64,000 nt of DNA, taken from positions 2,284,501 through 2,348,500 of the forward strand of contig NZ_CP088296.1 in the NCBI RefSeq assembly GCF_024666595.1. The letters are read 5' to 3'. Below are positions 1-64,000 of this stretch, in pieces. The notes beneath the pieces are model-generated. The model was not told the origin of the DNA and searched no databases. It saw only the letters and a list, made by a program, of their open reading frames with translations. Both the position numbers and the translations under genes were made by a program. The stretch comes from Sphingomonas sp. J315. Its GTDB lineage: Bacteria > Pseudomonadota > Alphaproteobacteria > Sphingomonadales > Sphingomonadaceae. Positions within the stretch are counted from its first letter, which is position 1. Each line of letters starts with the position of its first letter.

Positions 1-1497
1 CCCTGCGCAGTGAGCAATTCGACCTTGTCGCCGACCAATGCGCGCAGCCCCTGGATCAGGCTGACCGTCTGCTTCGGCACGCTCGAATAGCCGCCGAGCC
101 GCGCGATGGCGTGGTTGGGGCCGATCACCGCCAACTTGCGCACCTTGTCCTCGGCCAGCGGAAGCGTGCCGTCATTGGTGAGCAGGCACAGCGATTTGCG
201 CGCGGCCTCCAGTGCCAGCGCGCGGGCCTCGGCGTTGCCGGTGATGCGTTCGGCCAGCGCAACGTCGCCATAGGGGTTTTCGAACAATCCGGCGCGGAAC
301 TTGAGCGTCAGCATGCGCGCGACGGCGCGGTCGATTGCGCTGACCTCGACCTTGCCCGCGCGCACCTGGTCCACCAGCGTGCGGTACGCCATGCCGTCGG
401 GCAATTCGCTGTCCACGCCCGCGGCTAGCGCCAGCCGTGCGGTTTCGGCGAGGTCGGCCGCGACATGATGGATGCTGTCGAGTTCGTTGACCGCGCCATA
501 ATCGCTCGCAATCAGCCCGTCGAAGCCCCATTCGCCGCGCAGCACATCGCCGAGCAGCCAGGTGTTGGCGTGGCTCGGCACCCCGTCGATCTCGTTATAG
601 CTCGGCATCACCGCGCCGATCGACGTGCGCTTCACGATCTCGCGAAACGGCGGGAAGAAATATTCGCGCAGCTCACGCTCGGACAGCTGCGCGGGGGCGA
701 CATTGTTGCCGCTCTCGGGCTGGCCATGGCCGGTCATGTGCTTGAGCGTCGCATAGACCTTGCCATCGGCGAGCTTGTCGAACTTGCCCGGCCCTTGCAG
801 CCCCTCGACCGCCGCAACACCCAACTCGCCGACCAGATAGGGGCATTCGCCGAACGTCTCCTCGATCCGCCCCCAGCGCGGGTCGCGGACGATATCGACC
901 ACAGGGGAGAGGACGTAAGGCACGCCGCGCGCCCGCGTCTCGCGCGCGATCACCGATTGTACGCGCCGCATCAGATCGCGGTCGAATGCACCGGCGAGGC
1001 CGATCGCCTGCGGGAACATCGTCGCGTCGGTCGCCATGTAGCCGTGCAGCGATTCCTCATGGAACAGCACCGGGATGCCGAGCCGCGTGTCGTGAAGCGC
1101 CCAGCGCTGCACCGCGTTGATGAACTCGACCGTCTGGCGCGGGGTGCGCCAGCGCGCGGCGGTGCCGCCCGACGCCCCGGTGATGCCGGGCACGCCGCGC
1201 TTGTCCGACGGGCGGGTGACATGGCCGATGCCGTTGGGATAGGCGGCGCTCGCCTTGGCCGGATTGAAGGCGAGATCGTCGATCACCTCGGCCTTGCGCG
1301 CCCAGATGGCGATCATCTGGCCGACCTTCTCCTCCAGCGTCATCCGTCCGAGCAGGTCGGCGACGCGCGCGGGGGACCGGCGCGCGCGCATCCTTGTAGA
1401 GCGGCGCGGCGAGTGCGTGCGCGGCGGGGGCGAAGCTGACCGCGACGGTGGCGGCGGAGGCTTGGCCCAGCAGGCGGAGCGCGGCGCGGCGGTTCAT
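1..1497 (-). pseudogene. GH3 beta-glycosidase, N-terminal part, frameshifted and cut by the window edge
   Basis: This is a periplasmic glycoside hydrolase family 3 enzyme that trims beta-linked gluco- or xylo-oligosaccharides. It begins MNRRAALRLLGQASAATVAV, a twin-arginine-like or Sec export signal. The GH3 core follows, with HDTRLGIPVLFHEESLHG, SPVVDIVRDPRWGRIEETFG, LKHMTGHGQPESG and the nucleophile region GLIASDYGAV. One extra C in a C5 run (plus-strand G5, 1371-1375) moves the frame just after the signal; the mature frame then stays open to position 1. The start ATG overlaps the stop of the upstream GH3 gene (ATGA, 1494-1497), so the two are translationally coupled and probably arose by duplication. 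The C-terminal domain lies outside the window. Substrate choice between glucoside and xyloside cannot be read from the sequence. Confidence 0.85.
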
Positions 1498-3884
1498 GGG
1501 GTCACCTTCAGCGTCACGGTTTGCAGCGTCGCGGAATCACCGCCGGTCATGATGTCGAACTCCCCGGGTTCGATCACCCGCTTCATGTCGATATTCCAGA
1601 TCCGGAAGGCGTCGGGAGCGAGCGTCAGCTTCACCGTCCGCGTCTCGCCGGGCTTGAGCGTCACGCGGCGAAACGCCTTGAGCTCCTTGACCGGGCGGGT
1701 GACGCTGGCGACCTTGTCGCGCAGATAGACTTGCACCACCTCGTCGCCCTCGCGCGCGCCGCTGTTGGTGACGTCGACCAGCACATCGACGCTGTCGCCT
1801 GCCTTGATCGACGGGGCCGACAGGCGCGGGGCGGACAAGCTGAAGCGCGTGTAGCTGAGCCCATAGCCGAACGGGTAGAGCGGCTGGGTCGTGTCGAACA
1901 GATAGCCGCGCTGTGCACTCGGCTTGACGTTGTAGGTCATCGGCAGCTGCCCGACATGGCGCGCGACGGTCACCGGCAGCTTGCCGCCGGGGTTGGCCCG
2001 GCCGAACAGCGTATCGGCGATGGCATGACCCTGCTGCTCGCCGCCATACCAGGTTTCGAGGATCGCATCGGCCTGCTCGGCGATCTTCGGATAGGAAGGC
2101 GGGCGGCCGTTGACGAGCACGACGACCAGCTTCTTGCCCAGCGCCTTCATCGCGTCGAACAGTTCGATCTGCTCGCCGACCAGATCGAGGCTGGCCCGGT
2201 CGCCCAGATGCGCATCGGCCCAGGCCTCGCGGCTGGTCTGTTCGGTATCGCCGATGAACAACAGGATCGTGTCCGCGCCGCGCGCCGCCTCCACCGCCTG
2301 CGCGATGCGCTGGCGGTTCGCGGCGGGGTCGGCGAGCTTGACCTCGTCCGCCCACCAATCGTCATTTTCGGTGATCTTCACACCCTCGGCATGGACGATT
2401 CTGGCCCTGTCACCGACCAATGCGCGGATCCCCGCGAGTGGCGAGACCGTCTCGGGCGGGATGCCGTAATAGCCGCCGAGGCGAGCGACATCGGCATTGG
2501 GTCCGATCACCGCGATCGTCTGTGGCGCGTCGAGCGACAGCGGAAGCGCGGCGCCTTCGTTCTTGAGCAGCACGAACGACTTCGCCGCGGCCTTGCGTGC
2601 GAGTGCCACTGATTCCGGGCTGTGGTTGATCTTCGTATCCGCCAGCTTCGCGTAGGGATTTTCGAACAGCCCTGCACGGAATTTGATGCTCAGCATCCGC
2701 GCGGCGGCGGTGTCGATCGCCGACTGGCTGACCTCGCCCTTGCGCACTGCGTCGATCAGCGTCGAATAGGCGGTCGCGTTGGGCAGCTCGCTATCGACCC
2801 CGGCGGCGAGTGCACGATTGGCCGCTTCGGCGTTCGACCCCGCGATGCGGTGGATGCCGACCATCTGTTCGATCGCGTAGTAATCGCTGACCACCGCGCC
2901 GGGAAATTTCCACTCGCCGCGCAGCACATCGCCCAGCAGCCATTTGCTCGCATGGCTCGGCACGCCGTCGATCTCGTTATAGCTCGCCATCACCGCTTCG
3001 ACCCCGGTGCGGGTGACGACCGCTTCGAATGGCGGGAAGAAAATCTCGCGCAGCGTGCGTTCAGCGATCGGGGCGGGGCCGATATTGGTGCCGCTCTCCG
3101 GCTGGCCGTGTCCCGTCATGTGCTTGAGCGTCGCGAATACCTTGCCCGGGCCGAGTATGCGCGCGCGGTTGGTGCCCTGCAGCCCCTCGACCGCCGCGAC
3201 ACCCATTTCGGACACGAGGTGCGGGTCCTCGCCGAACGTCTCCTCGATCCGCCCCCAGCGCGGGTCGCGCGCGACATCGACGACCGGGGAAAGCACGAGA
3301 TGCACGCCGCGCGCCCGCACCTCGCGCGCGATGGCGGCGTTGATGTCGCGGATCAGGTCGGGATCCCAGGTCGAGGCAAGCCCGATCGCCTGCGGGTAGC
3401 TGGTCGCATCCTGCGCGGCGAGGCCGTGCAGCGCTTCCTCATGGAACAGCACCGGGATGCCGAGCCGCGTATCCTCGACGGCCCATTTCTGGATCGCGTT
3501 TACGTACGCGATGCTGTCGGCGATGCTGCGTGGCGGGGTGACGCGCGGCGATGCAGGCCCCTTGCGGTCGGACGGGCGGGCGAGCTGGCCGATGCCGTGC
3601 GGATGTTTCGCCTTTGCCTTGGCGGGGTCGAACCGGTCCTGCGAATCCTGGATCTCGACCTTGGTATCCCAGACCGAGGTGATCTGGGCGATCTTCTCCT
3701 CCAGCGTCATCCGCGCCAGCAGGTCGGCGACGCGCGCTTCGAGCGGGAGCTTCGCATTGCGATAGGGTGCATCGGTCGGGGGGCGTTGCGCACCGGCTTG
3801 AGCGGTGGAGGCGGGTGGGTTGGCCAGCACTGCGGGCGTCACCAATGCGCTCGCCAGCAACAGGGCGACCCAAGCCTTTCGCAT
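1494..3884 (-). CDS. GH3 beta-glucosidase/beta-xylosidase (BglX-like), exported
   Basis: This retaining exo-acting GH3 hydrolase probably removes terminal xylose or glucose from imported oligosaccharides in the periplasm. The chosen start gives MRKAWVALLLASALVTPAVL, a clear signal peptide; the open frame continues upstream but without a signal. The mature protein shows SPVVDVARDPRWGRIEETFG, the KHMTGHGQ loop and the nucleophile Asp in AVVSDYYAIE. A (beta/alpha) C-domain follows, then a fibronectin III-like tail (VDVTNSGAREGDEVVQVYLR). About 796 residues is normal for the BglX class. It is the first gene of a minus-strand operon whose promoter region holds a 14-bp LacI-type operator (3923-3936) shared with the divergent GH67 gene. 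No defects are visible. Confidence 0.92.
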   Translation of the reverse strand: MRKAWVALLLASALVTPAVLANPPASTAQAGAQRPPTDAPYRNAKLPLEARVADLLARMTLEEKIAQITSVWDTKVEIQDSQDRFDPAKAKAKHPHGIGQLARPSDRKGPASPRVTPPRSIADSIAYVNAIQKWAVEDTRLGIPVLFHEEALHGLAAQDATSYPQAIGLASTWDPDLIRDINAAIAREVRARGVHLVLSPVVDVARDPRWGRIEETFGEDPHLVSEMGVAAVEGLQGTNRARILGPGKVFATLKHMTGHGQPESGTNIGPAPIAERTLREIFFPPFEAVVTRTGVEAVMASYNEIDGVPSHASKWLLGDVLRGEWKFPGAVVSDYYAIEQMVGIHRIAGSNAEAANRALAAGVDSELPNATAYSTLIDAVRKGEVSQSAIDTAAARMLSIKFRAGLFENPYAKLADTKINHSPESVALARKAAAKSFVLLKNEGAALPLSLDAPQTIAVIGPNADVARLGGYYGIPPETVSPLAGIRALVGDRARIVHAEGVKITENDDWWADEVKLADPAANRQRIAQAVEAARGADTILLFIGDTEQTSREAWADAHLGDRASLDLVGEQIELFDAMKALGKKLVVVLVNGRPPSYPKIAEQADAILETWYGGEQQGHAIADTLFGRANPGGKLPVTVARHVGQLPMTYNVKPSAQRGYLFDTTQPLYPFGYGLSYTRFSLSAPRLSAPSIKAGDSVDVLVDVTNSGAREGDEVVQVYLRDKVASVTRPVKELKAFRRVTLKPGETRTVKLTLAPDAFRIWNIDMKRVIEPGEFDIMTGGDSATLQTVTLKVTP

Positions 3885-3922
3885 CCCGAACTCTCCCGTC
3901 GCGACCGCAATACGGTCTTTAT

Positions 3923-3936
3923 TGTTAGCGCTAACA
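3923..3936. promoter_or_regulatory. LacI-family operator 1 (perfect palindrome)
   Basis: TGTTAGCGCTAACA is a perfect 14-bp palindrome with the central CG typical of LacI/GalR operators. It lies between the divergent GH3 (start 3884) and GH67 (start about 4010) genes, so one bound repressor could control both. Near-identical sites occur at 15268 and 25801. Confidence 0.85.
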
Positions 3937-4009
3937 TGATATGAGGCGGTTGAGCTTGTCAACCCGCGACCGACCAGCAATCGGATCGGCGCGCGGCGAA
4001 AGGGTGAGG

Positions 4010-6015
4010 ATGATGATCGCGCGACTATGCGCCCTGTTGCTGATCGCAGCGTCGTTCGGGACGGGCGGTGCTGCGCGCGCGGAAGACGGATATCGCCTCT
4101 GGCTGCGCAACGCACCGCTTACCGATGTTGCGCAGCAAAGACGCGCGAGCGTCACACTGGTCGGAAGCGATTCGCCGACTGCGCGACTGGCGCGCGACGA
4201 GTTGCAGCGCGGCCTTGGCGAGTTGCGGCTTGCACCCGCGATCACCCTCCGCAAGGTCGCGACACCGGGTCAGCGCGCCGGCGCATTCAGCATCAACGGC
4301 GCGCAGATTACCGCCGCGAGCGACACCGGACTGCTCTACGGGGCCTTCGCGCTGCTGCGCGAGCTGGGGCAGGGCAAGCCGCTTACCGCGATCCGGCGCG
4401 ACGAAAGCCCGGCCTATGACCTGCGCATGCTCAACCATTGGGACAATCCCGACGGGCATGTCGAGCGCGGCTATGCCGGGCGATCGATCTTCGACTGGTG
4501 GCATCTGCCCGGCCATGTCGATGCACGGATGACCGATTATGCGCGCGCCAACGCCTCGATCGGGATCAACGCCACTGTCATCAACAACGTCAACGCCCGC
4601 GCGATGATGCTGGAGCCGCGCTACATCGCGAAGGTCAAGGCGCTGGCCGACACGTTCCGGCCCTGGGGCATCCGCATCTATCTTTCCGCGCGCTTTCCGC
4701 GCCGCGCGACATCGGTGGACTCAAGACCGCCGACCCACTCGATCCGGCGGTGCGCGCCTGGTGGAAGGCGAAGGCCGACGAGATCTACGCCGCAATCCCG
4801 GATTTCGGCGGCTTTCTGGTGAAGGCCAATTCGGAAGGCCAGCCTGGTCCGCAGGATTATGGCCGCAGCCATGCCGATGGCGCGAATATGCTGGCCGAGG
4901 CGATCGGCGAGCGCGGCGTCGTGATCTGGCGCGCCTTTGTCTATGCCGCCGAGAACAAGGAGGATCGGGCGAAACAGGCGTTCACCGAGTTCCAGCCGCT
5001 CGACGGCAAGTTCGCGCAGAATGTCGTGGTGCAGGTCAAGAACGGCCCCATCGACTTCCAGCCGCGCGAGCCGTTCCATCCGCTGTTCGGCGCGATGCCG
5101 AGGACGCGGCTGAGTCTGGAGCTGCAGATCACAAAGGAATATCTCGGCTTCGCCTCGCACCTCGCCTTCCTCGCGCCGTTGTTCGAGGAGGCGCTCGACG
5201 CCGATACCGGCCGCAGCGGCAGCGTCGCTCAGACGGTCAGCGTGATCGCCGGGGTCGCCAACACCGGCAGCGATCGCAACTGGACGGGCTCCCATTTCGA
5301 TCAGGCCAACTGGTACGCCTTTGGACGACTGGCATGGAACCCCCAATTGCCAAGCGAGACCATCGCCCGCGAATGGGCGGCGCAGACCTTCAGCCGCGAT
5401 ACCGCCTTCCTGAACGCCGTGGTGCCGATGATGCTGGGCAGCCGTGAGGCCGTGGTCGACTACATGACCCCGCTGGGACTCGCGCATGTCATGGGCACCG
5501 GCCATCATTATGGCCCTGCGCCATGGGTTTCCGACCTCGCCCGGCCCGAATGGAACCCGGTCTATTTCCATCGCGCCGATCGCGACGGGATCGGATTCGA
5601 CCGGACGAAGACGGGCAGCGACGCGCTCGCCCAATATGCGCCGGATGTCGCCAAGCGGCTGCTCGCGGACGAGGAACTGCTGCTGTGGTTTCGCCGGGTG
5701 CCGTGGGATCATCGGCTGAGCACCGGACGCACCTTGTGGGAGGAGTTGCCACGCCGCTACGACCGTGGCGTCGCGACGGTCGAGCGGATGCGCGCGACCT
5801 GGGCAACGCTCGCGCCTCACGTCGACGCCGAACGTCATCGCCCAGTCGCCGATTTCCTGAAGATCCAGGTGGAGGAGGCGCAATGGTGGCGCGACGCCAG
5901 CCTCGCTTACTGGTCCGCCACGTCCGGCCGCGCCTTGCCGGCAGGCCATGCCGCGCCGCCGCATCCGCTGAGCTGGTATCAGGCGCAGAGCTTCCCTGAG
6001 GCACCGGGCGAATGA
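4010..6015 (+). pseudogene. aguA: GH67 alpha-glucuronidase, one frameshift
   Basis: Alpha-glucuronidases of GH67 remove (4-O-methyl)glucuronic acid from the non-reducing end of aldouronic xylo-oligosaccharides. A signal peptide (MMIARLCALLLIAASFGTGG) precedes the N-terminal domain, then YDLRMLNHWDNPDGHVERGY and the catalytic barrel. KANSEGQPGPQDYG carries the expected acid Glu, and NGPIDFQPREP with ELQITKEYLG carry the acidic pair known as the base in family members. One T is missing at 4694-4696, which splits the gene after LSARF; adding one base gives 668 residues, the usual GH67 length. It is transcribed away from operator 1 and followed 61 bases later by the lacI gene, so hydrolase and regulator probably share a transcript. 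Start could be 4010 or 4013 (AGGG at 4001-4004). Confidence 0.9.
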
Positions 6016-6076
6016 TTGCGCTCCCAAATCAGGTCACGCTGCGCTTGCTGCGAGAGGCAAACGGGGCGTATGTGCC

Positions 6077-7186
6077 GTGACCATGGCCCCACCTGCATCC
6101 GCCAAGCCTCGTTCGTCGCGCCGCCGTGGTGGCGCTCCCACCATCGCCGATGTCGCGGCGGAGGCACAATGCTCGCCGATGACGGTGAGCCGGGTGATCA
6201 ACGGCGAGGGCAATGTCCGCGAAAATACGCGCGAACAGGTGCTGGCCGCGATCGCCAAATTGAACTTCGCGCCCAACCGCGCCGCGCGCAGCCTGGCGGG
6301 CGGCGAGCAGCTGCGCATCGCGCTGATGTTCGACAATCCCTCGGCGTCCTACCTCAGCGAATTCCTGATGGGCGCGCTGGAAGAGGCGAGCCGCGCCGAC
6401 ATCCACCTCGTCGTCCAGAATTGCGAGAATGTCGCCGAGGCCAAGTCGCTGGTCCATCACCTGATCGACGGCGGGATCAAGGGCTTCATCCTGCCCCCGC
6501 CCTTGTGCGACGACCAGAGTGTGCTCGACCTGATCACCGACGCCGGGGCCGTCGCCATCGCGGTCGGGCCGGGCAAGGCGAGCGGTTCGCATGCCGCAGT
6601 GCTGATCGACGATTTCCAGGCCGCCTATGACATGACGCGGCACATCATCGACCTTGGCCATAATCGCATCGGCTTCATCATCGGGAACCCCGAACAGGTG
6701 TCGAGCGGCCGCCGTCTCAACGGCTACAAGGCCGCGCTCGAAGCTGCCGGCATCCCGGTGCGCGAAGAGCTGATCGCGCAGGGCCGCTTCACCTATCGCT
6801 CAGGCATGCAGGCGTCGGAGCGGCTGATCTCGGTCGATCCGCGCCCCACCGCGATCTTCGCGTCGAACGACGATATGGCGGCGGCGACCGTCGCAGTCGC
6901 GCACCGGCTGCACCTCGACGTGCCCAACGACATCACCGTGTGCGGCTTCGACGATACGGCGATGGCGAGCACGATCTGGCCCGAGCTGACCACGGTGCGC
7001 CAGCCGATCCGCGGCATGACTGCCTGGGCGGTGTCTGCGGCGGTGCGCATCCTCAAGGCCAAGCGCAACGGAGAGCCGCTGGAGGTCGAGCAGAAGACCT
7101 TGCCCTATACGTTGGTCCGCCGCGATTCGGACTCGGCGCCAACCCTGGCCCGCCGCGCCGCGCCCAAACGGAGTCCCGATGCCTGA
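6077..7186 (+). CDS. LacI-family transcriptional regulator of the xylan/xylose locus
   Basis: This is the likely repressor of the surrounding genes. Residues about 20-45 form the LacI helix-turn-helix ([20 protein letters not shown]) with the hinge helix [11 protein letters not shown] periplasmic-binding-protein-like sugar sensor domain follows up to about residue 340 ([36 protein letters not shown]). It starts at GTG 6077 or ATG 6083. The last eight bases overlap the start of xylD, so regulator and xylonate dehydratase are co-translated. The three TGnTAGCGCTAnCA sites in the window are the obvious targets by analogy with Caulobacter XylR. The inducer is probably a xylose-derived sugar, but this is inferred from context only. 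Confidence 0.9.
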
Positions 7187-8958
7187 CGATTTCCCCGTGC
7201 GGCTGCGGTCGCGCGACTGGTTCGACAATCCCGACCGCTGGGACATGACCGCGCTCTATCTCGAGCGATTCATGAATTATGGCGTTACCCCCGAGGAGCT
7301 CCAGTCGGGCAAGCCGATCATCGGCATCGCGCAATCGGGCAGCGACCTCAGCCCCTGCAACCGCATCCACCTCGACCTTGCGAAGCGCGTGCGCGATGGC
7401 ATCCGCGACGCGGGCGGCATCCCGATCGAATTTCCGGTCCATCCGATCTTCGAAAATTGCCGCAGGCCGACTGCGGCGCTCGACCGCAACCTTGCCTATC
7501 TCGGTCTGGTCGAACTGCTCAATGGCTATCCGATCGACGGGGTGGTGCTGACCACCGGCTGCGACAAGACCACACCGAGCCAGGTGATGGCGGCGACGAC
7601 CGTCGACATTCCCGCCATCGTCCTGTCGGGTGGGCCGATGCTCGATGGCTGGCATGAGGGCGAGCTGGTGGGGTCGGGCACCGTTATATGGCGCAGCCGC
7701 CGCGCATTGGCTGCGGGCGAGATCGACGAGGCGGAATTTCTGCGCCGCGCGACCAGCAGTGCGCCGTCGGCCGGGCATTGCAATTCGATGGGCACGGCAT
7801 CGACCATGAACGCCGTCGCCGAAGCGCTCGGCCTGTCGCTCACCGGCTGCGCGGCGATCCCGGCGCCCTATCGTGAGCGCGGGCAGATCGCCTATCGCAC
7901 GGGCCAGCGCATCGTCGAGATGGTGCGCGAAGACCTGCGCCCGTCGAAGATCCTGACGCGCGAGGCGTTCCTCAACGCCATCGCCACGGTCACCGTCTGC
8001 GGCGGATCGTCCAATGCCCAGCCGCATATCGTCGCGATGGCGCGCCATGCGGGGATCGAGCTGGAGCCGGAGGTCTGGTACGACCATGGCTATCACCTGC
8101 CGCTGCTGGTCAACATGCAGCCAGCGGGCAAATATCTAGGTGAGCGCTTCCACCGCGCGGGCGGGGTGCCCGCGGCCATGTGGGAATTGCTGCAGGCGGG
8201 GGAAGCTGCACGGCGATTGCCTGACCGTCACCGGGCGCAGCATTGCGGAAAACCTGAAGGATAACGAAGCCAGCGACCGCGAGGTGATCCGCCGGTTCGC
8301 GGAGCCGTTGCAAGAGAATGCTGGCTTCCTCGTGCTGAGCGGAAACCTGTTCGACTTCGCGATCATGAAGACGTCGGTGATCTCGCCGGAATTCCGACGC
8401 CGCTATCTTTCGCGGCCGGGCGCGGAGAATGTGTTCGAGGCGCGGGCAATCGTGTTCGACGGGTCGGACGATTATCACCATCGCATCAACGATCCCGCGC
8501 TCGACATCGACGCGGATTGCATATTGGTGATGCGCTCATCCGGCGTGCTCGGCTGGCCGGGTTCGGCGGAGGTGGTCAACATGCAGCCGCCCGACGCGCT
8601 GATCCGTGCTGGCGTGAACTGGCTGCCGACGCTCGGCGATGGCCGTCAGTCCGGGACGTCCGACAGCCCGTCGATCCTCAACGCCTCGCCCGAAAGCGCG
8701 GCGGGCGGTGGGCTGGCGTGGCTGCGCACCGGTGACACGATCCGCATCGACCTCAACACCCGCCGTTGCGACATGCTGGTCGCGCCCGAGGAGATCGAGC
8801 GGCGCAAGGGCGATGGGCTGCCGGAGGTTCCGGCGAGCAACACACCATGGGAACAGTTGGCGCGCGAAAAGACCGGGCAGCTGGGCGAAGGTGCCGTGCT
8901 GGAGTTCGCGCTGGAGTATCGCCAAACGTCGAAGACGCTGCCGCGGCATAATCATTGA
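7179..8958 (+). pseudogene. xylD: D-xylonate dehydratase (IlvD/Edd family), one frameshift
   Basis: XylD dehydrates D-xylonate to 2-keto-3-deoxy-xylonate, the third step of the Weimberg pathway, using an iron-sulfur cluster and Mg. Cluster cysteines are visible in [19 protein letters not shown] and [10 protein letters not shown]. Other family blocks are [36 protein letters not shown] and GRQSGTSDSPSILN. An extra G in the run 8198-8202 breaks the frame after WELLQAG; removing one base gives 592 residues, close to the 591 of Caulobacter XylD. It overlaps lacI by eight bases and is apparently the last gene of the GH67-lacI-xylD unit. It is separated from the other four Weimberg genes, which run on the opposite strand. 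Confidence 0.9.
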
Positions 8959-8965
8959 GGGTCAA

Positions 8966-9093
8966 AATCCTCCCCGGAACGGGGAGGGGGACCAGCGAAG
9001 CTGGTGGAGGGGGCCCGAGGCAAGCGCCTCGCTTGGAGGAGGGCCCTCTCCGTCAGCGCTGCGCGCTGCCACCTCCCCGTTCCGGGGAGGATT
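8966..9093. repeat. Intergenic inverted repeat element between convergent genes
   Basis: Two 22-base arms (8966-8987 and 9072-9093) are perfect reverse complements, and each arm is itself a hairpin (CCTCCCC, loop GGAAC, GGGGAGG). Inside lie shorter hairpins such as CCAGC-GAA-GCTGG. The element fills the gap between convergent xylD and the esterase gene. It probably acts as a bidirectional terminator and looks like a dispersed sphingomonad-type REP sequence. Confidence 0.75.
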
Positions 9094-9097
9094 TAGT

Positions 9098-10982
9098 CTA
9101 CTCCACAACCAATTCGAACGAGGTCGGCGTCATGTTCGCCACGTCGTACAGATTCACCACCGGCGTATCGGCCCAGGCATAGCGCACCCGCGTCACCGGC
9201 TGCCCATCGCGCAGCACCCGGACCGTGCCGCCCTCGACCCGCGCGGCCGCAAAGCGACAGCTCTGCGCGCACAATTCAGAATCCGATCGGCGCGCCGCTC
9301 CAGCTGGTGAGCGCGCCCTCGACCCCGCTGAACGACACCACCACATCGCCGCCGTCGCGCCGTGCCGACACCGCCTGCGGTCCCGGCTTGCCGAGTGCCG
9401 CGCGGGCGAGGCGCTTGCCCAGCTCATTCTTGTCCCCCGGATGGATATCGGTGCGCGATCCCAGGTCGATCGCCGAAACCAGCGCCGTTCCCGGTGTTGT
9501 CGCGACCGCGCGGCGCTGTTCGTCGCGCAGCCGGCCCCAGCCACTCTCGACCGGCGTCGCCCCCGGCGCGCCATAGCCCGCAAGGCCCACCACCAGCACC
9601 GGCAGCGCGGGATCACCCGACTGGCGACGATAGCCGTCGATCAATCCGCGCAGCCGCACGTCATAGCCGGTCTGCCCTGAATCGCTCTCACCCTGATACC
9701 AGGCGACGCCGCGCAGCCCGATCCCGCCCAGCGGTGCGACCATCGCGTTGCCGATCAGGCCAAGGCCCGCGATGGTATCCCATGGCGGGCGCGGCGGCGT
9801 GCCTTTGGCCGCCGAAATCCAGTAGCGCCACTGGTCGCCCAGCGGGATGCTCGACCCGTCGGCGAGGGCCAGCTTCAGTCGCTCTCCCGGACCCATGAAG
9901 CCGCCGGTGCCATAGCTGTTCCAAACCGCAACCAGCACTTCGTTGGCGCCGGCTTTCCAATAGCTGCCCGGCACCTCGTAGTCGCGCGGGTTAGACCAGC
10001 CAAAGCTGTTGCCGACCGGCTTGCCGTTGACGAACGCCTGATCGCCATCGTCGATGATGCCGAGCGACAATGTGCCGCCGCTTTTCGCCTGTTCCGCCGT
10101 CAGCGTAACCGTGCGGCGGAACCAGACCCAGCCGGTAAAGCCGCGCAGCGGTGCTTCGCCGAGGCCATCCCACGGCCCTATTCCGGGCACCGGCGACCAT
10201 TGGACCGCATCGGGCATAATCCAGGGCTCAACCTTCTCTCGTGACCGCCACCAGTCGATCCAGCGCGGCGCGAATTGCACGTTCGCGGCGAGTTGGTCGC
10301 GGTCGTACAGCGCGAGCAACGCCGCGTCCTCCGCGCCATAGATCGCGCGCGTCGCGACCGGATCGAGCCAGGCGCGGATCGCGGTGCCGCCCCAGGTCGC
10401 ATCGATCAGGCCGATCGCGACCCCCGGCTCGGCCTTGCGCAGCTCGCGCGCCATATACCAGCAGGCGGCGGAGAATTCGGGCGCCGTCTCGCGCGTCGAT
10501 GCCTGCCAGCTGGCCGGTTCGCCGAATGTGCGGCGCGGCTGGGTCGCCGTCGCCTTGGGCACGGTCAGCATGCGCAGCATCGGATCGGCGGCGCTGTTCA
10601 TCTGATTGTCGAAATCGAGCGCGCGGCGGACCGGAAATTCCATGTTCGACTGGCCCGAGCACAGCCAGACATCGCCGACCATCACGCCCTTCGCCTCGAC
10701 CGCAGCGTCGAGCGTCGCGGCGCGCAACACATACGGCCCGCCCGCCTTCATCGCGGGGAGGGTCGCGCGCCACTGGCCGTCCTTGCCGGCTTTCGCCTGC
10801 GCGATCGTGTCGCCGAGCGTAACGGTCAGGCGCGCGCCGGGCGCGGCCGCACCCTCGACGATGATCGGCTTGTCGCGCTGGAGCACGCCCTGATCGCCGA
10901 TGGCGGGGCTGAACGTGAGTTGCGCGGCGGCGGGCAGGGGGGCAAGCATTGTCGCGGCGAGCAGGACCGCCGCGCGCTTCAT
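9098..10982 (-). pseudogene. SGNH-type acetyl esterase (sialate O-acetylesterase family), frameshift near the C-terminus
   Basis: The family removes O-acetyl groups from sugars; in this setting acetylated xylan oligosaccharides are the likely substrate. A signal peptide (MKRAAVLLAATMLAPLPAAA) is followed by a beta-sandwich, then GDVWLCSGQSNMEFPV with the catalytic Ser, an inserted jelly-roll domain (residues about 270-370) and DIHPGDKNELGKRL with the Asp/His pair. An extra base at 9276 creates an early TGA after GAPIGF. The other frame supplies the remaining roughly 60 residues, ending TSFELVVE at 9098; the repaired product is about 627 residues. Its ATG overlaps the lactonase stop (ATGA, 10979-10982), making it the last gene of the xylXABC operon. 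Since the active site lies upstream of the break, even the truncated form might fold. Confidence 0.85.
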
Positions 10983-11856
10983 GCGACGTGCGCCCGCGCG
11001 AGCTTGTGTCCGGGAACGCTCGCCTCGAACGCGAACAGGTCGCCGGCATGCGGCTGGGCCGCGCGCTCCTGCGCACTCAGACCCTTGGCGGCGGTGGTGG
11101 CGTAGAGCGTCTTGAGCCCATCGCCCCCGAACGCCAGCTTGGTCACATTAGCGACCGGCAGGCGGACGAACTCGATCTCGCGCCCGGCGGCATCGAAGCG
11201 GCGCGCGCCATGCCCGGCGAAGAAGCCGACCCAGACATTTCCCTCAACATCGGTGATCGACCCGTCGGGATAGCCTTCATCGCCGGTGAAGGTCAGAAAG
11301 GGCTGAACCGCGCCGAGCGATCCGTCGTCATGCAGCGGCGCGACCCAGATGCGCCGCCCAATCGTGTCGGTGAAATAAATGCGATCCCCGGCGGGCGACA
11401 CCGCCGGGCCGTTGGTGATGCTCACCGGCCCCGGCCCGACCCGGTCGAGCTGCCCGGCATCGAGGCGGTAGAAATGTCCGGTCGTAGCGCTTTCGGCATT
11501 GTCCATCGACCCGAACCACACGCGGCCCTGCGCGTCGGTGCAGGCGTCGTTGAGGCGATTGCCGGGCAGGGTCGGCTCGACCACGCGCCAGAAGGTGAAG
11601 GCGCGCGTCTCGGTGTCGAACCAGTGCAGCCCATTCTGCAGACCGCACAGCAATCGGCCATTATCGGCGGGCAGCGCCCAGCCGATCTCGCCGGGCGCAT
11701 CGGCGCTGCTCAGCGCACCGGACGGGGGTCGAAGCGGTGGAGCTTCTTGCCCTTGATGTCGACGAACCACAGGCAGCCACGCTGCGCATCCCAGACCGGG
11801 CCTTCGCCCAATGTCGCGCCCAGTCGCGCGACGACTCGTGGTTCGTTTACCGCCAT
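10979..11856 (-). pseudogene. xylC: SMP-30/gluconolactonase-family xylonolactonase, one frameshift
   Basis: XylC hydrolyses D-xylono-lactone to D-xylonate (Weimberg step 2). The six-bladed propeller family uses one divalent metal. Visible ligand blocks are LGEGPVWDAQRG with the Glu, NRLNDACTDAQGRVWFG and YPDGSITDVEGNVWVG. The first 43 codons, from ATG 11856, are in one frame and the rest in another. One C is missing from the run at 11724-11728; restoring it joins HRFDP to PSGALSSADAP and gives 292 residues, the normal length. The start overlaps the end of xylB by ten bases and the stop overlaps the esterase ATG. Context with XylB supports lactonase over other SMP-30 roles. Confidence 0.85.
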
Positions 11857-12605
11857 CCGGCATCCACCCAATAATTATGCGCGGTGCACATGCGTGCGTC
11901 GTCGCTGGCGAGGAAGGTCGCCATCGCCGCGATATCGGCGGGCTGAATCCGCCCTTTCAGCGCCTGTGCCGACACGATCTCGGCCTCGCCCTCGGGCGTG
12001 TACCATTTCTCCTGTCGTGGCGTCTGGACGTTGCCGGGGACGATGGTGCAGGCGCGGATGCCGTGCGGGCCAAGCTCGCGCGCCAGGCTGCGGGTCAGCC
12101 CCTCGATCGCTGCCTTGGCGGTCTGGTACAGCGTCAGGTCGGGCAGACCGAGATGCCAGCTGATCGACCCGAAATTGATGATGACGCCATGGCCGGCATC
12201 CTTCATCCCCGGAACCACCGCCTGCGTCGCGAAGAACAAATGGCGCAGGTTCACCGCCATCCGTTCGTCCCAATAGGCCGGCGTGACCTCTTCTATCCCG
12301 TGGCGGTCGTCGCTCGCAGCATTGTTCAACAGGATATCCACCGGACCCCGTTCGGCGATGGTCGATGCGAGACAAGCCTGCAGCGCTGCAACATCCGTGA
12401 CATCGCATGTGCTGAAATGCGGCGCATGGTTCGCGCCGGGCGTGAGCCGCGCGACCAATTCGGCGGCAGCATCCTGTTGCACGTCGACAAAGCTGACCCG
12501 CGCGCCCTGCGCCACGAACGCCTCGACCAGCCCTTCGCCGATCCCCGACGCGCCGCCGGTGACCAGCACATGCCGGTCACGCAGGCTGGGATAGATCGCG
12601 CGCAT
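11847..12605 (-). CDS. xylB: D-xylose 1-dehydrogenase (SDR family)
   Basis: This NAD-dependent enzyme oxidises D-xylose to D-xylono-lactone, opening the Weimberg pathway. It is a classical short-chain dehydrogenase: TGGASGIG nucleotide motif, NNAAS, the SISWHLG Ser and the YQTAK Tyr/Lys pair. The start AIYPSL, the stretches YWDER.NLRH and QEKWYTPEGEA, and the end YWVDAGWR closely match Caulobacter XylB as I recall it, a much stronger identification than the fold alone. The ATG at 12605 (MRAIYPSL) is preferred over the longer frame because of that match. It sits 32 bases after xylA and overlaps xylC by ten bases. No defect is visible. Confidence 0.93.
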   Translation of the reverse strand: MRAIYPSLRDRHVLVTGGASGIGEGLVEAFVAQGARVSFVDVQQDAAAELVARLTPGANHAPHFSTCDVTDVAALQACLASTIAERGPVDILLNNAASDDRHGIEEVTPAYWDERMAVNLRHLFFATQAVVPGMKDAGHGVIINFGSISWHLGLPDLTLYQTAKAAIEGLTRSLARELGPHGIRACTIVPGNVQTPRQEKWYTPEGEAEIVSAQALKGRIQPADIAAMATFLASDDARMCTAHNYWVDAGWR

Positions 12606-12637
12606 CGCGGCTGATCCGGTGGACTTCTGCAACAACG

Positions 12638-14071
12638 TCAATCCCCCGAATAGACCGTCTTGACGGTGGTGTAGAATTCAACTGCGGCGAACCCCTGCTC
12701 GCGCGCGCCGTAGCTCGACTTGCGGGTCCCGCCGAACGGCACATGATAGTCGACCCCGGCGGTGGGCAGATTGACCATCACCATGCCCGCCCGGATCCGC
12801 TTGCGGAAATCGCGGGCGTACTTGTGGCTGGTGGTGACGATACCCGACGACAGGCCGAACTCGCCCTGATTGGCGATTTCCAGCGCATGTTCGTAGTCCT
12901 TCGCGCGGACGGTCGAGACGACCGGGCCGAACACTTCCTCGCGGTTGATCGTCATGTCGGGATCGGTGTCGGCGATCAGCGTCGGGGCCATGAAGTATCC
13001 AGGCGTGTCGAGCTTGAGCGGATCGGGTCCGCCGCTGGCGACGCGCCCGCCTTCTTCGATCGCCTTGCGGACATAGCGCAGATTCTGCTCGAACTGGCTC
13101 TCGCTCGACGCCGGGCCGACCTGGGTGTCGGCCGCCAGCGACGGGCCGACCTTGAGCGCCTTGGCACGCTCGGCGAGCGCGGCGACGAAGCGGTCGTGGA
13201 TCGCATCCTCGACGATCACCCGGCTCGACGCGGTGCAGCGCTGCCCGGTCTGGAAGAAGCCGCCGTCGAGCGCGATCGCCACCGCCTTGTCGAGATCGGC
13301 GTCGGCGAGCACGACCAGCGGGTTCTTGCCGCCCATCTCGAGCTGCACCCGCGCCTGTCGCGTCATTGCGGCCATGCCGACCTTCGCGCCGACGCCCTGC
13401 GACCCGGTAAAGCTGATCGCGTCGACATGCGGGTGATCGACGATCGCCTGCCCGACGCCGCCCTGACCCAATACCATGTTGAACACACCGGGAGGTGCGC
13501 CGCATTCCTGGATGATGTCGGCGAGCGCGCTGGCGACCGCCGGCGTGACGTTGGCCGGCTTGATCACGACGGTGTTGCCGAAGGCGAGCGCGGGCGCAGC
13601 CTTCCACGCCGGAATCGCGATCGGGAAGTTCCACGGCGTGATCAGGCCGACCACGCCGACCGCCTCGCGATAGGTCGCGACGTCGAGTCCCGGCCGCGTC
13701 GATTCGAGCGTCAGGCCGTGACGGCGCAGCGCCTCACCCCCGAAATAGCGGAAGATGCGCGCGGCGCGCATTACTTCGCCCATGCCCTCGGCGCGGGTCT
13801 TTCCCTCTTCGCGCGCGAGCAGTTCGCCCAGCTCGGCGGCGCGCGCCATGATCGTCGCGGCGACCTTGTCGAGCAGGTCGGCGCGCACTTCGGGCGACGC
13901 GGCGGCCCAGCCGGGCTGCGCGGCGCGGGCGGCCTGCACCGCAGAATCGACTACCGCAGCATCGCCCGCAGCAAAGGTCGCGACGACCTCGTCCGTGTTC
14001 GACGGATTGCGGCTCTCCAGCGGGGTGTCGACCGCGACGCGCTCGCCATTGATCAGGTGGGTCAGCTTCAT
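12638..14071 (-). CDS. xylA: 2,5-dioxovalerate (alpha-ketoglutaric semialdehyde) dehydrogenase
   Basis: This aldehyde dehydrogenase converts 2-oxoglutarate semialdehyde to 2-oxoglutarate, the final Weimberg step. It carries the ALDH blocks TPWNFPIAIPAWK, FTGSQGVG, the Glu in QLEMGGKNP and the catalytic Cys in TGQRCTASSR, with NREEVFGPV near the end. The ATG at 14071 (MKLTHLINGERV) has an AGGAA about 12 bases upstream; a TTG 18 bases earlier is less likely. The product is 477 residues, normal for the family. It is second in the minus-strand operon after xylX. Symbol follows Caulobacter usage; it is not xylose isomerase, which bears the same symbol in other bacteria. Confidence 0.9.
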   Translation of the reverse strand: MKLTHLINGERVAVDTPLESRNPSNTDEVVATFAAGDAAVVDSAVQAARAAQPGWAAASPEVRADLLDKVAATIMARAAELGELLAREEGKTRAEGMGEVMRAARIFRYFGGEALRRHGLTLESTRPGLDVATYREAVGVVGLITPWNFPIAIPAWKAAPALAFGNTVVIKPANVTPAVASALADIIQECGAPPGVFNMVLGQGGVGQAIVDHPHVDAISFTGSQGVGAKVGMAAMTRQARVQLEMGGKNPLVVLADADLDKAVAIALDGGFFQTGQRCTASSRVIVEDAIHDRFVAALAERAKALKVGPSLAADTQVGPASSESQFEQNLRYVRKAIEEGGRVASGGPDPLKLDTPGYFMAPTLIADTDPDMTINREEVFGPVVSTVRAKDYEHALEIANQGEFGLSSGIVTTSHKYARDFRKRIRAGMVMVNLPTAGVDYHVPFGGTRKSSYGAREQGFAAVEFYTTVKTVYSGD

Positions 14072-14097
14072 GATGCGCAGTTCCTGCAATTCAGAGT

Positions 14098-15237
14098 TCA
14101 GATCCGGTCGGCGAGCCCGCGACGCGCAAGGTCACGAACAAGAACACCGATTCCAATTTCCCATATGGGCGCATTTTTCGACGTCGTCACCGTATTCGCG
14201 AGCGTACCAAGCCGCGATGACGAGATTGTCACGCGATCGCCGACCTTGTGGGTGAAACCGCCGCCCGGCACATCGCGGTCCTGGGTCGGCGCAAAAAGGG
14301 TGCCGAGGAACAGGACGAAGCCGTCGGGATAGTGATGCTCGCTCATCGCCTGGGCCGCGATTTCCAGCGGGTCGCGGCTGATCTCGCTCATCCGGCTCGC
14401 GCCTTCCAGACGGAAGCCGTCAGTGCCCTCGATTGTCAGTGCGACATCGGCGCTGCGCACATCGTCGATGGCGAAGCCGCCATCGAACAGCCGGATGAAG
14501 GGCCCGAGCGCGCAGGACGCTGTATTGTCCTTGGCCTTGCCCAGCAGCAGCGCCGAACGCCCTTCGAAATCGCGCAAATTGACGTCGTTGCCCAGCATCG
14601 CGCCGACTGCCTCGCCCCGGCGCGATATCGCCAGCACGATTTCGGGCTCGGGATTGTTCCAGCTCGAATCCGACCGCACCCCGATCGGCGCGTCATGGCC
14701 GACCGCCGACAGGACCGGCGACTTGGTGAAGATCTCCGCATCCGGGCCGATCGCGACCTCCAGATATTGCGACCACATGCCGTCCTCGATCAACGCGGCC
14801 TTGAGCGATGCTGCTTCGGCCGAACCCGGCACGACCGACCGGATGCCGCCACCGATCCGCTCCTCCAGTCGCCCGCGAATCTCGGCGGCCTTGCTCGCAT
14901 CGCCGCGCGCGCGCTCCTCGATCACGCGTTCGATCGCCGAGACCGCGAAGGTGACGCCGGCCGCCTTGATGCATTGCAGGTCGATCGGGGCAAGCAGGGC
15001 GACGCCGTCGGGCAGTTGCGGATCGGCGGCATCGAGGTCGGCGATGCGCTTGCCGAATTCTGGGCTGGTTAGGCCACGGTCGATTGCGCCAGCGACGGTT
15101 GCGACATGCGGGGTAAGGTCGAACAGCGCGCCATCTGCGATCAGCACCGGCACCGGGCCGTCGCCCAGATCGACCCGCCCGAGGAAGCGACCCGTCCGCC
15201 AATCGTCCGGCAATATGCCCGCAAGCGAGACGGCCAT
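14098..15237 (-). CDS. xylX: 2-keto-3-deoxy-xylonate dehydratase (fumarylacetoacetate hydrolase family)
   Basis: XylX dehydrates 2-keto-3-deoxy-xylonate to 2-oxoglutarate semialdehyde (Weimberg step 4). The FAH-like C-terminal fold is shown by the metal ligands in SSWNNPEPEIVL and the block ALLLGKAKDNTASCALGPF. The end carries the GGGFTHKVGDRVTI strand. The length of 379 residues fits the long XylX type rather than short FAH hydrolases. The ATG has GGAGGGG nine bases upstream. It is the first gene of the xylX-A-B-C-esterase operon, and its promoter region contains operator 2, shared with the divergent GH43 unit. The same family also handles 2-keto-3-deoxy-L-arabinonate, so arabinose cannot be excluded as a second substrate route. 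Confidence 0.9.
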   Translation of the reverse strand: MAVSLAGILPDDWRTGRFLGRVDLGDGPVPVLIADGALFDLTPHVATVAGAIDRGLTSPEFGKRIADLDAADPQLPDGVALLAPIDLQCIKAAGVTFAVSAIERVIEERARGDASKAAEIRGRLEERIGGGIRSVVPGSAEAASLKAALIEDGMWSQYLEVAIGPDAEIFTKSPVLSAVGHDAPIGVRSDSSWNNPEPEIVLAISRRGEAVGAMLGNDVNLRDFEGRSALLLGKAKDNTASCALGPFIRLFDGGFAIDDVRSADVALTIEGTDGFRLEGASRMSEISRDPLEIAAQAMSEHHYPDGFVLFLGTLFAPTQDRDVPGGGFTHKVGDRVTISSSRLGTLANTVTTSKNAPIWEIGIGVLVRDLARRGLADRI

Positions 15238-15267
15238 CGCGCTTCACCCCTCCGCCATCATTGTTCT

Positions 15268-15281
15268 TGATAGCGCTAACA
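15268..15281. promoter_or_regulatory. LacI-family operator 2
   Basis: TGATAGCGCTAACA matches operator 1 at 13 of 14 positions. It lies between divergent xylX (start 15237) and the GH43 gene (start 15373), positioned to repress both directions. Confidence 0.8.
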
Positions 15282-15372
15282 TCATGCTCCTATGAAGGTG
15301 TCAAGCATCGCGCGGAAAAAACGTCGATGCAGCTGCGGGGAAAGCCGCAGAGAGAAGGAGAAGAGGAGCGAG

Positions 15373-17010
15373 ATGAAGGGTTTGGCCGCCTTGTTGGCGT
15401 TGGTAATCGCTGCGCCCGCTGTTGCGCAGCAGAGCACCGCGCGATTCGATTTCGTCGCCTATTCGGGCGACTCCGATGCGCGGCCTTTGCCTGCCGGGCA
15501 TTATGCCAATCCCGTGCTGCCGGGCTTCCGCCCCGACCCGTCGATCGTGAAAGTGGGGCAGGATTTCTACCTCGTCACTTCGACCTTCGCCTGGTTCCCG
15601 GGCATCCCGGTCTATCACAGCCGCGACCTGATCAACTGGCGTCAGATCGGCAATGCGATCGACCGTCCGGAGATGCTCGATTTCACCGGACTCGCGCTGG
15701 ATCGCGGCGTGTTCGCGCCGACCATCGATTATCATGACGGCACCTATTACATCCTCAACACCTGTGTGGGGTGCCGCGACAATTTCGTGCTGACCGCGAA
15801 GGACCCGGCGGGGCCGTGGAGCGGGCCGCACTGGCTCGACTTCGGCGGGATCGACCCGTCGATCTATTTCGAGGACGGGCGGGCGTGGATCGTCAATAAC
15901 GACGCGCCGCCCGGAAGGCCCGAATATGACGGGCACCGCGCGCTGTGGATGCAGGAAATCGACCTGACCACCTTCAAGATGAAGGGGCCGCGCCACCTGC
16001 TGGTCGACAAGGGCGTCGACCCGTCGACCAAGCCGATCTGGGCAGAGGGGCCGCACATCTACAAGGTCGATGGCTGGTATTATCTCTCCGCCGCCGAGGG
16101 CGGTACCGCCGACCAGCATGCGCAGACTATCTATCGCTCGCGCAACCTGACCGGTCCCTATACCCCCGGCCCGGTCAACCCGATTCTCACGCAACGCGAC
16201 CTGCCCGAGGATCGCCCGAACCCGGTCCAGGCGACCGGCCATGCCGATTTCGTGAAGCTGGACGATGGCAGCTGGTGGGCGGTGTTCCTCGCCACCCGCC
16301 CGTTCCGTGGGCAGGAAACGCTGCTGGGTCGCGAGACCTTCCTGTTGCCGGTGACGTGGAAGGATGGCTGGCCATCGATCCTGCCGCCGCGCACCCCGCT
16401 GCCCGCCAGCGCCGCGCGACCCAAGCTGCCCGTCTCCCCCTCGGGCGAACCCGCGTCCTGGGTGGAGGAGTTCGATACGCCGAAGCTCACGCAGGACTGG
16501 CTGATGCTGCGTACGCCCAAGGGGTCGCCGTGGTGGCGGATCGCCAGCGGGTCGTTGACGCTCGACGCGCGCCCGGTCGCCGCCGGCGCGCTCGCTCAGC
16601 CGAGTTATATCGGCAAGCGCATGCGGCACGCGAAGGCGAGCTGGACGACGCGGGTGACGTTCGATCCCAGAAGCGCTGCCGATCGCGCGGGTCTGCTCGC
16701 CGTGGCGGACGAAAATCACTTGATGTTCGCGGGGCTTGAGGGCGACAAGCTGGTCGTGCGGCGGCGAATTTCCAAGGATGAGCCTGAAAATGGCGTGGTG
16801 GTCGCATCGGTCCCGCGTGGCGGCGCGACGCAGGTCGATCTGAAGCTGAGCTTCGACAGGGGCGTGGCCCAGGCGGAATGGCGGCCGGTCGGCGATACCG
16901 CGTGGCGCAGCATCGCGCGCGACATCGATGTGTCGCGGCTCGCAACGATCCATGCCGGGCTGTTCATGGGGCTGGTCGTCGGTCCGCACGCGGCGTCGGG
17001 AACACCATGA
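15373..17010 (+). CDS. GH43 beta-xylosidase/alpha-L-arabinofuranosidase
   Basis: This inverting five-bladed-propeller hydrolase acts on xylo- or arabinoxylo-oligosaccharides. The ATG at 15373 gives [19 protein letters not shown], a signal peptide, behind a purine-rich site (GAAGAGGAGCGAG). The longer upstream frame is not coding-like. The three acidic residues are visible: base Asp in [10 protein letters not shown], modulator Asp in GGIDPSIYF and acid Glu in WAEGPHIYK. From about residue 360 a concanavalin-like beta-xylosidase C-terminal domain follows ([15 protein letters not shown] onward). It is the first gene of a plus-strand operon with the halogenase and GH3 genes, linked by ATGA overlap at 17007-17010, and is probably controlled through operator 2. 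Confidence 0.92.
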
Positions 17011-19605
17011 CCGATCCGGTGCGCGTCGTCATCGTCGGGGGCGGAACCGCAGGGTGGATGACCGCATCCGCCCTTGCGCGGTTCCTGCCGGGCGTGGCGG
17101 ACGTGCGCCTGATCGAATCCGAGGAAATCGGGATCGTCGGCGTGGGGGAGGCGACGCTGCCGCACCTGCGCGCGTTCCTCCAGCGGCTCGGCATCGACGA
17201 GGCCGAGATGATGCGCGCCACCAACGCGACCTTCAAGCTGGGGATCGATTTCCGCGATTTCGGCAAGATCGGCGAGCGCTATGTCCACCCGTTCGGTGCC
17301 TATGGTGTGGACCTCGCCGGGGTCGGATTCCACCATTATTGGCTCGCGCGCGCGAGGAGGGCCTGCGCCACAGCATCGAGGATTATTCGCTGCCGATCAT
17401 GGCGGCGCGCGCCAATCGCTTCGCCTTTCCGCCGGCGGATGGGGACTTTCTCGCCACGAGCTATGGCTGGGCGTATCAGTTCGATGCGACCAGGCTGGCG
17501 CCGATGCTGCGCGGCTATTCGGAGGCGCGCGGTGTCGTGCGGACCGAGGGTCGGGTGACCGGAGTCGAGCGCAACGGAGAGAACGGGGACGTCACGCAAC
17601 TTGTGCTGGAAAGCGGCAAGCGCGTTGCGGGCGACCTGTTCATCGACTGCTCGGGCTTCCGCGCCTTGCTGATCGGCGGGGCGATGGATGCGGCGTGGGA
17701 GGATTGGTCGCGCTGGCTGCCCTGCGACCGCGCCGCCGCATTGCCGACGCAGAGCATGCCCGGCGCGATCGAGCCCTATACCCGCGCCACCGCGATGGGT
17801 GCGGGGTGGCGCTGGCACATCCCGCTGCAGCATCGCGTCGGCAACGGCTATGTCTTTTCGAGCAGCTTCCTGTCGGAGGATGCGGCGTGTGACGCGATCC
17901 TGGGCGCGGTCGAGGGCACGCCGCTGGTCGATCCGCGCGTGCTGCGCTTCCGGGCCGGGCGGCGGCGCGAGAGCTGGGTCGGCAATGTCGTCAGCATCGG
18001 GCTCGCCAGCGGGTTCCTCGAACCGCTCGAATCGACCAGCATCCATCTCGCGCAAATGGCGGTGATGCGGCTGATCGAGCTGTTCCCCGAACGGCAGATC
18101 GACCCCGCCGACCGCGCCGCGTTCAACGCGACGGTCGATTATGAATATGACCGCGTCCGCGACTTCCTGATCCTGCACTATCACGCCACGACGCGCGACG
18201 ATTCGGACTTCTGGAACCATGTCCGCACGATGGAACTGCCCGACAGTCTCGCGGGCAAGCTGGAGCTGTGGCGCGAGAGCGGCCGGATCGAGCAATATGG
18301 CGAGGGGCTGTTCCTCGAACCCAGCTGGATCGCGGTCTATCTGGGGCAGGGTATGATGCCCGCGCGGCACGATCCGCGTGCCGACAATCCGTCGACTCCC
18401 GTACTGGCGAAGGCGCTCGACGATATCTCGCGCACGATCCGCGAGCGGGTCGACGCGATGCCCGATCATGAAGCTGCGATCCGTGCGCATGGCGCATGGG
18501 GGGACGGCGTGAGCGGCCCGGCCAGCGTCGCGGTGCTGGGCAGCGGCGTGGTCGCGCTGTCCGCCGCCATCGCCTTTCGCCGTGCATTGCCGACGGCGCG
18601 GATCACCCTCGTCGATCGTCCCGCCGATCCCCGGTCGCTGCTTGACCGGATCGGCGCGGCGACCATCGCGATCGACGGGTTCCACCGCGCGATCGGGCTG
18701 GACCAGCAGCTGTTCATTCGCCGCACCGGTGCGGTCGCGATCCGTCGCGTGACGCTGGACGGCATCGCGCTGGGCGCACCCGGCGCGATCCCGCATGTCG
18801 AGGGGGTCGCGCTGCACCAGCTCTGGCTGCGCAGCATCGCCGATCGACTCGATGCCGCGCCCGATTGGGCGGAGCTGACCGCGCCGGGGGCTGAGCCGTT
18901 CGGGGTGCGTTTCGACATGCCGGCCTATGTCGCGCTGCTTGCCGAAATGGCGGCGGCGCTGGGGATCGCACGGGGGAGGCCGATGAGGCCGAATTGCTGC
19001 TCGACTGCACGGCTCCGGGGAGCGACTGGACCGACGCCCCGCTACCGCGCCTGATCGCCGAAGCGATCCCGCCGGGCGGCCCCGAGGGCGAGACGCTGGC
19101 GACCGGTGCCGCCGTCGCGTGGCAGGCGCCGCCCTGGGGCTGGCGGCTGGAGCGGGGCGAGGGACTGCCCCCGGGCAGTCACCCGACGCCACGCACCGGC
19201 AACCGCATCGCACTCGGCGAAGCGGCGCTCGTCGCCGAGAGTTTCGACGGTCATGCGCTGTCCGCAGCCCATGCCGATATCCTGCGCGCGATCGAATTCA
19301 TGCCGCACGCCGACCCGAGCGCGCGTGAGGCCGCCGAGTATAATCGTCGCACCGCCATTGCCCATCAGCGCCTGCTCGACTGGGCCATCGAGCGTTGGGG
19401 CGGCGTGCCGACCGTTGAACTCACCGCCTTCCGCGCGGGCTTTGTCGCACGCGGGCGCGTCCCCTATCGCGACTGGGATCCCGTCACCCCCGGCGAATGG
19501 GTCGGCTGGTGGTTCGCGCGCGGGGTTCGCCCCGCCCGCGTCGATCCCACGGCCCGCGCCGTCCCACACGACCAACTGATCCGCATCATGGAGAGGAATA
19601 GATGA
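17007..19605 (+). pseudogene. Flavin-dependent halogenase fused to a second, degenerate halogenase-like module; two frameshifts
   Basis: The first half (about 490 residues) is a tryptophan-halogenase-family protein: FAD motif [15 protein letters not shown], the catalytic-type Lys in ATFKLGIDF, the GWRWHIPL (WxWxIP) block and EPLESTSIHL with the Glu known in PrnA. The frame then continues into a second copy of the same fold (ASVAVLGSGVVALSAA, GFHRAIGLDQQLFIRRTG, WGWRLERGEG, ESFDGHALSAAH), where these residues are changed or lost. One base is missing in the GC repeat at 17346-17353 and one G at 18972-18976; restoring both gives about 866 residues. ATGA overlaps join it to GH43 and GH3, so it belongs to the xylan operon. 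Its substrate is unknown; no tryptophan or antibiotic pathway is nearby. Confidence 0.85.
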
Positions 19606-22061
19606 AGCGTTTGATGCTCCTGGCGCTCGGCGCCGCGCTGGCCGCACCGCTGGCCGCGCAAGAAAGCCCGGTGAACCCCGAAATCTGGCCCAGCCCGACC
19701 TGGCCGCAGCGGACAGACAACGCTGTCGAGGCGAAGATCAAGGCGCTGATCGCCAAGATGAGCGTCGAGGAGAAGGTCGGCCAGATCGTCCAGGCGGACA
19801 TCGCCAGCGTCACCCCGGCGGATGTGCGCACCTATCATCTCGGCTCGGTCCTCAACGGTGGCAGCAGCGGCCCCTATGGCGACGATTTCGCCGCTGCGCC
19901 CAAATGGCTCCAGCTTGCCGATGAATTCTACGAAGCGTCGGTCGACAAGAGCGGCGGGCGCGTCGGTGTGCCGATCATCTGGGGCACCGATGCGGTGCAC
20001 GGCCACAGCAACATCATCGGCGCGACGCTGTTCCCCCACAATATCGGCCTCGGCGCGATGCGCGATCCGGACCTGATCGAGAAGATCGCGCAGGCGACCG
20101 CGCTGGAGATCCGCGCCACGGGTCAGGAATGGACCTTCGCCCCCACCGTCACCGTCCCGCGCGATTTCCGCTGGGGCCGCGCGTACGAGGGCTATTCGTC
20201 CGACCCCGATCTGGTCGCCTCTTATGTCGAGCGGATGGTGCGCGGGTTGCAGGGCCCGGGCAGCGGCACCAACCTGCTCAGCGGTCCCTATGTCCTCGCA
20301 TCGACCAAGCATTTCCTCGCCGATGGCGGCACACATGAGGGGCGCGATCAGGGCGATGCGCGGATCAGCGAAGAGGAACTGCGCGACATCCACGGCGCCC
20401 CCTATATTCCCGCGATCGAGCAGGGTGTGGCGACGGTGATGGTCAGCTTCTCCAGCTGGAACGGCACCAAGATGACCGGGCACAAGGGGCTGCTGACCGA
20501 TGTGCTGAAGAAACGCATGAATTTCGGAGGCTTCCTCGTCTCCGACTGGAACGCGCACGGCCAGGTCGAAGGCTGCACCAACGCTTCGTGCCCCAAGGCG
20601 GTCAATGCCGGGCTCGACATGTATATGGCACCCGACAGCTGGAAGCCGCTGTGGAACTCGCTGGTCGCCCAGGTGAAGTCGGGCGAGGTGCCGATGGCGC
20701 GGCTCGACGACGCCGTAGCGCGCATCCTGCGCGTCAAGATGCGGCTCGGTCTGTTCGAGGCCGGCAAACCCTCGACGCGCAAATATGCCGGCGACTGGTC
20801 GCTGCTCGGTCACGCCGATCACCGCGCGGTGGCGCGCGACGCAGTGCGCAAGTCGCTGGTGCTGCTCAAGAACAGTGGCGCGCTGTTGCCGGTGAAGGCA
20901 GGCGCGCATGTGCTGGTCGCCGGCGATGCCGCCGACGACATCGGCCGTCAGTCGGGCGGCTGGACGCTGACCTGGCAGGGCACGGGCGTTACGAACGAGC
21001 AATTCCCCGGAGCGACCTCGATCTGGAAGGGGCTGCAAAGTGCGGTGACCGCGACCGGCGGCAGCGCGGAGCTGGCGGCGGACGGCAAGTTCGCCAAGAA
21101 GCCCGATGTGGCGATCGTCGTGTTCGGCGAAACGCCCTATGCCGAGTTCCAGGGCGACCTGAAAACGCTCCAGCTGCGCCCCGAACTGCGCAAGCCCTAT
21201 GAGACGATGAAGGCGCTCAAGGCGCAGGGGATTCCGGTGGTCGCGGTAATGGTCACCGGCCGCCCGCTGTTCATGAACCCGGAACTCAACGTCGCCGACG
21301 CCTTCGTCGTCGCCTGGCTGCCGGGATCGGAAGGCGGCGGCATCGCCGACCTGCTGGTCCAGCGCAAGGATCGCCGCGCGCCATATGACTTCACCGGCAA
21401 GCTGCCCGTCGCCTGGCCCGCCACCGCGCGCGCCGACGGTCCGACGTTGTTCCCGTTCGGCTATGGCCTGACTCTGGCCGGTGGCCCCGCTGCGTGGAAG
21501 CCGCTGTCTGAGGATAGCGGGGTCGCCGATGAGGATGCCGGCCATGTCTATTTCGCGGGCGGCGTTCCGGCCGCGTCATGGTCGCTGCTCGTCTATGGCG
21601 ACCCGGCGGATTCGACGCGGATCACCACCGTGCCATCGGTCGCGGCGAGCGGGCGGGTCCGCGTGACCGCAGTCGACCATGTCGTGCAGGAAGGCGCACG
21701 GCGCTTTGCCATCACATCGGGCAATGCCGATGTCGCGCTCGCGACCCAGGCACCGCTCGATTTGACGCGCGAGACCAATGGCGACGTCATGCTGGTCGCG
21801 ACCATGCGCGTCGATGCCAAGCCCGCTGGGCCGCTTCACTTTCGCATCGGCAATGCTGCGGTCCGCGCGACCCCGATCGAAGGGGCGAAGCCGGGAGACT
21901 GGGTGAGCTACGGCGTCCCGCTCAAATGCTTCGCCGCGGGCGGGACGAATCTGGGCCGGGTCGAGGCTCCGTTCGTGCTGCGCAGCGAAGGCGCGTTTAC
22001 GTTCAGCCTGTCGCGCGTCGCGCTGGGGACGGCGGCGGACCGGGTGGTCGGTTGCCCCTGA
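19602..22061 (+). CDS. GH3 beta-glucosidase/glucan beta-glucosidase-like, exported
   Basis: This is a third GH3 enzyme, of the exo-glucanase (barley ExoI-like) subgroup rather than the BglX type at 1494. A signal peptide (MKRLMLLALGAALAAPLAAQ) precedes IWGTDAVHGHSNI, FAPTVTVPRDFRWGRAYEGY, STKHFLADGGT and the nucleophile Asp in GFLVSDWNAHGQ. The Rossmann-like second domain runs to about residue 620 (LPVAWPA, FPFGYGL). The last 190 residues form an extra beta-sandwich ending RVALGTAADRVVGC, perhaps carbohydrate-binding. It has 819 residues and starts inside the halogenase stop (ATGA, 19602-19605). It is the last gene of the plus-strand operon and is followed by a hairpin at 22073. Confidence 0.92.
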   Translation: MKRLMLLALGAALAAPLAAQESPVNPEIWPSPTWPQRTDNAVEAKIKALIAKMSVEEKVGQIVQADIASVTPADVRTYHLGSVLNGGSSGPYGDDFAAAPKWLQLADEFYEASVDKSGGRVGVPIIWGTDAVHGHSNIIGATLFPHNIGLGAMRDPDLIEKIAQATALEIRATGQEWTFAPTVTVPRDFRWGRAYEGYSSDPDLVASYVERMVRGLQGPGSGTNLLSGPYVLASTKHFLADGGTHEGRDQGDARISEEELRDIHGAPYIPAIEQGVATVMVSFSSWNGTKMTGHKGLLTDVLKKRMNFGGFLVSDWNAHGQVEGCTNASCPKAVNAGLDMYMAPDSWKPLWNSLVAQVKSGEVPMARLDDAVARILRVKMRLGLFEAGKPSTRKYAGDWSLLGHADHRAVARDAVRKSLVLLKNSGALLPVKAGAHVLVAGDAADDIGRQSGGWTLTWQGTGVTNEQFPGATSIWKGLQSAVTATGGSAELAADGKFAKKPDVAIVVFGETPYAEFQGDLKTLQLRPELRKPYETMKALKAQGIPVVAVMVTGRPLFMNPELNVADAFVVAWLPGSEGGGIADLLVQRKDRRAPYDFTGKLPVAWPATARADGPTLFPFGYGLTLAGGPAAWKPLSEDSGVADEDAGHVYFAGGVPAASWSLLVYGDPADSTRITTVPSVAASGRVRVTAVDHVVQEGARRFAITSGNADVALATQAPLDLTRETNGDVMLVATMRVDAKPAGPLHFRIGNAAVRATPIEGAKPGDWVSYGVPLKCFAAGGTNLGRVEAPFVLRSEGAFTFSLSRVALGTAADRVVGCP

Positions 22062-22072
22062 CCATTCCTTCT

Positions 22073-22101
22073 CGTCACCCCGGCTCAAGGCCGGGGTGAC
22101 G
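22073..22101. terminator. Hairpin between convergent genes
   Basis: A perfect 12-bp stem (CGTCACCCCGGC / GCCGGGGTGACG) with a 5-base loop lies between the GH3 stop (22061) and the halogenase stop (22107). No T-tract follows on either strand. It can serve both strands or be a member of a dispersed palindromic repeat family. Confidence 0.6.
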
Positions 22102-22106
22102 AAACT

Positions 22107-23597
22107 CTAACCCTGCCGAACCATCGCCGCGATCTGGTCGGCGTGGCCGGGCAACTGTCCTGCCACATCGGCATAGGTCGCGGCGATGTGGCGCATCGCG
22201 GCGGTCACTCGCGCATCGTCCATCGAATCGACCAGCGGGTCGTGCCCCTCGGGGATGATGCGCTGGCCGAGCAGCACCGCGACCCAGCTCGGCACGCCGA
22301 ACAGGTCATGGTCGTACCGGCGGATGCGCCCGCGCTCGCGCCACAGCTCGAGCTTGGCGGCGAGGCTGTCGGGGACGGTCATCTCGCCGACATGCCGCCA
22401 GAAATCGGTGTCGCGCCGCTCCGTCGCCTTGTAATGTAGCACGATGAAATCGCGCACATATTCATACGCTTCATGCATCAGCCGGTTATATTCGTTGCGC
22501 CCCGCCGAACCCATGTTCCGGTCCGGGAACAGCCACATCAGCTTCGATATGCCGGTCTGGATCAGGTGGATGCTGGTCGATTCGAGCGGCTCGACGAACC
22601 CGGCGGACAGGCCGAGCGCGACGACATTCCCCTCCCATTGCCGCTCGCGCACGCCCGCCGTGAACGACAGGCCGCGCGGTGCGTCGGTCGCGGGGGCGTC
22701 TAGGTTTGCCAGCAGCGTCTCGCGCGCCGCCTCCTCGCTGCCGAACGCGCTCGCATAGACGATGCCGTTGCCGGTGCGGTGCTGCAGCGGGATGCGCCAT
22801 TGCCAGCCAAAGTCGTGCGCGGTGGCGCGGGTCAGCGGGGTCAGCGGATCGGCACGCTCGCACGGCACCGCGATCGCGCGGTCGCACGGCAGCCAGTTCG
22901 ACCAGTCGCGATAGCCGACCCCCAAAGCGTCGCCGAGCAACAGGCTGCGAAACCCGGAACAATCGATGAAGAAATCGCCCGCGACCCGGCGGCCATCGTC
23001 GAGCAGCACCGCCGCGACATGGCCGGTCTCGCCGTGGCGCTCGACCGACGCGATCTTTCCCTCGACGCGCGCGACGCCGCCCGCTTCGGCCCGGCGGCGC
23101 AGGAACGTGGCGTAGAGACCCGCATCGAAATGATAGGCATAGGCAAGCCCGCCCAGCGGTGAACGCGGGTCGGGGGCGGGATGCGCGAAGCGGTCGCGCC
23201 GCGCCGCCTGGGCCGCCATCCAATAGTCCTCAAGGTCCCCGATGCGGTGCTTCAGCCAATATTGGTGGAAGGCGACGCCCTCGAAATCATGCCCCAGTTC
23301 GCCGAACGGGTGCAGGTAGCGGTCGCCCTTGCGCGCCCAGTTGACGAATTCGATGCCCAGCTTGATCGTCGCGCCGGTTGCGCGCACGAACTCGCGTTCG
23401 TCGATGCCCAGCCGATGGTTGAACTCGCGGATCGGCGGGATCGTCGCCTCGCCGACCCCCACCGTTCCGATCGCATCGGATTCGACCAAAGTGATTTGGC
23501 GCTTGCCGTCATTGAGGAAGCGCGCGGCGGCGGCGGCCGCCATCCATCCGGCGGTGCCGCCGCCGACGATGACGATGCTGGAAACCGGATCGGTCAT
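22107..23597 (-). CDS. Flavin-dependent halogenase (tryptophan halogenase family)
   Basis: This is a single-module relative of PrnA/RebH with all diagnostic blocks: FAD motif [27 protein letters not shown], the Lys in GATIKLGIEFVNW, DCSGFRSLLLG, the FGWQWRIPLQHR (WxWxIP) motif and EPLESTSIHLIQ. The length of 496 residues is normal, and it has no extra module, unlike the gene at 17007. It lies downstream of the GH5 and tandem beta-sandwich genes on the same strand, 38 bases after the latter, so it probably belongs to that operon and to the same regulon through operator 3. Related halogenases in sphingomonads and caulobacters are often found in sugar loci, but their substrates are not established. 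Confidence 0.88.
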   Translation of the reverse strand: MTDPVSSIVIVGGGTAGWMAAAAAARFLNDGKRQITLVESDAIGTVGVGEATIPPIREFNHRLGIDEREFVRATGATIKLGIEFVNWARKGDRYLHPFGELGHDFEGVAFHQYWLKHRIGDLEDYWMAAQAARRDRFAHPAPDPRSPLGGLAYAYHFDAGLYATFLRRRAEAGGVARVEGKIASVERHGETGHVAAVLLDDGRRVAGDFFIDCSGFRSLLLGDALGVGYRDWSNWLPCDRAIAVPCERADPLTPLTRATAHDFGWQWRIPLQHRTGNGIVYASAFGSEEAARETLLANLDAPATDAPRGLSFTAGVRERQWEGNVVALGLSAGFVEPLESTSIHLIQTGISKLMWLFPDRNMGSAGRNEYNRLMHEAYEYVRDFIVLHYKATERRDTDFWRHVGEMTVPDSLAAKLELWRERGRIRRYDHDLFGVPSWVAVLLGQRIIPEGHDPLVDSMDDARVTAAMRHIAATYADVAGQLPGHADQIAAMVRQG

Positions 23598-23635
23598 GGC
23601 GCTGCGCTACCAGCTTCCCGCCACCGCCGCGACAT

Positions 23636-24763
23636 TCAGTTGCCCGACGGGTTCAGCACCGCCTCTTCGCGGATGACATAGACCGGCCCGACCTCGATCT
23701 CCTGCCGTGCACCGCCGGTGTGGAGCGACAGCTGGCCGGCACCCTTGGCGATGTCCATCGGGGCCTGTGTGCGGAACTGATAGAGTCGCCAGTTCGGCCC
23801 GACCTGGACCTGCTTGTCGAGGAAACCGTCATAGGGCGCGGCGTTCTTCTGGATGCGCACCGACAACAGTCCCTGACCGTCCGCCGTGCCCGCCGACAGC
23901 GCGCGCGCGAGCACCGCGACGAGCAGGACGTCGCCGTCCTTGATCTCCTCGTTCAGCGCGATGCTCGCGCCCGAGGCATAGGGCGCGGGTCCGGCGGTTG
24001 CGACGGTGAACAGCGTGCCGACGCGGCCATAGACATTGGTCACCGTCGCCTTGGTCGTCTGGCCCGCGCCGTGGAATCCCCAGTCGCGATTGGCGGGATC
24101 GTTGAGCATCCTGCCCTTGTCCTTGAGCTGCGGCGGCAGCTCGGGATCGGGCGCGGCGGCGGTCTCGACGCGCTTCACCGTGCGGATGCTGGTCGCGCCC
24201 TCGACGATGATCACCTGGCCGATCTCGATGGTCTGCTTGGCCCCGGCGAGTTGGAGGCCGACCACCGCCTGTCCGGTCGGCAGCGCCTTGTCCGATCGTG
24301 CGGTGACTTCGTACAGCGCCCATTCGCTGCCGATGTCGAGCACCGTGTCGCCAAAGCCGGCATAGGGCGCGGCATTCTGCTGGAAGCGCACGCCGATCTT
24401 GCCCTTGCCGCCGGGAGCCTCGGACTTCAGTGTCCGGGCGTAGAAGGCGACGGTCACGTCGCGCCCGGCCGCGATCCCGCGCCGGATCGGCACGTTCGCG
24501 CCGCTGTCATAGATATTGGCGCCGGCGCGCGGCACATCGACTCGCACGGCGGCACCGCCACCCGGGATCGACGGGTCCTGCACGTTCTTCGTCTTCTGCT
24601 CGGCGCCGTAAAAGGCCCAGTCCATGCGCGACGGATCGTTGATCAGCGTGCCGGGCAGCGCATCGTCGAGCGCCTGAAGCTCGGCCGTTGGCTGGTCCTG
24701 CGCCATGACCGCGGTGGGGAGCAGTGCGGCCAGGGCGACCGCAGCGATCAGAACCCGCTTCAT
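23636..24763 (-). CDS. Exported protein of two tandem beta-sandwich (carbohydrate-binding-like) domains
   Basis: I cannot assign a family with certainty. After a signal peptide (MKRVLIAAVALAALLPTAVM) the protein has two internal repeats of about 150 residues. Each opens with an NDPsrmDWaFhGA motif (LINDPSRMDWAFYGA, MLNDPANRDWGFHGA), continues through a QKNAAPYdGFlD-like strand and closes with an IEIGQVIIVEG / IEVGPVYVI strand. This pattern fits CBM4/CBM22-type jelly rolls without a catalytic domain. The start ATG overlaps the GH5 stop (ATGA, 24760-24763), so the two are made together; the likely role is to bind substrate for the GH5. The longer frame from 24802 lacks a signal peptide and is rejected. 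Confidence 0.75.
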   Translation of the reverse strand: MKRVLIAAVALAALLPTAVMAQDQPTAELQALDDALPGTLINDPSRMDWAFYGAEQKTKNVQDPSIPGGGAAVRVDVPRAGANIYDSGANVPIRRGIAAGRDVTVAFYARTLKSEAPGGKGKIGVRFQQNAAPYAGFGDTVLDIGSEWALYEVTARSDKALPTGQAVVGLQLAGAKQTIEIGQVIIVEGATSIRTVKRVETAAAPDPELPPQLKDKGRMLNDPANRDWGFHGAGQTTKATVTNVYGRVGTLFTVATAGPAPYASGASIALNEEIKDGDVLLVAVLARALSAGTADGQGLLSVRIQKNAAPYDGFLDKQVQVGPNWRLYQFRTQAPMDIAKGAGQLSLHTGGARQEIEVGPVYVIREEAVLNPSGN

Positions 24764-25755
24764 TCCGGCAGCCCCATCGCGCCGCGCAGACCGGGAAGCC
24801 ATTGCTTCTTCTCCTTGTCATAGAATGGGAAGGTGTTGCTGTACGCCCAGGCGCACATGCCGATGTCCATTGGCCCGAACGCTGCAGTGACCGCGCGGTG
24901 GTACGCGACGCGCTGATCCAGGCTGGTGGTTGTGTGCGCCCCGGTTTCGCCCATGAACGGCGTCTTGCCCGTGCGCGCGATATAGGCGCGGATCTTCTCG
25001 ACATCGCGCTTCAGCCGGATCGCATCCTCTGCGGTGCCATAGGTGCGTCCGACCGGCGGGGCGGGGTTGACCCAGCTCGCGCCCTGATGGGTGAAGTCGA
25101 ACGGCTCATAGTAGTGGAAGGTCGGGACGATATGGGGATCGTCGGGCAGCGGCAGCGTCGCCAGACTGTCGATCCCGCTCCACAGTTCGCCGCCGATGAT
25201 GACCGGCCGATCCGGGTTGGTTTCACGGATCGCCTTCAGCGCCGGCGTCAGCACCGCCAGCAGATTGCTGTGGTCGAACTTTTCGTGCGGCTCGTTCTCG
25301 ATCTCGAACCACACATGGTCGCGCGGCATGTCGGCAAAGCGCGCCGCGATCTGCCGCCACATCGCCGCCAGCTGCGGCGCGCTGCCCAGCGGATCCTTGT
25401 GGATCGCGCCGAAATGATGGCTGTTGAGGATGACGTTGAGCCCCGCAGCGCGCGCTTGTTCGACGGCGGTGCGGATGCGCTTCATATAGGCTTCGTCGAT
25501 CTTGAAGTCCGGCCCCGACCCGGCATGCGTGTCCCAGCGGACGGGCAGGCGCACCGTCTTGAACCCGGCCCTGGCGATGATCGCCATATCGTCATCGGCC
25601 AGCGGCTTGCCACCCCAGGCGGATTCGGCCGGCGGCTCGAACGTGTTGCCGATGTTGATGCAGACGCCGACCGGCAATTTGTCGGTGCGGGCGGGAACCG
25701 CTTGCGGTGTGGCGGTCAACAGGGCGGCGAGCGCCAACGGGCCCATCATGCGCAT
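24760..25755 (-). CDS. GH5 endo-glycanase
   Basis: This retaining (beta/alpha)8 hydrolase cuts beta-1,4 glucan or related hemicellulose. The short exported protein has a signal peptide (MRMMGPLALAALLTATPQAV) and only the catalytic domain: GINIGNTFE-like opening VCINIGNTFEPP, TVRLPVRWDTH, the acid/base Glu in EIENEPHEKF, HYYEPFDFTHQG and the nucleophile Glu in TPFMGETGAHT. At 331 residues it has no binding module of its own, but the next gene supplies two. It is the first gene of a minus-strand unit (GH5, tandem beta-sandwich protein, halogenase), with operator 3 located 46 bases upstream of the start. Exact specificity (cellulose, xyloglucan, mannan) is not readable. Confidence 0.9.
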   Translation of the reverse strand: MRMMGPLALAALLTATPQAVPARTDKLPVGVCINIGNTFEPPAESAWGGKPLADDDMAIIARAGFKTVRLPVRWDTHAGSGPDFKIDEAYMKRIRTAVEQARAAGLNVILNSHHFGAIHKDPLGSAPQLAAMWRQIAARFADMPRDHVWFEIENEPHEKFDHSNLLAVLTPALKAIRETNPDRPVIIGGELWSGIDSLATLPLPDDPHIVPTFHYYEPFDFTHQGASWVNPAPPVGRTYGTAEDAIRLKRDVEKIRAYIARTGKTPFMGETGAHTTTSLDQRVAYHRAVTAAFGPMDIGMCAWAYSNTFPFYDKEKKQWLPGLRGAMGLPE

Positions 25756-25800
25756 CTCTCCTCGTCGATCCGGCCACTAGCGGGCCGTATTGGAATAGAT

Positions 25801-25814
25801 TGGTAGCGCTATCA
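25801..25814. promoter_or_regulatory. LacI-family operator 3
   Basis: TGGTAGCGCTATCA shares the TGnTAGCGCTAnCA core with sites at 3923 and 15268. It is upstream of the GH5 gene (start 25755) and extends the regulon to this operon. Confidence 0.75.
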
Positions 25815-25856
25815 GACAACGCTGGTCAATCGGGCTTTTATGAGACGGTTTGGATA

Positions 25857-27020
25857 TTACGGAAGGCGCACGGCACCCGCCTCACGCAGCGCCGCGATGC
25901 TCGGAAAACCGTCGACCGCCATCAGCAGATCAGCCTCGGCCAGGATCGATCGCAGCACATGCGCTGCCCCCTCGGCGCCGCCGAGCGCGAGGCCGTAGCA
26001 ATAGGGGCGACCCACGCCGACCGCAGTTGCGCCCAGCGCCAGCGCCTTGGCGACGTCGCTGCCGGAGCGGATGCCTGAATCGAACAGCACCGGCACAGTG
26101 TCCGCCGCCGCGACCACATCGGGCAACAGGTCGATCGCCGCGATTCCGCCATTGGCCTGCCGCCCGCCATGATTGGAGCAATAGATGCCGTCCGCCCCCT
26201 CGTCGATCGCGCGGCGCGCATCGTCGGGGTGGCAAATGCCCTTGAGCACGATCGGGAGCTTGGTCAGCGACCGCAGCCACTTCATGTCGGCCCAGGTCAG
26301 CACCCGCCCGAACGTCGCCGCCCAGGTCATCACCGCCGCGCGCGGGTCCTCCGCCGCGGGCTTGGCAAGCATCTTCCGGAAACGCGGATCGGACCAGTAA
26401 TTCGACAGGACATGCCCGCGCAACTGCGGAAAGTTTGCGGTGTTGAGGTCGCGCGGCCGCCAGCCGGTCACCCAGGTGTCGAGCGTCACGACGATCGCCT
26501 TGTACCCCGCCGCCTCGGCGCGGCTGACCAGACTCGCGGCGAGTTCTGGGTCCTTGGGCGTGTAGAGTTGGAACATCCCCGGCGTGTCGCCCATCGCGGC
26601 GGCGACATCCTCCAGCGGGTCGTTGGTCAGCGTGGAGACGGTGAGCGGCACGCCGGTCAGCGCGGCGGCGCGCGCCGCGGCGATGTCGCCATGCCCGTCC
26701 TGCGTGCACATGCCCGCCACGCCTACCGGGGCCATGAACAGCGGGGAGGGGAGCTTCAATCCGAACAGATCGACCGACAGGTCGCGGGTCGAACAATCGA
26801 CCATCATCCGCGGCACGATGCCCCAATGGCGAAAGGCGTCGGCATTGGCGCGCTGCGTCTGCTCGTCACCGCATCCGCCCTGGACATAGGATAGCAAGGA
26901 CGGCGCCATTGCGGCCTCGGCGCGCTTCTCAAGGGTCGCGAAATCGACCGGGATCGTCGGCACCACGCCCTGCAACCCCGCGCCATAGATCGCATGCTGA
27001 TAGTCGCCGAAATGCGGCAT
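25857..27020 (-). CDS. lldD: FMN-dependent alpha-hydroxy-acid dehydrogenase/oxidase (lactate/glycolate type)
   Basis: Members oxidise L-2-hydroxy acids such as lactate, glycolate or mandelate to 2-keto acids using FMN. The (beta/alpha)8 core shows PLFMAPVGVAGM, MFQLYTPKDPELA, the Lys in LPIVLKGICHPDDA, the catalytic His and Arg in CSNHGGRQANGG and the FMN phosphate site DSGIRSGSDVAKALALGA. At 387 residues it has no heme domain and no membrane segment, closer to lactate 2-monooxygenase-like proteins. It is a single minus-strand gene, divergent from three TIM-barrel isomerase-like genes. With hydroxypyruvate isomerase next door, a role with glycolate or another small hydroxy acid from sugar breakdown is plausible but unproven. 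Confidence 0.85.
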   Translation of the reverse strand: MPHFGDYQHAIYGAGLQGVVPTIPVDFATLEKRAEAAMAPSLLSYVQGGCGDEQTQRANADAFRHWGIVPRMMVDCSTRDLSVDLFGLKLPSPLFMAPVGVAGMCTQDGHGDIAAARAAALTGVPLTVSTLTNDPLEDVAAAMGDTPGMFQLYTPKDPELAASLVSRAEAAGYKAIVVTLDTWVTGWRPRDLNTANFPQLRGHVLSNYWSDPRFRKMLAKPAAEDPRAAVMTWAATFGRVLTWADMKWLRSLTKLPIVLKGICHPDDARRAIDEGADGIYCSNHGGRQANGGIAAIDLLPDVVAAADTVPVLFDSGIRSGSDVAKALALGATAVGVGRPYCYGLALGGAEGAAHVLRSILAEADLLMAVDGFPSIAALREAGAVRLP

Positions 27021-27237
27021 CGAATCCTCCCCCGGGGCTTCCGCTTCGCGCGGAATGACTGGTGCCCGGCTGGGGTCGAAGCTAACGCCAAGCCTCGACG
27101 TTTAGAAGTCACACCCATTCCGACCTTGATCTTTTGGCGAAGATCCGTATCGGGGGAGCGACAAAATAGCGGGATTGAGCCCGCCAGGCATACGAGTGCG
27201 TGACGCACCACGGGGCCGTGGAATGGGAAGGGATCCT

Positions 27238-28011
27238 ATGTCTGCGGCTTATCAACTATCCTCCTGCATCGAATGGCAGTTCGCCGACGCCGGCGCGCTC
27301 GATGCGCGCGTGCGGGCGGCCAAGGCGGCCGGCTTTGCGCTGGCCGAATTCCACCTGTGGCGCGACAAGCCGATCGATGCGCTCGCCGCCGCGCTCGACG
27401 AAACCGGCGTGCGGCTCACCAGCCTGTGCGTCGACCCGCGCCGCTCGATCGTCGACCCGGCGCAGCGCGATGAGATGGTCACAGCGGTGCGCGAAACGAT
27501 CGCCGCGACCGAGATTCTCGGCAAGCCGAACCTGATCGTCGCCTCGGGCTTCCGGGTCGAGGGGATGAGCGAGGAAGAGCATTTCGCCAATGCCGTCACC
27601 GCCCTGCGCGCGGCGGCGGATGCGGCGGAGGAGGCGGGCGTCATGCTGCTGCTCGAGCCGCTCAACACGCAATTGTTTGCCACCATGTATCTCGTCAGCA
27701 CCAAGCTCGGCCTCGATCTGGTCGAAGCGGTGGGCAGTCCGAACCTGCGCTTGCTGTACGATGTCTGGCACAGCGCCGTGATGGGCGAGGACATGGCGGA
27801 GGTGCTGGCGGGCCGCATTCACCTCGTCGCGCATGTGCAGGTCGCCGACATGCCCGACCGCAACGAGCCGGGCACCGGCAACCTCGACTGGACCAAGGTC
27901 ACGCGCACGCTGCGCGACATTGGCTACACCGGCGCCATCGGCCTCGAATATTTCCCGACCATGCCGATGGACCGGTCGCTGGCCCAGTCGCAGCGGATGC
28001 TCGCCGACTGA
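27238..28011 (+). CDS. Hydroxypyruvate isomerase-like TIM-barrel protein
   Basis: This belongs to the xylose-isomerase-like TIM-barrel superfamily (Hyi/IolE type), cytosolic metal-dependent isomerases and epimerases of small sugars. The four expected metal ligands are all present: Glu in LLLEPLNTQ, Asp in LLYDVWHSA, His in HVQVADMP and Glu in IGLEYFPT. The ATG at 27238 has GAAGGGA upstream; the longer frame from 27175 is not conserved-looking. It has 257 residues and is the first of three related genes on one strand, separated by 51 and 19 bases. The hydroxypyruvate assignment rests on general family resemblance, so another ketose substrate is possible. Confidence 0.75.
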   Translation: MSAAYQLSSCIEWQFADAGALDARVRAAKAAGFALAEFHLWRDKPIDALAAALDETGVRLTSLCVDPRRSIVDPAQRDEMVTAVRETIAATEILGKPNLIVASGFRVEGMSEEEHFANAVTALRAAADAAEEAGVMLLLEPLNTQLFATMYLVSTKLGLDLVEAVGSPNLRLLYDVWHSAVMGEDMAEVLAGRIHLVAHVQVADMPDRNEPGTGNLDWTKVTRTLRDIGYTGAIGLEYFPTMPMDRSLAQSQRMLAD

Positions 28012-28062
28012 CGCCCGCCGGGCCGAGCCTCCTACCGCCGTCGCCGACGGCGCATTATTCAG

Positions 28063-29031
28063 ATGGACGACGCGATGAACCTCGATCGGATTGCGATCAG
28101 CCTGGACCTGATCAACCGCCACTATCAGGAGCCGAACCGCAACCGGTTCGAGAGCCGCTATTTCTGGGAAGAACTCTATCCGCTGATCCGCGCGAGCGGG
28201 TTTCGATCGATCGAGATCCCCTATGAGCCGGTCTGGCAGTTTGGCGGGCGCAGCGGCGTTCCGATGAACCGCTATTGCATCAACACCAAATATGAGTCGG
28301 CCGCCAACTATCGGGCCGTGCTGGCCGACAGCGGCATCGACCAGGTCGCGGGCGTGACGTTCGACCCCAATTTGTTCATGCGGAACGACAATCTCGATTT
28401 CTTCTTCGGCGCGAGCGGACATTTCGCGGGCGAGGCGCTGGCGCACGCCGCCGATCTGGGGGCCGACTATTTCGCGATCAGCCCGTCGCCCTGTTACGGG
28501 CGCGTCGCGCACTATCACCCCGATATCGAGGCTAAGCGCGCGACCTTTACCGAGCGGACCCTCCAGTTGCTGGGCGGTTTGGCGGAAAAGGCGGACGCAG
28601 CGGGCGTCACCCTGGTGCTGCGCAATGAATATTGGAGCCTGTTCCGTGGCGAGGATGTCCGGCCCTTGCTCGACGCGCTGCCCGACAGCGTGAAGCTCGA
28701 CGTCGATGTGGCGAGCCTGACGATCGCCGGCGTCGATCCAGCGGCGTTCATCGAAGCGCAGCAGGGCCGCATCGGCTGTGTGCACCTCACCGACACCCAA
28801 TTCGTCGATCCGGGCGATGTGTGGAAAAGCGCGAACCCTGAATTCCCGGCGCAGCGCGCGACGCAGGTATTCCGCGATCCGGGCACCGGCAATGTCGATC
28901 TGGCCGGCGTGGTTCGGCTGCTCGATCGCCTGAACTACACCGGCCCGGTCGTGTGCAGCGCGCGTCAGACCCGCGATCCCTTCCGCGCGCTGCTGCGCAC
29001 CCGCGCCCTTCTCAACCAGTTGCAGAACTAA
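28063..29031 (+). CDS. Sugar phosphate isomerase/epimerase-like TIM barrel lacking one metal ligand
   Basis: This is the second of three TIM-barrel (AP-endonuclease-2 fold) genes. Three of the usual four metal ligands can be placed: Glu in LVLRNEYWSLF, Asp in VKLDVDVASLT and His in CVHLTDTQF. The fourth, a Glu normally on the last strand, is replaced in VVCSARQTRDP. The protein may therefore bind metal differently, or be a non-catalytic partner of its neighbours. It has 322 residues and starts at ATG 28063 or 28075; neither has a strong ribosome site. Substrate is unknown. Confidence 0.7.
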   Translation: MDDAMNLDRIAISLDLINRHYQEPNRNRFESRYFWEELYPLIRASGFRSIEIPYEPVWQFGGRSGVPMNRYCINTKYESAANYRAVLADSGIDQVAGVTFDPNLFMRNDNLDFFFGASGHFAGEALAHAADLGADYFAISPSPCYGRVAHYHPDIEAKRATFTERTLQLLGGLAEKADAAGVTLVLRNEYWSLFRGEDVRPLLDALPDSVKLDVDVASLTIAGVDPAAFIEAQQGRIGCVHLTDTQFVDPGDVWKSANPEFPAQRATQVFRDPGTGNVDLAGVVRLLDRLNYTGPVVCSARQTRDPFRALLRTRALLNQLQN

Positions 29032-29050
29032 GTCGGACGGAGCCTCCGCC

Positions 29051-29974
29051 ATGCCCAATATCCGCTACGCCAACATGTGCCATTGGAAGACCATTCCGTA
29101 TCGGCAGATCGACAATTTTCGCGAATTTTATTATGAGGATAAGACGAATACCGCCTATTATTCGGACTGGGACACCATCCTGAAATACCAGTCGGCGCTG
29201 GGGTTCGAGGGGATCGAGATCGCACCCTGGGATCTGGCGGATATCCTCCCGCTGTTCGGATCGCCCGAGAAGTTCACAGCCTTCGCGAAGGAACGCGGGG
29301 TCGAGGTGATCGGCATGTTCCATGGCGCCCATGCCTCGCACGACGCCGGCCATTTCGACGAAGCCGTGCGGGCCGGCCGGGAGGCGGTGGACACGATCGT
29401 CAAGTTCGGCGGCACCTACATGAACACCTGTCCGACGCAGAATTATTGCGGGACCGGGCCGCTGAGCCGGGACGAAGTGCAGCAATGCGCAAAGGTGATG
29501 AACGAGATCGGTCGCTATGCCACCGATCACGGCGTCAAGATCGGCCTGCACAACGAGTTTTTCTGTGCGATCAACATCGAGAACCACCGCGAGCTGATCG
29601 AATCGACTGACCCGAAGCTGGTGCATTATTGCATCGACACGGCCCAGATTTCGATCATGGGCGAAGACCTGCTGACCTTCTACAATGACTATCACGACCG
29701 GATCAGCACCTTCCACCTCAAGGACACCGGCTCGGCGCGCCAGCCCGACAGCGTCCGCTACGCACGCGATCCCGAGATTACCGACGATGGCACACGCTGG
29801 TTCTGGGAGCCGGGTCTGGGTGAACTCGATCTCAAGGGACTGTACCGGCTGCTCAAGCAGCACGCGTTCAAGGGCTGGATGTCGATCGAGTATGACGGCT
29901 CGCCCGATCTCCTCGCCTCCATGGCGCTGACCCGCTACCACCTCGATAACGAGTTGCGGCCCATCTACGATTGA
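29051..29974 (+). CDS. Sugar phosphate isomerase/epimerase-like TIM barrel
   Basis: This is the third TIM-barrel gene, with a complete ligand set: Glu in IGLHNEFFCAINI, Asp in HYCIDTAQIS, His in STFHLKDTGS and Glu in MSIEYDGSP. It opens with RYANMCHWKTIPYRQIDNF, an N-terminal extension not seen in the other two, and has 307 residues. A purine-rich stretch (CGGAGCC) precedes the ATG, 19 bases after the previous stop. It ends 66 bases before repeat copy A, so it is the last gene of the sugar region. Substrate is not assignable; related proteins act on inosose, tagatose, hydroxypyruvate or ketoglycosides. Confidence 0.75.
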   Translation: MPNIRYANMCHWKTIPYRQIDNFREFYYEDKTNTAYYSDWDTILKYQSALGFEGIEIAPWDLADILPLFGSPEKFTAFAKERGVEVIGMFHGAHASHDAGHFDEAVRAGREAVDTIVKFGGTYMNTCPTQNYCGTGPLSRDEVQQCAKVMNEIGRYATDHGVKIGLHNEFFCAINIENHRELIESTDPKLVHYCIDTAQISIMGEDLLTFYNDYHDRISTFHLKDTGSARQPDSVRYARDPEITDDGTRWFWEPGLGELDLKGLYRLLKQHAFKGWMSIEYDGSPDLLASMALTRYHLDNELRPIYD

Positions 29975-30040
29975 GCGGTGATGGCCCGGCGCGACAACAG
30001 GGTCCGTCGGGCGGGGGGCGTGTACGGGATGACCGGCTGA

Positions 30041-30167
30041 TTGGCGCCCCGCGCTGGACAAACATAACGAATACGAATCGCCGTTTACACTACCATAGAA
30101 CCGCTGCTTGGCGACGGCTATCGACATGCGCCGCACTGCGGCGCCGCTGGCCCTGTGAAAAGCAAAG
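30041..30167 (-). repeat. Module-boundary repeat, copy A
   Basis: TTGGCGCCCCGCGCTGGACA begins a stretch found again at 37274 and 45555, always in the same orientation, around the invariant core AAACATAACGAATA. A second block (CCGCACTGCGGCGCCGCTGG) begins exactly 90 bases from the left end, as in copy B. Read on the minus strand it contains ATG TTT GTC CAG CGC GGG GCG CCA, but the coding similarity to copies B and C ends there. It marks the left edge of the efflux module. Confidence 0.8.
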
Positions 30168-30280
30168 GTTGGCCCAAGCGGATCGTCCGCTTTGCGAAGG
30201 CAAGGCAATGAAGCGGACCTCTATACGGATATTTCCACCCCGTTGGCTGTGACCGGGCGCGCCCCGGGCGTCCCTAATCA

Positions 30281-30327
30281 AGTTGCATGCACCTGCCCCC
30301 CGCCCCGCAACAGGTGGCATGCCAACT
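30281..30327. terminator. Imperfect inverted repeat downstream of the efflux operon
   Basis: The arms AGTTGCATGCACCTG (30281-30295) and CAGGTGGCATGCCAACT (30311-30327) pair with two single-base bulges around a C-rich loop. It lies about 100 bases past the end of the outer-membrane lipoprotein gene and may terminate that operon. Confidence 0.45.
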
Positions 30328-30429
30328 CTAATAAAATGCGAATTTGCCCCTCGAGTGAAGCCAACGTGGGGACGGTTTTGCTTGTCGCTGTCGAGTGTAT
30401 CCTTGATGTCTTACTCGTGCGGCAGCTTC

Positions 30430-31914
30430 TCAAGTTGCTCCGCTGGCTTCGCTCCATCCCAGCCCAAGCGACTTCTGAACCGCGACGTAGCTGGCAGTGA
30501 GCGCTGCGACGGCGCTGCGCAGGTTGGCCTCTGCGAGCAGACGCTGGCGCTCGGCGTCGAGGCTGTCGCCCAGCGAAATGACGCCACGCTCGTAGCGCTG
30601 CCGCATGAGCGCGGCCGACTGCTCTGCCGACCGACTGATCTCGGCGAGGGCGGCGACGGTGCGCCTTTGCTGTGCGAAGCGGGAGAGTGACGTCTCGGCG
30701 TCCTGCAGCGCGCCGAGCACGACCTGCCGATACTGCGCCTCGGCCTCGTCGCGGCCGGCGCGGGTCTGCGCGATCGCAGCCGACGTTCGCCCGAAGTCGA
30801 GCAGGCCCCACTGGAGCTGGGGGACGGCAATCTTCGAGATGTTGCCGAGGTCGACCAGGTCTCCGATCGTCGTTCCACCGATACCGAGGATTCCCATGAA
30901 GCTGATCTTGGGAAAACGGGCCGCTTCGGCCACTCCGATGCGCGCCGTCGCGGCCGCTAGGTTGCGCTCGGCAGCGCGGATGTCCGGCCGGCGGCGGAGG
31001 AGCGAGACAGGATCGCCGATGGCGACGCTGTCCGGCGGCAGCGGAATGTCCCGCGGAGGCGCCAACAGCGGATCGAGCGATCCCGGCGCCTCACCCGCAA
31101 GCGCGGCCAGCGCGTTGAGGTAGATCTCGATCTCGGCTTCGGCAGCGGCGAGATCACTGCTCGTTGCCTGCACGGCGCGGTCCGCCTGGCCGACGGTGAA
31201 GGCCGGAACCGTGCCCCGCCGGAAGCGCTGCTGCGCAAGCTCGAGCTGCTGCTGCTGGAGCTCGAGGGCGCGGTGCAGGGCGGCGGCGCGCTGCTGCCGG
31301 TCGCGAAGGTTGGTGTAGGTTTGCGCCACTTCCGCGGTCAGCTGGACCTGCGCGTCCGCCGCGTTGTAGGCGGCCGCGGCGGCCAGCGCATTGGCCGCCT
31401 CGATTGTTCGCACCTGCCCGCCGGCAAGGTCGATCTCCCAGTTGGCGTTCAGCCCCAGATTGTAGAACCGCAGGGATGTGTCCTGGTCCTGTGCCGACGG
31501 CGCCGGAGCCGGAGCTGGCGTTGGCGTCGGCGTTGGGGTGCCTCCCTGGCCTGACTGGAGGTCGATCCCGGGGAGATCGGCGAACACGGCTGTCCCTTGA
31601 GCGCCCGCAGTCGGAAAGAGGTTGCCGCGCTCCTGACGAACCGACGCTCGGGTCTGGCGGATTCTCGCTTGCGCGGCCTCCAAAGAAGGGTTGGCCGCAA
31701 GCACGCGCCGCTCAAGCTCGTCCAGCACCGGGTCCTGAAGCGTCGTCCACCAGGTGGCGACGGCCGGCTCGTTCGGTACCGCACCTGGTGCCTGACGGGC
31801 AAACGTGGCTTTGGGGGTGGCGCGGCCGAGCTCCGGCGGTCCAGCATAATCCGGGCCGACGACGCATCCGGCGAGGAGCAGTGGAGAAAGGATGAGAAAT
31901 CGGAACTTGGACAT
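30430..31914 (-). CDS. Outer-membrane efflux lipoprotein (OprM/NodT family)
   Basis: This is the outer-membrane channel for a tripartite drug efflux pump with the neighbouring EmrAB. The lipobox LSPLLLAGCVVGPDY marks a lipoprotein, and two outer-membrane efflux repeats follow with the typical WWTTLQDPVLDELE and LLRRRPDIRAAERNLAAATA blocks. An unusual Pro/Thr/Ala stretch (GTPTPTPTPAPAPAPSA, about 31497-31547) sits in the first half where an extracellular loop is expected. The product has 494 residues. It is the third gene of the emrA-emrB-lipoprotein operon, seven bases after emrB. The substrate range cannot be inferred. Confidence 0.9.
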   Translation of the reverse strand: MSKFRFLILSPLLLAGCVVGPDYAGPPELGRATPKATFARQAPGAVPNEPAVATWWTTLQDPVLDELERRVLAANPSLEAAQARIRQTRASVRQERGNLFPTAGAQGTAVFADLPGIDLQSGQGGTPTPTPTPAPAPAPSAQDQDTSLRFYNLGLNANWEIDLAGGQVRTIEAANALAAAAAYNAADAQVQLTAEVAQTYTNLRDRQQRAAALHRALELQQQQLELAQQRFRRGTVPAFTVGQADRAVQATSSDLAAAEAEIEIYLNALAALAGEAPGSLDPLLAPPRDIPLPPDSVAIGDPVSLLRRRPDIRAAERNLAAATARIGVAEAARFPKISFMGILGIGGTTIGDLVDLGNISKIAVPQLQWGLLDFGRTSAAIAQTRAGRDEAEAQYRQVVLGALQDAETSLSRFAQQRRTVAALAEISRSAEQSAALMRQRYERGVISLGDSLDAERQRLLAEANLRSAVAALTASYVAVQKSLGLGWSEASGAT

Positions 31915-31921
31915 TTGAGCC

Positions 31922-33478
31922 TCAGTGCATGGAAAGCGACAGCCCCTTGGGCAGCGGACGAAGGAACAATACGAGCGGAACGGTCAGGAGCGTCAGCAAG
32001 CCCATTCCCCAAAAGATGTCGTTGTAGGTCATCACGAAGGCCTGCTGCTGGATGGTTCCGGCGAGCGACTGAAAGGCTGCCTCCATGCTTCCGAGTGAAT
32101 GCGCGAGCCCTCCAAGATAGTCCTGGACCTGCCACTGGTTGGCCGGCAGCGTCTCTTCGATGCGGCGGCTGTGGAGCCACATGCGCTGGTCCTGGAATGA
32201 AGCCAGCGCTGCCAGGGCGAATGACCCTCCCAGGTTCCGGGCGGCATTGAAGATGCCCGATGCGTCGCCTGCGTCCTCCTTGCTTACCGACGCGATCGTC
32301 GCCTGATTCAAGAAGAGCATGGTCAGGATCATGCCCACTCCGCGTATCAGCTGTCCTTGCGTGAAAGCTTCGCCGCCTGATTCTGCTGTTAAGCTGGTGC
32401 TTACGAAACAGCTGATGGCCATGATCGCCAACCCAGCGCCGACAGCGATCCTGATGTCGATCAGCCGGATCATGAAAGGAATGAACGGCATCAACAGGAA
32501 GGCAGGAACACCCATGAGGAAGATGACCTGCCCTGTCTGGAGGGCATTATAGTCAGCGATCAGCGCCAGGAACTGCGGAATGACGAACATCGAGCCGTAC
32601 ATCACCATTCCCAGCGCCAGCGCCATGACGACGACGCTGCCGAACTGACGACTGAGGACCAGCCGAAGCTTCAACACAGGCCTTGCCGCCCAGAGCTGCC
32701 CGATTCCCAACAGCACAAAGCCGACCACCGTCACAATCGTCAGCTGGACGATGAGCGGCGACTCGAACCATTCCTCGCGATGGCCCTCTTCAAGCACGAC
32801 GGTCAGCCCTCCCAGGCCGAGGATCATGCCGATGATGCCGAGCCAGTCCGCCTCGCGCAGATATACCCAGTTCGTTCGTTCGTGCGGAAGGCCGAGCAGC
32901 AGGAGCAGCAGCAGCAGCGCGCAAACGGGTACGTTGACGAAGAAGGCGTAATGCCAGCTTAGATTCTCGGTCAGCCATCCGCCCAGAAGCGGGCCCAGAA
33001 CCGGCCCCAGGATCACGGTCATCCCGAACAGGGCCATCCCGATTGGCTGCTGGTGTGGCGGAAGGCGCTTGGCAACGATCGTCATCGCGGTTGGGATCAA
33101 CAACCCTCCCATCAGGCCCTGACCAGTGCGGCCTATGATCATCGTCGTCAGGTCCGTCGCGACGCCGCACAGGATCGAAAAGCCGGTAAAGGCAGTCACG
33201 GCGATAAGAAGCAGGGTCCTCAGTCCGAGAAGACGCTCGAGCCAGGCGCTCAATGGAATGACGACGATCTCGGCGACGAGAAAAGAGGTCGCGATCCAGG
33301 TTCCCTCGGTGCCGGTTGCGCCGATCTCGCCCTGGATCGTGGGCAGCGCCGAGTTGACGATAGAGATGTCCAGGGTCGCGAGCAGCGCCCCCAGCGCGCC
33401 CGCGGCCACGGCAATCCACGCCGTCGCGTCGGCTCTCTCAGGACGCGCTGCACCTGCGGGAGCTGCGGCTGTCGCCAC
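31922..33478 (-). CDS. emrB: EmrB/QacA-family MFS multidrug transporter (DHA2)
   Basis: This is the inner-membrane proton-coupled drug exporter of an EmrAB-type pump, with 14 predicted membrane helices (DHA2 family). The first helix carries the DHA2 hallmark LATLDISIVNSALPTI, and the second half begins with GIGQLWAARPVLKLRLV. It has 518 residues and no defect. Its start overlaps the emrA end by 41 bases, an unusually long overlap that implies tight co-translation. With EmrA and the OprM-type channel it can move hydrophobic drugs, detergents or uncouplers from the inner membrane to outside. Confidence 0.92.
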   Translation of the reverse strand: MATAAAPAGAARPERADATAWIAVAAGALGALLATLDISIVNSALPTIQGEIGATGTEGTWIATSFLVAEIVVIPLSAWLERLLGLRTLLLIAVTAFTGFSILCGVATDLTTMIIGRTGQGLMGGLLIPTAMTIVAKRLPPHQQPIGMALFGMTVILGPVLGPLLGGWLTENLSWHYAFFVNVPVCALLLLLLLLGLPHERTNWVYLREADWLGIIGMILGLGGLTVVLEEGHREEWFESPLIVQLTIVTVVGFVLLGIGQLWAARPVLKLRLVLSRQFGSVVVMALALGMVMYGSMFVIPQFLALIADYNALQTGQVIFLMGVPAFLLMPFIPFMIRLIDIRIAVGAGLAIMAISCFVSTSLTAESGGEAFTQGQLIRGVGMILTMLFLNQATIASVSKEDAGDASGIFNAARNLGGSFALAALASFQDQRMWLHSRRIEETLPANQWQVQDYLGGLAHSLGSMEAAFQSLAGTIQQQAFVMTYNDIFWGMGLLTLLTVPLVLFLRPLPKGLSLSMH

Positions 33479-34631
33479 CGCTTAACGCTCCCGGCTCGTG
33501 GCCCGTCAGAATCCTGTCCAGCTCTCCTTTGGCCGACCGTGTGTCGACGGTGACTTCCACCGACATTCCCGGGACGAGGAGTCGCCGCACTGCGGGAGGC
33601 GCGTCGATCGCTATGCGAACTGGCACGCGCTGCACGATTTTCGTGAAGTTGCCGGTCGCGTTCTGCGGCGGAAGGACGGAGAACTGCGCGCCGGTACCCG
33701 GAGCAAAGCTTGCCACGCGCCCGGTGAGCTCAACGCCGGGAAGCGCATCCACCTCGATGCTGACCGGCTGGCCGACCCGCATGAGGCCGAGTTGGGTCTC
33801 CTTGAAGTTCGCCTCGATGAACAAGCGGTCGACGGGCACCAAGGTCATCAGTCGGGTGCCGGGCTGGACGAACTGCCCGACGCGAACAGCGAGGTCACCG
33901 ACCCGGCCGCTGATGGCCGCCCTGAGCAGGGTCGACTCCACGTTAAGGCGAGCAGCGGCGAGTTGCGCCCGCGCGGAGTCGGCCTGCGATTGAGCCTGCC
34001 GGATCTGCGCGCCGAGCGTGCCGACCCGCCGCTGCGCGCCAACCAGGCCTGCTCGTGCAGCATCGGCCCGCTCGCGTGCCTGTCTGGCCTGTGTCTGGAG
34101 TTGGGCGAGCCGTTCGCGCGGCTCGGCGCCGGATTCGGCAAGAGGCTGGTAGCGCGCGACCTGCTGCGCCGCGAACGCGGCTTCGGCGCGTGCGGCGTCG
34201 AGTTGCGCCTGCGCCTGTGCGATCGCGGCCTGCTGCTCCGCAATCTGGGACCGCGTGGTGTCGGCCGTCGCTGTGGCCGCGCCGATCTGGCTGGTGATCT
34301 GCTCGGATTGCGCTCGATACTCACGCGGGTCGAGTTCGGCCAGTGGTTGGCCCTGCCGAACCGTTTGGTTCTCGGTAACCAGGACGCGCTCGACATAGCC
34401 GGCGATCTTCGGCGCCACGACAACCGAGTCTGCGGCAATGTACGCGTTATCGGTGCCCTGCATGTATATTCCGCGGCTCTGGCGATCGGAATACCAGATG
34501 AGGCCGGCAACGAGGACCGCGACTGCGCCAATGAGCAGCGCCAGCCGCACCCGTGGCGACTTGAGCGGGGAACTCCGGCGCTCTCCGGTGTTTTCAGTTT
34601 CTGCCGCCGCGACTGTCGATTGATCGGCCAT
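33438..34631 (-). CDS. emrA: EmrA-type membrane fusion protein (HlyD family)
   Basis: This periplasmic adaptor links EmrB to the outer-membrane channel. A short cytoplasmic tail is followed by one membrane helix (VRLALLIGAVAVLVAGLIWY), the barrel-sandwich start (GTDNAYIAADSVVVAPKIAG), a long Ala/Gln/Arg-rich coiled-coil hairpin (residues about 100-230), and the second half of the lipoyl-like domain (LRAAISGRVGDLAVRVGQFV). The ATG at 34631 (MADQSTVAAAE) is preferred over a start 16 codons upstream. It has 397 residues and is the first gene of the operon, divergent from marR with a 77-base gap that must hold both promoters. Confidence 0.92.
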   Translation of the reverse strand: MADQSTVAAAETENTGERRSSPLKSPRVRLALLIGAVAVLVAGLIWYSDRQSRGIYMQGTDNAYIAADSVVVAPKIAGYVERVLVTENQTVRQGQPLAELDPREYRAQSEQITSQIGAATATADTTRSQIAEQQAAIAQAQAQLDAARAEAAFAAQQVARYQPLAESGAEPRERLAQLQTQARQARERADAARAGLVGAQRRVGTLGAQIRQAQSQADSARAQLAAARLNVESTLLRAAISGRVGDLAVRVGQFVQPGTRLMTLVPVDRLFIEANFKETQLGLMRVGQPVSIEVDALPGVELTGRVASFAPGTGAQFSVLPPQNATGNFTKIVQRVPVRIAIDAPPAVRRLLVPGMSVEVTVDTRSAKGELDRILTGHEPGALSGGDSRSSRRCSAS

Positions 34632-34695
34632 GCCAGGATTCGTCCACTTCCGGGATTGAGGCGCGCGCCCTTGCCACACCGACTGAAACTAAGGC

Positions 34696-34706
34696 AATAC
34701 CGTATT
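34696..34706. promoter_or_regulatory. Small palindrome next to the marR start, candidate MarR box
   Basis: AATAC-C-GTATT is an 11-bp palindrome two bases before the marR ATG and within the emrA/marR divergent region. A MarR dimer bound here could repress both genes. No Shine-Dalgarno sequence is visible before the marR ATG, so its message may be leaderless. Confidence 0.4.
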
Positions 34707-34708
34707 AT

Positions 34709-35203
34709 ATGGAACCTCACGAACAGCGTTTACGATCGATTGCCACGACTTTCGGCTGGACGTGGTACAGGATGCGGCGTTTGATCGACGCGCATCTCGC
34801 CGCTCACGGCGCATCGATGGCCCGGCTGAAGCTTCTTGCTTTCCTTGTGGAGCAGCCGCGCCGATCGACCGACATCGCCAGCTTTTTCGATCATGCGCCA
34901 CGTACTGTGACCCAGGCGATCGACTCGCTTGAGCAGGCTGGCCTGGTCACGCGGTTGCCGGTCCCCGGCGACCGTCGTGCCAAGCTCGTGCAGATCACGG
35001 ATGCCGGCAGGGCGATGCTGGAACAGGGCATGCCGCTCTACGACGGCATTGTGGCCCAGACCTTCGGCAGCCTGACCGTGGAAGAGCTTGCGGGATTGGA
35101 CGGCGCTATCGCGCACCTCAGCCGGATCGTGGACGGGCTCGAAGACGAGGCCGGCTTCCGACAGGGTCCGAGCGCCACTCGCGCGGTGGAGAGCCGTGGC
35201 TAA
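34709..35203 (+). CDS. MarR-family transcriptional regulator
   Basis: This is a winged-helix repressor of the MarR family, probably controlling the divergent emrAB operon in response to the pump's substrates. The DNA-binding region shows RSTDIASFFDHAPRTVTQAI followed by the wing LVTRLPVPGDRRAKLVQITD. It has 164 residues, within the family range. It overlaps the start of the UbiB-like gene by eight bases, so the two form one transcript. A divergent marR next to emrA is a common arrangement in Gram-negative bacteria. Confidence 0.88.
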   Translation: MEPHEQRLRSIATTFGWTWYRMRRLIDAHLAAHGASMARLKLLAFLVEQPRRSTDIASFFDHAPRTVTQAIDSLEQAGLVTRLPVPGDRRAKLVQITDAGRAMLEQGMPLYDGIVAQTFGSLTVEELAGLDGAIAHLSRIVDGLEDEAGFRQGPSATRAVESRG

Positions 35204-36812
35204 TCAAGACCTGGTGAACGAGCCTGACAGCGCTGCGCTGAAGGAGCGGGAGCGTTTCGCTCAGATCGCGGTTCTGTTCGGGCGCCACGGCCTCAAGGGC
35301 TTGGCCGCGCGCCTCGGCCTGGGGTCCGCCCGCGACGAGCCGATTGAATATGCCCGCCCGGAAGCCGTGGTCGCGCTACTGCGCGACATCGGCCCGGTTG
35401 CGGTCAAGTTCGGCCAGATCCTCGCGATGCGCGGCGACCTGCTGGAGCCGGAATGGATCGCGGCGCTCTCGAAGCTGCAGGACCGGGTTCCACCACTGCC
35501 GTTCGCCACCGTGCTTCCGCTCATCGAGGAAGCGATCGGCGGGCCGATTGGGAACTGCTTCAGCCATTTCGACGAGAAGGCGATCGCAGCGGCCTCGATC
35601 GCCCAGGTCCACGCCGCGACTCTGCTCGACGGGCGGGACGTCATCGTCAAGGTTCGCCGCCCAGGGATCGAGCGGATCGTCGATGCTGACCTGCGGCTCT
35701 TACGGCGCCTAGCGCGCATTGCCGAGCGCCGCATTCCCGAGATCGCGCGGCTGAAGCCGGATGAGCTGCTGCGCCACTTCGCCGAAAGCCTCGACCGCGA
35801 GATGGACCTCAGCGCCGAAGCTCGCTCCAGCGATTCGATCGGCGCTTTCCTCAAGGACCTGGGCGTTCGAACCGCCCGCTTCGACTGGGAACTGTCTGGC
35901 AGGCGCGTCAATATCCAGGAGCGGTTTCGCGGCATCCCGGCGAGCGACCTGGAGGCGGCGCGCCGCGCCAATCTCGATCTCACCGCGCTGGCCAGCACCT
36001 ATGCCCAGGTGGTGCTGCGCATGATCATCATCAACGGTCACTTCCATGCCGACCCTCATCCGGGGAACGTGTTCTTCCTAGAGGACGGAGCGCTCGGGCT
36101 CATCGACTTCGGGGCGGTGGGAACGCTGCTTCCGAAACGGCGCGAGGAACTGGTCCGGCTCGGGCTGGCAATCGCGTCGGAGGACACCGCCGGAGTCGTC
36201 GACATTCTCATGCTTTGGGCGGGCGATCCGGACGTCGACCGGATCAGGCTGGAAGAGGCCCTTGCCGAGTTGATCGACCGCTTCAGCAACGTCCTGCTCG
36301 AACAGATCGACCTTGGCGACATCTTCCAGCGGGTTTTTGCGCTCCTGCGCGAGTTTCATCTCGCCCTCCCTCCCGATCTGGCCCTGGTGCTCCGTACCCT
36401 GCTTACGGCCGAGGGCTTCGTCCGGCGCATCGATCCGTCGTTCGACATGACTCGCGAACTCGCTCCCCTTGCCAGGGAGTTGATGCGGGAGCGGACCAGC
36501 CCGGCACGGCTACGCGGCGAAGCGGGCAAGCTGCTCGCCGCGCTGGGGAGAGCGGCGCTATCGACGCCGAGCCTCGTGGGGCAGATTGAGAAGGTCGCCC
36601 GAACCGGTACGATCCCGATCAGCATCGCCCCCCGAGACCTCGAGCGGTTGCGCGGTGGGGGGCGGGGCAGCGGCGGCAATCCGCAGCTTTATCCGGCGGC
36701 ACTCGCGATATGCGCGGCCATCGTCTTTACCTCCGAGCCGCGGCTGGCGGCGCTGCTCGCGCTGCTTTCCGTGGCCCTGGCCATTGCGGACTGGCTGAGG
36801 CGGCGGCGATGA
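35196..36812 (+). CDS. ABC1/UbiB (AarF) family protein kinase-like protein
   Basis: UbiB-type atypical kinases are membrane-anchored ATPases needed for ubiquinone biosynthesis or lipid handling. The family hallmarks are present: the KxGQ motif in VAVKFGQILAMRGD, the Ala-rich loop AAASIAQVHAA, the lysine in VIVKVRRPG, the catalytic GHFHADPHPGNVF and the DFG-like LIDFGAVGTL. Two hydrophobic segments near the C-terminus (YPAALAICAAIVF and AALLALLSVALAI) form the expected membrane anchor. GTG 35196 is chosen because it overlaps the marR stop and begins a coding-like N-terminus; ORF extension upstream runs through marR. It has 538 residues. Co-transcription with a drug-pump regulator is unusual and its role here is unknown. 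Confidence 0.85.
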   Translation: MANQDLVNEPDSAALKERERFAQIAVLFGRHGLKGLAARLGLGSARDEPIEYARPEAVVALLRDIGPVAVKFGQILAMRGDLLEPEWIAALSKLQDRVPPLPFATVLPLIEEAIGGPIGNCFSHFDEKAIAAASIAQVHAATLLDGRDVIVKVRRPGIERIVDADLRLLRRLARIAERRIPEIARLKPDELLRHFAESLDREMDLSAEARSSDSIGAFLKDLGVRTARFDWELSGRRVNIQERFRGIPASDLEAARRANLDLTALASTYAQVVLRMIIINGHFHADPHPGNVFFLEDGALGLIDFGAVGTLLPKRREELVRLGLAIASEDTAGVVDILMLWAGDPDVDRIRLEEALAELIDRFSNVLLEQIDLGDIFQRVFALLREFHLALPPDLALVLRTLLTAEGFVRRIDPSFDMTRELAPLARELMRERTSPARLRGEAGKLLAALGRAALSTPSLVGQIEKVARTGTIPISIAPRDLERLRGGGRGSGGNPQLYPAALAICAAIVFTSEPRLAALLALLSVALAIADWLRRRR

Positions 36813-37190
36813 GTCCGAGGCGATGTTAAAGCGCTTCTGAGCTGATTGGAATTGCGCGGGGTGAGGTGACATTCCGGATAGTCGGTCACGCTGTTCCCGA
36901 CCTAGTGCGAGGTAATGCGGCGTTCGGCATCGACAACCATCTTTTAAGCCTCACCGTCCCGGATTTCCGCCCGTGAACAATCCCATTCTGTCTGGGCAAG
37001 ATCCGCTCTGCGGCACCCTCGCGTTTCTTTCGCGCGTGAGATGCTCCTGAAGGCGTTGAGGTCGTAAGCTGCAGAACATCCCTCGATGAAGTCATTAGCT
37101 CCCATCGAGGTCCGCTATCGGCACTCGCCGCGACTTCCGCCACTGCCCGTCTCTGGCGCAAAGCGGCCGCCAAAACTGGCTATTGAAGTA

Positions 37191-37298
37191 TCATTCCGCG
37201 ATGATCGCCGCTTGCAACATGCCGGCATAGAGGCGGCGGTCCTCAGGCACGGCGCGGCGGCAGTCGACGGTATTTGGCGCCCCGCTCTGGATAAACAT
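37191..37298 (-). CDS. Tiny ORF in repeat copy B (35 codons), hypothetical
   Basis: The repeat, read on the minus strand, supplies the start and first ten codons (MFIQSGAPNT). Unique sequence follows, ending DRRLYAGMLQAAIIAE before TGA. A similar tiny ORF in copy C starts MFILHGAPNT and ends RRFYAKAAKATIIEN. The match at both ends, across otherwise different DNA, suggests a real microprotein family or the shared remnant of an older gene. No strong ribosome site is seen, although AAGGGG lies about 14 bases upstream. Function unknown. Confidence 0.4.
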   Translation of the reverse strand: MFIQSGAPNTVDCRRAVPEDRRLYAGMLQAAIIAE

Positions 37299-37400
37299 AA
37301 CGAATATGTATCGCCCCTTGCACTACTATAGAGTCGCCGCTCTACGCCGGTTCCCGGTTTACACCGCATTGCGGTGCCGCTGACACTATGAGGGGCAAAC
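37274..37400 (-). repeat. Module-boundary repeat, copy B
   Basis: The same layout as copy A: TTGGCGCCCCGCTCTGGATA, core AAACATAACGAATA, then CACTACTATAGA, and a second block CCGCATTGCGGTGCCGCTGA exactly 90 bases from the left end. The two copies align without gaps over 127 bases. It separates the efflux module from the defence module. Confidence 0.8.
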
Positions 37401-37530
37401 GCAGGCCGTTAGCTGACCGGCTAGTTGTGGCGGCTATCGAGGAATAGCGGGCCTCCGGCTACGTGCACCGCTCTGCGCACCTAGCAGGTGACACTATCAA
37501 CCAATGTGAACGAATGAGGAACAACAGGCT

Positions 37531-37549
37531 TGTAAAGCGACTCTTTACA
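37531..37549. promoter_or_regulatory. Inverted repeat, candidate autoregulatory operator of the methyltransferase
   Basis: TGTAAAG-CGACT-CTTTACA is a perfect 7-bp inverted repeat, 43 bases before the methyltransferase ATG. The TGTAAA/TTTACA form resembles targets of HigA-type repressors, and the next protein begins with a HigA-like domain. Confidence 0.6.
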
Positions 37550-37592
37550 GGGCACAGTCGCTGAAATGCCGCAGAAGTAGGGAGGCGGTCAT

Positions 37593-39716
37593 ATGCGAGC
37601 TGCAGTCCGCGCGATAGAGCCCGGCCATCCTGGTGGATTCGTCAAAAGCGAGATAGTCGAGGCCAACGGCCTGTCTGTGACGGATGCCGCACAGGTGCTC
37701 GGTGTGACCCGGCCGGCGCTCTCGGCGCTGCTTAATGGCCGCGCGGACCTGACACCACAAATGGCTGTCCGCATAGAGAAGGCCTTTGGCGTGCCTATCG
37801 AGCAGCTGATGGAGATGCAGACCAGCTTTGACATCGCGGAAGTCCGGAAGCGGGCCGACGAAATCAAGGTGGCGCCTTTTAAGTCAACAATGGCTAGGGC
37901 GCCGACGGGGGAGGAAGAGATGACAAATTCCAGATCATCCGCGCGCTTGAAAAAACCAGCGCCGATCGACCCGGCCGTTGCCATCGACTCCAAGCGCGTC
38001 GAGCTGGCGCGCGCCCGCGTCATGGCGCGGGCCTGGGCAGAAACGATCGCGGAGACACGCCGCACCGACCAGGCAGCCCTTTTCGCACGGGCAGCGATTG
38101 AGGCATTTGCCGCCTGTGTGGCGCCCCAGCTGACCCTCAGTCCGCCCTTTGTGACGGTGCGCGGAAAGCTCGACACGACCGCGCGCCAGCTCGCCACATC
38201 CGTCGGGCGCGAGGCTGCGATGCTGCCGATCGTGGAAGGTGGCCACTTCCTGACCAGCCTCTACACGACGCTACTGCCGGGGGAGCGTAGCGCCCTCGGG
38301 GCATTTTACACGCCTCCGGCGCTGACCCAGCGCCTTCTCGATCTCGCCGGCGAAGGTGGCGTCGATTGGTCAAGCGCGCGTGTGCTTGACCCGGCGAGTG
38401 GCGGCGGCGCCTTTCTTCTGGAAGCCGCGTCCCGCATGCGCCGGGCGCTCGAAGGCAGCGAACCGGCTTTTATCCTTGCGCAGCTCGGCACTCGTCTTTC
38501 GGGCCTCGAACTTGATCCGCACGCGGCATCGCTCTCACAGGCCGCGCTTGAAATCTTCCTATCTGACCTCAGTACGGCGAGCGGCCGCGCCGCGCCGATC
38601 TTCGTGAAGGTCTGCGACACGCTCGAAGAGACGCCCGTGGCGCAATATGACTTGGTGATCGGCAATCCACCTTACGGGCGCGTGACCCTCTCGGCCGCGC
38701 AACGCGCCCGCTATGCACGCAGCCTGTACGGTCATGCCAACCTGTATGGCGTATTCACCGATGTTGCGCTGCGATGGACGCGGCCAGGCGGTGTGATCGC
38801 CTACCTGACGCCTACAAGCGTTCTAGGCGGGCAGTATTATACTGCATTGCGTCAGCTTCTCGCCGCCGAGGCTCCGCCCGTCGCGATAGATTTCGTCCAT
38901 GCGCGCCGTGGCGTCTTCGAGGATGTGTTGCAGGAAACCCTGCTCGCGCTCTACCGCAAGGGCGGAAAGCGCGATCGTTTCCAAGTCCACTATCTCAATG
39001 TCGATAACGAGCGCGAAGCGCGCCTAACCAAGAATGGCAAGGTCGGCCTTCCAATCAACGCCGGCGCGCCTTGGCTTGCGCCCCGCGAGCCCGGCCATGT
39101 GGGGTTGATCAAGGCGGCCGAAGGCATGGCCGCGCGCCTGTCGGATTGGGGATATGGCGTTTCGACCGGCCCGCTCGTGTGGAACAGGTTCAAGTCTCAG
39201 ATGCGCACCCGCGCGGCGCGCGGGCTGCATCCACTGATTTGGGCGGAAGCGGTGACGGCCGACGGGCGCTTCGTCTTCCGGGCGCAGAAGAAGAATCATG
39301 CACCCTATTTCAAGACGGAAGCGGGGGATGAGTGGCTCGTAGTAAACCAACGGTGCGTCCTCGTGCAGCGCACCACGGCCAAGGAGCAACTGCGCCGTCT
39401 CATCGCGGCCGAACTGCCGCAGGCCTTCATCGACACGCACGGCGGGGTGATTGTCGAAAACCACCTGAACATGGTGCGGGCGCTCGGAAAGCCGATCGTG
39501 ACGCCCGCTGCCGTCGCCGCCGTCCTCAACAGCGATGTGGTCGATCAAGTATTTCGTTGCATTAGCGGTAGCGTCGCCGTCTCGGCGTTTGAGTTAGAGG
39601 CCATTCCGCTACCGCCCGCGTCGGCCATGGCGCCGATTGAGCGGCTTGTCGCTAATGGCTCTCCGCGCGGGGCAATCGAAAAGGCCCTGCGTGGTCTCTA
39701 TGGCCTCAAAGCATGA
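37593..39716 (+). CDS. DNA N6-adenine methyltransferase with HigA-like HTH N-terminus
   Basis: The first 100 residues are a HigA-type antitoxin-like helix-turn-helix (HPGGFVKSEIVEANGLSV, TRPALSALLNGRADLTPQMA, IEQLMEMQTSFDIAEVRKRA). The rest is a gamma-type adenine methyltransferase with SAM motif DPASGGGAFLLEAA, catalytic NPPY in LVIGNPPYGRV, and a target-recognition region after about residue 450. It protects DNA from the adjacent endonuclease; if that is a PstI isoschizomer the target is CTGCAG. GGAGG lies eight bases before the ATG. An internal ATG at 37921 could yield the enzyme without the HTH. The HTH plus the inverted repeat at 37531 suggests self-control of expression. The stop overlaps the endonuclease start (ATGA). 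Confidence 0.88.
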   Translation: MRAAVRAIEPGHPGGFVKSEIVEANGLSVTDAAQVLGVTRPALSALLNGRADLTPQMAVRIEKAFGVPIEQLMEMQTSFDIAEVRKRADEIKVAPFKSTMARAPTGEEEMTNSRSSARLKKPAPIDPAVAIDSKRVELARARVMARAWAETIAETRRTDQAALFARAAIEAFAACVAPQLTLSPPFVTVRGKLDTTARQLATSVGREAAMLPIVEGGHFLTSLYTTLLPGERSALGAFYTPPALTQRLLDLAGEGGVDWSSARVLDPASGGGAFLLEAASRMRRALEGSEPAFILAQLGTRLSGLELDPHAASLSQAALEIFLSDLSTASGRAAPIFVKVCDTLEETPVAQYDLVIGNPPYGRVTLSAAQRARYARSLYGHANLYGVFTDVALRWTRPGGVIAYLTPTSVLGGQYYTALRQLLAAEAPPVAIDFVHARRGVFEDVLQETLLALYRKGGKRDRFQVHYLNVDNEREARLTKNGKVGLPINAGAPWLAPREPGHVGLIKAAEGMAARLSDWGYGVSTGPLVWNRFKSQMRTRAARGLHPLIWAEAVTADGRFVFRAQKKNHAPYFKTEAGDEWLVVNQRCVLVQRTTAKEQLRRLIAAELPQAFIDTHGGVIVENHLNMVRALGKPIVTPAAVAAVLNSDVVDQVFRCISGSVAVSAFELEAIPLPPASAMAPIERLVANGSPRGAIEKALRGLYGLKA

Positions 39717-40777
39717 CGCTGCCAGCACTCCTGCCCTGGAATGAGATCCACGGCCGCCTACCCGAAATATTCCCGGAGGGTTTGCAAAACCGCGAGCACT
39801 CGATTTGGGAAATCTCGGCCAAGACAATCTTCGTGATGCTCTACACTGGCGCTATCGAAGGCGCAGACCGCTGGATTCGCCCTGATCAGGTCACGCGTAT
39901 GACCGATGAACAGGCGGCGCAGACGGATGATGAGGCACGCGACGCTTGGGCGAGGTTCTCCATCAAGCCAAGCAAGGCTGACGTGCCCGGCCGCTGGTAT
40001 GCGGTGAACACGCGGGAATCGATCCGTGACGACACGATCCGGTATGCGCTTATCCAGAATGGCGCCGTGATTGAGCGTCCCGGCCTCTCCACCACGTCGC
40101 CGGCGGGGCGCTATGCCCTGCAGGGCGATTTCGCGGGCCTGCTGTCGCCAGGTCTCGATAATGCCACGTTCATTGCGAAAGCAGCCGCTTGGCGGGAAAA
40201 GCACCTCAACGCGGGTGCGCTAGCGCGGATTGCGATTGTCCGCAGGGGCGCGGCCGGCGGTGGCGCGTACGAACTTGTGACGTTTCCCAACGGCGAAACC
40301 CGCCGCATGACGACGGGGCCGAGCGCCGACATTTCCAAGGCTGTAATCGAGGTTTTCGCGCCCAAGTTCCTGCAAAAGCCGGGCGTGATCACGTTGAGCG
40401 AGAGCGGCAATAAGGTGGTCGCAAGGGATGACGAACTGGCCAAGGCGATTGGCTTGACGATCCCGTCCGACAAGAGCCTCCCTGACATCGTGCTGGTCGA
40501 TCTCGGCCCAGCGCATCCGCTACTGATCTTCGTCGAAGTCGTGCATACAGACGGCCCCGTCAATGACGCACGTAAAGCGGCGCTCCTGCAGATTACGGAG
40601 GGGGCCGGCTTTGCACCGCAGCATGTGGCGTTCGTGACAGCATATCTCGATCGCGCGTCACCGACATTCCGCAAGACGGTCAGCAACCTGGCCTGGGGCA
40701 GTTACGCTTGGTTCGCATCCGAGCCCGACAGCCTCATCGTATTCAGCGGCAAGCCGCTGCAGATCGAGGGCGGCTGA
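39713..40777 (+). CDS. Type II restriction endonuclease, BsuBI/PstI family
   Basis: This is the restriction half of the R-M pair. The C-terminal part matches the BsuBI/PstI catalytic domain as known: PDIVLVDLGPAHPLLIFVEV followed by VHTDGPVNDARKAALLQI, with acidic and Glu residues fitting a PD-(D/E)xK fold, then FVTAYLDRASPTFRKTVSNL. The N-terminal domain begins NEIHGRLPEIFPEG, as in family members. At 354 residues it is of the expected size. It overlaps the methyltransferase by four bases. Family members characterised so far cut CTGCAG; that this one does is an inference. Confidence 0.85.
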   Translation: MTLPALLPWNEIHGRLPEIFPEGLQNREHSIWEISAKTIFVMLYTGAIEGADRWIRPDQVTRMTDEQAAQTDDEARDAWARFSIKPSKADVPGRWYAVNTRESIRDDTIRYALIQNGAVIERPGLSTTSPAGRYALQGDFAGLLSPGLDNATFIAKAAAWREKHLNAGALARIAIVRRGAAGGGAYELVTFPNGETRRMTTGPSADISKAVIEVFAPKFLQKPGVITLSESGNKVVARDDELAKAIGLTIPSDKSLPDIVLVDLGPAHPLLIFVEVVHTDGPVNDARKAALLQITEGAGFAPQHVAFVTAYLDRASPTFRKTVSNLAWGSYAWFASEPDSLIVFSGKPLQIEGG

Positions 40778-40781
40778 CGGC

Positions 40782-41030
40782 GTGGCTCGCGTACGTCTTG
40801 TGGAGGGCAGCGACGGCGCCCAAGAACGCCAGCCGCGTACGGGAACAAAACAGGCGCTGCTGGTCGCCATGCTGTCGCGGAAAAGCGGTGCAACCATCCG
40901 AGAAATTATCGAGGAAACAGGCTGGAAGGCCAACACAGTGCATGCCGCCCTTTCGACTTTGCGGACGTCCGGCCGACAAATCGCAGTTGAGCATGCCGGA
41001 AGCGTAAAACGCTATCGCATCATGAACTAG
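40782..41030 (+). CDS. DUF3489 small HTH-like protein
   Basis: This is an 82-residue protein. After a basic N-terminus it carries TKQALLVAMLSRKSGATIRE and the helix-turn-helix-like IIEETGWKANTVHAALSTLR, then a short wing ending KRYRIMN. This is the DUF3489 pattern, small predicted DNA-binding proteins often found on mobile elements. It starts at GTG 40782, five bases after the endonuclease stop. Its stop shares CTAG with the stop of the convergent helicase gene. It could regulate the R-M genes, but there is no direct evidence. Confidence 0.7.
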   Translation: MARVRLVEGSDGAQERQPRTGTKQALLVAMLSRKSGATIREIIEETGWKANTVHAALSTLRTSGRQIAVEHAGSVKRYRIMN

Positions 41031-42916
41031 GCGACGATCTCGATCTCCTCTTCGGCGAACCAGCCCTGCTTCACCATCGCAGCCCGCGCGGCGTCGACAG
41101 TCTCGGCGTAATAGACGACCGCCAAGCTGTCCTCGGCGCGGCTGCAGGTGACGTAGAACAACCGCCGGGTACGGTCGATCGTCGTCTCCTTGCCGGCCGC
41201 CTCGTTCTTGAGATCGGTATCGCTTTTGCCCTTGGCACCGAACAGTTTGTCATAGGCGAACATGAAGCCCCGCGCTTCCTCATCGCTGACGATCACCATC
41301 ACGCGAGGGAACTCCAAGCCCTTGACGCCCTGATGCGTGTCGAATCTGGAAGTGCCGCTAACATAGCGATCGTACCGCTCGATTTCGTCAAGCGGCGCTT
41401 CGAGCGCCTGACGCCATCCCCCAAGTTCAGTCTTTAGATTCAGCTCCTCCTCGTCCGTGCCCGAGGCTCCTTCGTCGTCCGTGGGTTCGTCCGGCACCGT
41501 GAAGGGGGCCAGCACGTCGGGAATCGTGAAAAGCCGCGTCTCGGCGATGTAGCGCAGCACCTCTCGCGCCGTTGGCATGGCATGGCCCGAAACCAAGGCC
41601 AGCAGACCATCGCATGCCGCCTTCGCGGCGGCGAGTACCTCGGCCTGGCCTTCGCCAGCCTCCTCAAGCGCCTTGCTGTCGAGGAGCGGCGACGTCTTGC
41701 GAACGATCGATGCGACCGCGAACCGGTCGGCAGCTCGTAATGCTTCGACGAGCGGCAGAACCTCGCGCGTGAAAAAGCCGATCCCGGCCCCCGTGCCCTG
41801 TAGGAAGCTCGTTCTAATCCGCTCGACGGCGTAAAGGGGGCCGAAGAACCGTTCGAACCCGAAACGCCTAGCGGACATTAGGTGCTCGAGCGCGAGCGTC
41901 TTGATGGCGTCGGAGCCTTCGGACCAACCTTCGTCGCCGGTGATCGCCTGCATTCGAGCGGCGACCGCCGCTTCCGTTGCCGACTTGTCCGCCCTCTGCG
42001 GCGCGATGAACAAGCGCACGGTGCCGGCTGCGGCATCGCTCCGCGGCAGCTGCTTTTCGCCATCGTCATCTTGCCGGACGCGGTTGATCAACTCCACCAC
42101 CCTTGTCGGGCAGCGATGGTTCATGCTCTTGCGCGGCCGAGCCCAGGCCTCCGGAATGGCTTCCGCCAAGCGCTCTTTCCCGTCCGCGTAGATCCTTTGC
42201 ATCATGTCGCCGAAGAGCCCGAGGCAGAACGTGTCCCGATGCGCCGCCTCGACGTCGAGCAGCACATCCATGAGTTGGCGGCTGGTGTCCTGACTTTCGT
42301 CAATCAACAGCACGGGGAACCGCGTGACGAGAAGACGACGCAAGCCCGGCTTGGAGGCGAGGAAATCGGCCGTCATGGCGATCACCTCGGCGTGATTCAG
42401 AGAGTCGCGCGTTTGGTTGTCGCCGGTCGGGCTGTAGATAAAGCGGATGATCGACCCCAGGTTCTCGTGTCGGTGTCGCTTGCTCTCGATCGAACGGGCT
42501 CGATCGGCGGCCGCCTTGCTGGCCGCGCGCCCTTTCGCCTGCGCTTCCTCCAACTCCGCAATGTCCTGGAGCAGCCGGCCGGCTAGCCATCCCCGGATGT
42601 CGTTGTCGTAGCCGGAGATCAGAGACCAGGCGAAAGCATGGATAGTCGACACTTCGACGCGCGGATCGAACTCCAAGCGCTGCTTGATCTCGTCGCAGGC
42701 CGCATTGGTGTAGGTGATCACGCCGATCTTCTGGCCGCTCAGCGACAGATCGCGACCTTGCCGTTCACAAACCGTTCGAATGGCCTCGACTAGCGAACGC
42801 GTCTTCCCTGACCCTGCGCCCGCATAGACGAAGAAGCTGCGTGGCTTGGCGATATCTAGACAGCCGATAATCGTCTCATCGGCCGCGACGTCGTGGAGAT
42901 CGTCCGCACCGCTCAT
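41027..42916 (-). CDS. UvrD/Rep-like superfamily 1 helicase, Gabija GajB-like
   Basis: This SF1 helicase has Walker A FVYAGAGSGKTRSLVEAI, motif Ia VITYTNAACDEIKQRL, DExx box VLLIDESQDTSRQL, motif III LGLFGDMMQRIYADG, motif V FDTHQGVKGLEFPRVMV and motif VI RRLFYVTCSRAEDSLAV. The start at 42916 shares one base with the end of the OLD nuclease gene (TGATG), so the two are co-translated. In class 2 OLD systems, including Gabija, the nuclease gene is followed by such a helicase, which supports anti-phage function. At 629 residues it is longer than the Bacillus GajB (about 490). A longer frame to 43012 overlaps the nuclease and is rejected. Confidence 0.85.
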   Translation of the reverse strand: MSGADDLHDVAADETIIGCLDIAKPRSFFVYAGAGSGKTRSLVEAIRTVCERQGRDLSLSGQKIGVITYTNAACDEIKQRLEFDPRVEVSTIHAFAWSLISGYDNDIRGWLAGRLLQDIAELEEAQAKGRAASKAAADRARSIESKRHRHENLGSIIRFIYSPTGDNQTRDSLNHAEVIAMTADFLASKPGLRRLLVTRFPVLLIDESQDTSRQLMDVLLDVEAAHRDTFCLGLFGDMMQRIYADGKERLAEAIPEAWARPRKSMNHRCPTRVVELINRVRQDDDGEKQLPRSDAAAGTVRLFIAPQRADKSATEAAVAARMQAITGDEGWSEGSDAIKTLALEHLMSARRFGFERFFGPLYAVERIRTSFLQGTGAGIGFFTREVLPLVEALRAADRFAVASIVRKTSPLLDSKALEEAGEGQAEVLAAAKAACDGLLALVSGHAMPTAREVLRYIAETRLFTIPDVLAPFTVPDEPTDDEGASGTDEEELNLKTELGGWRQALEAPLDEIERYDRYVSGTSRFDTHQGVKGLEFPRVMVIVSDEEARGFMFAYDKLFGAKGKSDTDLKNEAAGKETTIDRTRRLFYVTCSRAEDSLAVVYYAETVDAARAAMVKQGWFAEEEIEIVA

Positions 42917-45269
42917 CACGCGACCTGCTCTGGCTGCGGTGCGTTCGGCTCGGCAAGCTCGATCTCGGGCAGGATTTCGACCTGCTTCTTCTTCAGTTGC
43001 GCCAACAGCCATTCCAGGCCTTCGGCGATGTAGCGTGGTACGACGAGGTCATCGAACCCCTCGGCCTCCAGCACATCAAGGGCAAACTCGGCCTTCTTGC
43101 CGTCCTTCAACGCCTGATACATGCGGCCGCCAATCGCGGCGGCACCACCGCCAGCTTCGATCGCCGCCCTGAACTTCCGCACCAGCCCGGTCCCCTCGAA
43201 CGCCGCGAAGAACGCGATGTTCTCGAACGCAAACGCATCTTCAAAGGTGTACGGAAATGCGGTGTCCGCGCCTGCGGTTCCGGGAGGCGTTACCTTCACG
43301 GGCGCCTGATAAGCGACGCGGACTGCAAAGAGCGGATCGCCGTCGGATCGCCGGGTCTTCGCCTTATCATCAGCATCGATGAGCGCGTCAACGTCATCCG
43401 TTGCCGGAATCCACGTTTTCAGTGTGGCGTTATTGGTCTTCTGGCCGGTCCCCTTCGCGGGCTGAGCCGAAGCGCCGCCGGTTCCCGTCAATGTGTCTAG
43501 GTCCGTGATGACGAGCGTCAGGAGGCCGAGGTGCTCGATCAAGGGCCGCAGCCGGTGAGCGTGGCTTCCCCCGATTTCGAGCAACGTGATGTAGCATTGG
43601 TTCAGCTCGTCATAGTGCGCCCGGATGAAGTTCGGGACGAGCATACGCTCTGCCGGCCCTTCCACGAGAATGGCGGCGTCGGCGAAGAATAGGTCGGCGT
43701 GTTGCGCGCGAAGGTATCGGGTTACGAACCGTTCCGTCTCGCCATTGGCCCCGAACACCTCCGACATGTTGATCACCGTCGACACGGGCACCTTGGCGGC
43801 CATCCCAGCCGGCAGGCGACGAAAGTAGCGGAGACACGAGAACGAGGTCTCGTGGGCGACGTGGCTAGAGTGGGTGCTGACCACGAGCTGGGTGCGCAGC
43901 TTCAAATTGTCCCCAAGGTCCTCATGGGCGCGCAGCACGGCGTAAGCCTTTTTGATGAAGACCTGCTGCACCTGCGCGTGAAGGTGCGCCTCCGGCTCCT
44001 CAATGAGCACAAGGTGGAGCGGTTCGGTATGAACCGCTGAGATGGTTTTCGAGGCCTTTCCGACGCGCATCCACGCATCGCGGAAGCTCATCAGGCGAAA
44101 GATCATCGAGATGAGATTCTGATACCCCAAGCCGTTGTTCGCTTCGGGCAGGCGTAGGATCGGCGTCATTCCGCCGTCCTCGGCGATCACGTCGACCTCG
44201 AAGGTGATTGCTGCGCCGTGATTGAGGCCGTCGATCGCCTTCAAACGGGTCGACACGCGCGGCCGGGGGTCGGTCACGCCGGGATAGCCCATGCCCTCGA
44301 CCTCGGTGAAGGCGGCCTTGAAGCTTTCGGTGAGGCGCTTGTCGAATGCATCCTGCGCGGCTTCGATCGCCTGCAGCGCGCCCAGGTCCTTGGGGTCCGG
44401 TCCCTTCGTCGGGTCGAGGTGTTTGGCGTAGTAGCTCTTCAGCTGGTCTGAAAGGCGGCTTCCCGCCGCGGCCGCTGGCGCGTCTTCGTCCTCCTGCGAA
44501 GGCTGCTCCTCGCCGAAACCGCGCTGCGCCGGAATGTCGTGCACGCGAATGAGCCCGGCCAAGACATCGCTTCCGATGGGGAGGGAGGTTGGCGGCAGAA
44601 CCTGGGGCTGGGCCTGGGACTTGGTCGGTTCCACGAGCTTGGCCGGATCGAGCGAGTAAGCCTGAACCGTAAAGTAGGTCGACAGGCGCTTACTGAGGAA
44701 GTCGACGAGACTTTCCGGCCAGATCGTCAGCTTGGGGGCGCCGGCGGCGGATCGGCGTCCGGGTGCTCGGCCATTACGGCGGCAATCGCCGCCGCCCGCA
44801 TCGCCTCGGCATCGCTAAGCGCTCCCATGAAGTCCTTGTAGAGAAGCTTCAGGTCCTTCGGCTCATAGCGGAGTCGCACGCCGAGACTGCCGCCTTCCCA
44901 GTCGAGCGTCGGAATGAGGTCGCGCACATGGTGCATCTCGCCGGGTTCGACATGGAGCCAAAGATCCAGCGTTGGCAGGGCCGACGCCCACGGCTCGACG
45001 ACGAGATCGACAATCTCTTCCTTGTCCCGCGCCTCGACCCAGCTTTTCCCGATGCCGATGATCGTCGGCCAGTGGGAGAGGGTAAAGTCGTGGATCTCGA
45101 AGGGGCAGCGCCGCGGCGATAGGAAGCGTCGCAGGGCAAGCATCGCCGAGGTCTTGCCGCTGTTGTTCGCGCCGACAAACAGCGTCGTCGTTGCGGCAAG
45201 GTCGACTCGGATCGACAACAGCTTCCGAAAATTGGCAATCTCAACGAACTTGATGTGCATCGTCCCCAT
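42916..45269 (-). pseudogene. OLD-family ATPase-TOPRIM nuclease, Gabija GajA-like, one frameshift
   Basis: The N-terminal ABC-type ATPase half shows IKFVEIANFRKLLSIRVDL and Walker A FVGANNSGKTSAML. The rest carries GLGYQNLISMIFRLM, Walker B HLVLIEEPEAHLHAQVQQ, STHSSHVAHE, then the TOPRIM Glu in AAILVEGPAERMLVPNFI and the Asp pair in LVITDLDTLTG. One C is missing at the run 44734-44738, which splits the gene after PPPAPP; restoring it gives 784 residues, larger than Bacillus GajA (about 580). The next gene is a UvrD helicase, the layout of a Gabija-type class 2 OLD system: a DNA-nicking nuclease triggered by phage replication. The start may be ATG 45269 or 45260. Confidence 0.83.
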
Positions 45270-45492
45270 CCCCCGGTGTCGGTGCAGTCGTTAACGCGAT
45301 GTCCGTCGAGTGGACTCGTCCGCACTAGCTCTATGCCCGGACCATTACCTGCCCTGCCAGTATCCATAACTCCAGCGTGCGACGACACGATGCCTGTCGA
45401 TAGCGACAAGGAAGCGCTTAGCCGCTGTTCTACCCGACACGATTCGAACTTTTCGCCGCCATGCACCGCCGTACCTACGACTATGACAATCC

Positions 45493-45579
45493 TCAGTTTT
45501 CGATGATCGTAGCCTTGGCGGCTTTAGCGTAGAATCGGCGGACTATGGCGGTATTTGGTGCCCCGTGCAGGATAAACAT
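45493..45579 (-). CDS. Tiny ORF in repeat copy C (28 codons), hypothetical
   Basis: The ORF starts MFILHGAPNT within the repeat and ends RRFYAKAAKATIIEN at TGA. It is shorter than the copy B ORF by seven codons in the middle but matches it at both ends. Function unknown; coding status is uncertain. Confidence 0.38.
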   Translation of the reverse strand: MFILHGAPNTAIVRRFYAKAAKATIIEN

Positions 45580-45620
45580 AACGAATACATTTCGCCGTTT
45601 TCACTACTCTAGAACCGTCC
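45555..45620 (-). repeat. Module-boundary repeat, copy C
   Basis: TTGGTGCCCCGTGCAGGATA followed by AAACATAACGAATA and CACTACTCTAGAACCG matches copies A and B for about 66 bases; the second block 90 bases in is absent here. The preceding GTATTT is shared with copy B. It separates the defence module from the metal-resistance module. Confidence 0.78.
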
Positions 45621-45730
45621 GAGGCAGTAGCACGCCGCCTCCCCCGCCGTGCCTAACCATGATCGCTACTGCATAGGCGGGAGCTGCCCGGAAAGGCGCG
45701 ATTTGAGCGGGAATCTCGATTCTATGAGCA

Positions 45731-48700
45731 TCACTGGCTTACAGCCTCATCGTGCGCCGCTTTGGTCCTCGGCTGTCCAAAGCGGGTATACAGCGTCGGC
45801 AGTACGAACAGCGTCAGCAGCGTCGCGGAGATCAGCCCTCCGATAACGACCGTCGCGAGCGGCTTTTGCACCTCGGCGCCCGCGCCGTGTCCAAGCGCCA
45901 TCGGGACGAAGCCGAGCGATGCGACCAGCGCGGTCATCGCCACCGGCCGGAAGCGCAGGAGCGCACCCTCGCGCGCGGCCTCGGCCCTGGTTCGCCCCTG
46001 CCGGACCAGCTCCTGCACCGAGCTGAGCATGACCAGACCGTTTAGGACCGCGACGCCCGACAGCGCGATGAAGCCGACCGCGGCCGAGATCGAGAACGGC
46101 ATCCCTCGCAGCAGCAGGGCGAGGATGCCGCCCACCAGCGCCAGGGGCACGCCCGTGAAGACGAGCGCGGCGTCGCGCACGCTGCCCAGCGCGCCGTACA
46201 GGAGGAGCATGATGGCCGCGAAGCAGACCGGCACCACGATGGCGAGCCGCGCCCGGGCAGAGGCCAGGTTCTCGAACTGGCCGCCCCATTCGAGATATGT
46301 CCCGGGCGACAGCTCGACCTGCGCCGCGATCGCCTGCTGCGCCTCCTCGACGACGCTCGCGACATCGCGGCCGCGCACGTTCGCTTGCACCACCACGCGG
46401 CGCTTGCCGTTCTCGCGGCTGATCTGGTTGGGGCCTTCGCCGATGCCGATCTCGGCCACGCTCGCGAGCGGCACGAACGAGCCGCCGGCGGTCGGCACCG
46501 GGATCTGCCCCAGCGCCTGCAGGTCCGCGCGCGAGCTCTCGGCGAGCCGGATTACGACCGGGAACCGCCGGTCGCCCTCGAAGATCATCCCCGCCTCGCG
46601 GCCGCCGACCGTCGCCGCGACGACGTCCTGCACGTCGCCCGCCGTCACGCCGACGCGCGCCATCGCATCGCGGTTGGGGCGGATGTCGAGCAGCGGCAGC
46701 CCTTCGGTCTGCTCGACCCGAACGTCGGCTGCGCCGCCAACCGTGCGCAGGACCGCGGCGATGCGGTTGGCCGTCGCGTTCATCTGCGCGAAGTCGTCGC
46801 CGAAGACCTTGACGGCGAGATCGCCCCGCACGCCGGCGATCAGCTCGTTGAAGCGCATCTGGATCGGCTGCGTGATCTCGTAGGCATTGCCCGGGATGGT
46901 CGAGACCTTGCGCTCGATCCGCTCGACGAGCTCCGCCTTGGAAAGATCGGGATCAGGCCATTCGCTGCGGGGCTTGAGGATCACGAACGTGTCGGTGGCG
47001 TTCGGCGGCATCGGATCGGACGCGATCTCCGACGTGCCCGTGCGCGAGAAGGCGTAGCGCACCTCGGGCTCGCGTGAGATCATCCGCTCGACCGCGAACT
47101 GCATCTGCTGGCTCTGCTCGACCGACGTGCCGGGCGGACGCCAAGCCTGGACGAGGATGTTGCCCTCGTCGAGCTGCGGCAGGAACTCCTGCCCGAGCGC
47201 GGTGAATGCGAGAGCGGATGCGGCGATTGCGGCGACCGCGCCGCCGATCGTGAGGCGCGGGCGGCGCATCGCGGCATCGAGACCCGGCTCGTAGCGCCGC
47301 TTCAGCCAGGCGACGATCCGGCTTTCCTTCTCCTCGACGCGACCCCCGAGCCAGGCGGCGATCGCCGCCGGCACGAACGTCAGCGAGAGCACGAAGGCGA
47401 AGGCGAGCGCGATGATCACCGTGAGCGCCATCGGCTCGAACATCTTGCCCTCGACGCCGGAGAAGGTGAGCAGCGGCACATAGACCAGGATGATGATCGC
47501 CTGGCCGTAGACCGATGGCCGGATCATCTCGCGGGCCGACGCCGCGACGATGTCGAGCCGCTCGCGCAAAGACAGGCGGCCTCCCAGCTCGTGCTGTCGC
47601 TCGCCGAGGCGCCGCAGCGCGTTCTCGACGATGATCACAGCGCCGTCGACGATGAGACCGAAGTCGAGCGCGCCGAGGCTCATCAGGTTGGCCGATACGC
47701 CCGCGCGGAGCATGCCGGTTGCGGTCAGCAGCATGGTGATCGGGATCACCAGCGCGGCGATGAGTGCCGCCCTGAAATTGCCGAGCAGCAGGAACAGGAC
47801 GACGATCACCAGCACCGCGCCCTCGGCAAGGTTGCGCGCAACCGTCGAAATCGTCGAGTTGACGAGGTCGGTGCGGTCGAGAACCGGCTTCACCACGATG
47901 TCCCTCGGGAGCGACCGTCCGATCTCCTCCAGTCGCCCGCGCACGGCAATCGCCACGGTGCGGCTGTTCTCCCCGATCCGCATCACGGCGGTTCCGACGA
48001 CCACCTCCTGGCCGTTCTCCGAAGCCGATCCGGTGCGAATGCCCTGCCCAGCGCGCACCGTCGCGACCTGGCTCAGCAGAACCGGGGTGCCCTCGCGCGT
48101 GGCGACGACCGAACGGGCGAGCTCGTCGGCGGTCCGGACACGGGCATCGGAACGCACGAATAGCCCGGCGCCGTTGCGATCGACGGTGCCGGCGCCGATG
48201 CTCGTGTTGCTGCGTTCCAGCGCCCGGGCGAGATCGTCGATCGTCAGGCGGAGCGCAGCGAGCCGCTGCACGTCGGGGATCACCAGAAATTGCCGGTCGA
48301 ACCCGCCCAGCGAGTCGATGCCGGCCACGCCATCGGTTCCGCGAAGCTGCGGGGCCACGATCCATTCCTGCACTGTATGCAGATAGGTTGCCTTGTCGCG
48401 CTCGGAGACGAGATGCTCCCCCTCCGGCGTGATATAGCTGCCGTCGCGCTGGACCCCGGGCTCGCCGTTGCGATGGCGGGCGCTGTCGAGCTCCCGATAC
48501 TCCACCGTCCACATGAAGATGTCGCCGAGGCCCGTGGCGATCGGTCCCATCTCGGGCATGACGCCTTCTGGCAGGCTCTCCTCGGCGGCGCGCAGCCGTT
48601 CGGCGACCTGCTGGCGCGCGAAATAGATGTCGGTCGAATCCGAGAACACCGCCGTGATCTGGGCGAAGCCGTTGCGGTTGAGCGAGCGGGTATGTTCGAG

Positions 48701-48934
48701 GCCTGGAATGCCCTTCAGCGCCGTCTCGATCGCGAACGACACCTGCCGCTCGATCTGGTCGGGCGACAGCGACGGCGCCATCACGTTGATCTGGACCTGA
48801 TTGTTCGTGATGTCGGGAACCGCGTCGATCGGGAGCCGCTGGAGCGCGAAGACCCCTGCCAGCGCCGCGATCGCCGTGAAGAGCAGGACGAGCCAGCGCC
48901 GCTCGACCGAGAAGGTGACAAGGCGGCCGATCAT
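45731..48934 (-). CDS. czcA: Heavy-metal RND efflux transporter, CzcA family
   Basis: This is the inner-membrane proton-driven pump of a tripartite metal efflux system, 1067 residues with 12 membrane helices and two large periplasmic loops. The helix 4 signature DFGLIVDGAVIIVENALRRL fits the HME-RND class exporting divalent cations such as Zn, Co and Cd. Other blocks are VPDITNNQVQINV near the start and YLEWGGQFENLASA in the second loop. The start overlaps the czcB stop by one base (TGATG). Expression is probably driven from the MerR-type promoter upstream of czcC. The metal set is not resolved by sequence, but the regulator class suggests Cd, Pb or Zn. Confidence 0.93.
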   Translation of the reverse strand: MIGRLVTFSVERRWLVLLFTAIAALAGVFALQRLPIDAVPDITNNQVQINVMAPSLSPDQIERQVSFAIETALKGIPGLEHTRSLNRNGFAQITAVFSDSTDIYFARQQVAERLRAAEESLPEGVMPEMGPIATGLGDIFMWTVEYRELDSARHRNGEPGVQRDGSYITPEGEHLVSERDKATYLHTVQEWIVAPQLRGTDGVAGIDSLGGFDRQFLVIPDVQRLAALRLTIDDLARALERSNTSIGAGTVDRNGAGLFVRSDARVRTADELARSVVATREGTPVLLSQVATVRAGQGIRTGSASENGQEVVVGTAVMRIGENSRTVAIAVRGRLEEIGRSLPRDIVVKPVLDRTDLVNSTISTVARNLAEGAVLVIVVLFLLLGNFRAALIAALVIPITMLLTATGMLRAGVSANLMSLGALDFGLIVDGAVIIVENALRRLGERQHELGGRLSLRERLDIVAASAREMIRPSVYGQAIIILVYVPLLTFSGVEGKMFEPMALTVIIALAFAFVLSLTFVPAAIAAWLGGRVEEKESRIVAWLKRRYEPGLDAAMRRPRLTIGGAVAAIAASALAFTALGQEFLPQLDEGNILVQAWRPPGTSVEQSQQMQFAVERMISREPEVRYAFSRTGTSEIASDPMPPNATDTFVILKPRSEWPDPDLSKAELVERIERKVSTIPGNAYEITQPIQMRFNELIAGVRGDLAVKVFGDDFAQMNATANRIAAVLRTVGGAADVRVEQTEGLPLLDIRPNRDAMARVGVTAGDVQDVVAATVGGREAGMIFEGDRRFPVVIRLAESSRADLQALGQIPVPTAGGSFVPLASVAEIGIGEGPNQISRENGKRRVVVQANVRGRDVASVVEEAQQAIAAQVELSPGTYLEWGGQFENLASARARLAIVVPVCFAAIMLLLYGALGSVRDAALVFTGVPLALVGGILALLLRGMPFSISAAVGFIALSGVAVLNGLVMLSSVQELVRQGRTRAEAAREGALLRFRPVAMTALVASLGFVPMALGHGAGAEVQKPLATVVIGGLISATLLTLFVLPTLYTRFGQPRTKAAHDEAVSQ

Positions 48935-50097
48935 CAGTCCATGTCCATTTCGCCGCCCTTGCCGAGCTCGGCCTTGAGCGTGAAGCTGTTCGTCGTGGCG
49001 ATCCGCTCCCGCCCCGTCAGGCCGGACGTCACCACGACCTGGTCGCCGTCAGGGCGCCCGATCGTGACCGGTACGGCGCGGAAGCCGCTCGCCGTTCGCA
49101 CGAACACGACGGTGCGGTTCTCGACCGTCTGGATCGCCGTCGAAGGCACCGCGATGCCGCTTGCGCCGTTCGACGGCAGGATGATCGCCGCGGTGACCGG
49201 CTCTCCGACGCGCCAGACGCCCTGAGCGTTGTCGAGCGTGGCGATGACCCGCACGAGGCGAGTGGTCTCGTCGAGCACCGGAGAGACGAACGTCACGCTT
49301 CCTTGCTGTCGGCGCCCCGCTGCGGTGATCTCCACGCGGGTGCCGGGACGCACGCGCCCCGCATCGGCAGGTTGAAGCGACATCGCGACCGTAATCCTCG
49401 ACAGGTCGGCAACCCGGTAGAGCTCCGCGTTGGCGTCAACGGTCTGTCCCAGCACCGCAGGGCGGGCGATGACCTGGCCTGAGATCGGCGATCGCATGGC
49501 GATCCGGTTGAGCGCGCCGGCGCCGCCGCCAGTTGCGGCAAGTTGCTGCTGGGCAAGCCGCAGCGCGATGTTCGCCTCCGTGGCGGCCGTGCGAGCGGCG
49601 ATCAGATCCTGCTCCGGCGAAACGCGCTCGGCGAACAGGCGCTGCTCGCGCCTGAGATTCGACTGCGCCAGCGCCGCGCGTGCGCGGGCCGCCTCGACCT
49701 CCGCCCGAAGCGAGGCGGCCTCCCGGCTTTCGATGATCGCCAGAGCGTCCCCGTGGCGGACCGGTTGCCCGAGATTTCGGGTGAGCGAAACGACACGCCC
49801 GCCGATCGTGGCGGAGACCACTTGCACGCCCTGGGGGTCACCCTCGATGAGGCCGGGCACCTCGATCGTGCCGGCAATCCCGCCAACCGTCGGGCTCGCC
49901 ACCTCGATGCCGGCATCGGCGATCTGACGTGGGGTCAGCGTGACCACGTCCTTCTCGGCGTTCTCGCCGGCCTCGCCCTTTTCCATCCCCTCCATCTCGG
50001 CCGCCTCGCCCGCCTTGTTCTCGGGGGCGCCGCCGCACGCGGCGAGGACAAGCGGGAGGAGCGCGGAGGCGAGCGCCCGACGCCGGAAGTTCTTCAT
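48934..50097 (-). CDS. czcB: RND efflux periplasmic adaptor, CzcB family lipoprotein
   Basis: This membrane fusion protein bridges CzcA and CzcC. The lipobox LPLVLAACGG anchors it to the membrane, followed by an acidic Glu/Met-rich linker (EMEGMEKGEAGENAEKD) that may bind metal. The barrel-sandwich (VSATIGGRVVSLTRNLGQPV), a coiled-coil hairpin of Ala/Arg-rich helices, the second lipoyl half (MRSPISGQVIARPAVLGQTV) and beta-barrel domains come next. It has 387 residues, ends in an acidic MDMD tail, and overlaps czcC by ATGA (50094-50097). Confidence 0.92.
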   Translation of the reverse strand: MKNFRRRALASALLPLVLAACGGAPENKAGEAAEMEGMEKGEAGENAEKDVVTLTPRQIADAGIEVASPTVGGIAGTIEVPGLIEGDPQGVQVVSATIGGRVVSLTRNLGQPVRHGDALAIIESREAASLRAEVEAARARAALAQSNLRREQRLFAERVSPEQDLIAARTAATEANIALRLAQQQLAATGGGAGALNRIAMRSPISGQVIARPAVLGQTVDANAELYRVADLSRITVAMSLQPADAGRVRPGTRVEITAAGRRQQGSVTFVSPVLDETTRLVRVIATLDNAQGVWRVGEPVTAAIILPSNGASGIAVPSTAIQTVENRTVVFVRTASGFRAVPVTIGRPDGDQVVVTSGLTGRERIATTNSFTLKAELGKGGEMDMD

Positions 50098-51347
50098 TGT
50101 GAGTCCTTCGCGAAGTCGGGGGCGGGCGCGACCAGTCTCTCGAGCCGAGCCCGCGCGTCGTGATAGGCGGCAATTGCGTCGACCGCCGTCGCGCGCGTTT
50201 CGGCCAGGGTCCGCTCCGCTTCGAGCAGGTCGAGCTGTCCGAACTTGCCCTCGCGGTAGCCGATCCGGGCAATGCGGGCCGCCTCCTGGGCCGCTGCCAG
50301 CGCCGGCCCCGTCGCCGTGCGGGCGTTCGTCTCCGCATTCGCCAAGTCAGTCTCGGCCGTGGCGATGGCCTGGTCGGCATCGAGGAGCGCGATGCGCCGC
50401 TGCGCCTCCGCCTGGTCCCGCTGCGCGCGGGCCGCATCGAGGTTAGCCCGCCCGTTGTTGAAGAGCTGAATGGGAACGCTGACCCCGAACACCGCGGCGA
50501 CGTCGTTGGTCTCCTCGAGCCGGCGGGCGCCGGCCGAGATCGTGAGGTCGGGAACTCTCTGGCTGCGCGCAAGCCGGACCTGGGCGTCGGCGGTCGCGAC
50601 ATCTGCCCGCGCCGCAGCGAGGGCAAGCGTTCCTTCGGCCCGGGCCGGCAGCCTCGGCCCCAAGCCGCCGATCCGGTCGAACCAGTCGAGCGCCAGCGTT
50701 CCGGGCTCGCGGCCGATCAGCCGGCCGAGATTGGCGCGTGCGAGCGCCGCTGCCCGCTCGGCACGCTCCGCCGCCGCGGCCCCGTTGATCCGGGTGACCT
50801 CGGCCCGCTGCTCCTCGAGCGGCGAGGCCCGGCCTGCCCGCACGCGCACCTGGGCGGCTCTCAGCGCTTCGGACGAAATCCCTACTTGGTCGCGGGCAAC
50901 GCCGACGCGCCGTTCGGCCGCCACGGCTTCGATGAACGCCTGGGTGACGCGCAGCCTCAGATCGGCACCCGCCACCGCGACCTCCAGATTGGCGCGAGCG
51001 GTCTGCGCATCGGCGACCGCGATCCTGGCCGAGCGTTTTCCGCCGAGCTCGAGCGGCATCGACATCATTGCGGTGGTCTCGGCCGCGTCGAAGCTCCGAT
51101 AGGGTCCGGAACCAACTACATTTTCGGTCTCGACCGAAACCTCGGGGTTGGGCCTCAGTCCTGCGGCGCGGCGCTGCGCCTCGGCGGCACGCACGCCGCT
51201 CGACGCAGCCGCCATGTTCGGCGAGCTCGCGCCGCCCAGCTCCAGCGCCCGCTCGAGCGTCAGCGGCTCCGTCGCCGCCTGCGTTTGGGCGCTTGCTGCA
51301 GGGGCGCAGAGCGGAACCATCAGGAGAGCGGCGACGACGCGGTGCAT
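50094..51347 (-). CDS. czcC: Outer-membrane efflux protein, CzcC family
   Basis: This is the TolC-like outer-membrane channel of the metal pump. A signal peptide (MHRVVAALLMVPLCAPAASA) is followed by two outer-membrane efflux repeats, with the CzcC-type opening LTLERALELGGASSPNMAAA and the characteristic PLELGGKRSARIAVADA. The second half has VPIQLFNNGRANLDAARAQR and YREGKFGQLDLLEAERTLAE. It has 417 residues and no lipobox. It is the first gene of czcCBA; its promoter, with a MerR operator and 19-bp spacer, lies at 51423-51453 in the gap with the divergent merR. Confidence 0.92.
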   Translation of the reverse strand: MHRVVAALLMVPLCAPAASAQTQAATEPLTLERALELGGASSPNMAAASSGVRAAEAQRRAAGLRPNPEVSVETENVVGSGPYRSFDAAETTAMMSMPLELGGKRSARIAVADAQTARANLEVAVAGADLRLRVTQAFIEAVAAERRVGVARDQVGISSEALRAAQVRVRAGRASPLEEQRAEVTRINGAAAAERAERAAALARANLGRLIGREPGTLALDWFDRIGGLGPRLPARAEGTLALAAARADVATADAQVRLARSQRVPDLTISAGARRLEETNDVAAVFGVSVPIQLFNNGRANLDAARAQRDQAEAQRRIALLDADQAIATAETDLANAETNARTATGPALAAAQEAARIARIGYREGKFGQLDLLEAERTLAETRATAVDAIAAYHDARARLERLVAPAPDFAKDSQ

Positions 51348-51429
51348 TCGGGTGCTCCTGAGGGCGATTTAATGAGCGTGCGCTCGCCTGCCGATCCGAC
51401 GTGGCCGACTCGGTACGGGCGCTATATGC

Positions 51430-51450
51430 ACCCTCTAGTAGCTCTAGGGT
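51430..51450 (-). promoter_or_regulatory. MerR-type operator/promoter 1 (czcCBA)
   Basis: The dyad ACCCTCTA-GTAGC-TCTAGGGT lies between czcC and merR. Read toward czcC it gives -35 TTGACC (51453-51448), a 19-bp spacer and -10 CATATA, the stretched spacing typical of promoters activated by MerR-family proteins. Confidence 0.85.
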
Positions 51451-51463
51451 CAAGGACGCGAGG

Positions 51464-51889
51464 ATGAAGATTGGCGAGTTGGCGAGGGCGACGTCCACCA
51501 AGGTCGAGACGATCCGCTTCTACGAGAAGATCGGGCTGCTTGCAGAGCCAAGCCGGACCGGCGGGAATTATCGCGACTACGGTCCTGCGCACTTGGCGCG
51601 ATTGTCCTTCGTCCGTCGCGCCCGCGACCTCGGATTCACCCTTGATCAGGTGCGCGAGCTGCTCGCACTCGCGGACGATAGGGACCGGTCATGCGAGGCG
51701 GTCGACGTCGTCGCTCGCGAGCATCTGGCGCAGATCGACCAGAAGATCGCCGATCTGCACGCGCTGCGGCGGGAGCTCGACGACATCATCGGGCAATGCC
51801 GCCACGGAGCCATTTCCGATTGCCGGATCATCGAGGCGCTCGGGCCAGGCACGATCGCCCGAAGCACAGCCGCCTCACAGCCGGGTTGA
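51464..51889 (+). CDS. MerR-family heavy-metal-responsive regulator (CadR/PbrR type)
   Basis: This activator twists DNA at over-long promoters when it binds metal. The winged helix opens MKIGELARATSTKVETIRFY with the usual RFYEKIGLL, followed by the dimerisation helix. Three cysteines match the Cd/Pb-sensing pattern (about C77, C112 and C119): DRSCEAVD, then GQCRHGAISDCRIIEAL. This separates it from CueR and ZntR. It has 141 residues. The ATG follows an AAGGA site. It is divergent from czcCBA and its stop codon overlaps the -35 of the next promoter. Three matching operators define its local regulon. Confidence 0.9.
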   Translation: MKIGELARATSTKVETIRFYEKIGLLAEPSRTGGNYRDYGPAHLARLSFVRRARDLGFTLDQVRELLALADDRDRSCEAVDVVAREHLAQIDQKIADLHALRRELDDIIGQCRHGAISDCRIIEALGPGTIARSTAASQPG

Positions 51890-51909
51890 CCCTATAGCGG
51901 CTAGAGGGT
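51889..51909 (+). promoter_or_regulatory. MerR-type operator/promoter 2 (CDF transporter operon)
   Basis: The dyad ACCCTATA-GCGGC-TAGAGGGT has its -35 TTGACC at 51886-51891, overlapping the merR stop, then a 19-bp spacer and -10 CAAAAG at 51911. It points at the CDF transporter gene (start 51944). Confidence 0.83.
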
Positions 51910-51943
51910 GCAAAAGTGTGCGCGACTCGCTGTGGAGGTGATG

Positions 51944-52579
51944 ATGAGCGATTGCGGATGCGAGGCGGATACCAAGCGGGCCGGCGTCGATCCGGCCTAC
52001 CGCCGCGCCCTTTGGATCGTCGTGGTGCTGAACCTCGGATTCGGCGTCTGCGAGCTCGTCGGCGGGTTCGTCGCCGGATCGCAGGCGCTGAAGGCGGATT
52101 CGCTGGATTTCCTCGGCGACGGCTCGATCACGCTCGTCGGCCTGCTGGCACTCTCCTGGTCGGCCACCGCTCGCAGCCGCACCGCCCTGACGCAGGGCTG
52201 TTTCCTGGCCGCACTCGGTATCGGCGTGATCGCGTCGGCGGGGTGGCGGGCGTTCAATGCCGTTCCGCCGGAGGCCGATTTGATGGGCGGCATCGGCGTG
52301 GTCGCGCTGATCGTCAACGTGACCGCAGCACTGGTGCTCGCCCGGTTCCGGGGCAGCGGCGACGCCAATGCCCGGGCGATCTGGCTGTTCTCGCGCAATG
52401 ACGCGCTGGCGAACGTCGCGGTCATCGCGGCTGCCGGCCTTGTCGCCTGGACCGGGAGCGCCTGGCCGGATCTCGTGGTGGCCGCGGTGATCGCCCTGCT
52501 TTTCCTGCATTCGGCCTACGACATCATCCGCGATGCGCGGAAGGAGCTGGCCGAGCATCGTCGTGGTGCGGCGGCATGA
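51944..52579 (+). CDS. CDF-family cation efflux transporter
   Basis: This is a small inner-membrane exporter of divalent metals with about six helices and no long cytoplasmic C-terminal domain. The metal site is visible as ADSLDFLGDGS in helix 2 and FSRNDALANVAV in helix 5. The Cys-containing start (MSDCGCEAD) may bind metal. The ATG at 51944 is five bases after GGAGG; an ATG three bases earlier is too close. It has 211 residues and is the first gene of a unit driven by MerR promoter 2, overlapping the next gene by ATGA. Confidence 0.85.
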   Translation: MSDCGCEADTKRAGVDPAYRRALWIVVVLNLGFGVCELVGGFVAGSQALKADSLDFLGDGSITLVGLLALSWSATARSRTALTQGCFLAALGIGVIASAGWRAFNAVPPEADLMGGIGVVALIVNVTAALVLARFRGSGDANARAIWLFSRNDALANVAVIAAAGLVAWTGSAWPDLVVAAVIALLFLHSAYDIIRDARKELAEHRRGAAA

Positions 52580-53220
52580 ACGATGCGGCCTATACCCCAC
52601 CGCTCGGAACCGGCGATACCGCGGACTACGACCGCGCGATCCGGCGCTGGACGCGCGAGATGCGCTGGCGTCGCGCGATGGTCGATGCGCTCGCGCCGCG
52701 GCCCGGCGAAACCATCGTCGACGTTGGGTGCGGCACCGGCAGCTTCGCCGTGATGCTCAAGGCTGCCGAGCCGGGCGTCGAGGTGGTCGGCATCGATCCC
52801 GACGAGGAGGCGCTGGCGATTGCGCGGGCCAAGGCGGACGCCGCCGGCCTCGCCATCCGCTGGGAACGCGGCTTCGCGCGTGACGTCGGCACGCGATCCG
52901 CCGACGCGGTGGTGTCGAGCCTCATGTTCCACCAGGTCCCGATGGTCGAGAAGCAGACAGGGCTGGCGGCGATGCATGCCGCGCTTCGTCCCGGCGGCAG
53001 GCTCGTGATCGCCGACTATGGCCGCCAGCGCGGGCTGATGCGCCTGCTGTTTCGCCTGACTATCCAGCGACTCGACGGCGTGGCCGACACCCAATCCAAT
53101 GCCGACGGCATGCTTCCCGGGCTCGTCGCGGCGGCCGGGTTCAGGAACGTGCGGGAAGCGGCGCGCATTCACACGATAACGGGTACGATCGCGCTGATCG
53201 TCGCGGAGCGGCCCGGCTGA
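52576..53220 (+). CDS. Class I SAM-dependent methyltransferase
   Basis: A Rossmann-type methyltransferase with motif I VDVGCGTGSFAVML, the acidic loop VVGIDPDEEALAIA and the post-II stretch LRPGGRLVIADYGRQRG. It has 214 residues. The opening ADYDRAIRRWTREMRWRRAM resembles UbiE/Coq5-like and metal-cluster-associated methyltransferases. It is co-translated with the CDF transporter (ATGA) and induced with it, so a metal or thiol substrate, or membrane lipid modification, is possible; none is shown by the sequence. Confidence 0.8.
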   Translation: MNDAAYTPPLGTGDTADYDRAIRRWTREMRWRRAMVDALAPRPGETIVDVGCGTGSFAVMLKAAEPGVEVVGIDPDEEALAIARAKADAAGLAIRWERGFARDVGTRSADAVVSSLMFHQVPMVEKQTGLAAMHAALRPGGRLVIADYGRQRGLMRLLFRLTIQRLDGVADTQSNADGMLPGLVAAAGFRNVREAARIHTITGTIALIVAERPG

Positions 53221-53237
53221 CAGGGGGAGGTGGCACG

Positions 53238-53780
53238 ATGGACCTCAAGGCCGAGCAAAGCCAAATCCGGAAGCAGTCCGCGCTGGCCTTTCTGCTGTGC
53301 GCCGCCGTGTTTGCGGCATGCGTCCTGTTCCTTCCCCGTTGGATCGCGTTCCCGTCGGAGATCGGCGCCCGGCTCGCCTTCGCGATCCAGACCAGCCTCG
53401 TCCATTTTGTAATCCTCCTGCTGGCGGTCCGCCTGGTGTCGAGCGGGCGTTACCGCTCGGCCGCCGACATCGGCGGGTCGGCCAAGGGACCGCCGAGCCC
53501 AGCCCTCGCGGTCAAGGCCGCCTTCCTGCAGAACACGCTCGAGCAGGCGTTCCTCGGCGTCGGCGCGCATCTGGCGCTGGCCTCGGCCGCCGGCGGACGC
53601 TGGCTGGCGCTGCTCGTCGCGTCGGCCGTCCTGTTCGCGATCGGCCGGCTCGCCTTCTACCGCGGCTATCCGGGCGGTGCCGGGGCACGCGCCTTCGGCA
53701 TGGCGACGACTGCGCTGGCGTCGCTCACTTGCTATGTCGCCGCGCTTGCTTTGCTGATCGGCCGCCTAGTCGGAGGGTGA
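53238..53780 (+). CDS. MAPEG-family membrane protein
   Basis: This is a four-helix integral membrane protein of 180 residues in the MAPEG (glutathione/eicosanoid) family pattern: LQNTLEQAFLGVGAHLALA and RLAFYRGYPGGAGARAFGMA are the conserved parts. GGGGAGG precedes the ATG. It is the third gene of the MerR-controlled CDF unit, and its end overlaps the convergent FTR1 gene by 15 bases. Glutathione-linked protection against metal or peroxide damage is a reasonable guess; enzymatic activity is not proven. Confidence 0.75.
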   Translation: MDLKAEQSQIRKQSALAFLLCAAVFAACVLFLPRWIAFPSEIGARLAFAIQTSLVHFVILLLAVRLVSSGRYRSAADIGGSAKGPPSPALAVKAAFLQNTLEQAFLGVGAHLALASAAGGRWLALLVASAVLFAIGRLAFYRGYPGGAGARAFGMATTALASLTCYVAALALLIGRLVGG

Positions 53781-55760
53781 TGCCGGCGAGCGCGCGGCCG
53801 CCGCGCCGCGGCCGCTGAGCCAGAAGCCCGCCGCGAGGATGGCGATCGCCGCGACCTGCGCGAGCACGGTCTGCACGGTCGGGAACAGGCCGAGGATCTC
53901 GACGCGCGGCACGCTGTCGAGCGGCCGGATAGCAAGTATGCCCGCCTCCTGCAGGCCGGCGATGCCCTTGCCGGCGAGCACGACCGCGAGGATGGCGATC
54001 AGGATCGCGCTCCACGAAAAGAACTGGGTGATCGGCAGCCGGGCACTGTAGCGCAGCATGACCCAGGCGATCAGCGCGAGCAGACCGGCGGCGACGCCGG
54101 CTCCGGCCAGCATGGCGACGCCGTTCCCTTCCGCCCATAGCGCGGCATAGAAGAGGATCGTCTCGAACACCTCGCGATAGACCACGATGAAGGACAGGAG
54201 GAACAGGAACCAGCCCGACCGTCTCGACAGCGCGGCGCTGACCTTCTCCTTCACATAGCGCTGCCACGCCTCCGCGTTGCTCTTACCGTGCATCCAGATG
54301 CCGACGGTGAGCAGGATGATCGCGGCGAACAGCGAGCCGAAGCCTTCGGTGAGCTCGCGCGACGCGCCGCTCACGCTGATGAAATAGGTCGCGACGAACC
54401 AGGTGGCGACGCCGGCGACAAGCGCCGCGATCCAGCCGCCATGGACGAAGCCGAGCACCTCGCCGCGCTCGGTCTTCTTGAGGAACGCGATCATCGCGAT
54501 GACGATCAGCAGCGCCTCTAGGCCTTCGCGAAGCAGCACGCCGAACGCGCCGAGGAAGCTCGACAGGCCGCTCGCGCGCTCGGGCGCCAGCGCGGCTTCG
54601 GCCTCGGCGAACAGGCTGGCGAGCGCCCGGTTGGCGACCTCGACCTCGCCCACCGGGCGGCCTTCGCCGACCGCGGCGCGCAGTTCGGCCATCGCGCGCT
54701 CGATCCTGCCCATCAGCGCGGCATCGCGCGCGGCGAGCACCGGCTCGACCGGCTCGAAGCCGTCGAGATAGGCGGAGAGCGCAAGGTCCGCCGCGCCTTT
54801 GCGATCGCCGGCGCGATAGGCGGCAAGGCTCTGGTCGAGACGCTCGCGGGTCAGCGCGAGCGAGCCGTCGACGCGAGCGGTCACCGCCTCGGGATGGCGG
54901 CGCAGAAAGGCGGTGAGCGCGGTCGCCCTTTCGGCGCCGAGATCGGCCGCCAGCGCGGCAGGCGTTGCGCCGACCAGCGCCGCGAGGTTGGGATATTTGG
55001 CACGCACTGCCGCATCCTCGCGCCACAGCCGTTCGCCCTCGCGCGCCGCCGCTTCGGGATAGGCGAGCTGGCCGACATGGAAGGCCAATGCCCAACGATC
55101 GGCTTCGGGCAGCGCTACGAAGCTCTGCATCGCGGTGCCTTCGAGGCCCTGATCGATTACCTGATAAAGCCCGAACAGACTGCGCTGGTCCGCGCGAGCC
55201 TTGTCGGTGAAGGCGATCGGCGGCGGATCGAGCTTGGCGGCATCGGGACCGCGGCCGTCGCCGTTGGCACCATGGCAGCTGGCGCAGTTCTGCGCGTAGA
55301 GCCCGGCGGCGCGGGTCAGGTCAGGCGGTGCGGTCGGCGCCAGCGGCACCGGATAGGCCGCGAGCAGCGCCGAGGCGAGCGCCCGGGATTGTTCGGCCAC
55401 CGCCGCGGGAGGCGCCTTGGCGCCGATCGCGCTGCGCAGTGCCCCGGTCCGGCGCAGCAGGTCCGGCTTGGCGGACGTCGGCGCAAGGGCCTGTATCCGC
55501 GCATCGACTTGCCCGGCGAACTCGATCATCTCGGCATATTCGGCGTCGCTGATGACTTTGCCGTTCGAGACCGCGCCCGAATAGTCGACCGCGATATAGT
55601 CGAGCAGCCGCCAGGTCGTCTGCACCTCAGCGGCGCTGCCCTGCGCCCGAGCGGGAAACGAAAGGAGCAGGATCGCGAGCATAAAAACAATCCAGGCCAT
55701 CCGGAATGGCAGGCGGGCGACGGGTGCGGTGATGGAGGCAGCAGGGTAGCCGGGGCGCAT
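53766..55760 (-). CDS. Cytochrome c-FTR1 family iron/lead permease (PbrT-like)
   Basis: The protein has a signal sequence, a periplasmic region with a c-type heme site (CASCHG in LYAQNCASCHGANGDG), a helical linker and a C-terminal FTR1 permease with seven helices. The two REGLE-type metal motifs are LLREGLEALL and VYREVFETIL. The start 55760 has AAGAGG seven bases upstream. At 664 residues it matches cytochrome c/FTR1 permeases; PbrT of the Cupriavidus pbr operon is the known lead-uptake member regulated by PbrR. A MerR operator with a 19-bp spacer sits directly upstream (55797-55817), so it is probably induced by the same Cd/Pb regulator. Iron uptake remains possible. Confidence 0.85.
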   Translation of the reverse strand: MRPGYPAASITAPVARLPFRMAWIVFMLAILLLSFPARAQGSAAEVQTTWRLLDYIAVDYSGAVSNGKVISDAEYAEMIEFAGQVDARIQALAPTSAKPDLLRRTGALRSAIGAKAPPAAVAEQSRALASALLAAYPVPLAPTAPPDLTRAAGLYAQNCASCHGANGDGRGPDAAKLDPPPIAFTDKARADQRSLFGLYQVIDQGLEGTAMQSFVALPEADRWALAFHVGQLAYPEAAAREGERLWREDAAVRAKYPNLAALVGATPAALAADLGAERATALTAFLRRHPEAVTARVDGSLALTRERLDQSLAAYRAGDRKGAADLALSAYLDGFEPVEPVLAARDAALMGRIERAMAELRAAVGEGRPVGEVEVANRALASLFAEAEAALAPERASGLSSFLGAFGVLLREGLEALLIVIAMIAFLKKTERGEVLGFVHGGWIAALVAGVATWFVATYFISVSGASRELTEGFGSLFAAIILLTVGIWMHGKSNAEAWQRYVKEKVSAALSRRSGWFLFLLSFIVVYREVFETILFYAALWAEGNGVAMLAGAGVAAGLLALIAWVMLRYSARLPITQFFSWSAILIAILAVVLAGKGIAGLQEAGILAIRPLDSVPRVEILGLFPTVQTVLAQVAAIAILAAGFWLSGRGAAAARSPASPSD

Positions 55761-55796
55761 CGACGAGCCTCTTGTTAAGAATCGTTCGCGGTTTGC

Positions 55797-55817
55797 ACCC
55801 TCTACCCGCTAGAGGGT
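55797..55817 (-). promoter_or_regulatory. MerR-type operator/promoter 3 (cytochrome c-FTR1 gene)
   Basis: The dyad ACCCTCTA-CCCGC-TAGAGGGT, read on the minus strand, gives -35 TTGACC, a 19-bp spacer and -10 CAAACC, ending 30 bases before the FTR1 start. It matches the sites at 51430 and 51889. Confidence 0.82.
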
Positions 55818-56036
55818 CAAGCGCGATTTGCAGGCGTGGCGGTTGGATTGAGAGAAAGTGCGACCGCTAGCAGCCGTACATCGGCAGGTCGTCCACTTCG
55901 AAGCCACAGTATGAAGCTCCATACACGAGCCTGGCGCCGATCCCTCCTTTCGGAGGGATTGCCCGCGCCACTACCACCGCTTCTAATTCGGCCAAATTGC
56001 CGCCGGACGTCGCCGCGGTGCGATTGGAGCATGATG

Positions 56037-56612
56037 ATGGTCCCCACTCTCAGCCAGCCGGCTTCGTCGCCCGGAGATGACGCTCGCTCATTTTCGAGTG
56101 GGAATAGGCCGACGACCCCGCCGATCGAGCTTGCAGAACTTCATCGCATCCATTGTGGGCGATTGCATCGCTTTTTCGCGCGCCACGGCGCACGGCAGGA
56201 CGCCGCTGATCTCGTTCAGGAGAGTTTCGCCCGGCTCGCCGGCGCACGGGCCAAACGGTGCGCGGCGATCGAACGGCCAGAAGCCTATCTCAGCACGATC
56301 GCCTCCAACCTGCTGCGGGACAGGGCCAGGATCGCTCTAAGTCGGTCGCTGGCCCGGCATATTCCGATCGACGAGATTCCGCTTGCAGGACACGATCCGA
56401 TTGCCGCGCTTGAGGCGCGCGATCAAATCGAACGGCTCCAAGCCTCGCTGGCCCGTTTGTCTCCAAAGACCCGATCGATCTTTCTTGCCCATCGTCGCGA
56501 CGGGATGACTTACAAGGATATCGCCAACCAAACTGGTCTGAGTGTAAAAGCGGTCGAGCAGCGTATGTCGAAAGCCATCGCCCATATTGACCGCGTGCTG
56601 AGGCACGGCTGA
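56037..56612 (+). CDS. ECF-type RNA polymerase sigma factor (FecI-like)
   Basis: Region 2 is seen as HRIHCGRLHRFFARHG, then ADLVQESFARLAGARA and EAYLSTIASNLLRDRARIAL. Region 4 follows as LARLSPKTRSIFLAHRRDGM and TYKDIANQTGLSVKAVEQRM, closely resembling FecI/FpvI-type factors. The start is taken at 56037, seven bases after GGAG; two earlier in-frame ATGs (56031, 56034) are closer to that site. It has 191 residues. FecI-type factors usually pair with a FecR anti-sigma and a TonB receptor, but neither is adjacent, so its activating signal is unknown. Confidence 0.83.
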   Translation: MVPTLSQPASSPGDDARSFSSGNRPTTPPIELAELHRIHCGRLHRFFARHGARQDAADLVQESFARLAGARAKRCAAIERPEAYLSTIASNLLRDRARIALSRSLARHIPIDEIPLAGHDPIAALEARDQIERLQASLARLSPKTRSIFLAHRRDGMTYKDIANQTGLSVKAVEQRMSKAIAHIDRVLRHG

Positions 56613-56690
56613 TGCGTAGCCAAGAGCCGGCTGGCACGATCAGACAGGCGCTGCAGCTGAAGGACAGCGCATTATCGTGTGAGATTATCT

Positions 56691-57449
56691 ATGACGAACG
56701 CTTTGGACTCGGCACAGCTTAGAGACTTCGAGGAAGTCTACAAGGCGTGTAAAGCGGCCGAGAATAGTGCGCGACTCTCTGAAGTGATCGACGAGGCAAT
56801 CCAGCAATTTGGTTTTCGTTGGTTTGCCCTCGTCGATGACGGCGACCTGTACAAGCACCGTTCGGGCTGCATGATGTTGACCAACTACCCGTCATCTTGG
56901 GTAGACGAGGTCATCAGCGCGCGACTGTATAGGGATGATCCGGTTCATGCCGCCAGCATCCGAAGTCCCACCGGCCTCTGTTGGGAACGCATTCCCGAGG
57001 TGATCGCCCCTACGCGGGCGCAGCTGTCGGTTCTTGAGCGCGGCCGAGCTCATGGTCTGACCACGGGTTACACGGTACCCTTTCGCATTCCTGGTGAGCG
57101 TGGCGCCTTCTTCAGCATAGCCCGCCCAAAAGATCGGCCTTTTACCTACTCCGAAGCAATTGCGGCACAGCTGATTGGCGGAATAGCGTTTGAGACGGGA
57201 CGCGCACTGGTCAAAGGCCGCGCGGTCAAAGCTCATGGCGCGCCCCTCACCCCGCGCCAAATTGACTGTCTTCGGCTGATTGCCGCCGGAAAAACTGAGT
57301 GGGAAATGGGTAAAATCCTCGGTCTTAGCCCCAGCACGATCCATGAATACGTTGAGGCCGCCCGCCGGCGTTATGGCGTGAAGACCCGAAGTCAGCTCGT
57401 GCTTGCTGCCGCTCGGGACGGTTATGTCAGCCTCAATTATCTGACTTGA
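56691..57449 (+). CDS. LuxR-family regulator with autoinducer-binding-like domain
   Basis: The N-terminal 160 residues fit the autoinducer-binding domain (FRWFALVDDGDLYKHRSG, YRDDPVHAASIRSPTGLCW, HGLTTGYTVPFRIPGERG). The C-terminal GerE-type HTH is LTPRQIDCLRLIAAGKTEWE followed by GLSPSTIHEYVEAARRRYGV. It has 252 residues from ATG 56691; a GTG 12 bases earlier is an alternative. No luxI synthase is in the window, so it is a solo regulator here. On conjugative elements such proteins often control transfer, which would fit the trb genes nearby; the signal is unknown. Confidence 0.85.
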   Translation: MTNALDSAQLRDFEEVYKACKAAENSARLSEVIDEAIQQFGFRWFALVDDGDLYKHRSGCMMLTNYPSSWVDEVISARLYRDDPVHAASIRSPTGLCWERIPEVIAPTRAQLSVLERGRAHGLTTGYTVPFRIPGERGAFFSIARPKDRPFTYSEAIAAQLIGGIAFETGRALVKGRAVKAHGAPLTPRQIDCLRLIAAGKTEWEMGKILGLSPSTIHEYVEAARRRYGVKTRSQLVLAAARDGYVSLNYLT

Positions 57450-57589
57450 TCAGAACACCCCTCTGTTCAGCGGGATTGCCCGAAATCACCTTGTGCCGTC
57501 TATTTCCGGAAATCGTGAACCGGCAATTGAGGGCGCACGTGCACGGAGAGGACCAGTTTATCGAGGATGTCTATGCGCGCGAGGTGGTC

Positions 57590-58045
57590 ATGGCCCGCGT
57601 CGGGCACCTCATCCGGAGAAAGCAACAAGAAATCGAACGTATCACGCGCATCCTGCGCGCGGCCGCTTCCTTCGAGGGCGTGGCGGCTCCGGTCTCCGGC
57701 AAAATCCTGAAGATCGTCCTTATTGGTCCCTATGCCCGACGCACTTGGTACGAGGACAAAGCCTCCCTCTATTTCTCGGATTACGAATTCTGGGTTGTCG
57801 TCAATCATACGCTCTATGCTGACGAAACGCGGTGGTGCCGTGCGAAGGCGATCATCGCTCGTGAATTGGGAAACCGCTGCGCGGTGTCCCTGTCTGTGTT
57901 TTCCAAGGCGGACATCAAATCCGCCAAAGCCAGCAAAGATCATTTCATTCTGGACCGGCTCGAAGCGGGCATTGTGCTGTTCAAGGCCTCGCGTGACGCC
58001 CCGTTGCCGCGATTCAAGAGTAGCGAGCGGGATGATGTCGTTTGA
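57590..58045 (+). CDS. Nucleotidyltransferase-like (MNT) domain protein with altered active-site motif
   Basis: The chosen ATG gives MARVGHLIRRKQQEIERI, which resembles the start of known nucleotidyltransferase-HEPN proteins, with GAGG eight bases before it. The longer TTG frame from 57446 is not supported. The expected GSxAR(G) and SDYD signature appears altered as LIGPYARRTWYEDKASL and FSDYEFWVVV, so the catalytic Ser and second Asp are replaced. The later part (SKADIKSAKASKDHF, LEAGIVLFKASRDAPLP) again follows that family. No HEPN domain follows; at 151 residues only the MNT half exists. It overlaps the LysR gene by 14 bases. It may be a decayed or repurposed antitoxin-like protein. Confidence 0.65.
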   Translation: MARVGHLIRRKQQEIERITRILRAAASFEGVAAPVSGKILKIVLIGPYARRTWYEDKASLYFSDYEFWVVVNHTLYADETRWCRAKAIIARELGNRCAVSLSVFSKADIKSAKASKDHFILDRLEAGIVLFKASRDAPLPRFKSSERDDVV

Positions 58046-58958
58046 CATCCGCCAACTACGCTACGCAATCGCTGCCGCCGATCACGGCAGCTTCTATCGA
58101 GCGGCGCGTACGCTCGATGTCGAGCAATCGACGCTCAGTCGGGCTATCCTGAAGCTGGAGCGCTCGATCGGAATGCCGATCTTTGAGCGCTCGCGCGCCG
58201 GCGTAACGACGACGCTGGCCGGAAACGCTTTCATTCGCGGCGCGAAACCAATGGTGGCAACGGCCGACAAGCTCGTGGCGATGATGCGGGCAGCCGGCCA
58301 GGGCCGCGCGGGTGGTCTCGTGCTGGGGCATAACAGCTCGGTTTCCGCCGGCAATTTACGTGCAACAATGATGAGTTGGTGCGACGCGCACCCCGACGTC
58401 GAAGTCGGATGCGTCGAAGCGGACCGCAGCATCCTGCTCGCCGGCCTTGATACAGGGGAGATCGACATTGCGATCCTCATGGGTGCCGCCAGCCATAACG
58501 GATTCCGCTGCGAGCCGCTTTGGAGCGAGCGGATGTTGGCCGCGCTTCCACTCTCGCATCCGCTCGCGGAACGCGACGTGGTTCACTGGACGGATCTTCG
58601 CGGCGAGCGGTTTCTGCTTCCGGCCGCTGATCCCGGCCCGGAGATACGGGATATGTTGCTGGGCCGTTTGGCGGTTTCGAGCGTAAAGCCTGACATCCGA
58701 ATGCTCCAGGCGAGCCGCGAGACAGTGCTGAGCGTTCTCGGTGGGAGCTCCGGCATCAGCATCGTTTGCGAAGGCTCCACCGGAGCGCGCTATCCCGATA
58801 TCGTCTATCGAGCGATACACGGCGAACAGGGGCCGGCCTTAACGGGCCATTCCGGTTGCTGGCGCGCTGACAACGACAACCCGGCGCTGCGGCGTTTCCT
58901 TGAATTCATCAAAGCACGCTACGCGCTCTCCTTTGATTTCGCCCAGATATTTCAGTAA
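58032..58958 (+). CDS. LysR-family transcriptional regulator
   Basis: The typical LysR helix-turn-helix lies at the N-terminus (DIRQLRYAIAAADHGSFYRA, LDVEQSTLSRAILKLERSIG, LFERSRAGV-like IFERSRAGVTTTLAG). The substrate-binding domain follows with a first lobe (LVLGHNSSVSAGNLRATMMS) and EPLWSERMLAALPLSHPLAE. It has 308 residues. It starts at ATG 58032 or 58035, overlapping the end of the nucleotidyltransferase-like gene. LysR genes next to DUF2274 and trbI are common in conjugative elements of this group, and this may control transfer or the adjacent genes; the ligand is unknown. Confidence 0.88.
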   Translation: MMSFDIRQLRYAIAAADHGSFYRAARTLDVEQSTLSRAILKLERSIGMPIFERSRAGVTTTLAGNAFIRGAKPMVATADKLVAMMRAAGQGRAGGLVLGHNSSVSAGNLRATMMSWCDAHPDVEVGCVEADRSILLAGLDTGEIDIAILMGAASHNGFRCEPLWSERMLAALPLSHPLAERDVVHWTDLRGERFLLPAADPGPEIRDMLLGRLAVSSVKPDIRMLQASRETVLSVLGGSSGISIVCEGSTGARYPDIVYRAIHGEQGPALTGHSGCWRADNDNPALRRFLEFIKARYALSFDFAQIFQ

Positions 58959-58988
58959 ATTAAACTGCCTGTTCTTGGAGTGACTGTC

Positions 58989-59297
58989 ATGGGTCAAGGC
59001 AAGACAATCATTATCATGCTCGTCACCTTGGTCATCGGGTTCTCATGCGGATTTTTGTTGCGGCCGGTGATCGCGCCAGCGCAGCAAGCCGCCCTAGCCG
59101 CTGCCGTTCCGCCCGCGGCCCCTGTATCGAGCGAGGCGCGTGGGACGCAGTATTTCATGGCGAATATCGACGAGGCCCGTCAGGTCGTGGCCGGATGCCG
59201 TGATGGTTCGGTGCGTGGTGGCGAATGCGCCACGGCCGAAGAAGCGATCATCAAGGTCGATGCCGCTGAACGCCGCAGGCACTTCCTCGGCAACTGA
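58989..59297 (+). CDS. Small membrane protein, candidate entry-exclusion factor
   Basis: 102 residues: one N-terminal membrane helix (TIIIMLVTLVIGFSCGFLL), a Pro/Ala-rich stretch, then a short domain with two cysteines (VVAGCRDGSVRGGECATAEE) and a basic end (AERRRHFLGN). This C...C..A pattern resembles EexN/TrbK-type entry-exclusion proteins that block redundant conjugation. ATG 58989 is eight bases after GGAG; a GTG at 58980 is less likely. It is convergent with DUF2274. The function is inferred from pattern and place only. Confidence 0.6.
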   Translation: MGQGKTIIIMLVTLVIGFSCGFLLRPVIAPAQQAALAAAVPPAAPVSSEARGTQYFMANIDEARQVVAGCRDGSVRGGECATAEEAIIKVDAAERRRHFLGN

Positions 59298-59311
59298 TCC
59301 TCGCGCGGCGC

Positions 59312-59536
59312 TCAGCCGTTCGCGCTACGCCGTCCGCGCGCAAAGCCACGGTCGCTCGCCATGAACCGCGCGAGCATCGGCGCAACCAGCTTCTCCGGCG
59401 TCACAGCGTCGCCGCCGGTCTCCGCTGCCAGCGCAGCCGCGTAGGCTGCAAGATCGCGGTGGACGGCGGCGGGCAGCTCCACGGTCAGCTTCACCGGCCG
59501 GTCGTCAGCGAGCGGCCCCAGCTTCAACTTCGTCAT
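59312..59536 (-). CDS. DUF2274 family protein
   Basis: A 74-residue protein with a short start MTKLKLGPLADDRPVKLTVE, a ribbon-helix-helix-like stretch (PAAVHRDLAAYAAALAAE) and PEKLVAPMLARFMASDRGF. DUF2274 proteins are encoded right after trbI in many conjugative elements. The start overlaps the trbI stop by ATGA (59533-59536). Role unknown; the beta-strand plus helix pattern suggests DNA binding, perhaps autoregulation of the trb operon. Confidence 0.85.
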   Translation of the reverse strand: MTKLKLGPLADDRPVKLTVELPAAVHRDLAAYAAALAAETGGDAVTPEKLVAPMLARFMASDRGFARGRRSANG

Positions 59537-60750
59537 CGCGTTGCTCCGATCGGTTCGAGCACGAGGTCGCGGGTGATGACCACGCGCAGCGGATGGCCTG
59601 GCCGGATTGTCAGCGTCGGCTGCACATTGAGCTGGCGACGCACGATCTGCTGGCCGGTCTGGTTGATCGTGTCCTGCGAGCCGCGCCGGAGGGCGCGGGT
59701 CAGGTCGTCCTCGCTGTCCGCGCCCAGCTCGGCGCCGACGCCGAGGAGCGTCGAGACGGCTGCCGCCTTGAGGAGATTACCCCAATGCTGGTTCACGCGG
59801 TCCTGTAGCCCCGCGAACCCAGCTCCGTCGGCGCCGGGCTGGCGCTCGAGAACGATCGAGCGCCCGTCCGGCATGATAAGGCGGTCCCATGCAAGCAGCA
59901 CGCGGGTCTGCCCGGCGGCGATCTCGCTGTCATACTCGCCGATCAGCCGTGCGCCCTGCGGAATGACGAGGATGCGCCCGGTCGGGCTGTCATAGACGTT
60001 GGCCGTCACCTGGGCGGTGATCTGGCCGGGCAGGTCTGAGCGGATGCCGGTGATGAGCGCAGCCGGGATGATGCTGCCGGCCTGCACGATGTTGGGCGAT
60101 GCCGGTGCCGTCAGCCGCTCGACGCTGACCGTGCGCTGGTTGGGTGCCTGCGCCATGAAGGCGCGCTTGGCGGCCTGGTCGCTTTCCGCCGCTGCATCGG
60201 CTGTCGCTGGAGGTGCCGGGTTCGGCGCTGCGAGGCCGAGGGAAGCCGGGGCCGTTGATGACGCCGCGCCGCCGCTGCTGCCGAGGAAGACCGAACTGGT
60301 CCGCGCCGCGTCGCGCTCTTGTTGCGCGCGCTGGCGGGCGGCCTCGGCGGCCTGAGCGCGGGGATCGGGATGACCTGGCTGCGCGCCGACCGGCGGCACG
60401 GGGACATTCTCGCCGCGCTGCTGCGCGGAGACAATAGGGCCGCCCAAGTCGCCGGGGAGCGGCGGGCCGAGCCGGGGCGCCTGCGCATAGTCGCTCGGCC
60501 CGGAGGTGATAGTCTCGGCCGTGGTCCTACTGTCGGTGTTGTAGAGTTCCTGCGCGGTCTTCTCGCCGGGCGGCCGCAGCGCATAAATCAGCGAGCCGCC
60601 GATCCCGAGGCCGGCGGCGACGCCAACGACGGCGAGCGCTTTGCGCGACAGGCGCATGACGCGCGGTGGGTCTCCGCGAAGCTGGAAGGCCTGCGGATCG
60701 GAGCGCGGCGCGGCGGGCGCGGCGGCCGGGGTGTCTACGGGCTCGCTCAC
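59533..60750 (-). CDS. trbI: Conjugal transfer protein TrbI (VirB10 family)
   Basis: This is the energy-coupling protein spanning both membranes in the type IV secretion core complex. An N-terminal cytoplasmic tail is followed by one membrane helix (ALAVVGVAAGLGIGGSLIYA), a Pro-rich periplasmic linker, then the conserved VirB10 C-terminal domain with IIPAALITGIRSDLPGQITA, ILVIPQGARLIGEYDSEIAA and RPGHPLRVVITRDLVLEP. It has 405 residues. It overlaps trbG and DUF2274 by four bases on each side. Confidence 0.93.
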   Translation of the reverse strand: MSEPVDTPAAAPAAPRSDPQAFQLRGDPPRVMRLSRKALAVVGVAAGLGIGGSLIYALRPPGEKTAQELYNTDSRTTAETITSGPSDYAQAPRLGPPLPGDLGGPIVSAQQRGENVPVPPVGAQPGHPDPRAQAAEAARQRAQQERDAARTSSVFLGSSGGAASSTAPASLGLAAPNPAPPATADAAAESDQAAKRAFMAQAPNQRTVSVERLTAPASPNIVQAGSIIPAALITGIRSDLPGQITAQVTANVYDSPTGRILVIPQGARLIGEYDSEIAAGQTRVLLAWDRLIMPDGRSIVLERQPGADGAGFAGLQDRVNQHWGNLLKAAAVSTLLGVGAELGADSEDDLTRALRRGSQDTINQTGQQIVRRQLNVQPTLTIRPGHPLRVVITRDLVLEPIGATR

Positions 60751-61763
60751 GGCCGCCCCCGCCGTCCATCGGTGCGCACGATCCGGACACGCTGCGCGCT
60801 GCGCCGGTCGCCCAGCCGCAGTTCGGCGGCGGCGAACAGGCGGTCCACGACCATGTAGCGGCCCTGCACCCGGTAATTGACCAGCTCGGCTTCGCCAGAT
60901 GCGCCACTTACGAACAGCGGCGGCATCTCGCCCTGCGAGATCCCGGCCGGAAATTCAATGAACACCTGCCGTCCATCGTCGAACGCGCGCGCCGGTCGCC
61001 ACGGCGCGCGATCGCCGTCGATGCGATAGCGGAAATTGAGCGTGGACAGGTCGATGCCGCTCGCCACAGGCGCGGCGGCTGCGGCCGCTGCGTTGCGGCC
61101 CTGCAAGGCGATCAGTGCGTCCTGTGGATAGGTCCAGCTCACCGACGCCATGTAGGTCGAGGAGGTGGCGCGCAGTTCCAGATGATAGGTGCGCCGATCG
61201 GTGTTGATGACGAGATTGGTGGTGAGATCAGGCCGAGTTGGCTTGACGAGGATGTGGACGCGCGCGGTGAGACCGCTGCCGCTGATGGTGTCGCCGATGA
61301 TCCAGCGCACGGTATCACCGGCCGCGACCGGCCCTGGCCCTACGAGTTGCTCACCTTCCTGCAAAGCGATGTCCGTCACCTGACCCGGCGCGGTATAGAC
61401 CTGATAGAGCGCGCCGTCGGTCCACGGATATTGCTGGATGGCGTTAAGGAAGCCGTCGCGCACCGGCTGGACGCGGGCGGCTGCGTTCGCCGCGCCGACG
61501 CGCTGGCGAGGATCGGTCGGCTCCGGCGGGCGGCGTGTGTCGGGCAGGGGCATCAACTGGCCCGGAAGCGGCAGCGGTTCGGGGATCGTCACCACTTCGA
61601 CGGCGCGGGGCGCTTCCGGGGCGAGCGTCGCAGCGATCTCGGCCGGGGGATCGTCATAGGTGATGGCTGGAGACCGCGCCGATGTGGTGGCGCATCCGGC
61701 GAGCGCGGTGGCGGAAACGAGCAGCGCCGCCGATGCGGCACGGCGATGTGGACTGACGGTCAT
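60747..61763 (-). CDS. trbG: Conjugal transfer protein TrbG (VirB9 family), lipoprotein
   Basis: VirB9-type outer component of the secretion core. The signal ends in a lipobox (LVSATALAGCATT). The N-terminal domain has YPWTDGALYQVYTAPGQVTD and LVGPGPVAAGDTVRWIIGD, and the C-terminal beta-sandwich LNFRYRIDGDRAPWRPARAF and PPLFVSGASGEAELVNYRVQ. It has 338 residues. ATGA overlaps link it to trbF and trbI. In some systems VirB7 supplies the lipoprotein; here TrbG itself appears lipidated. Confidence 0.93.
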   Translation of the reverse strand: MTVSPHRRAASAALLVSATALAGCATTSARSPAITYDDPPAEIAATLAPEAPRAVEVVTIPEPLPLPGQLMPLPDTRRPPEPTDPRQRVGAANAAARVQPVRDGFLNAIQQYPWTDGALYQVYTAPGQVTDIALQEGEQLVGPGPVAAGDTVRWIIGDTISGSGLTARVHILVKPTRPDLTTNLVINTDRRTYHLELRATSSTYMASVSWTYPQDALIALQGRNAAAAAAAPVASGIDLSTLNFRYRIDGDRAPWRPARAFDDGRQVFIEFPAGISQGEMPPLFVSGASGEAELVNYRVQGRYMVVDRLFAAAELRLGDRRSAQRVRIVRTDGRRGRP

Positions 61764-62443
61764 TGCGACAGCTCCTTTGACCAGTTGAGGGCATTGACGA
61801 AGACGCCGAGCGGATTCTTGCGCAGGGCGTCGGGCGTGCGCGGGGGCTGCACGACGACGGTAAGGATCGCGGACCAGCGCTCGGTCGTGGCGAGGCTGCC
61901 GTCTTGATAGCGGCGTTCGGTCCAGGCGACGCGGAAGCTGTCGGGCGAAGCCCGGATGACGCTCGACACGTCCACCGCGACCTGCACCCTTCCGACATTG
62001 GCGAAGGGATCGTTGGCGCGCGCATAGTCGTTGAGCGCCGCCGCGCCGCGATCGGTGGTGAAGTCATAAGCGCGGAGCCAGTTCTGGCGGACGATCACGG
62101 GGTCGGCCGGGATCGAGCGAACCTGCTCGATGAAGCGCGCGAGGTGGAACGCGATTTGTGGATCGGTCGGGCGATAGCCGGCCTCGGCCGGCGCGACCGC
62201 CTGCGCTTCACCGAGCCGATCGACCTGCACGACCCAGGGGACGATATGGCCGCGCGCCGATTGCCAGATGAGGCCGGCGGTCAGGCCGCCAGAAAGCGCC
62301 AACGCGCCGAAGAAGGCGACGCGCCAGTTCTTCGCCTGCACGCGGGACGATCCGATCCGGTCGTCCCAGGCTTGCGCGGCGCGCTGGTAAGGGGTCGTCG
62401 GTTCCGGCGTCTGGCCGTAGCGGAGGGTGGGGCGTTTGAACAT
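61760..62443 (-). CDS. trbF: Conjugal transfer protein TrbF (VirB8 family)
   Basis: An inner-membrane assembly factor with a short cytoplasmic N-terminus (PYQRAAQAWDDRIGSSRVQA), one membrane helix (FGALALSGGLTAGLIWQSA), and an NTF2-like periplasmic domain (FHLARFIEQVRSIPADPVIV, WTERRYQDGSLATTERWSA, NPLGVFVNALNWSKEL). It has 227 residues, the normal size. It lies three bases after trbL and overlaps trbG by ATGA. Confidence 0.93.
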   Translation of the reverse strand: MFKRPTLRYGQTPEPTTPYQRAAQAWDDRIGSSRVQAKNWRVAFFGALALSGGLTAGLIWQSARGHIVPWVVQVDRLGEAQAVAPAEAGYRPTDPQIAFHLARFIEQVRSIPADPVIVRQNWLRAYDFTTDRGAAALNDYARANDPFANVGRVQVAVDVSSVIRASPDSFRVAWTERRYQDGSLATTERWSAILTVVVQPPRTPDALRKNPLGVFVNALNWSKELSQ

Positions 62444-62446
62444 GGA

Positions 62447-63757
62447 TCAATCCTTCTGGCTGACATCGACCGACGCGCCGCCGCCGCCGCCGTCGCCGGA
62501 GCGCAGCGTATGGGCGGCGACCGTCGCGCCGTGGGTCATGGTTTGGCGGCGCTTCATGGCGGTGGCCCAGGTCGGCGGGCCACCGGACGCCTCCGGCGCG
62601 GGCGCTGCGCCGCCGCCAGAAATCGTGCCGCCCGTGGCGGTGACGGCGGCGCGTCCGCCGGAGCGGTAGCTGTCCTTGAGTGACCCGGCGGCTTTTCTGA
62701 GCGGCGAAAGCGCGGCGCCTACGGCCGCCCGCCCGACGCCGGCCGCGCCACCCGCTGCGGCGGCTGCGCCGGTCTTTCCGGCAGAGCCGAGCGCGTAGGC
62801 GCTGTTTGCTGCGCCGGAGGTGAACGCCGCGCCACGGGCCGCGCCGCCAACCGCACCGGCGACTGCGCCGGCACCGAGGCGAGCGGCGGCAGCGCCACCG
62901 ACCAGCGCGCCCCCGGCGGCGAGTGCGGTCCCGGCCGCGGCGCCAGCGCCAAGTGCGGGACCGCCTGAGACGATGCCGTTGGCGATCGACGGGCCGAAGA
63001 TGCCAAGGCCGAGCAGACAGAGCGAGGCAAGCGCGACCGCCATCGCATCCTCGATGGTCGGCTGCGCGCCGCCAAAGCCGGCGCGGAACTCGTCGAACAG
63101 GGTGGAGCCGATGCCGACGATGACGGCGAGCACCAGCACCTTGACGCCCGACGAGATGACCAGCCCCAGCACGCGCTCGGCCATGAAGGCGGTCTTGCCG
63201 AATAGGCCGAACGGGATCAGCACGAAGCCGGCCAGCGTCGCCAGCTTGAACTCGATCAGCGTGATGAAAAGCTGGATAGCCAGGATGAAGAAGGCGAGGA
63301 TGACCAGCACCCAAGCGAACAGCAGGCACGCGATCTGGATGAAATTCTCGAAGAAGGCGATCCAACCCATCAGGTCGGAGATGGATTCGAGGATGGGCTG
63401 ACCCGCCTCAAGGCCGACCTGAGCGACGCGGCCCGGCTGGAGCAGCTCGGCGGCCGTGAAGCCGGTGCCGGACGCTTTCAATCCAAGGCCGGCGAAGCTC
63501 TCGAAGACGATCCGCGCCAGGCTGTTCCAGTTGCCGATGATGTAGGCGAAGACGCCGACGAACAGGGTCTTTTTGATAAGCCTCGCAAGGATGTCGTCGC
63601 CCTCGCCCCACGTCCAAAACAGCGCGGCAAGCGTCACGTCGATGACGATCAGCGTCGTGGCGATGAACGCCACCTCGCCGCCGAGCAGACCGAACCCGCT
63701 GTCAATGTAGCGGGTGAAGACATCCAGAAAGCGATCGACGACGCCGGTGCCGCCCAT
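62447..63757 (-). CDS. trbL: P-type conjugal transfer protein TrbL (VirB6 family)
   Basis: A polytopic inner-membrane channel component of the mating-pair apparatus. Several helices are seen (IATTLIVIDVTLAALFWTW, LLFAWVLVILAFFILAIQLF, VLVLAVIVGIGSTLFDEF). The block IEFKLATLAGFVLIPFGLFG is highly typical of TrbL. The C-terminal third is low-complexity Ala/Gly (GAGAAAGTALAAGGALVGGA) with a basic patch, as usual for the family. ATG 63757 has AGGAG eight bases upstream; a longer frame overlaps the previous gene. It has 436 residues. Confidence 0.92.
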   Translation of the reverse strand: MGGTGVVDRFLDVFTRYIDSGFGLLGGEVAFIATTLIVIDVTLAALFWTWGEGDDILARLIKKTLFVGVFAYIIGNWNSLARIVFESFAGLGLKASGTGFTAAELLQPGRVAQVGLEAGQPILESISDLMGWIAFFENFIQIACLLFAWVLVILAFFILAIQLFITLIEFKLATLAGFVLIPFGLFGKTAFMAERVLGLVISSGVKVLVLAVIVGIGSTLFDEFRAGFGGAQPTIEDAMAVALASLCLLGLGIFGPSIANGIVSGGPALGAGAAAGTALAAGGALVGGAAAARLGAGAVAGAVGGAARGAAFTSGAANSAYALGSAGKTGAAAAAGGAAGVGRAAVGAALSPLRKAAGSLKDSYRSGGRAAVTATGGTISGGGAAPAPEASGGPPTWATAMKRRQTMTHGATVAAHTLRSGDGGGGGASVDVSQKD

Positions 63758-63758
63758 G

Positions 63759-64000
63759 TCAGTTCTCCTGCGGGTTCGCCCCATCGGCGATGCGGGCGGC
63801 GGGACGCGCACCAGGCGCGAGGAAGCGGCGGCGATTTTCCGCCCATGCGCGGAGGCAATCGGGATCGCTCGCGCCGGCCTGTCCGAGTGACTGGCAACGG
63901 CGCAGTTCGATCAGCAGCGGGTCCGTCGCCGGGGTTTCGGCGACGGACCCCGGCGCCTCGGGCATCGGCTCGGGTGCGCGCGCCATTTCGATCGCCGTCA
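63759..64000 (-). CDS. TrbK-like putative entry-exclusion protein, 5' end beyond the window
   Basis: The visible C-terminal part shows DPLLIELRRCQSLGQAGASD, then DPDCLRAWAENRRRFLAPGA, the TrbK-alt pattern with two cysteines and a basic tail. The open frame continues to the window edge (TAIE before MARAPEP), which in relatives is the end of an N-terminal membrane helix, so the true start lies outside. It is next to trbL (one base gap), where trbK is normally found between trbJ and trbL. Confidence 0.8.
   Translation of the reverse strand, partial: TAIEMARAPEPMPEAPGSVAETPATDPLLIELRRCQSLGQAGASDPDCLRAWAENRRRFLAPGARPAARIADGANPQEN

Follow-up and report, generated by a model that had tools for sequence, protein, structure and literature searches.

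A short repeat as the probable attachment arm of stacked gene modules: a putative ICE and two passenger cassettes in Sphingomonas sp. J315

In Sphingomonas sp. J315, three successive gene modules each begin at a copy of the same short repeat, which raises the question of what this block is and how the modules came to lie side by side. We analysed a stretch of 64,000 nucleotides around the locus (the window; positions are those of the window unless given as genome positions). The original prediction of three same-orientation copies of about 66 bases holds, as they lie at 30041, 37274 and 45555 and the next-best place for copy 1 on either strand reaches only 32/66. Compared pairwise over 66 bases, the copies agree at 55/66, 53/66 and 51/66 positions (77-83%), close to the 75-80% first judged by eye. 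The core 14-mer AAACATAACGAATA, allowing up to two mismatches, occurs at three places in the window (30060, 37293 and 45574), with a mean of 0.02 in shuffled windows and none of 100 shuffles reaching three. Across 42 left ends, information content stays high between TGG and about +60 and then drops, so the extent of 66 bases first reported is about right. A fourth, diverged copy lies at genome position 1524123, and Rfam gave no matches in the window.

Three units and their shared left end

As had been proposed, each copy forms the left border of a module: MFS/HlyD/OEP efflux, type II restriction-modification with Gabija, and RND metal-type efflux. By sequence, each unit starts at the TGG of the block. 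We consider the block, with a probability of about 0.9, to be the left arm, on the element side, of the attachment site used by a family of ICEs with a large serine integrase. Judged by gene content and ends, the island consists of three mobile-type units placed head to tail beside a tRNA-Arg gene, of which one is a putative ICE and two are passenger cassettes. The features of the cassettes are as follows.

30042..37274, + strand: passenger cassette 1 (7,233 bp, CIME-like), with left end, efflux cargo and right end
30041..30106, + strand: left end (attL arm) of cassette 1; in-frame tail from TGG (30042) to TAG (30098), WRPALDKHNEYESPFTLP and stop
30430..31914, - strand: outer membrane efflux protein (OEP), cassette 1
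31922..33478, - strand: MFS transporter, cassette 1
33438..34679, - strand: HlyD/CusB-like membrane fusion protein, cassette 1
34709..35203, + strand: MarR family regulator, cassette 1
35088..36812, + strand: ABC1 atypical kinase-like protein, cassette 1
37256..37274, + strand: right end of cassette 1, a mismatched version of the CGGCGGnnnnCGGCGG[T/A]ATT type, immediately followed by the next TGG
37275..45555, + strand: passenger cassette 2 (8,281 bp), type II restriction-modification and Gabija
37274..37339, + strand: left end of cassette 2; tail from TGG (37275) to TAG (37331), WRPALDKHNEYVSPLALL and stop
37593..39716, + strand: type II DNA methyltransferase, cassette 2
39713..40777, + strand: BsuBI/PstI-type restriction endonuclease, cassette 2
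41027..43012, - strand: GajB (Gabija UvrD-like helicase), cassette 2
42916..44634, - strand: C-terminal part of GajA (profile 194-730), cassette 2
44727..45269, - strand: N-terminal part of GajA, a separate ORF (profile 1-153), cassette 2
45537..45555, + strand: right end of cassette 2, cassette type

Among the 11 ORFs tested in the two cassettes, ten carry cargo domains and one overlapping ORF is domain-free; no recombinase or transfer domain was found in them. The units at 30042 and 37275 therefore have what defines a cis-mobilizable element, namely att-type ends without an integrase or transfer genes (11 ORFs), and we regard them as passengers that resemble such elements, with mobilisation by the adjoining ICE being putative. 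Their right ends are of a conserved type, unlike the ICE right end (TTTGAACCGAAA), so that their use by the ICE integrase is putative. Among the matches to cassette 1 listed in 75 other genomes (of 298), none starts before base 405, so its cargo is shared and its left end is not; for cassette 2, only the restriction-modification part is common, in 6 other genomes of 298. The window's own units together with their ends were not found in other genomes of this set of 298.

The third unit extends beyond the window, and its features within it are listed below.

45556..64000, + strand: window part of the ICE; the whole ICE is genome 2330056-2370694 (40.6 kb)
45555..45620, + strand: left end of the ICE; tail from TGG (45556) to TAG (45612), WCPVQDKHNEYISPFSLL and stop
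45731..48934, - strand: RND transporter (AcrB/CusA-like), ICE
48934..50097, - strand: CusB/HlyD-like membrane fusion protein, ICE
50094..51347, - strand: outer membrane efflux protein, ICE
53766..55760, - strand: FTR1 iron permease with cytochrome c domain, ICE
56679..57449, + strand: LuxR-type autoinducer-binding regulator, ICE
57723..58958, + strand: LysR-type regulator adjoining the trb operon, ICE
59533..60750, - strand: TrbI, ICE
60747..61763, - strand: TrbG/CagX, ICE
61760..62443, - strand: TrbF/VirB8, ICE
62447..63811, - strand: TrbL/VirB6, ICE

The unit that begins at 45556 qualifies, from its genes and edges, as an integrative conjugative element for which excision and self-transfer are predicted. 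It holds a transfer set (Relaxase/DUF3363, T4SS-DNA_transf, TrbI, CagX/TrbG, VirB8/TrbF, TrbL, VirB3 and CagE_TrbE) and its own site-specific recombinase, a large serine recombinase at L196:536-2236, and its ends are precise, at the left block and at the tRNA-Arg junction. The right edge is flush at tRNA-Arg(TCT) (genome 2370695-2370771), 22 kb past the window. The trbE frame looks split, so the present activity of the ICE is uncertain. An ARAGORN call of tRNA-Asp at 62128-62212 sits inside trbF and was taken as false.

The serine integrase, tRNA genes and related units

That no integrase lies nearby, as first proposed, is correct within the window, where a tblastn search for the integrase gives a best E of 0.77, and incorrect for the island, at whose far end, outside the window, the integrase is encoded. 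It is the last gene of the ICE, about 54 kb right of the first block copy, and its product of 566 aa has Resolvase, Recombinase and Zn_ribbon_recom domains, all three above the Pfam cut-offs. The block tracks this enzyme, being present in 12 of the 14 genomes whose integrase is at least 86% identical and in 2 of the 42 other integrase-bearing genomes; at three mismatches it is absent from 42 of the 56. Two other sources of a recombinase were rejected: an ORF motif scan for tyrosine recombinases near left ends gave nine scattered matches, and when 1,501 ORFs from 69 loci were clustered in search of a recombinase common to the units near the left end, the clusters listed read as cargo only.

An exact-pattern search of genome contigs recovered the full left end in 65 of 77 loci, mostly from sphingomonads and other Alphaproteobacteria; the 12 loci without the rest of the left end were dropped as chance matches. 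On viral contigs, all four pattern matches lack the rest of the left end. For the flank count, two left ends with short or N flanks were left out and identical flanks were counted once. When module edges were checked against the block in pairs of the same unit (at least 97% identical), similarity began within 15 bp of the block in 20 of 22 pairs. The exceptions start left of it, by 47 bp in L143/L144 and by 2.6 kb in L147/L148, apparently one site.

Related arrays, ICEs and cassettes have exact edges at different sites across genomes. A cassette-plus-ICE array of Prosthecomicrobium is 99.964% identical to that of Pacificimonas over 44,238 bp and 99.957% identical to that of Enterovirga over 44,231 bp, and the three arrays start at the block and end at tRNA-Arg acg, tct and ccg. 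The ICE of this array also occurs without the cassette (L061 versus L163 with the cassette, 99.97% over the 3,480 bp compared), and a 10,725-bp cassette stands ahead of another left end in L149 and alone, 99.9% identical, in L150. Right ends of intact ICEs are flush at tRNA genes, as is an isolated cassette at tRNA-Arg(tct) (L135/L160); the single cassettes L116, L150 and L172 lie at sites without an ARAGORN tRNA call. On plasmid pTomTYG65b a left end interrupts a putative glycosidase-like ORF. In four units, base 4 of the block changes between C and T with the insertion site (L061 versus L052, L047 versus L021, L082 versus L053, L081 versus L074), with one counter-case in which it is T at both sites of a unit (L046, L077). 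Cargo in related units includes a SIR2/short-Argonaute pair, a CBASS-type set and, in one ICE, chrB.

The precise edges, the cassettes found alone or stacked and the ICE ends at tRNA genes support the proposal that an attachment site has been reused for stepwise cassette insertion. The integrase would act on attP, formed where right and left ends meet in the circle, and on the CCA 3′ end of a tRNA gene, with exchange probably at or near TGGY/GC. Every integration would re-form a functional site at the left edge, on which new units would stack head to tail, and cassettes without an integrase may move with the ICE or through its integrase in trans.

No clean empty site carrying both window flanks was found, which counts against this reading. 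Searches of 20 other genomes of the genus for the window's left-flank gene gave no match at E <= 1e-80, and seven relatives keep only the tRNA-Arg/yhhQ side. In one of these seven, L259, the left neighbour weakly matches a region about 42 kb left of the array in the J315 genome (tblastx 36%, 179 codons). For genome G099, the empty-site search yielded nothing beyond weak partial matches, in three relatives; neither of the two loci checked had a tRNA.

DNA arm or integrase tail

The ICE integrase frame passes the right junction into antisense tRNA-Arg. Of 39 integrase rows, a set restricted to matches extending to residue 430, 34 (32 distinct genes) read in frame into antisense tRNA-Arg, -Ser or -Asn, and the frame is also continuous at 5/5 aligned junctions; in these cases, all of them integrated forms, the frame crosses the site and integration would alter the C-terminus, as for an attP inside an integrase gene. 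Among the 120 homologues listed of 4,620, 114 match the antisense-tRNA tail, with no stop before the junction. At the other end, codon 19 of the integrase frame is a stop in 38 of the 42 nonredundant left ends (an 18-codon tail). In the circle, the block would give the integrase gene its last 18 codons and stop, and integration would swap in antisense-tRNA codons; as read, the circular-form integrase would end in W-R-P-x-x-DKHNEY-x-SPF-x-LL.

On balance, the block is probably a DNA-binding arm of attP only, and the open frame would arise incidentally from its base pattern and from the absent stop before the junction. The core is nearly invariant, third codon positions included, and conservation runs a few bases beyond the stop. 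A permutation test gave no significant sign of protein-level selection on the tail: outside the search-fixed codons, shuffling the columns produced substitutions just as protein-like, the observed scores being reached in 687 and 916 of 2000 shuffles. Moreover, AAACATAACGAATA is exact in 19 of 25 mismatch-tolerant sites and two of the six variants are, by our reading, synonymous, which points to constraint at the DNA level. The shared stop position and the kept frame nevertheless need a reason, though DNA constraint could give one.

These same two features, together with the open frames of the listed homologues and a natural junction (L061) at which the decayed end of an integrase, 33 residues long, runs in frame into the tail, leave some room for a functional tail, the less likely reading. 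Integration would then swap the integrase C-terminus, and the enzyme would sense its integrated (antisense-tRNA) or circular (DKHNEY) state as a switch of direction or activity, as described for phage Mx8; in an array, the excised circle would then take its tail from the leftmost cassette. Besides the permutation result and the DNA-level constraint, it speaks against such a tail that it is absent from all 120 homologues listed (of 4,620) and that a search of 28-60 kb upstream of seven more divergent integrases of 57-76% identity (G242, G224, G083, G257, G101, G286, G260) found no left end with the tail motif. A further extension, that the block is an interchangeable tail, so that the leftmost passenger supplies the tail, and perhaps the excision behaviour, of an excised array whose enzyme reads its own state, is more doubtful still.

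Other explanations of the repeat fare far worse than an attachment-site arm. A Xer-dependent origin, with the block as a dif-like site and the cassettes as dif modules, had been suggested by the resemblance of the minus-strand TTATGTTTATC to a XerD arm; it is very improbable, as the isolated cassettes L159 and L160 carry the block at the left only instead of on two sides, a large serine integrase lies at ICE right ends and insertions fall at tRNA 3′ ends. That the copies are a promoter or regulatory repeat ahead of operons would fit their intergenic place and conserved AT-rich core, but is equally hard to credit given that the efflux genes adjoining the block in units 1 and 3 are transcribed toward it and that left flanks switch at the block in homologous units. 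Integron gene cassettes are unlikely in view of the multi-gene size of about 4-10 kb and the serine integrase.

Relation to known systems

Used as a sequence tag, the 66-base left end and the CGGCGG-type right end allow the stacked cassettes of alphaproteobacterial ICEs to be delimited in genomes at near base resolution. In the literature searched, at the level of titles and abstract starts and with few subscription papers, we found no description of this ICE and cassette family. Tandem accretion of ICEs and CIMEs of the ICESt1 type was reportedly described by Pavlovic et al. in 2004. The ICESt1 integrase is of the tyrosine type, in contrast to the serine integrase of the trb ICE here; also unlike ICESt1-type elements, the passenger right ends here form a separate conserved type and the cargo is defence, metal and efflux genes. 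Shared with that accretion, as relayed in PMC3146451 and PMC10214605, is an ICE beside passengers that keep att ends and lack integration and transfer genes.

Our analysis contributes 32 serine integrase genes that adjoin genes for tRNA-Arg, -Ser and -Asn at their 3′ ends; according to the Islander paper of 2014, no targeting of tRNA genes was known for the serine integrase family (PMC4383910). Strand-biased circularizing elements and GInt, as outlined in PMC10214605, are likewise integrative and can carry resistance cargo, but use tyrosine recombinases (intA-CDS2-intB with CDS4; ginC-ginD). They were rejected as an identity for these units since, according to that paper, Alphaproteobacteria show neither Tfp/Srap homologues nor ginC-ginD blocks, their markers, and none was seen here. 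With ICEs of the ICEMlSym type in Mesorhizobium the units share a trb cluster, a relaxase and tRNA-gene sites, according to the portion of PMC8627217 that covers them, where integrases are of the tyrosine type in 73 of 79 elements and of the serine type in five IMEs and one ICE. In phage Mx8, as summarised in PMC6070905 and PMC4383910, attP lies inside the integrase gene intP and integration gives it a new 3′ end. The attachment site within the integrase reading frame is thus common to both systems, although the Mx8 enzyme belongs to a phage and is named among the tyrosine family (PMC4383910), whereas that considered here is the serine integrase of an ICE.

The ssrA islands of Dehalococcoides (McMurdie et al. 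2011, PMC3146451) are described as tandem islands at an RNA gene with the serine recombinase DsiB, whose gene always overlaps the attachment site at its 3′ end and has no stop of its own; islands without an integration module were taken there as possible cis-mobilizable elements. By this description, they share with the units studied here the tandem arrangement at an RNA gene, a serine recombinase open at the site and integrase-less units. The Dehalococcoides islands differ in using the tmRNA gene and a CcrB-like recombinase with a second small recombinase, and in being, in that account, mobilizable but not conjugating (PMC3146451). The sphingomonad-type junctions lie at tRNA genes and not at ssrA; these units have tRNA-Arg, -Ser or -Asn genes, a trb-type ICE and a single large serine recombinase seen. 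McMurdie et al. suggested, in discussing their islands, that the 3′ fragment might be on the circle or on an adjacent island (PMC3146451). Here, unlike in Dehalococcoides, that displaced piece of the gene is identified: it is a conserved block of 57 bases, present in 42 nonredundant units. This makes testable the question raised by dsiB of whether the detached 3′ gene fragment matters.

The repeat block and the units that it opens

The three block copies of the original prediction are real and far above chance: pairwise, they share 55, 53 and 51 of 66 bases, an exact 14-mer occurs three times in the window against 0.02 expected, and for copy 1 the next-best window site scores 32/66. All three lie in the same orientation, as had also been claimed. 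In the source genome they open the following units (window coordinates unless stated).

From 30042: cassette 1, efflux unit, 7,233 bp
From 37275: cassette 2, restriction-modification and Gabija unit, 8,281 bp
From 45556: ICE, 40,639 bp; window part with LysR, TrbI, TrbG, TrbF and TrbL
ICE, downstream of the window: TrbE-like ORF pair, VirB3, T2SSE ATPase, coupling protein, relaxase
Final ICE gene: large serine recombinase, 566 residues
Genome position 2370694: ICE right end, flush with tRNA-Arg(TCT) at 2370695-2370771

The rest of the source genome holds one extra, diverged copy. This fourth left end (G000:C1:1524123, locus L178) has a DKNNEY tail, and a stretch about 6.7 kb beyond it resembles a tRNA 3' end and may be the right edge of a unit.

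Searching genome contigs with an exact 18-base pattern yielded 77 loci, of which 12 lack the full block and 65 carry it, these mostly from sphingomonads and other Alphaproteobacteria. We compared unit edges in 40 regions, which gave 22 pairs with the same unit at ≥97% identity, and in 20 of these the similarity sets in within 15 bp of the block. In the two exceptions, similarity begins 47 bp further left (L143/L144) or the left flank is held in common for 2.6 kb (L147/L148). Among 63 unique left ends (exact-pattern loci plus the window, two further ones having been dropped), 10 are preceded by the conserved right end of another unit, with the motif CGGCGGnnnnCGGCGG[T/A]ATT at up to three mismatches, and 53 by other sequence whose last bases are A-rich. 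In the genomes listed, block matches that share a contig all face one direction. By the edge comparison and the preceding right ends, the block marks where a unit begins on its left side, and stacked units lie head to tail.

Probable attachment arm, inferred exchange point and integrase

In the frame of the integrase gene, the block translates to WRPAxDKHNEYVSPFALL*, with the stop at codon 19 in 38 of 42 nonredundant copies (exceptions L034, L045, L048 and L071). At L045 a CTA repeat at the tail end is expanded, giving 27 codons versus 18, possibly by slippage. The block could serve as a protein tail or as a DNA-binding arm of attP. In a permutation test omitting codons 6-11, which are set by the search pattern, neither conservative change (687 of 2000 shuffles reach the score) nor synonymous change (916 of 2000) exceeded that of shuffled columns. 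Of 25 sites from a mismatch-tolerant search, 19 have AAACATAACGAATA unchanged; the six variants, as read from the match listing, comprise two synonymous changes and four that are not. These results place the DNA-arm reading ahead as the better supported, with a protein-tail role possible.

In four units, base 4 of the block varies by site.

Base 4 of the block in the same unit at different sites
C at L061; T at L031/L052
T at L047; C at L021/L068/L080
T at L082; C at L053
T at L081; C at L074

As a counter-case, one unit has T at both of its sites (L046, L077). The four variable units suggest that base 4 is contributed by the flank, which would put the exchange at or to the right of it (TGGY/GC). 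Three units (L036/L150, L048/L172, L079) have a similar left flank ending in ATCAAC(C), perhaps a second preferred, non-tRNA site. On plasmid pTomTYG65b (L265, 7644-8057), a diverged left end splits a gene that by eye resembles a GH51 arabinofuranosidase, an off-target site without a tRNA.

At the right junction, the integrase frame stays open (...RAFEPK|W) and continues into antisense tRNA codons; W is read from TGG, which is complementary to the CCA that ends the tRNA. The same open frame is seen in 34 of 39 integrase entries, which represent 32 distinct genes of 57-100% identity and lie at genes for tRNA-Arg (tct, acg, ccg, cct, tcg), tRNA-Ser (tga, gga, cga) and tRNA-Asn (gtt). Of the other five, L219 hits a contig end, no tRNA is seen at L212 or L218, and two are partial: a second piece in L174 and a piece in L146. 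A tail of this antisense-tRNA type is matched by 114 of the best 120 listed homologues of 4,620. By eye, the 3' end of the integrase gene contains a perfect inverted repeat, ACCGCCGCCTCT/AGAGGCGGCGGT, shortly ahead of the junction (source-genome locus L196, 2138-2166); it may act as a terminator or binding site.

Among 298 genomes of the family, 56 encode an integrase at E ≤ 1e-60 and 18 carry the left block at 3 mismatches. The block is present in 12 of the 14 genomes whose integrase is at least 86% identical and in 2 of the other 42 that bear an integrase; the remaining four block-bearing genomes lack such an integrase. These counts indicate that the block belongs to the integrase subgroup (≥86% identity) of the source ICE.

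Mobility of related units and the host site

A cassette-plus-ICE array is nearly identical in Prosthecomicrobium (G316), Pacificimonas (G318; 99.964% over 44,238 bp) and Enterovirga (G317; 99.957% to G316 over 44,231 bp), inserted at tRNA-Arg acg, tct and ccg. Its 5.2-kb cassette encodes SIR2-type and short-Argonaute proteins, and the first gene of its ICE is chrB. L061 carries this ICE without the cassette, at 99.97% over the 3,480 bp compared, from the block onward; to its left lies what remains of another integrase end, 33 residues in frame with the tail. L149 and L150 share a 10,725-bp cassette at 99.9% identity, which stands before another unit in L149 and alone, with different flanks, in L150. 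Of the single cassettes, L160 sits at tRNA-Arg(tct) with genes that look metabolic by eye, and L159 carries a CBASS-type cyclase, E2, phospholipase and capP.

The source ICE aligns to that of G316 in blocks of 79-88% identity, and several units of differing cargo have a right-hand module in common, whose LysR and trb genes were identified by eye in L169. Cassettes 1 and 2 with their ends had no occurrence elsewhere in the homologue search. The TrbE-like gene looks split into two overlapping ORFs (source-genome locus L195, 822-3310, minus strand), so self-transfer may be lost here, or the assembly may be in error. GajA falls in two ORFs (window 42916-45269, minus strand; residues 194-730 and 1-153 of one profile, C- and N-terminal), pointing to a possible interruption of the gene for the Gabija nuclease in this genome. 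An ARAGORN tRNA-Asp call at window 62128-62212 falls inside trbF, and another ICE (L180) has a tRNA-Asp(atc) call, also in the trb region.

yhhQ is found in 20 of 21 genomes of the genus, the source included. We examined eight yhhQ loci, and in all seven from other genomes tRNA-Arg(tct) adjoins the gene, with left neighbours that differ among these relatives and no similarity to the source integrase end beside the tRNA. The window's left-flank gene was found in 0 of 20 other genus genomes at E ≤ 1e-80. By tblastx, the left neighbour of the tRNA in one relative (L259) weakly matches source-genome sequence about 42 kb to the left of the array, so the stretch separating the two may hold further foreign DNA.

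Relation to known systems

We found no description of this family of ICEs in the literature listings searched, most subscription papers being outside their reach. According to the 2014 Islander paper, serine integrases were not known at tRNA genes (PMC4383910). A precedent for attP inside int is phage Mx8 (PMC6070905, PMC4383910). The closest known system is that of the Dehalococcoides ssrA islands, whose authors described how the serine recombinase gene overlaps the attachment site, and guessed that a 3' fragment might lie on the circle or a neighbouring island (PMC3146451).
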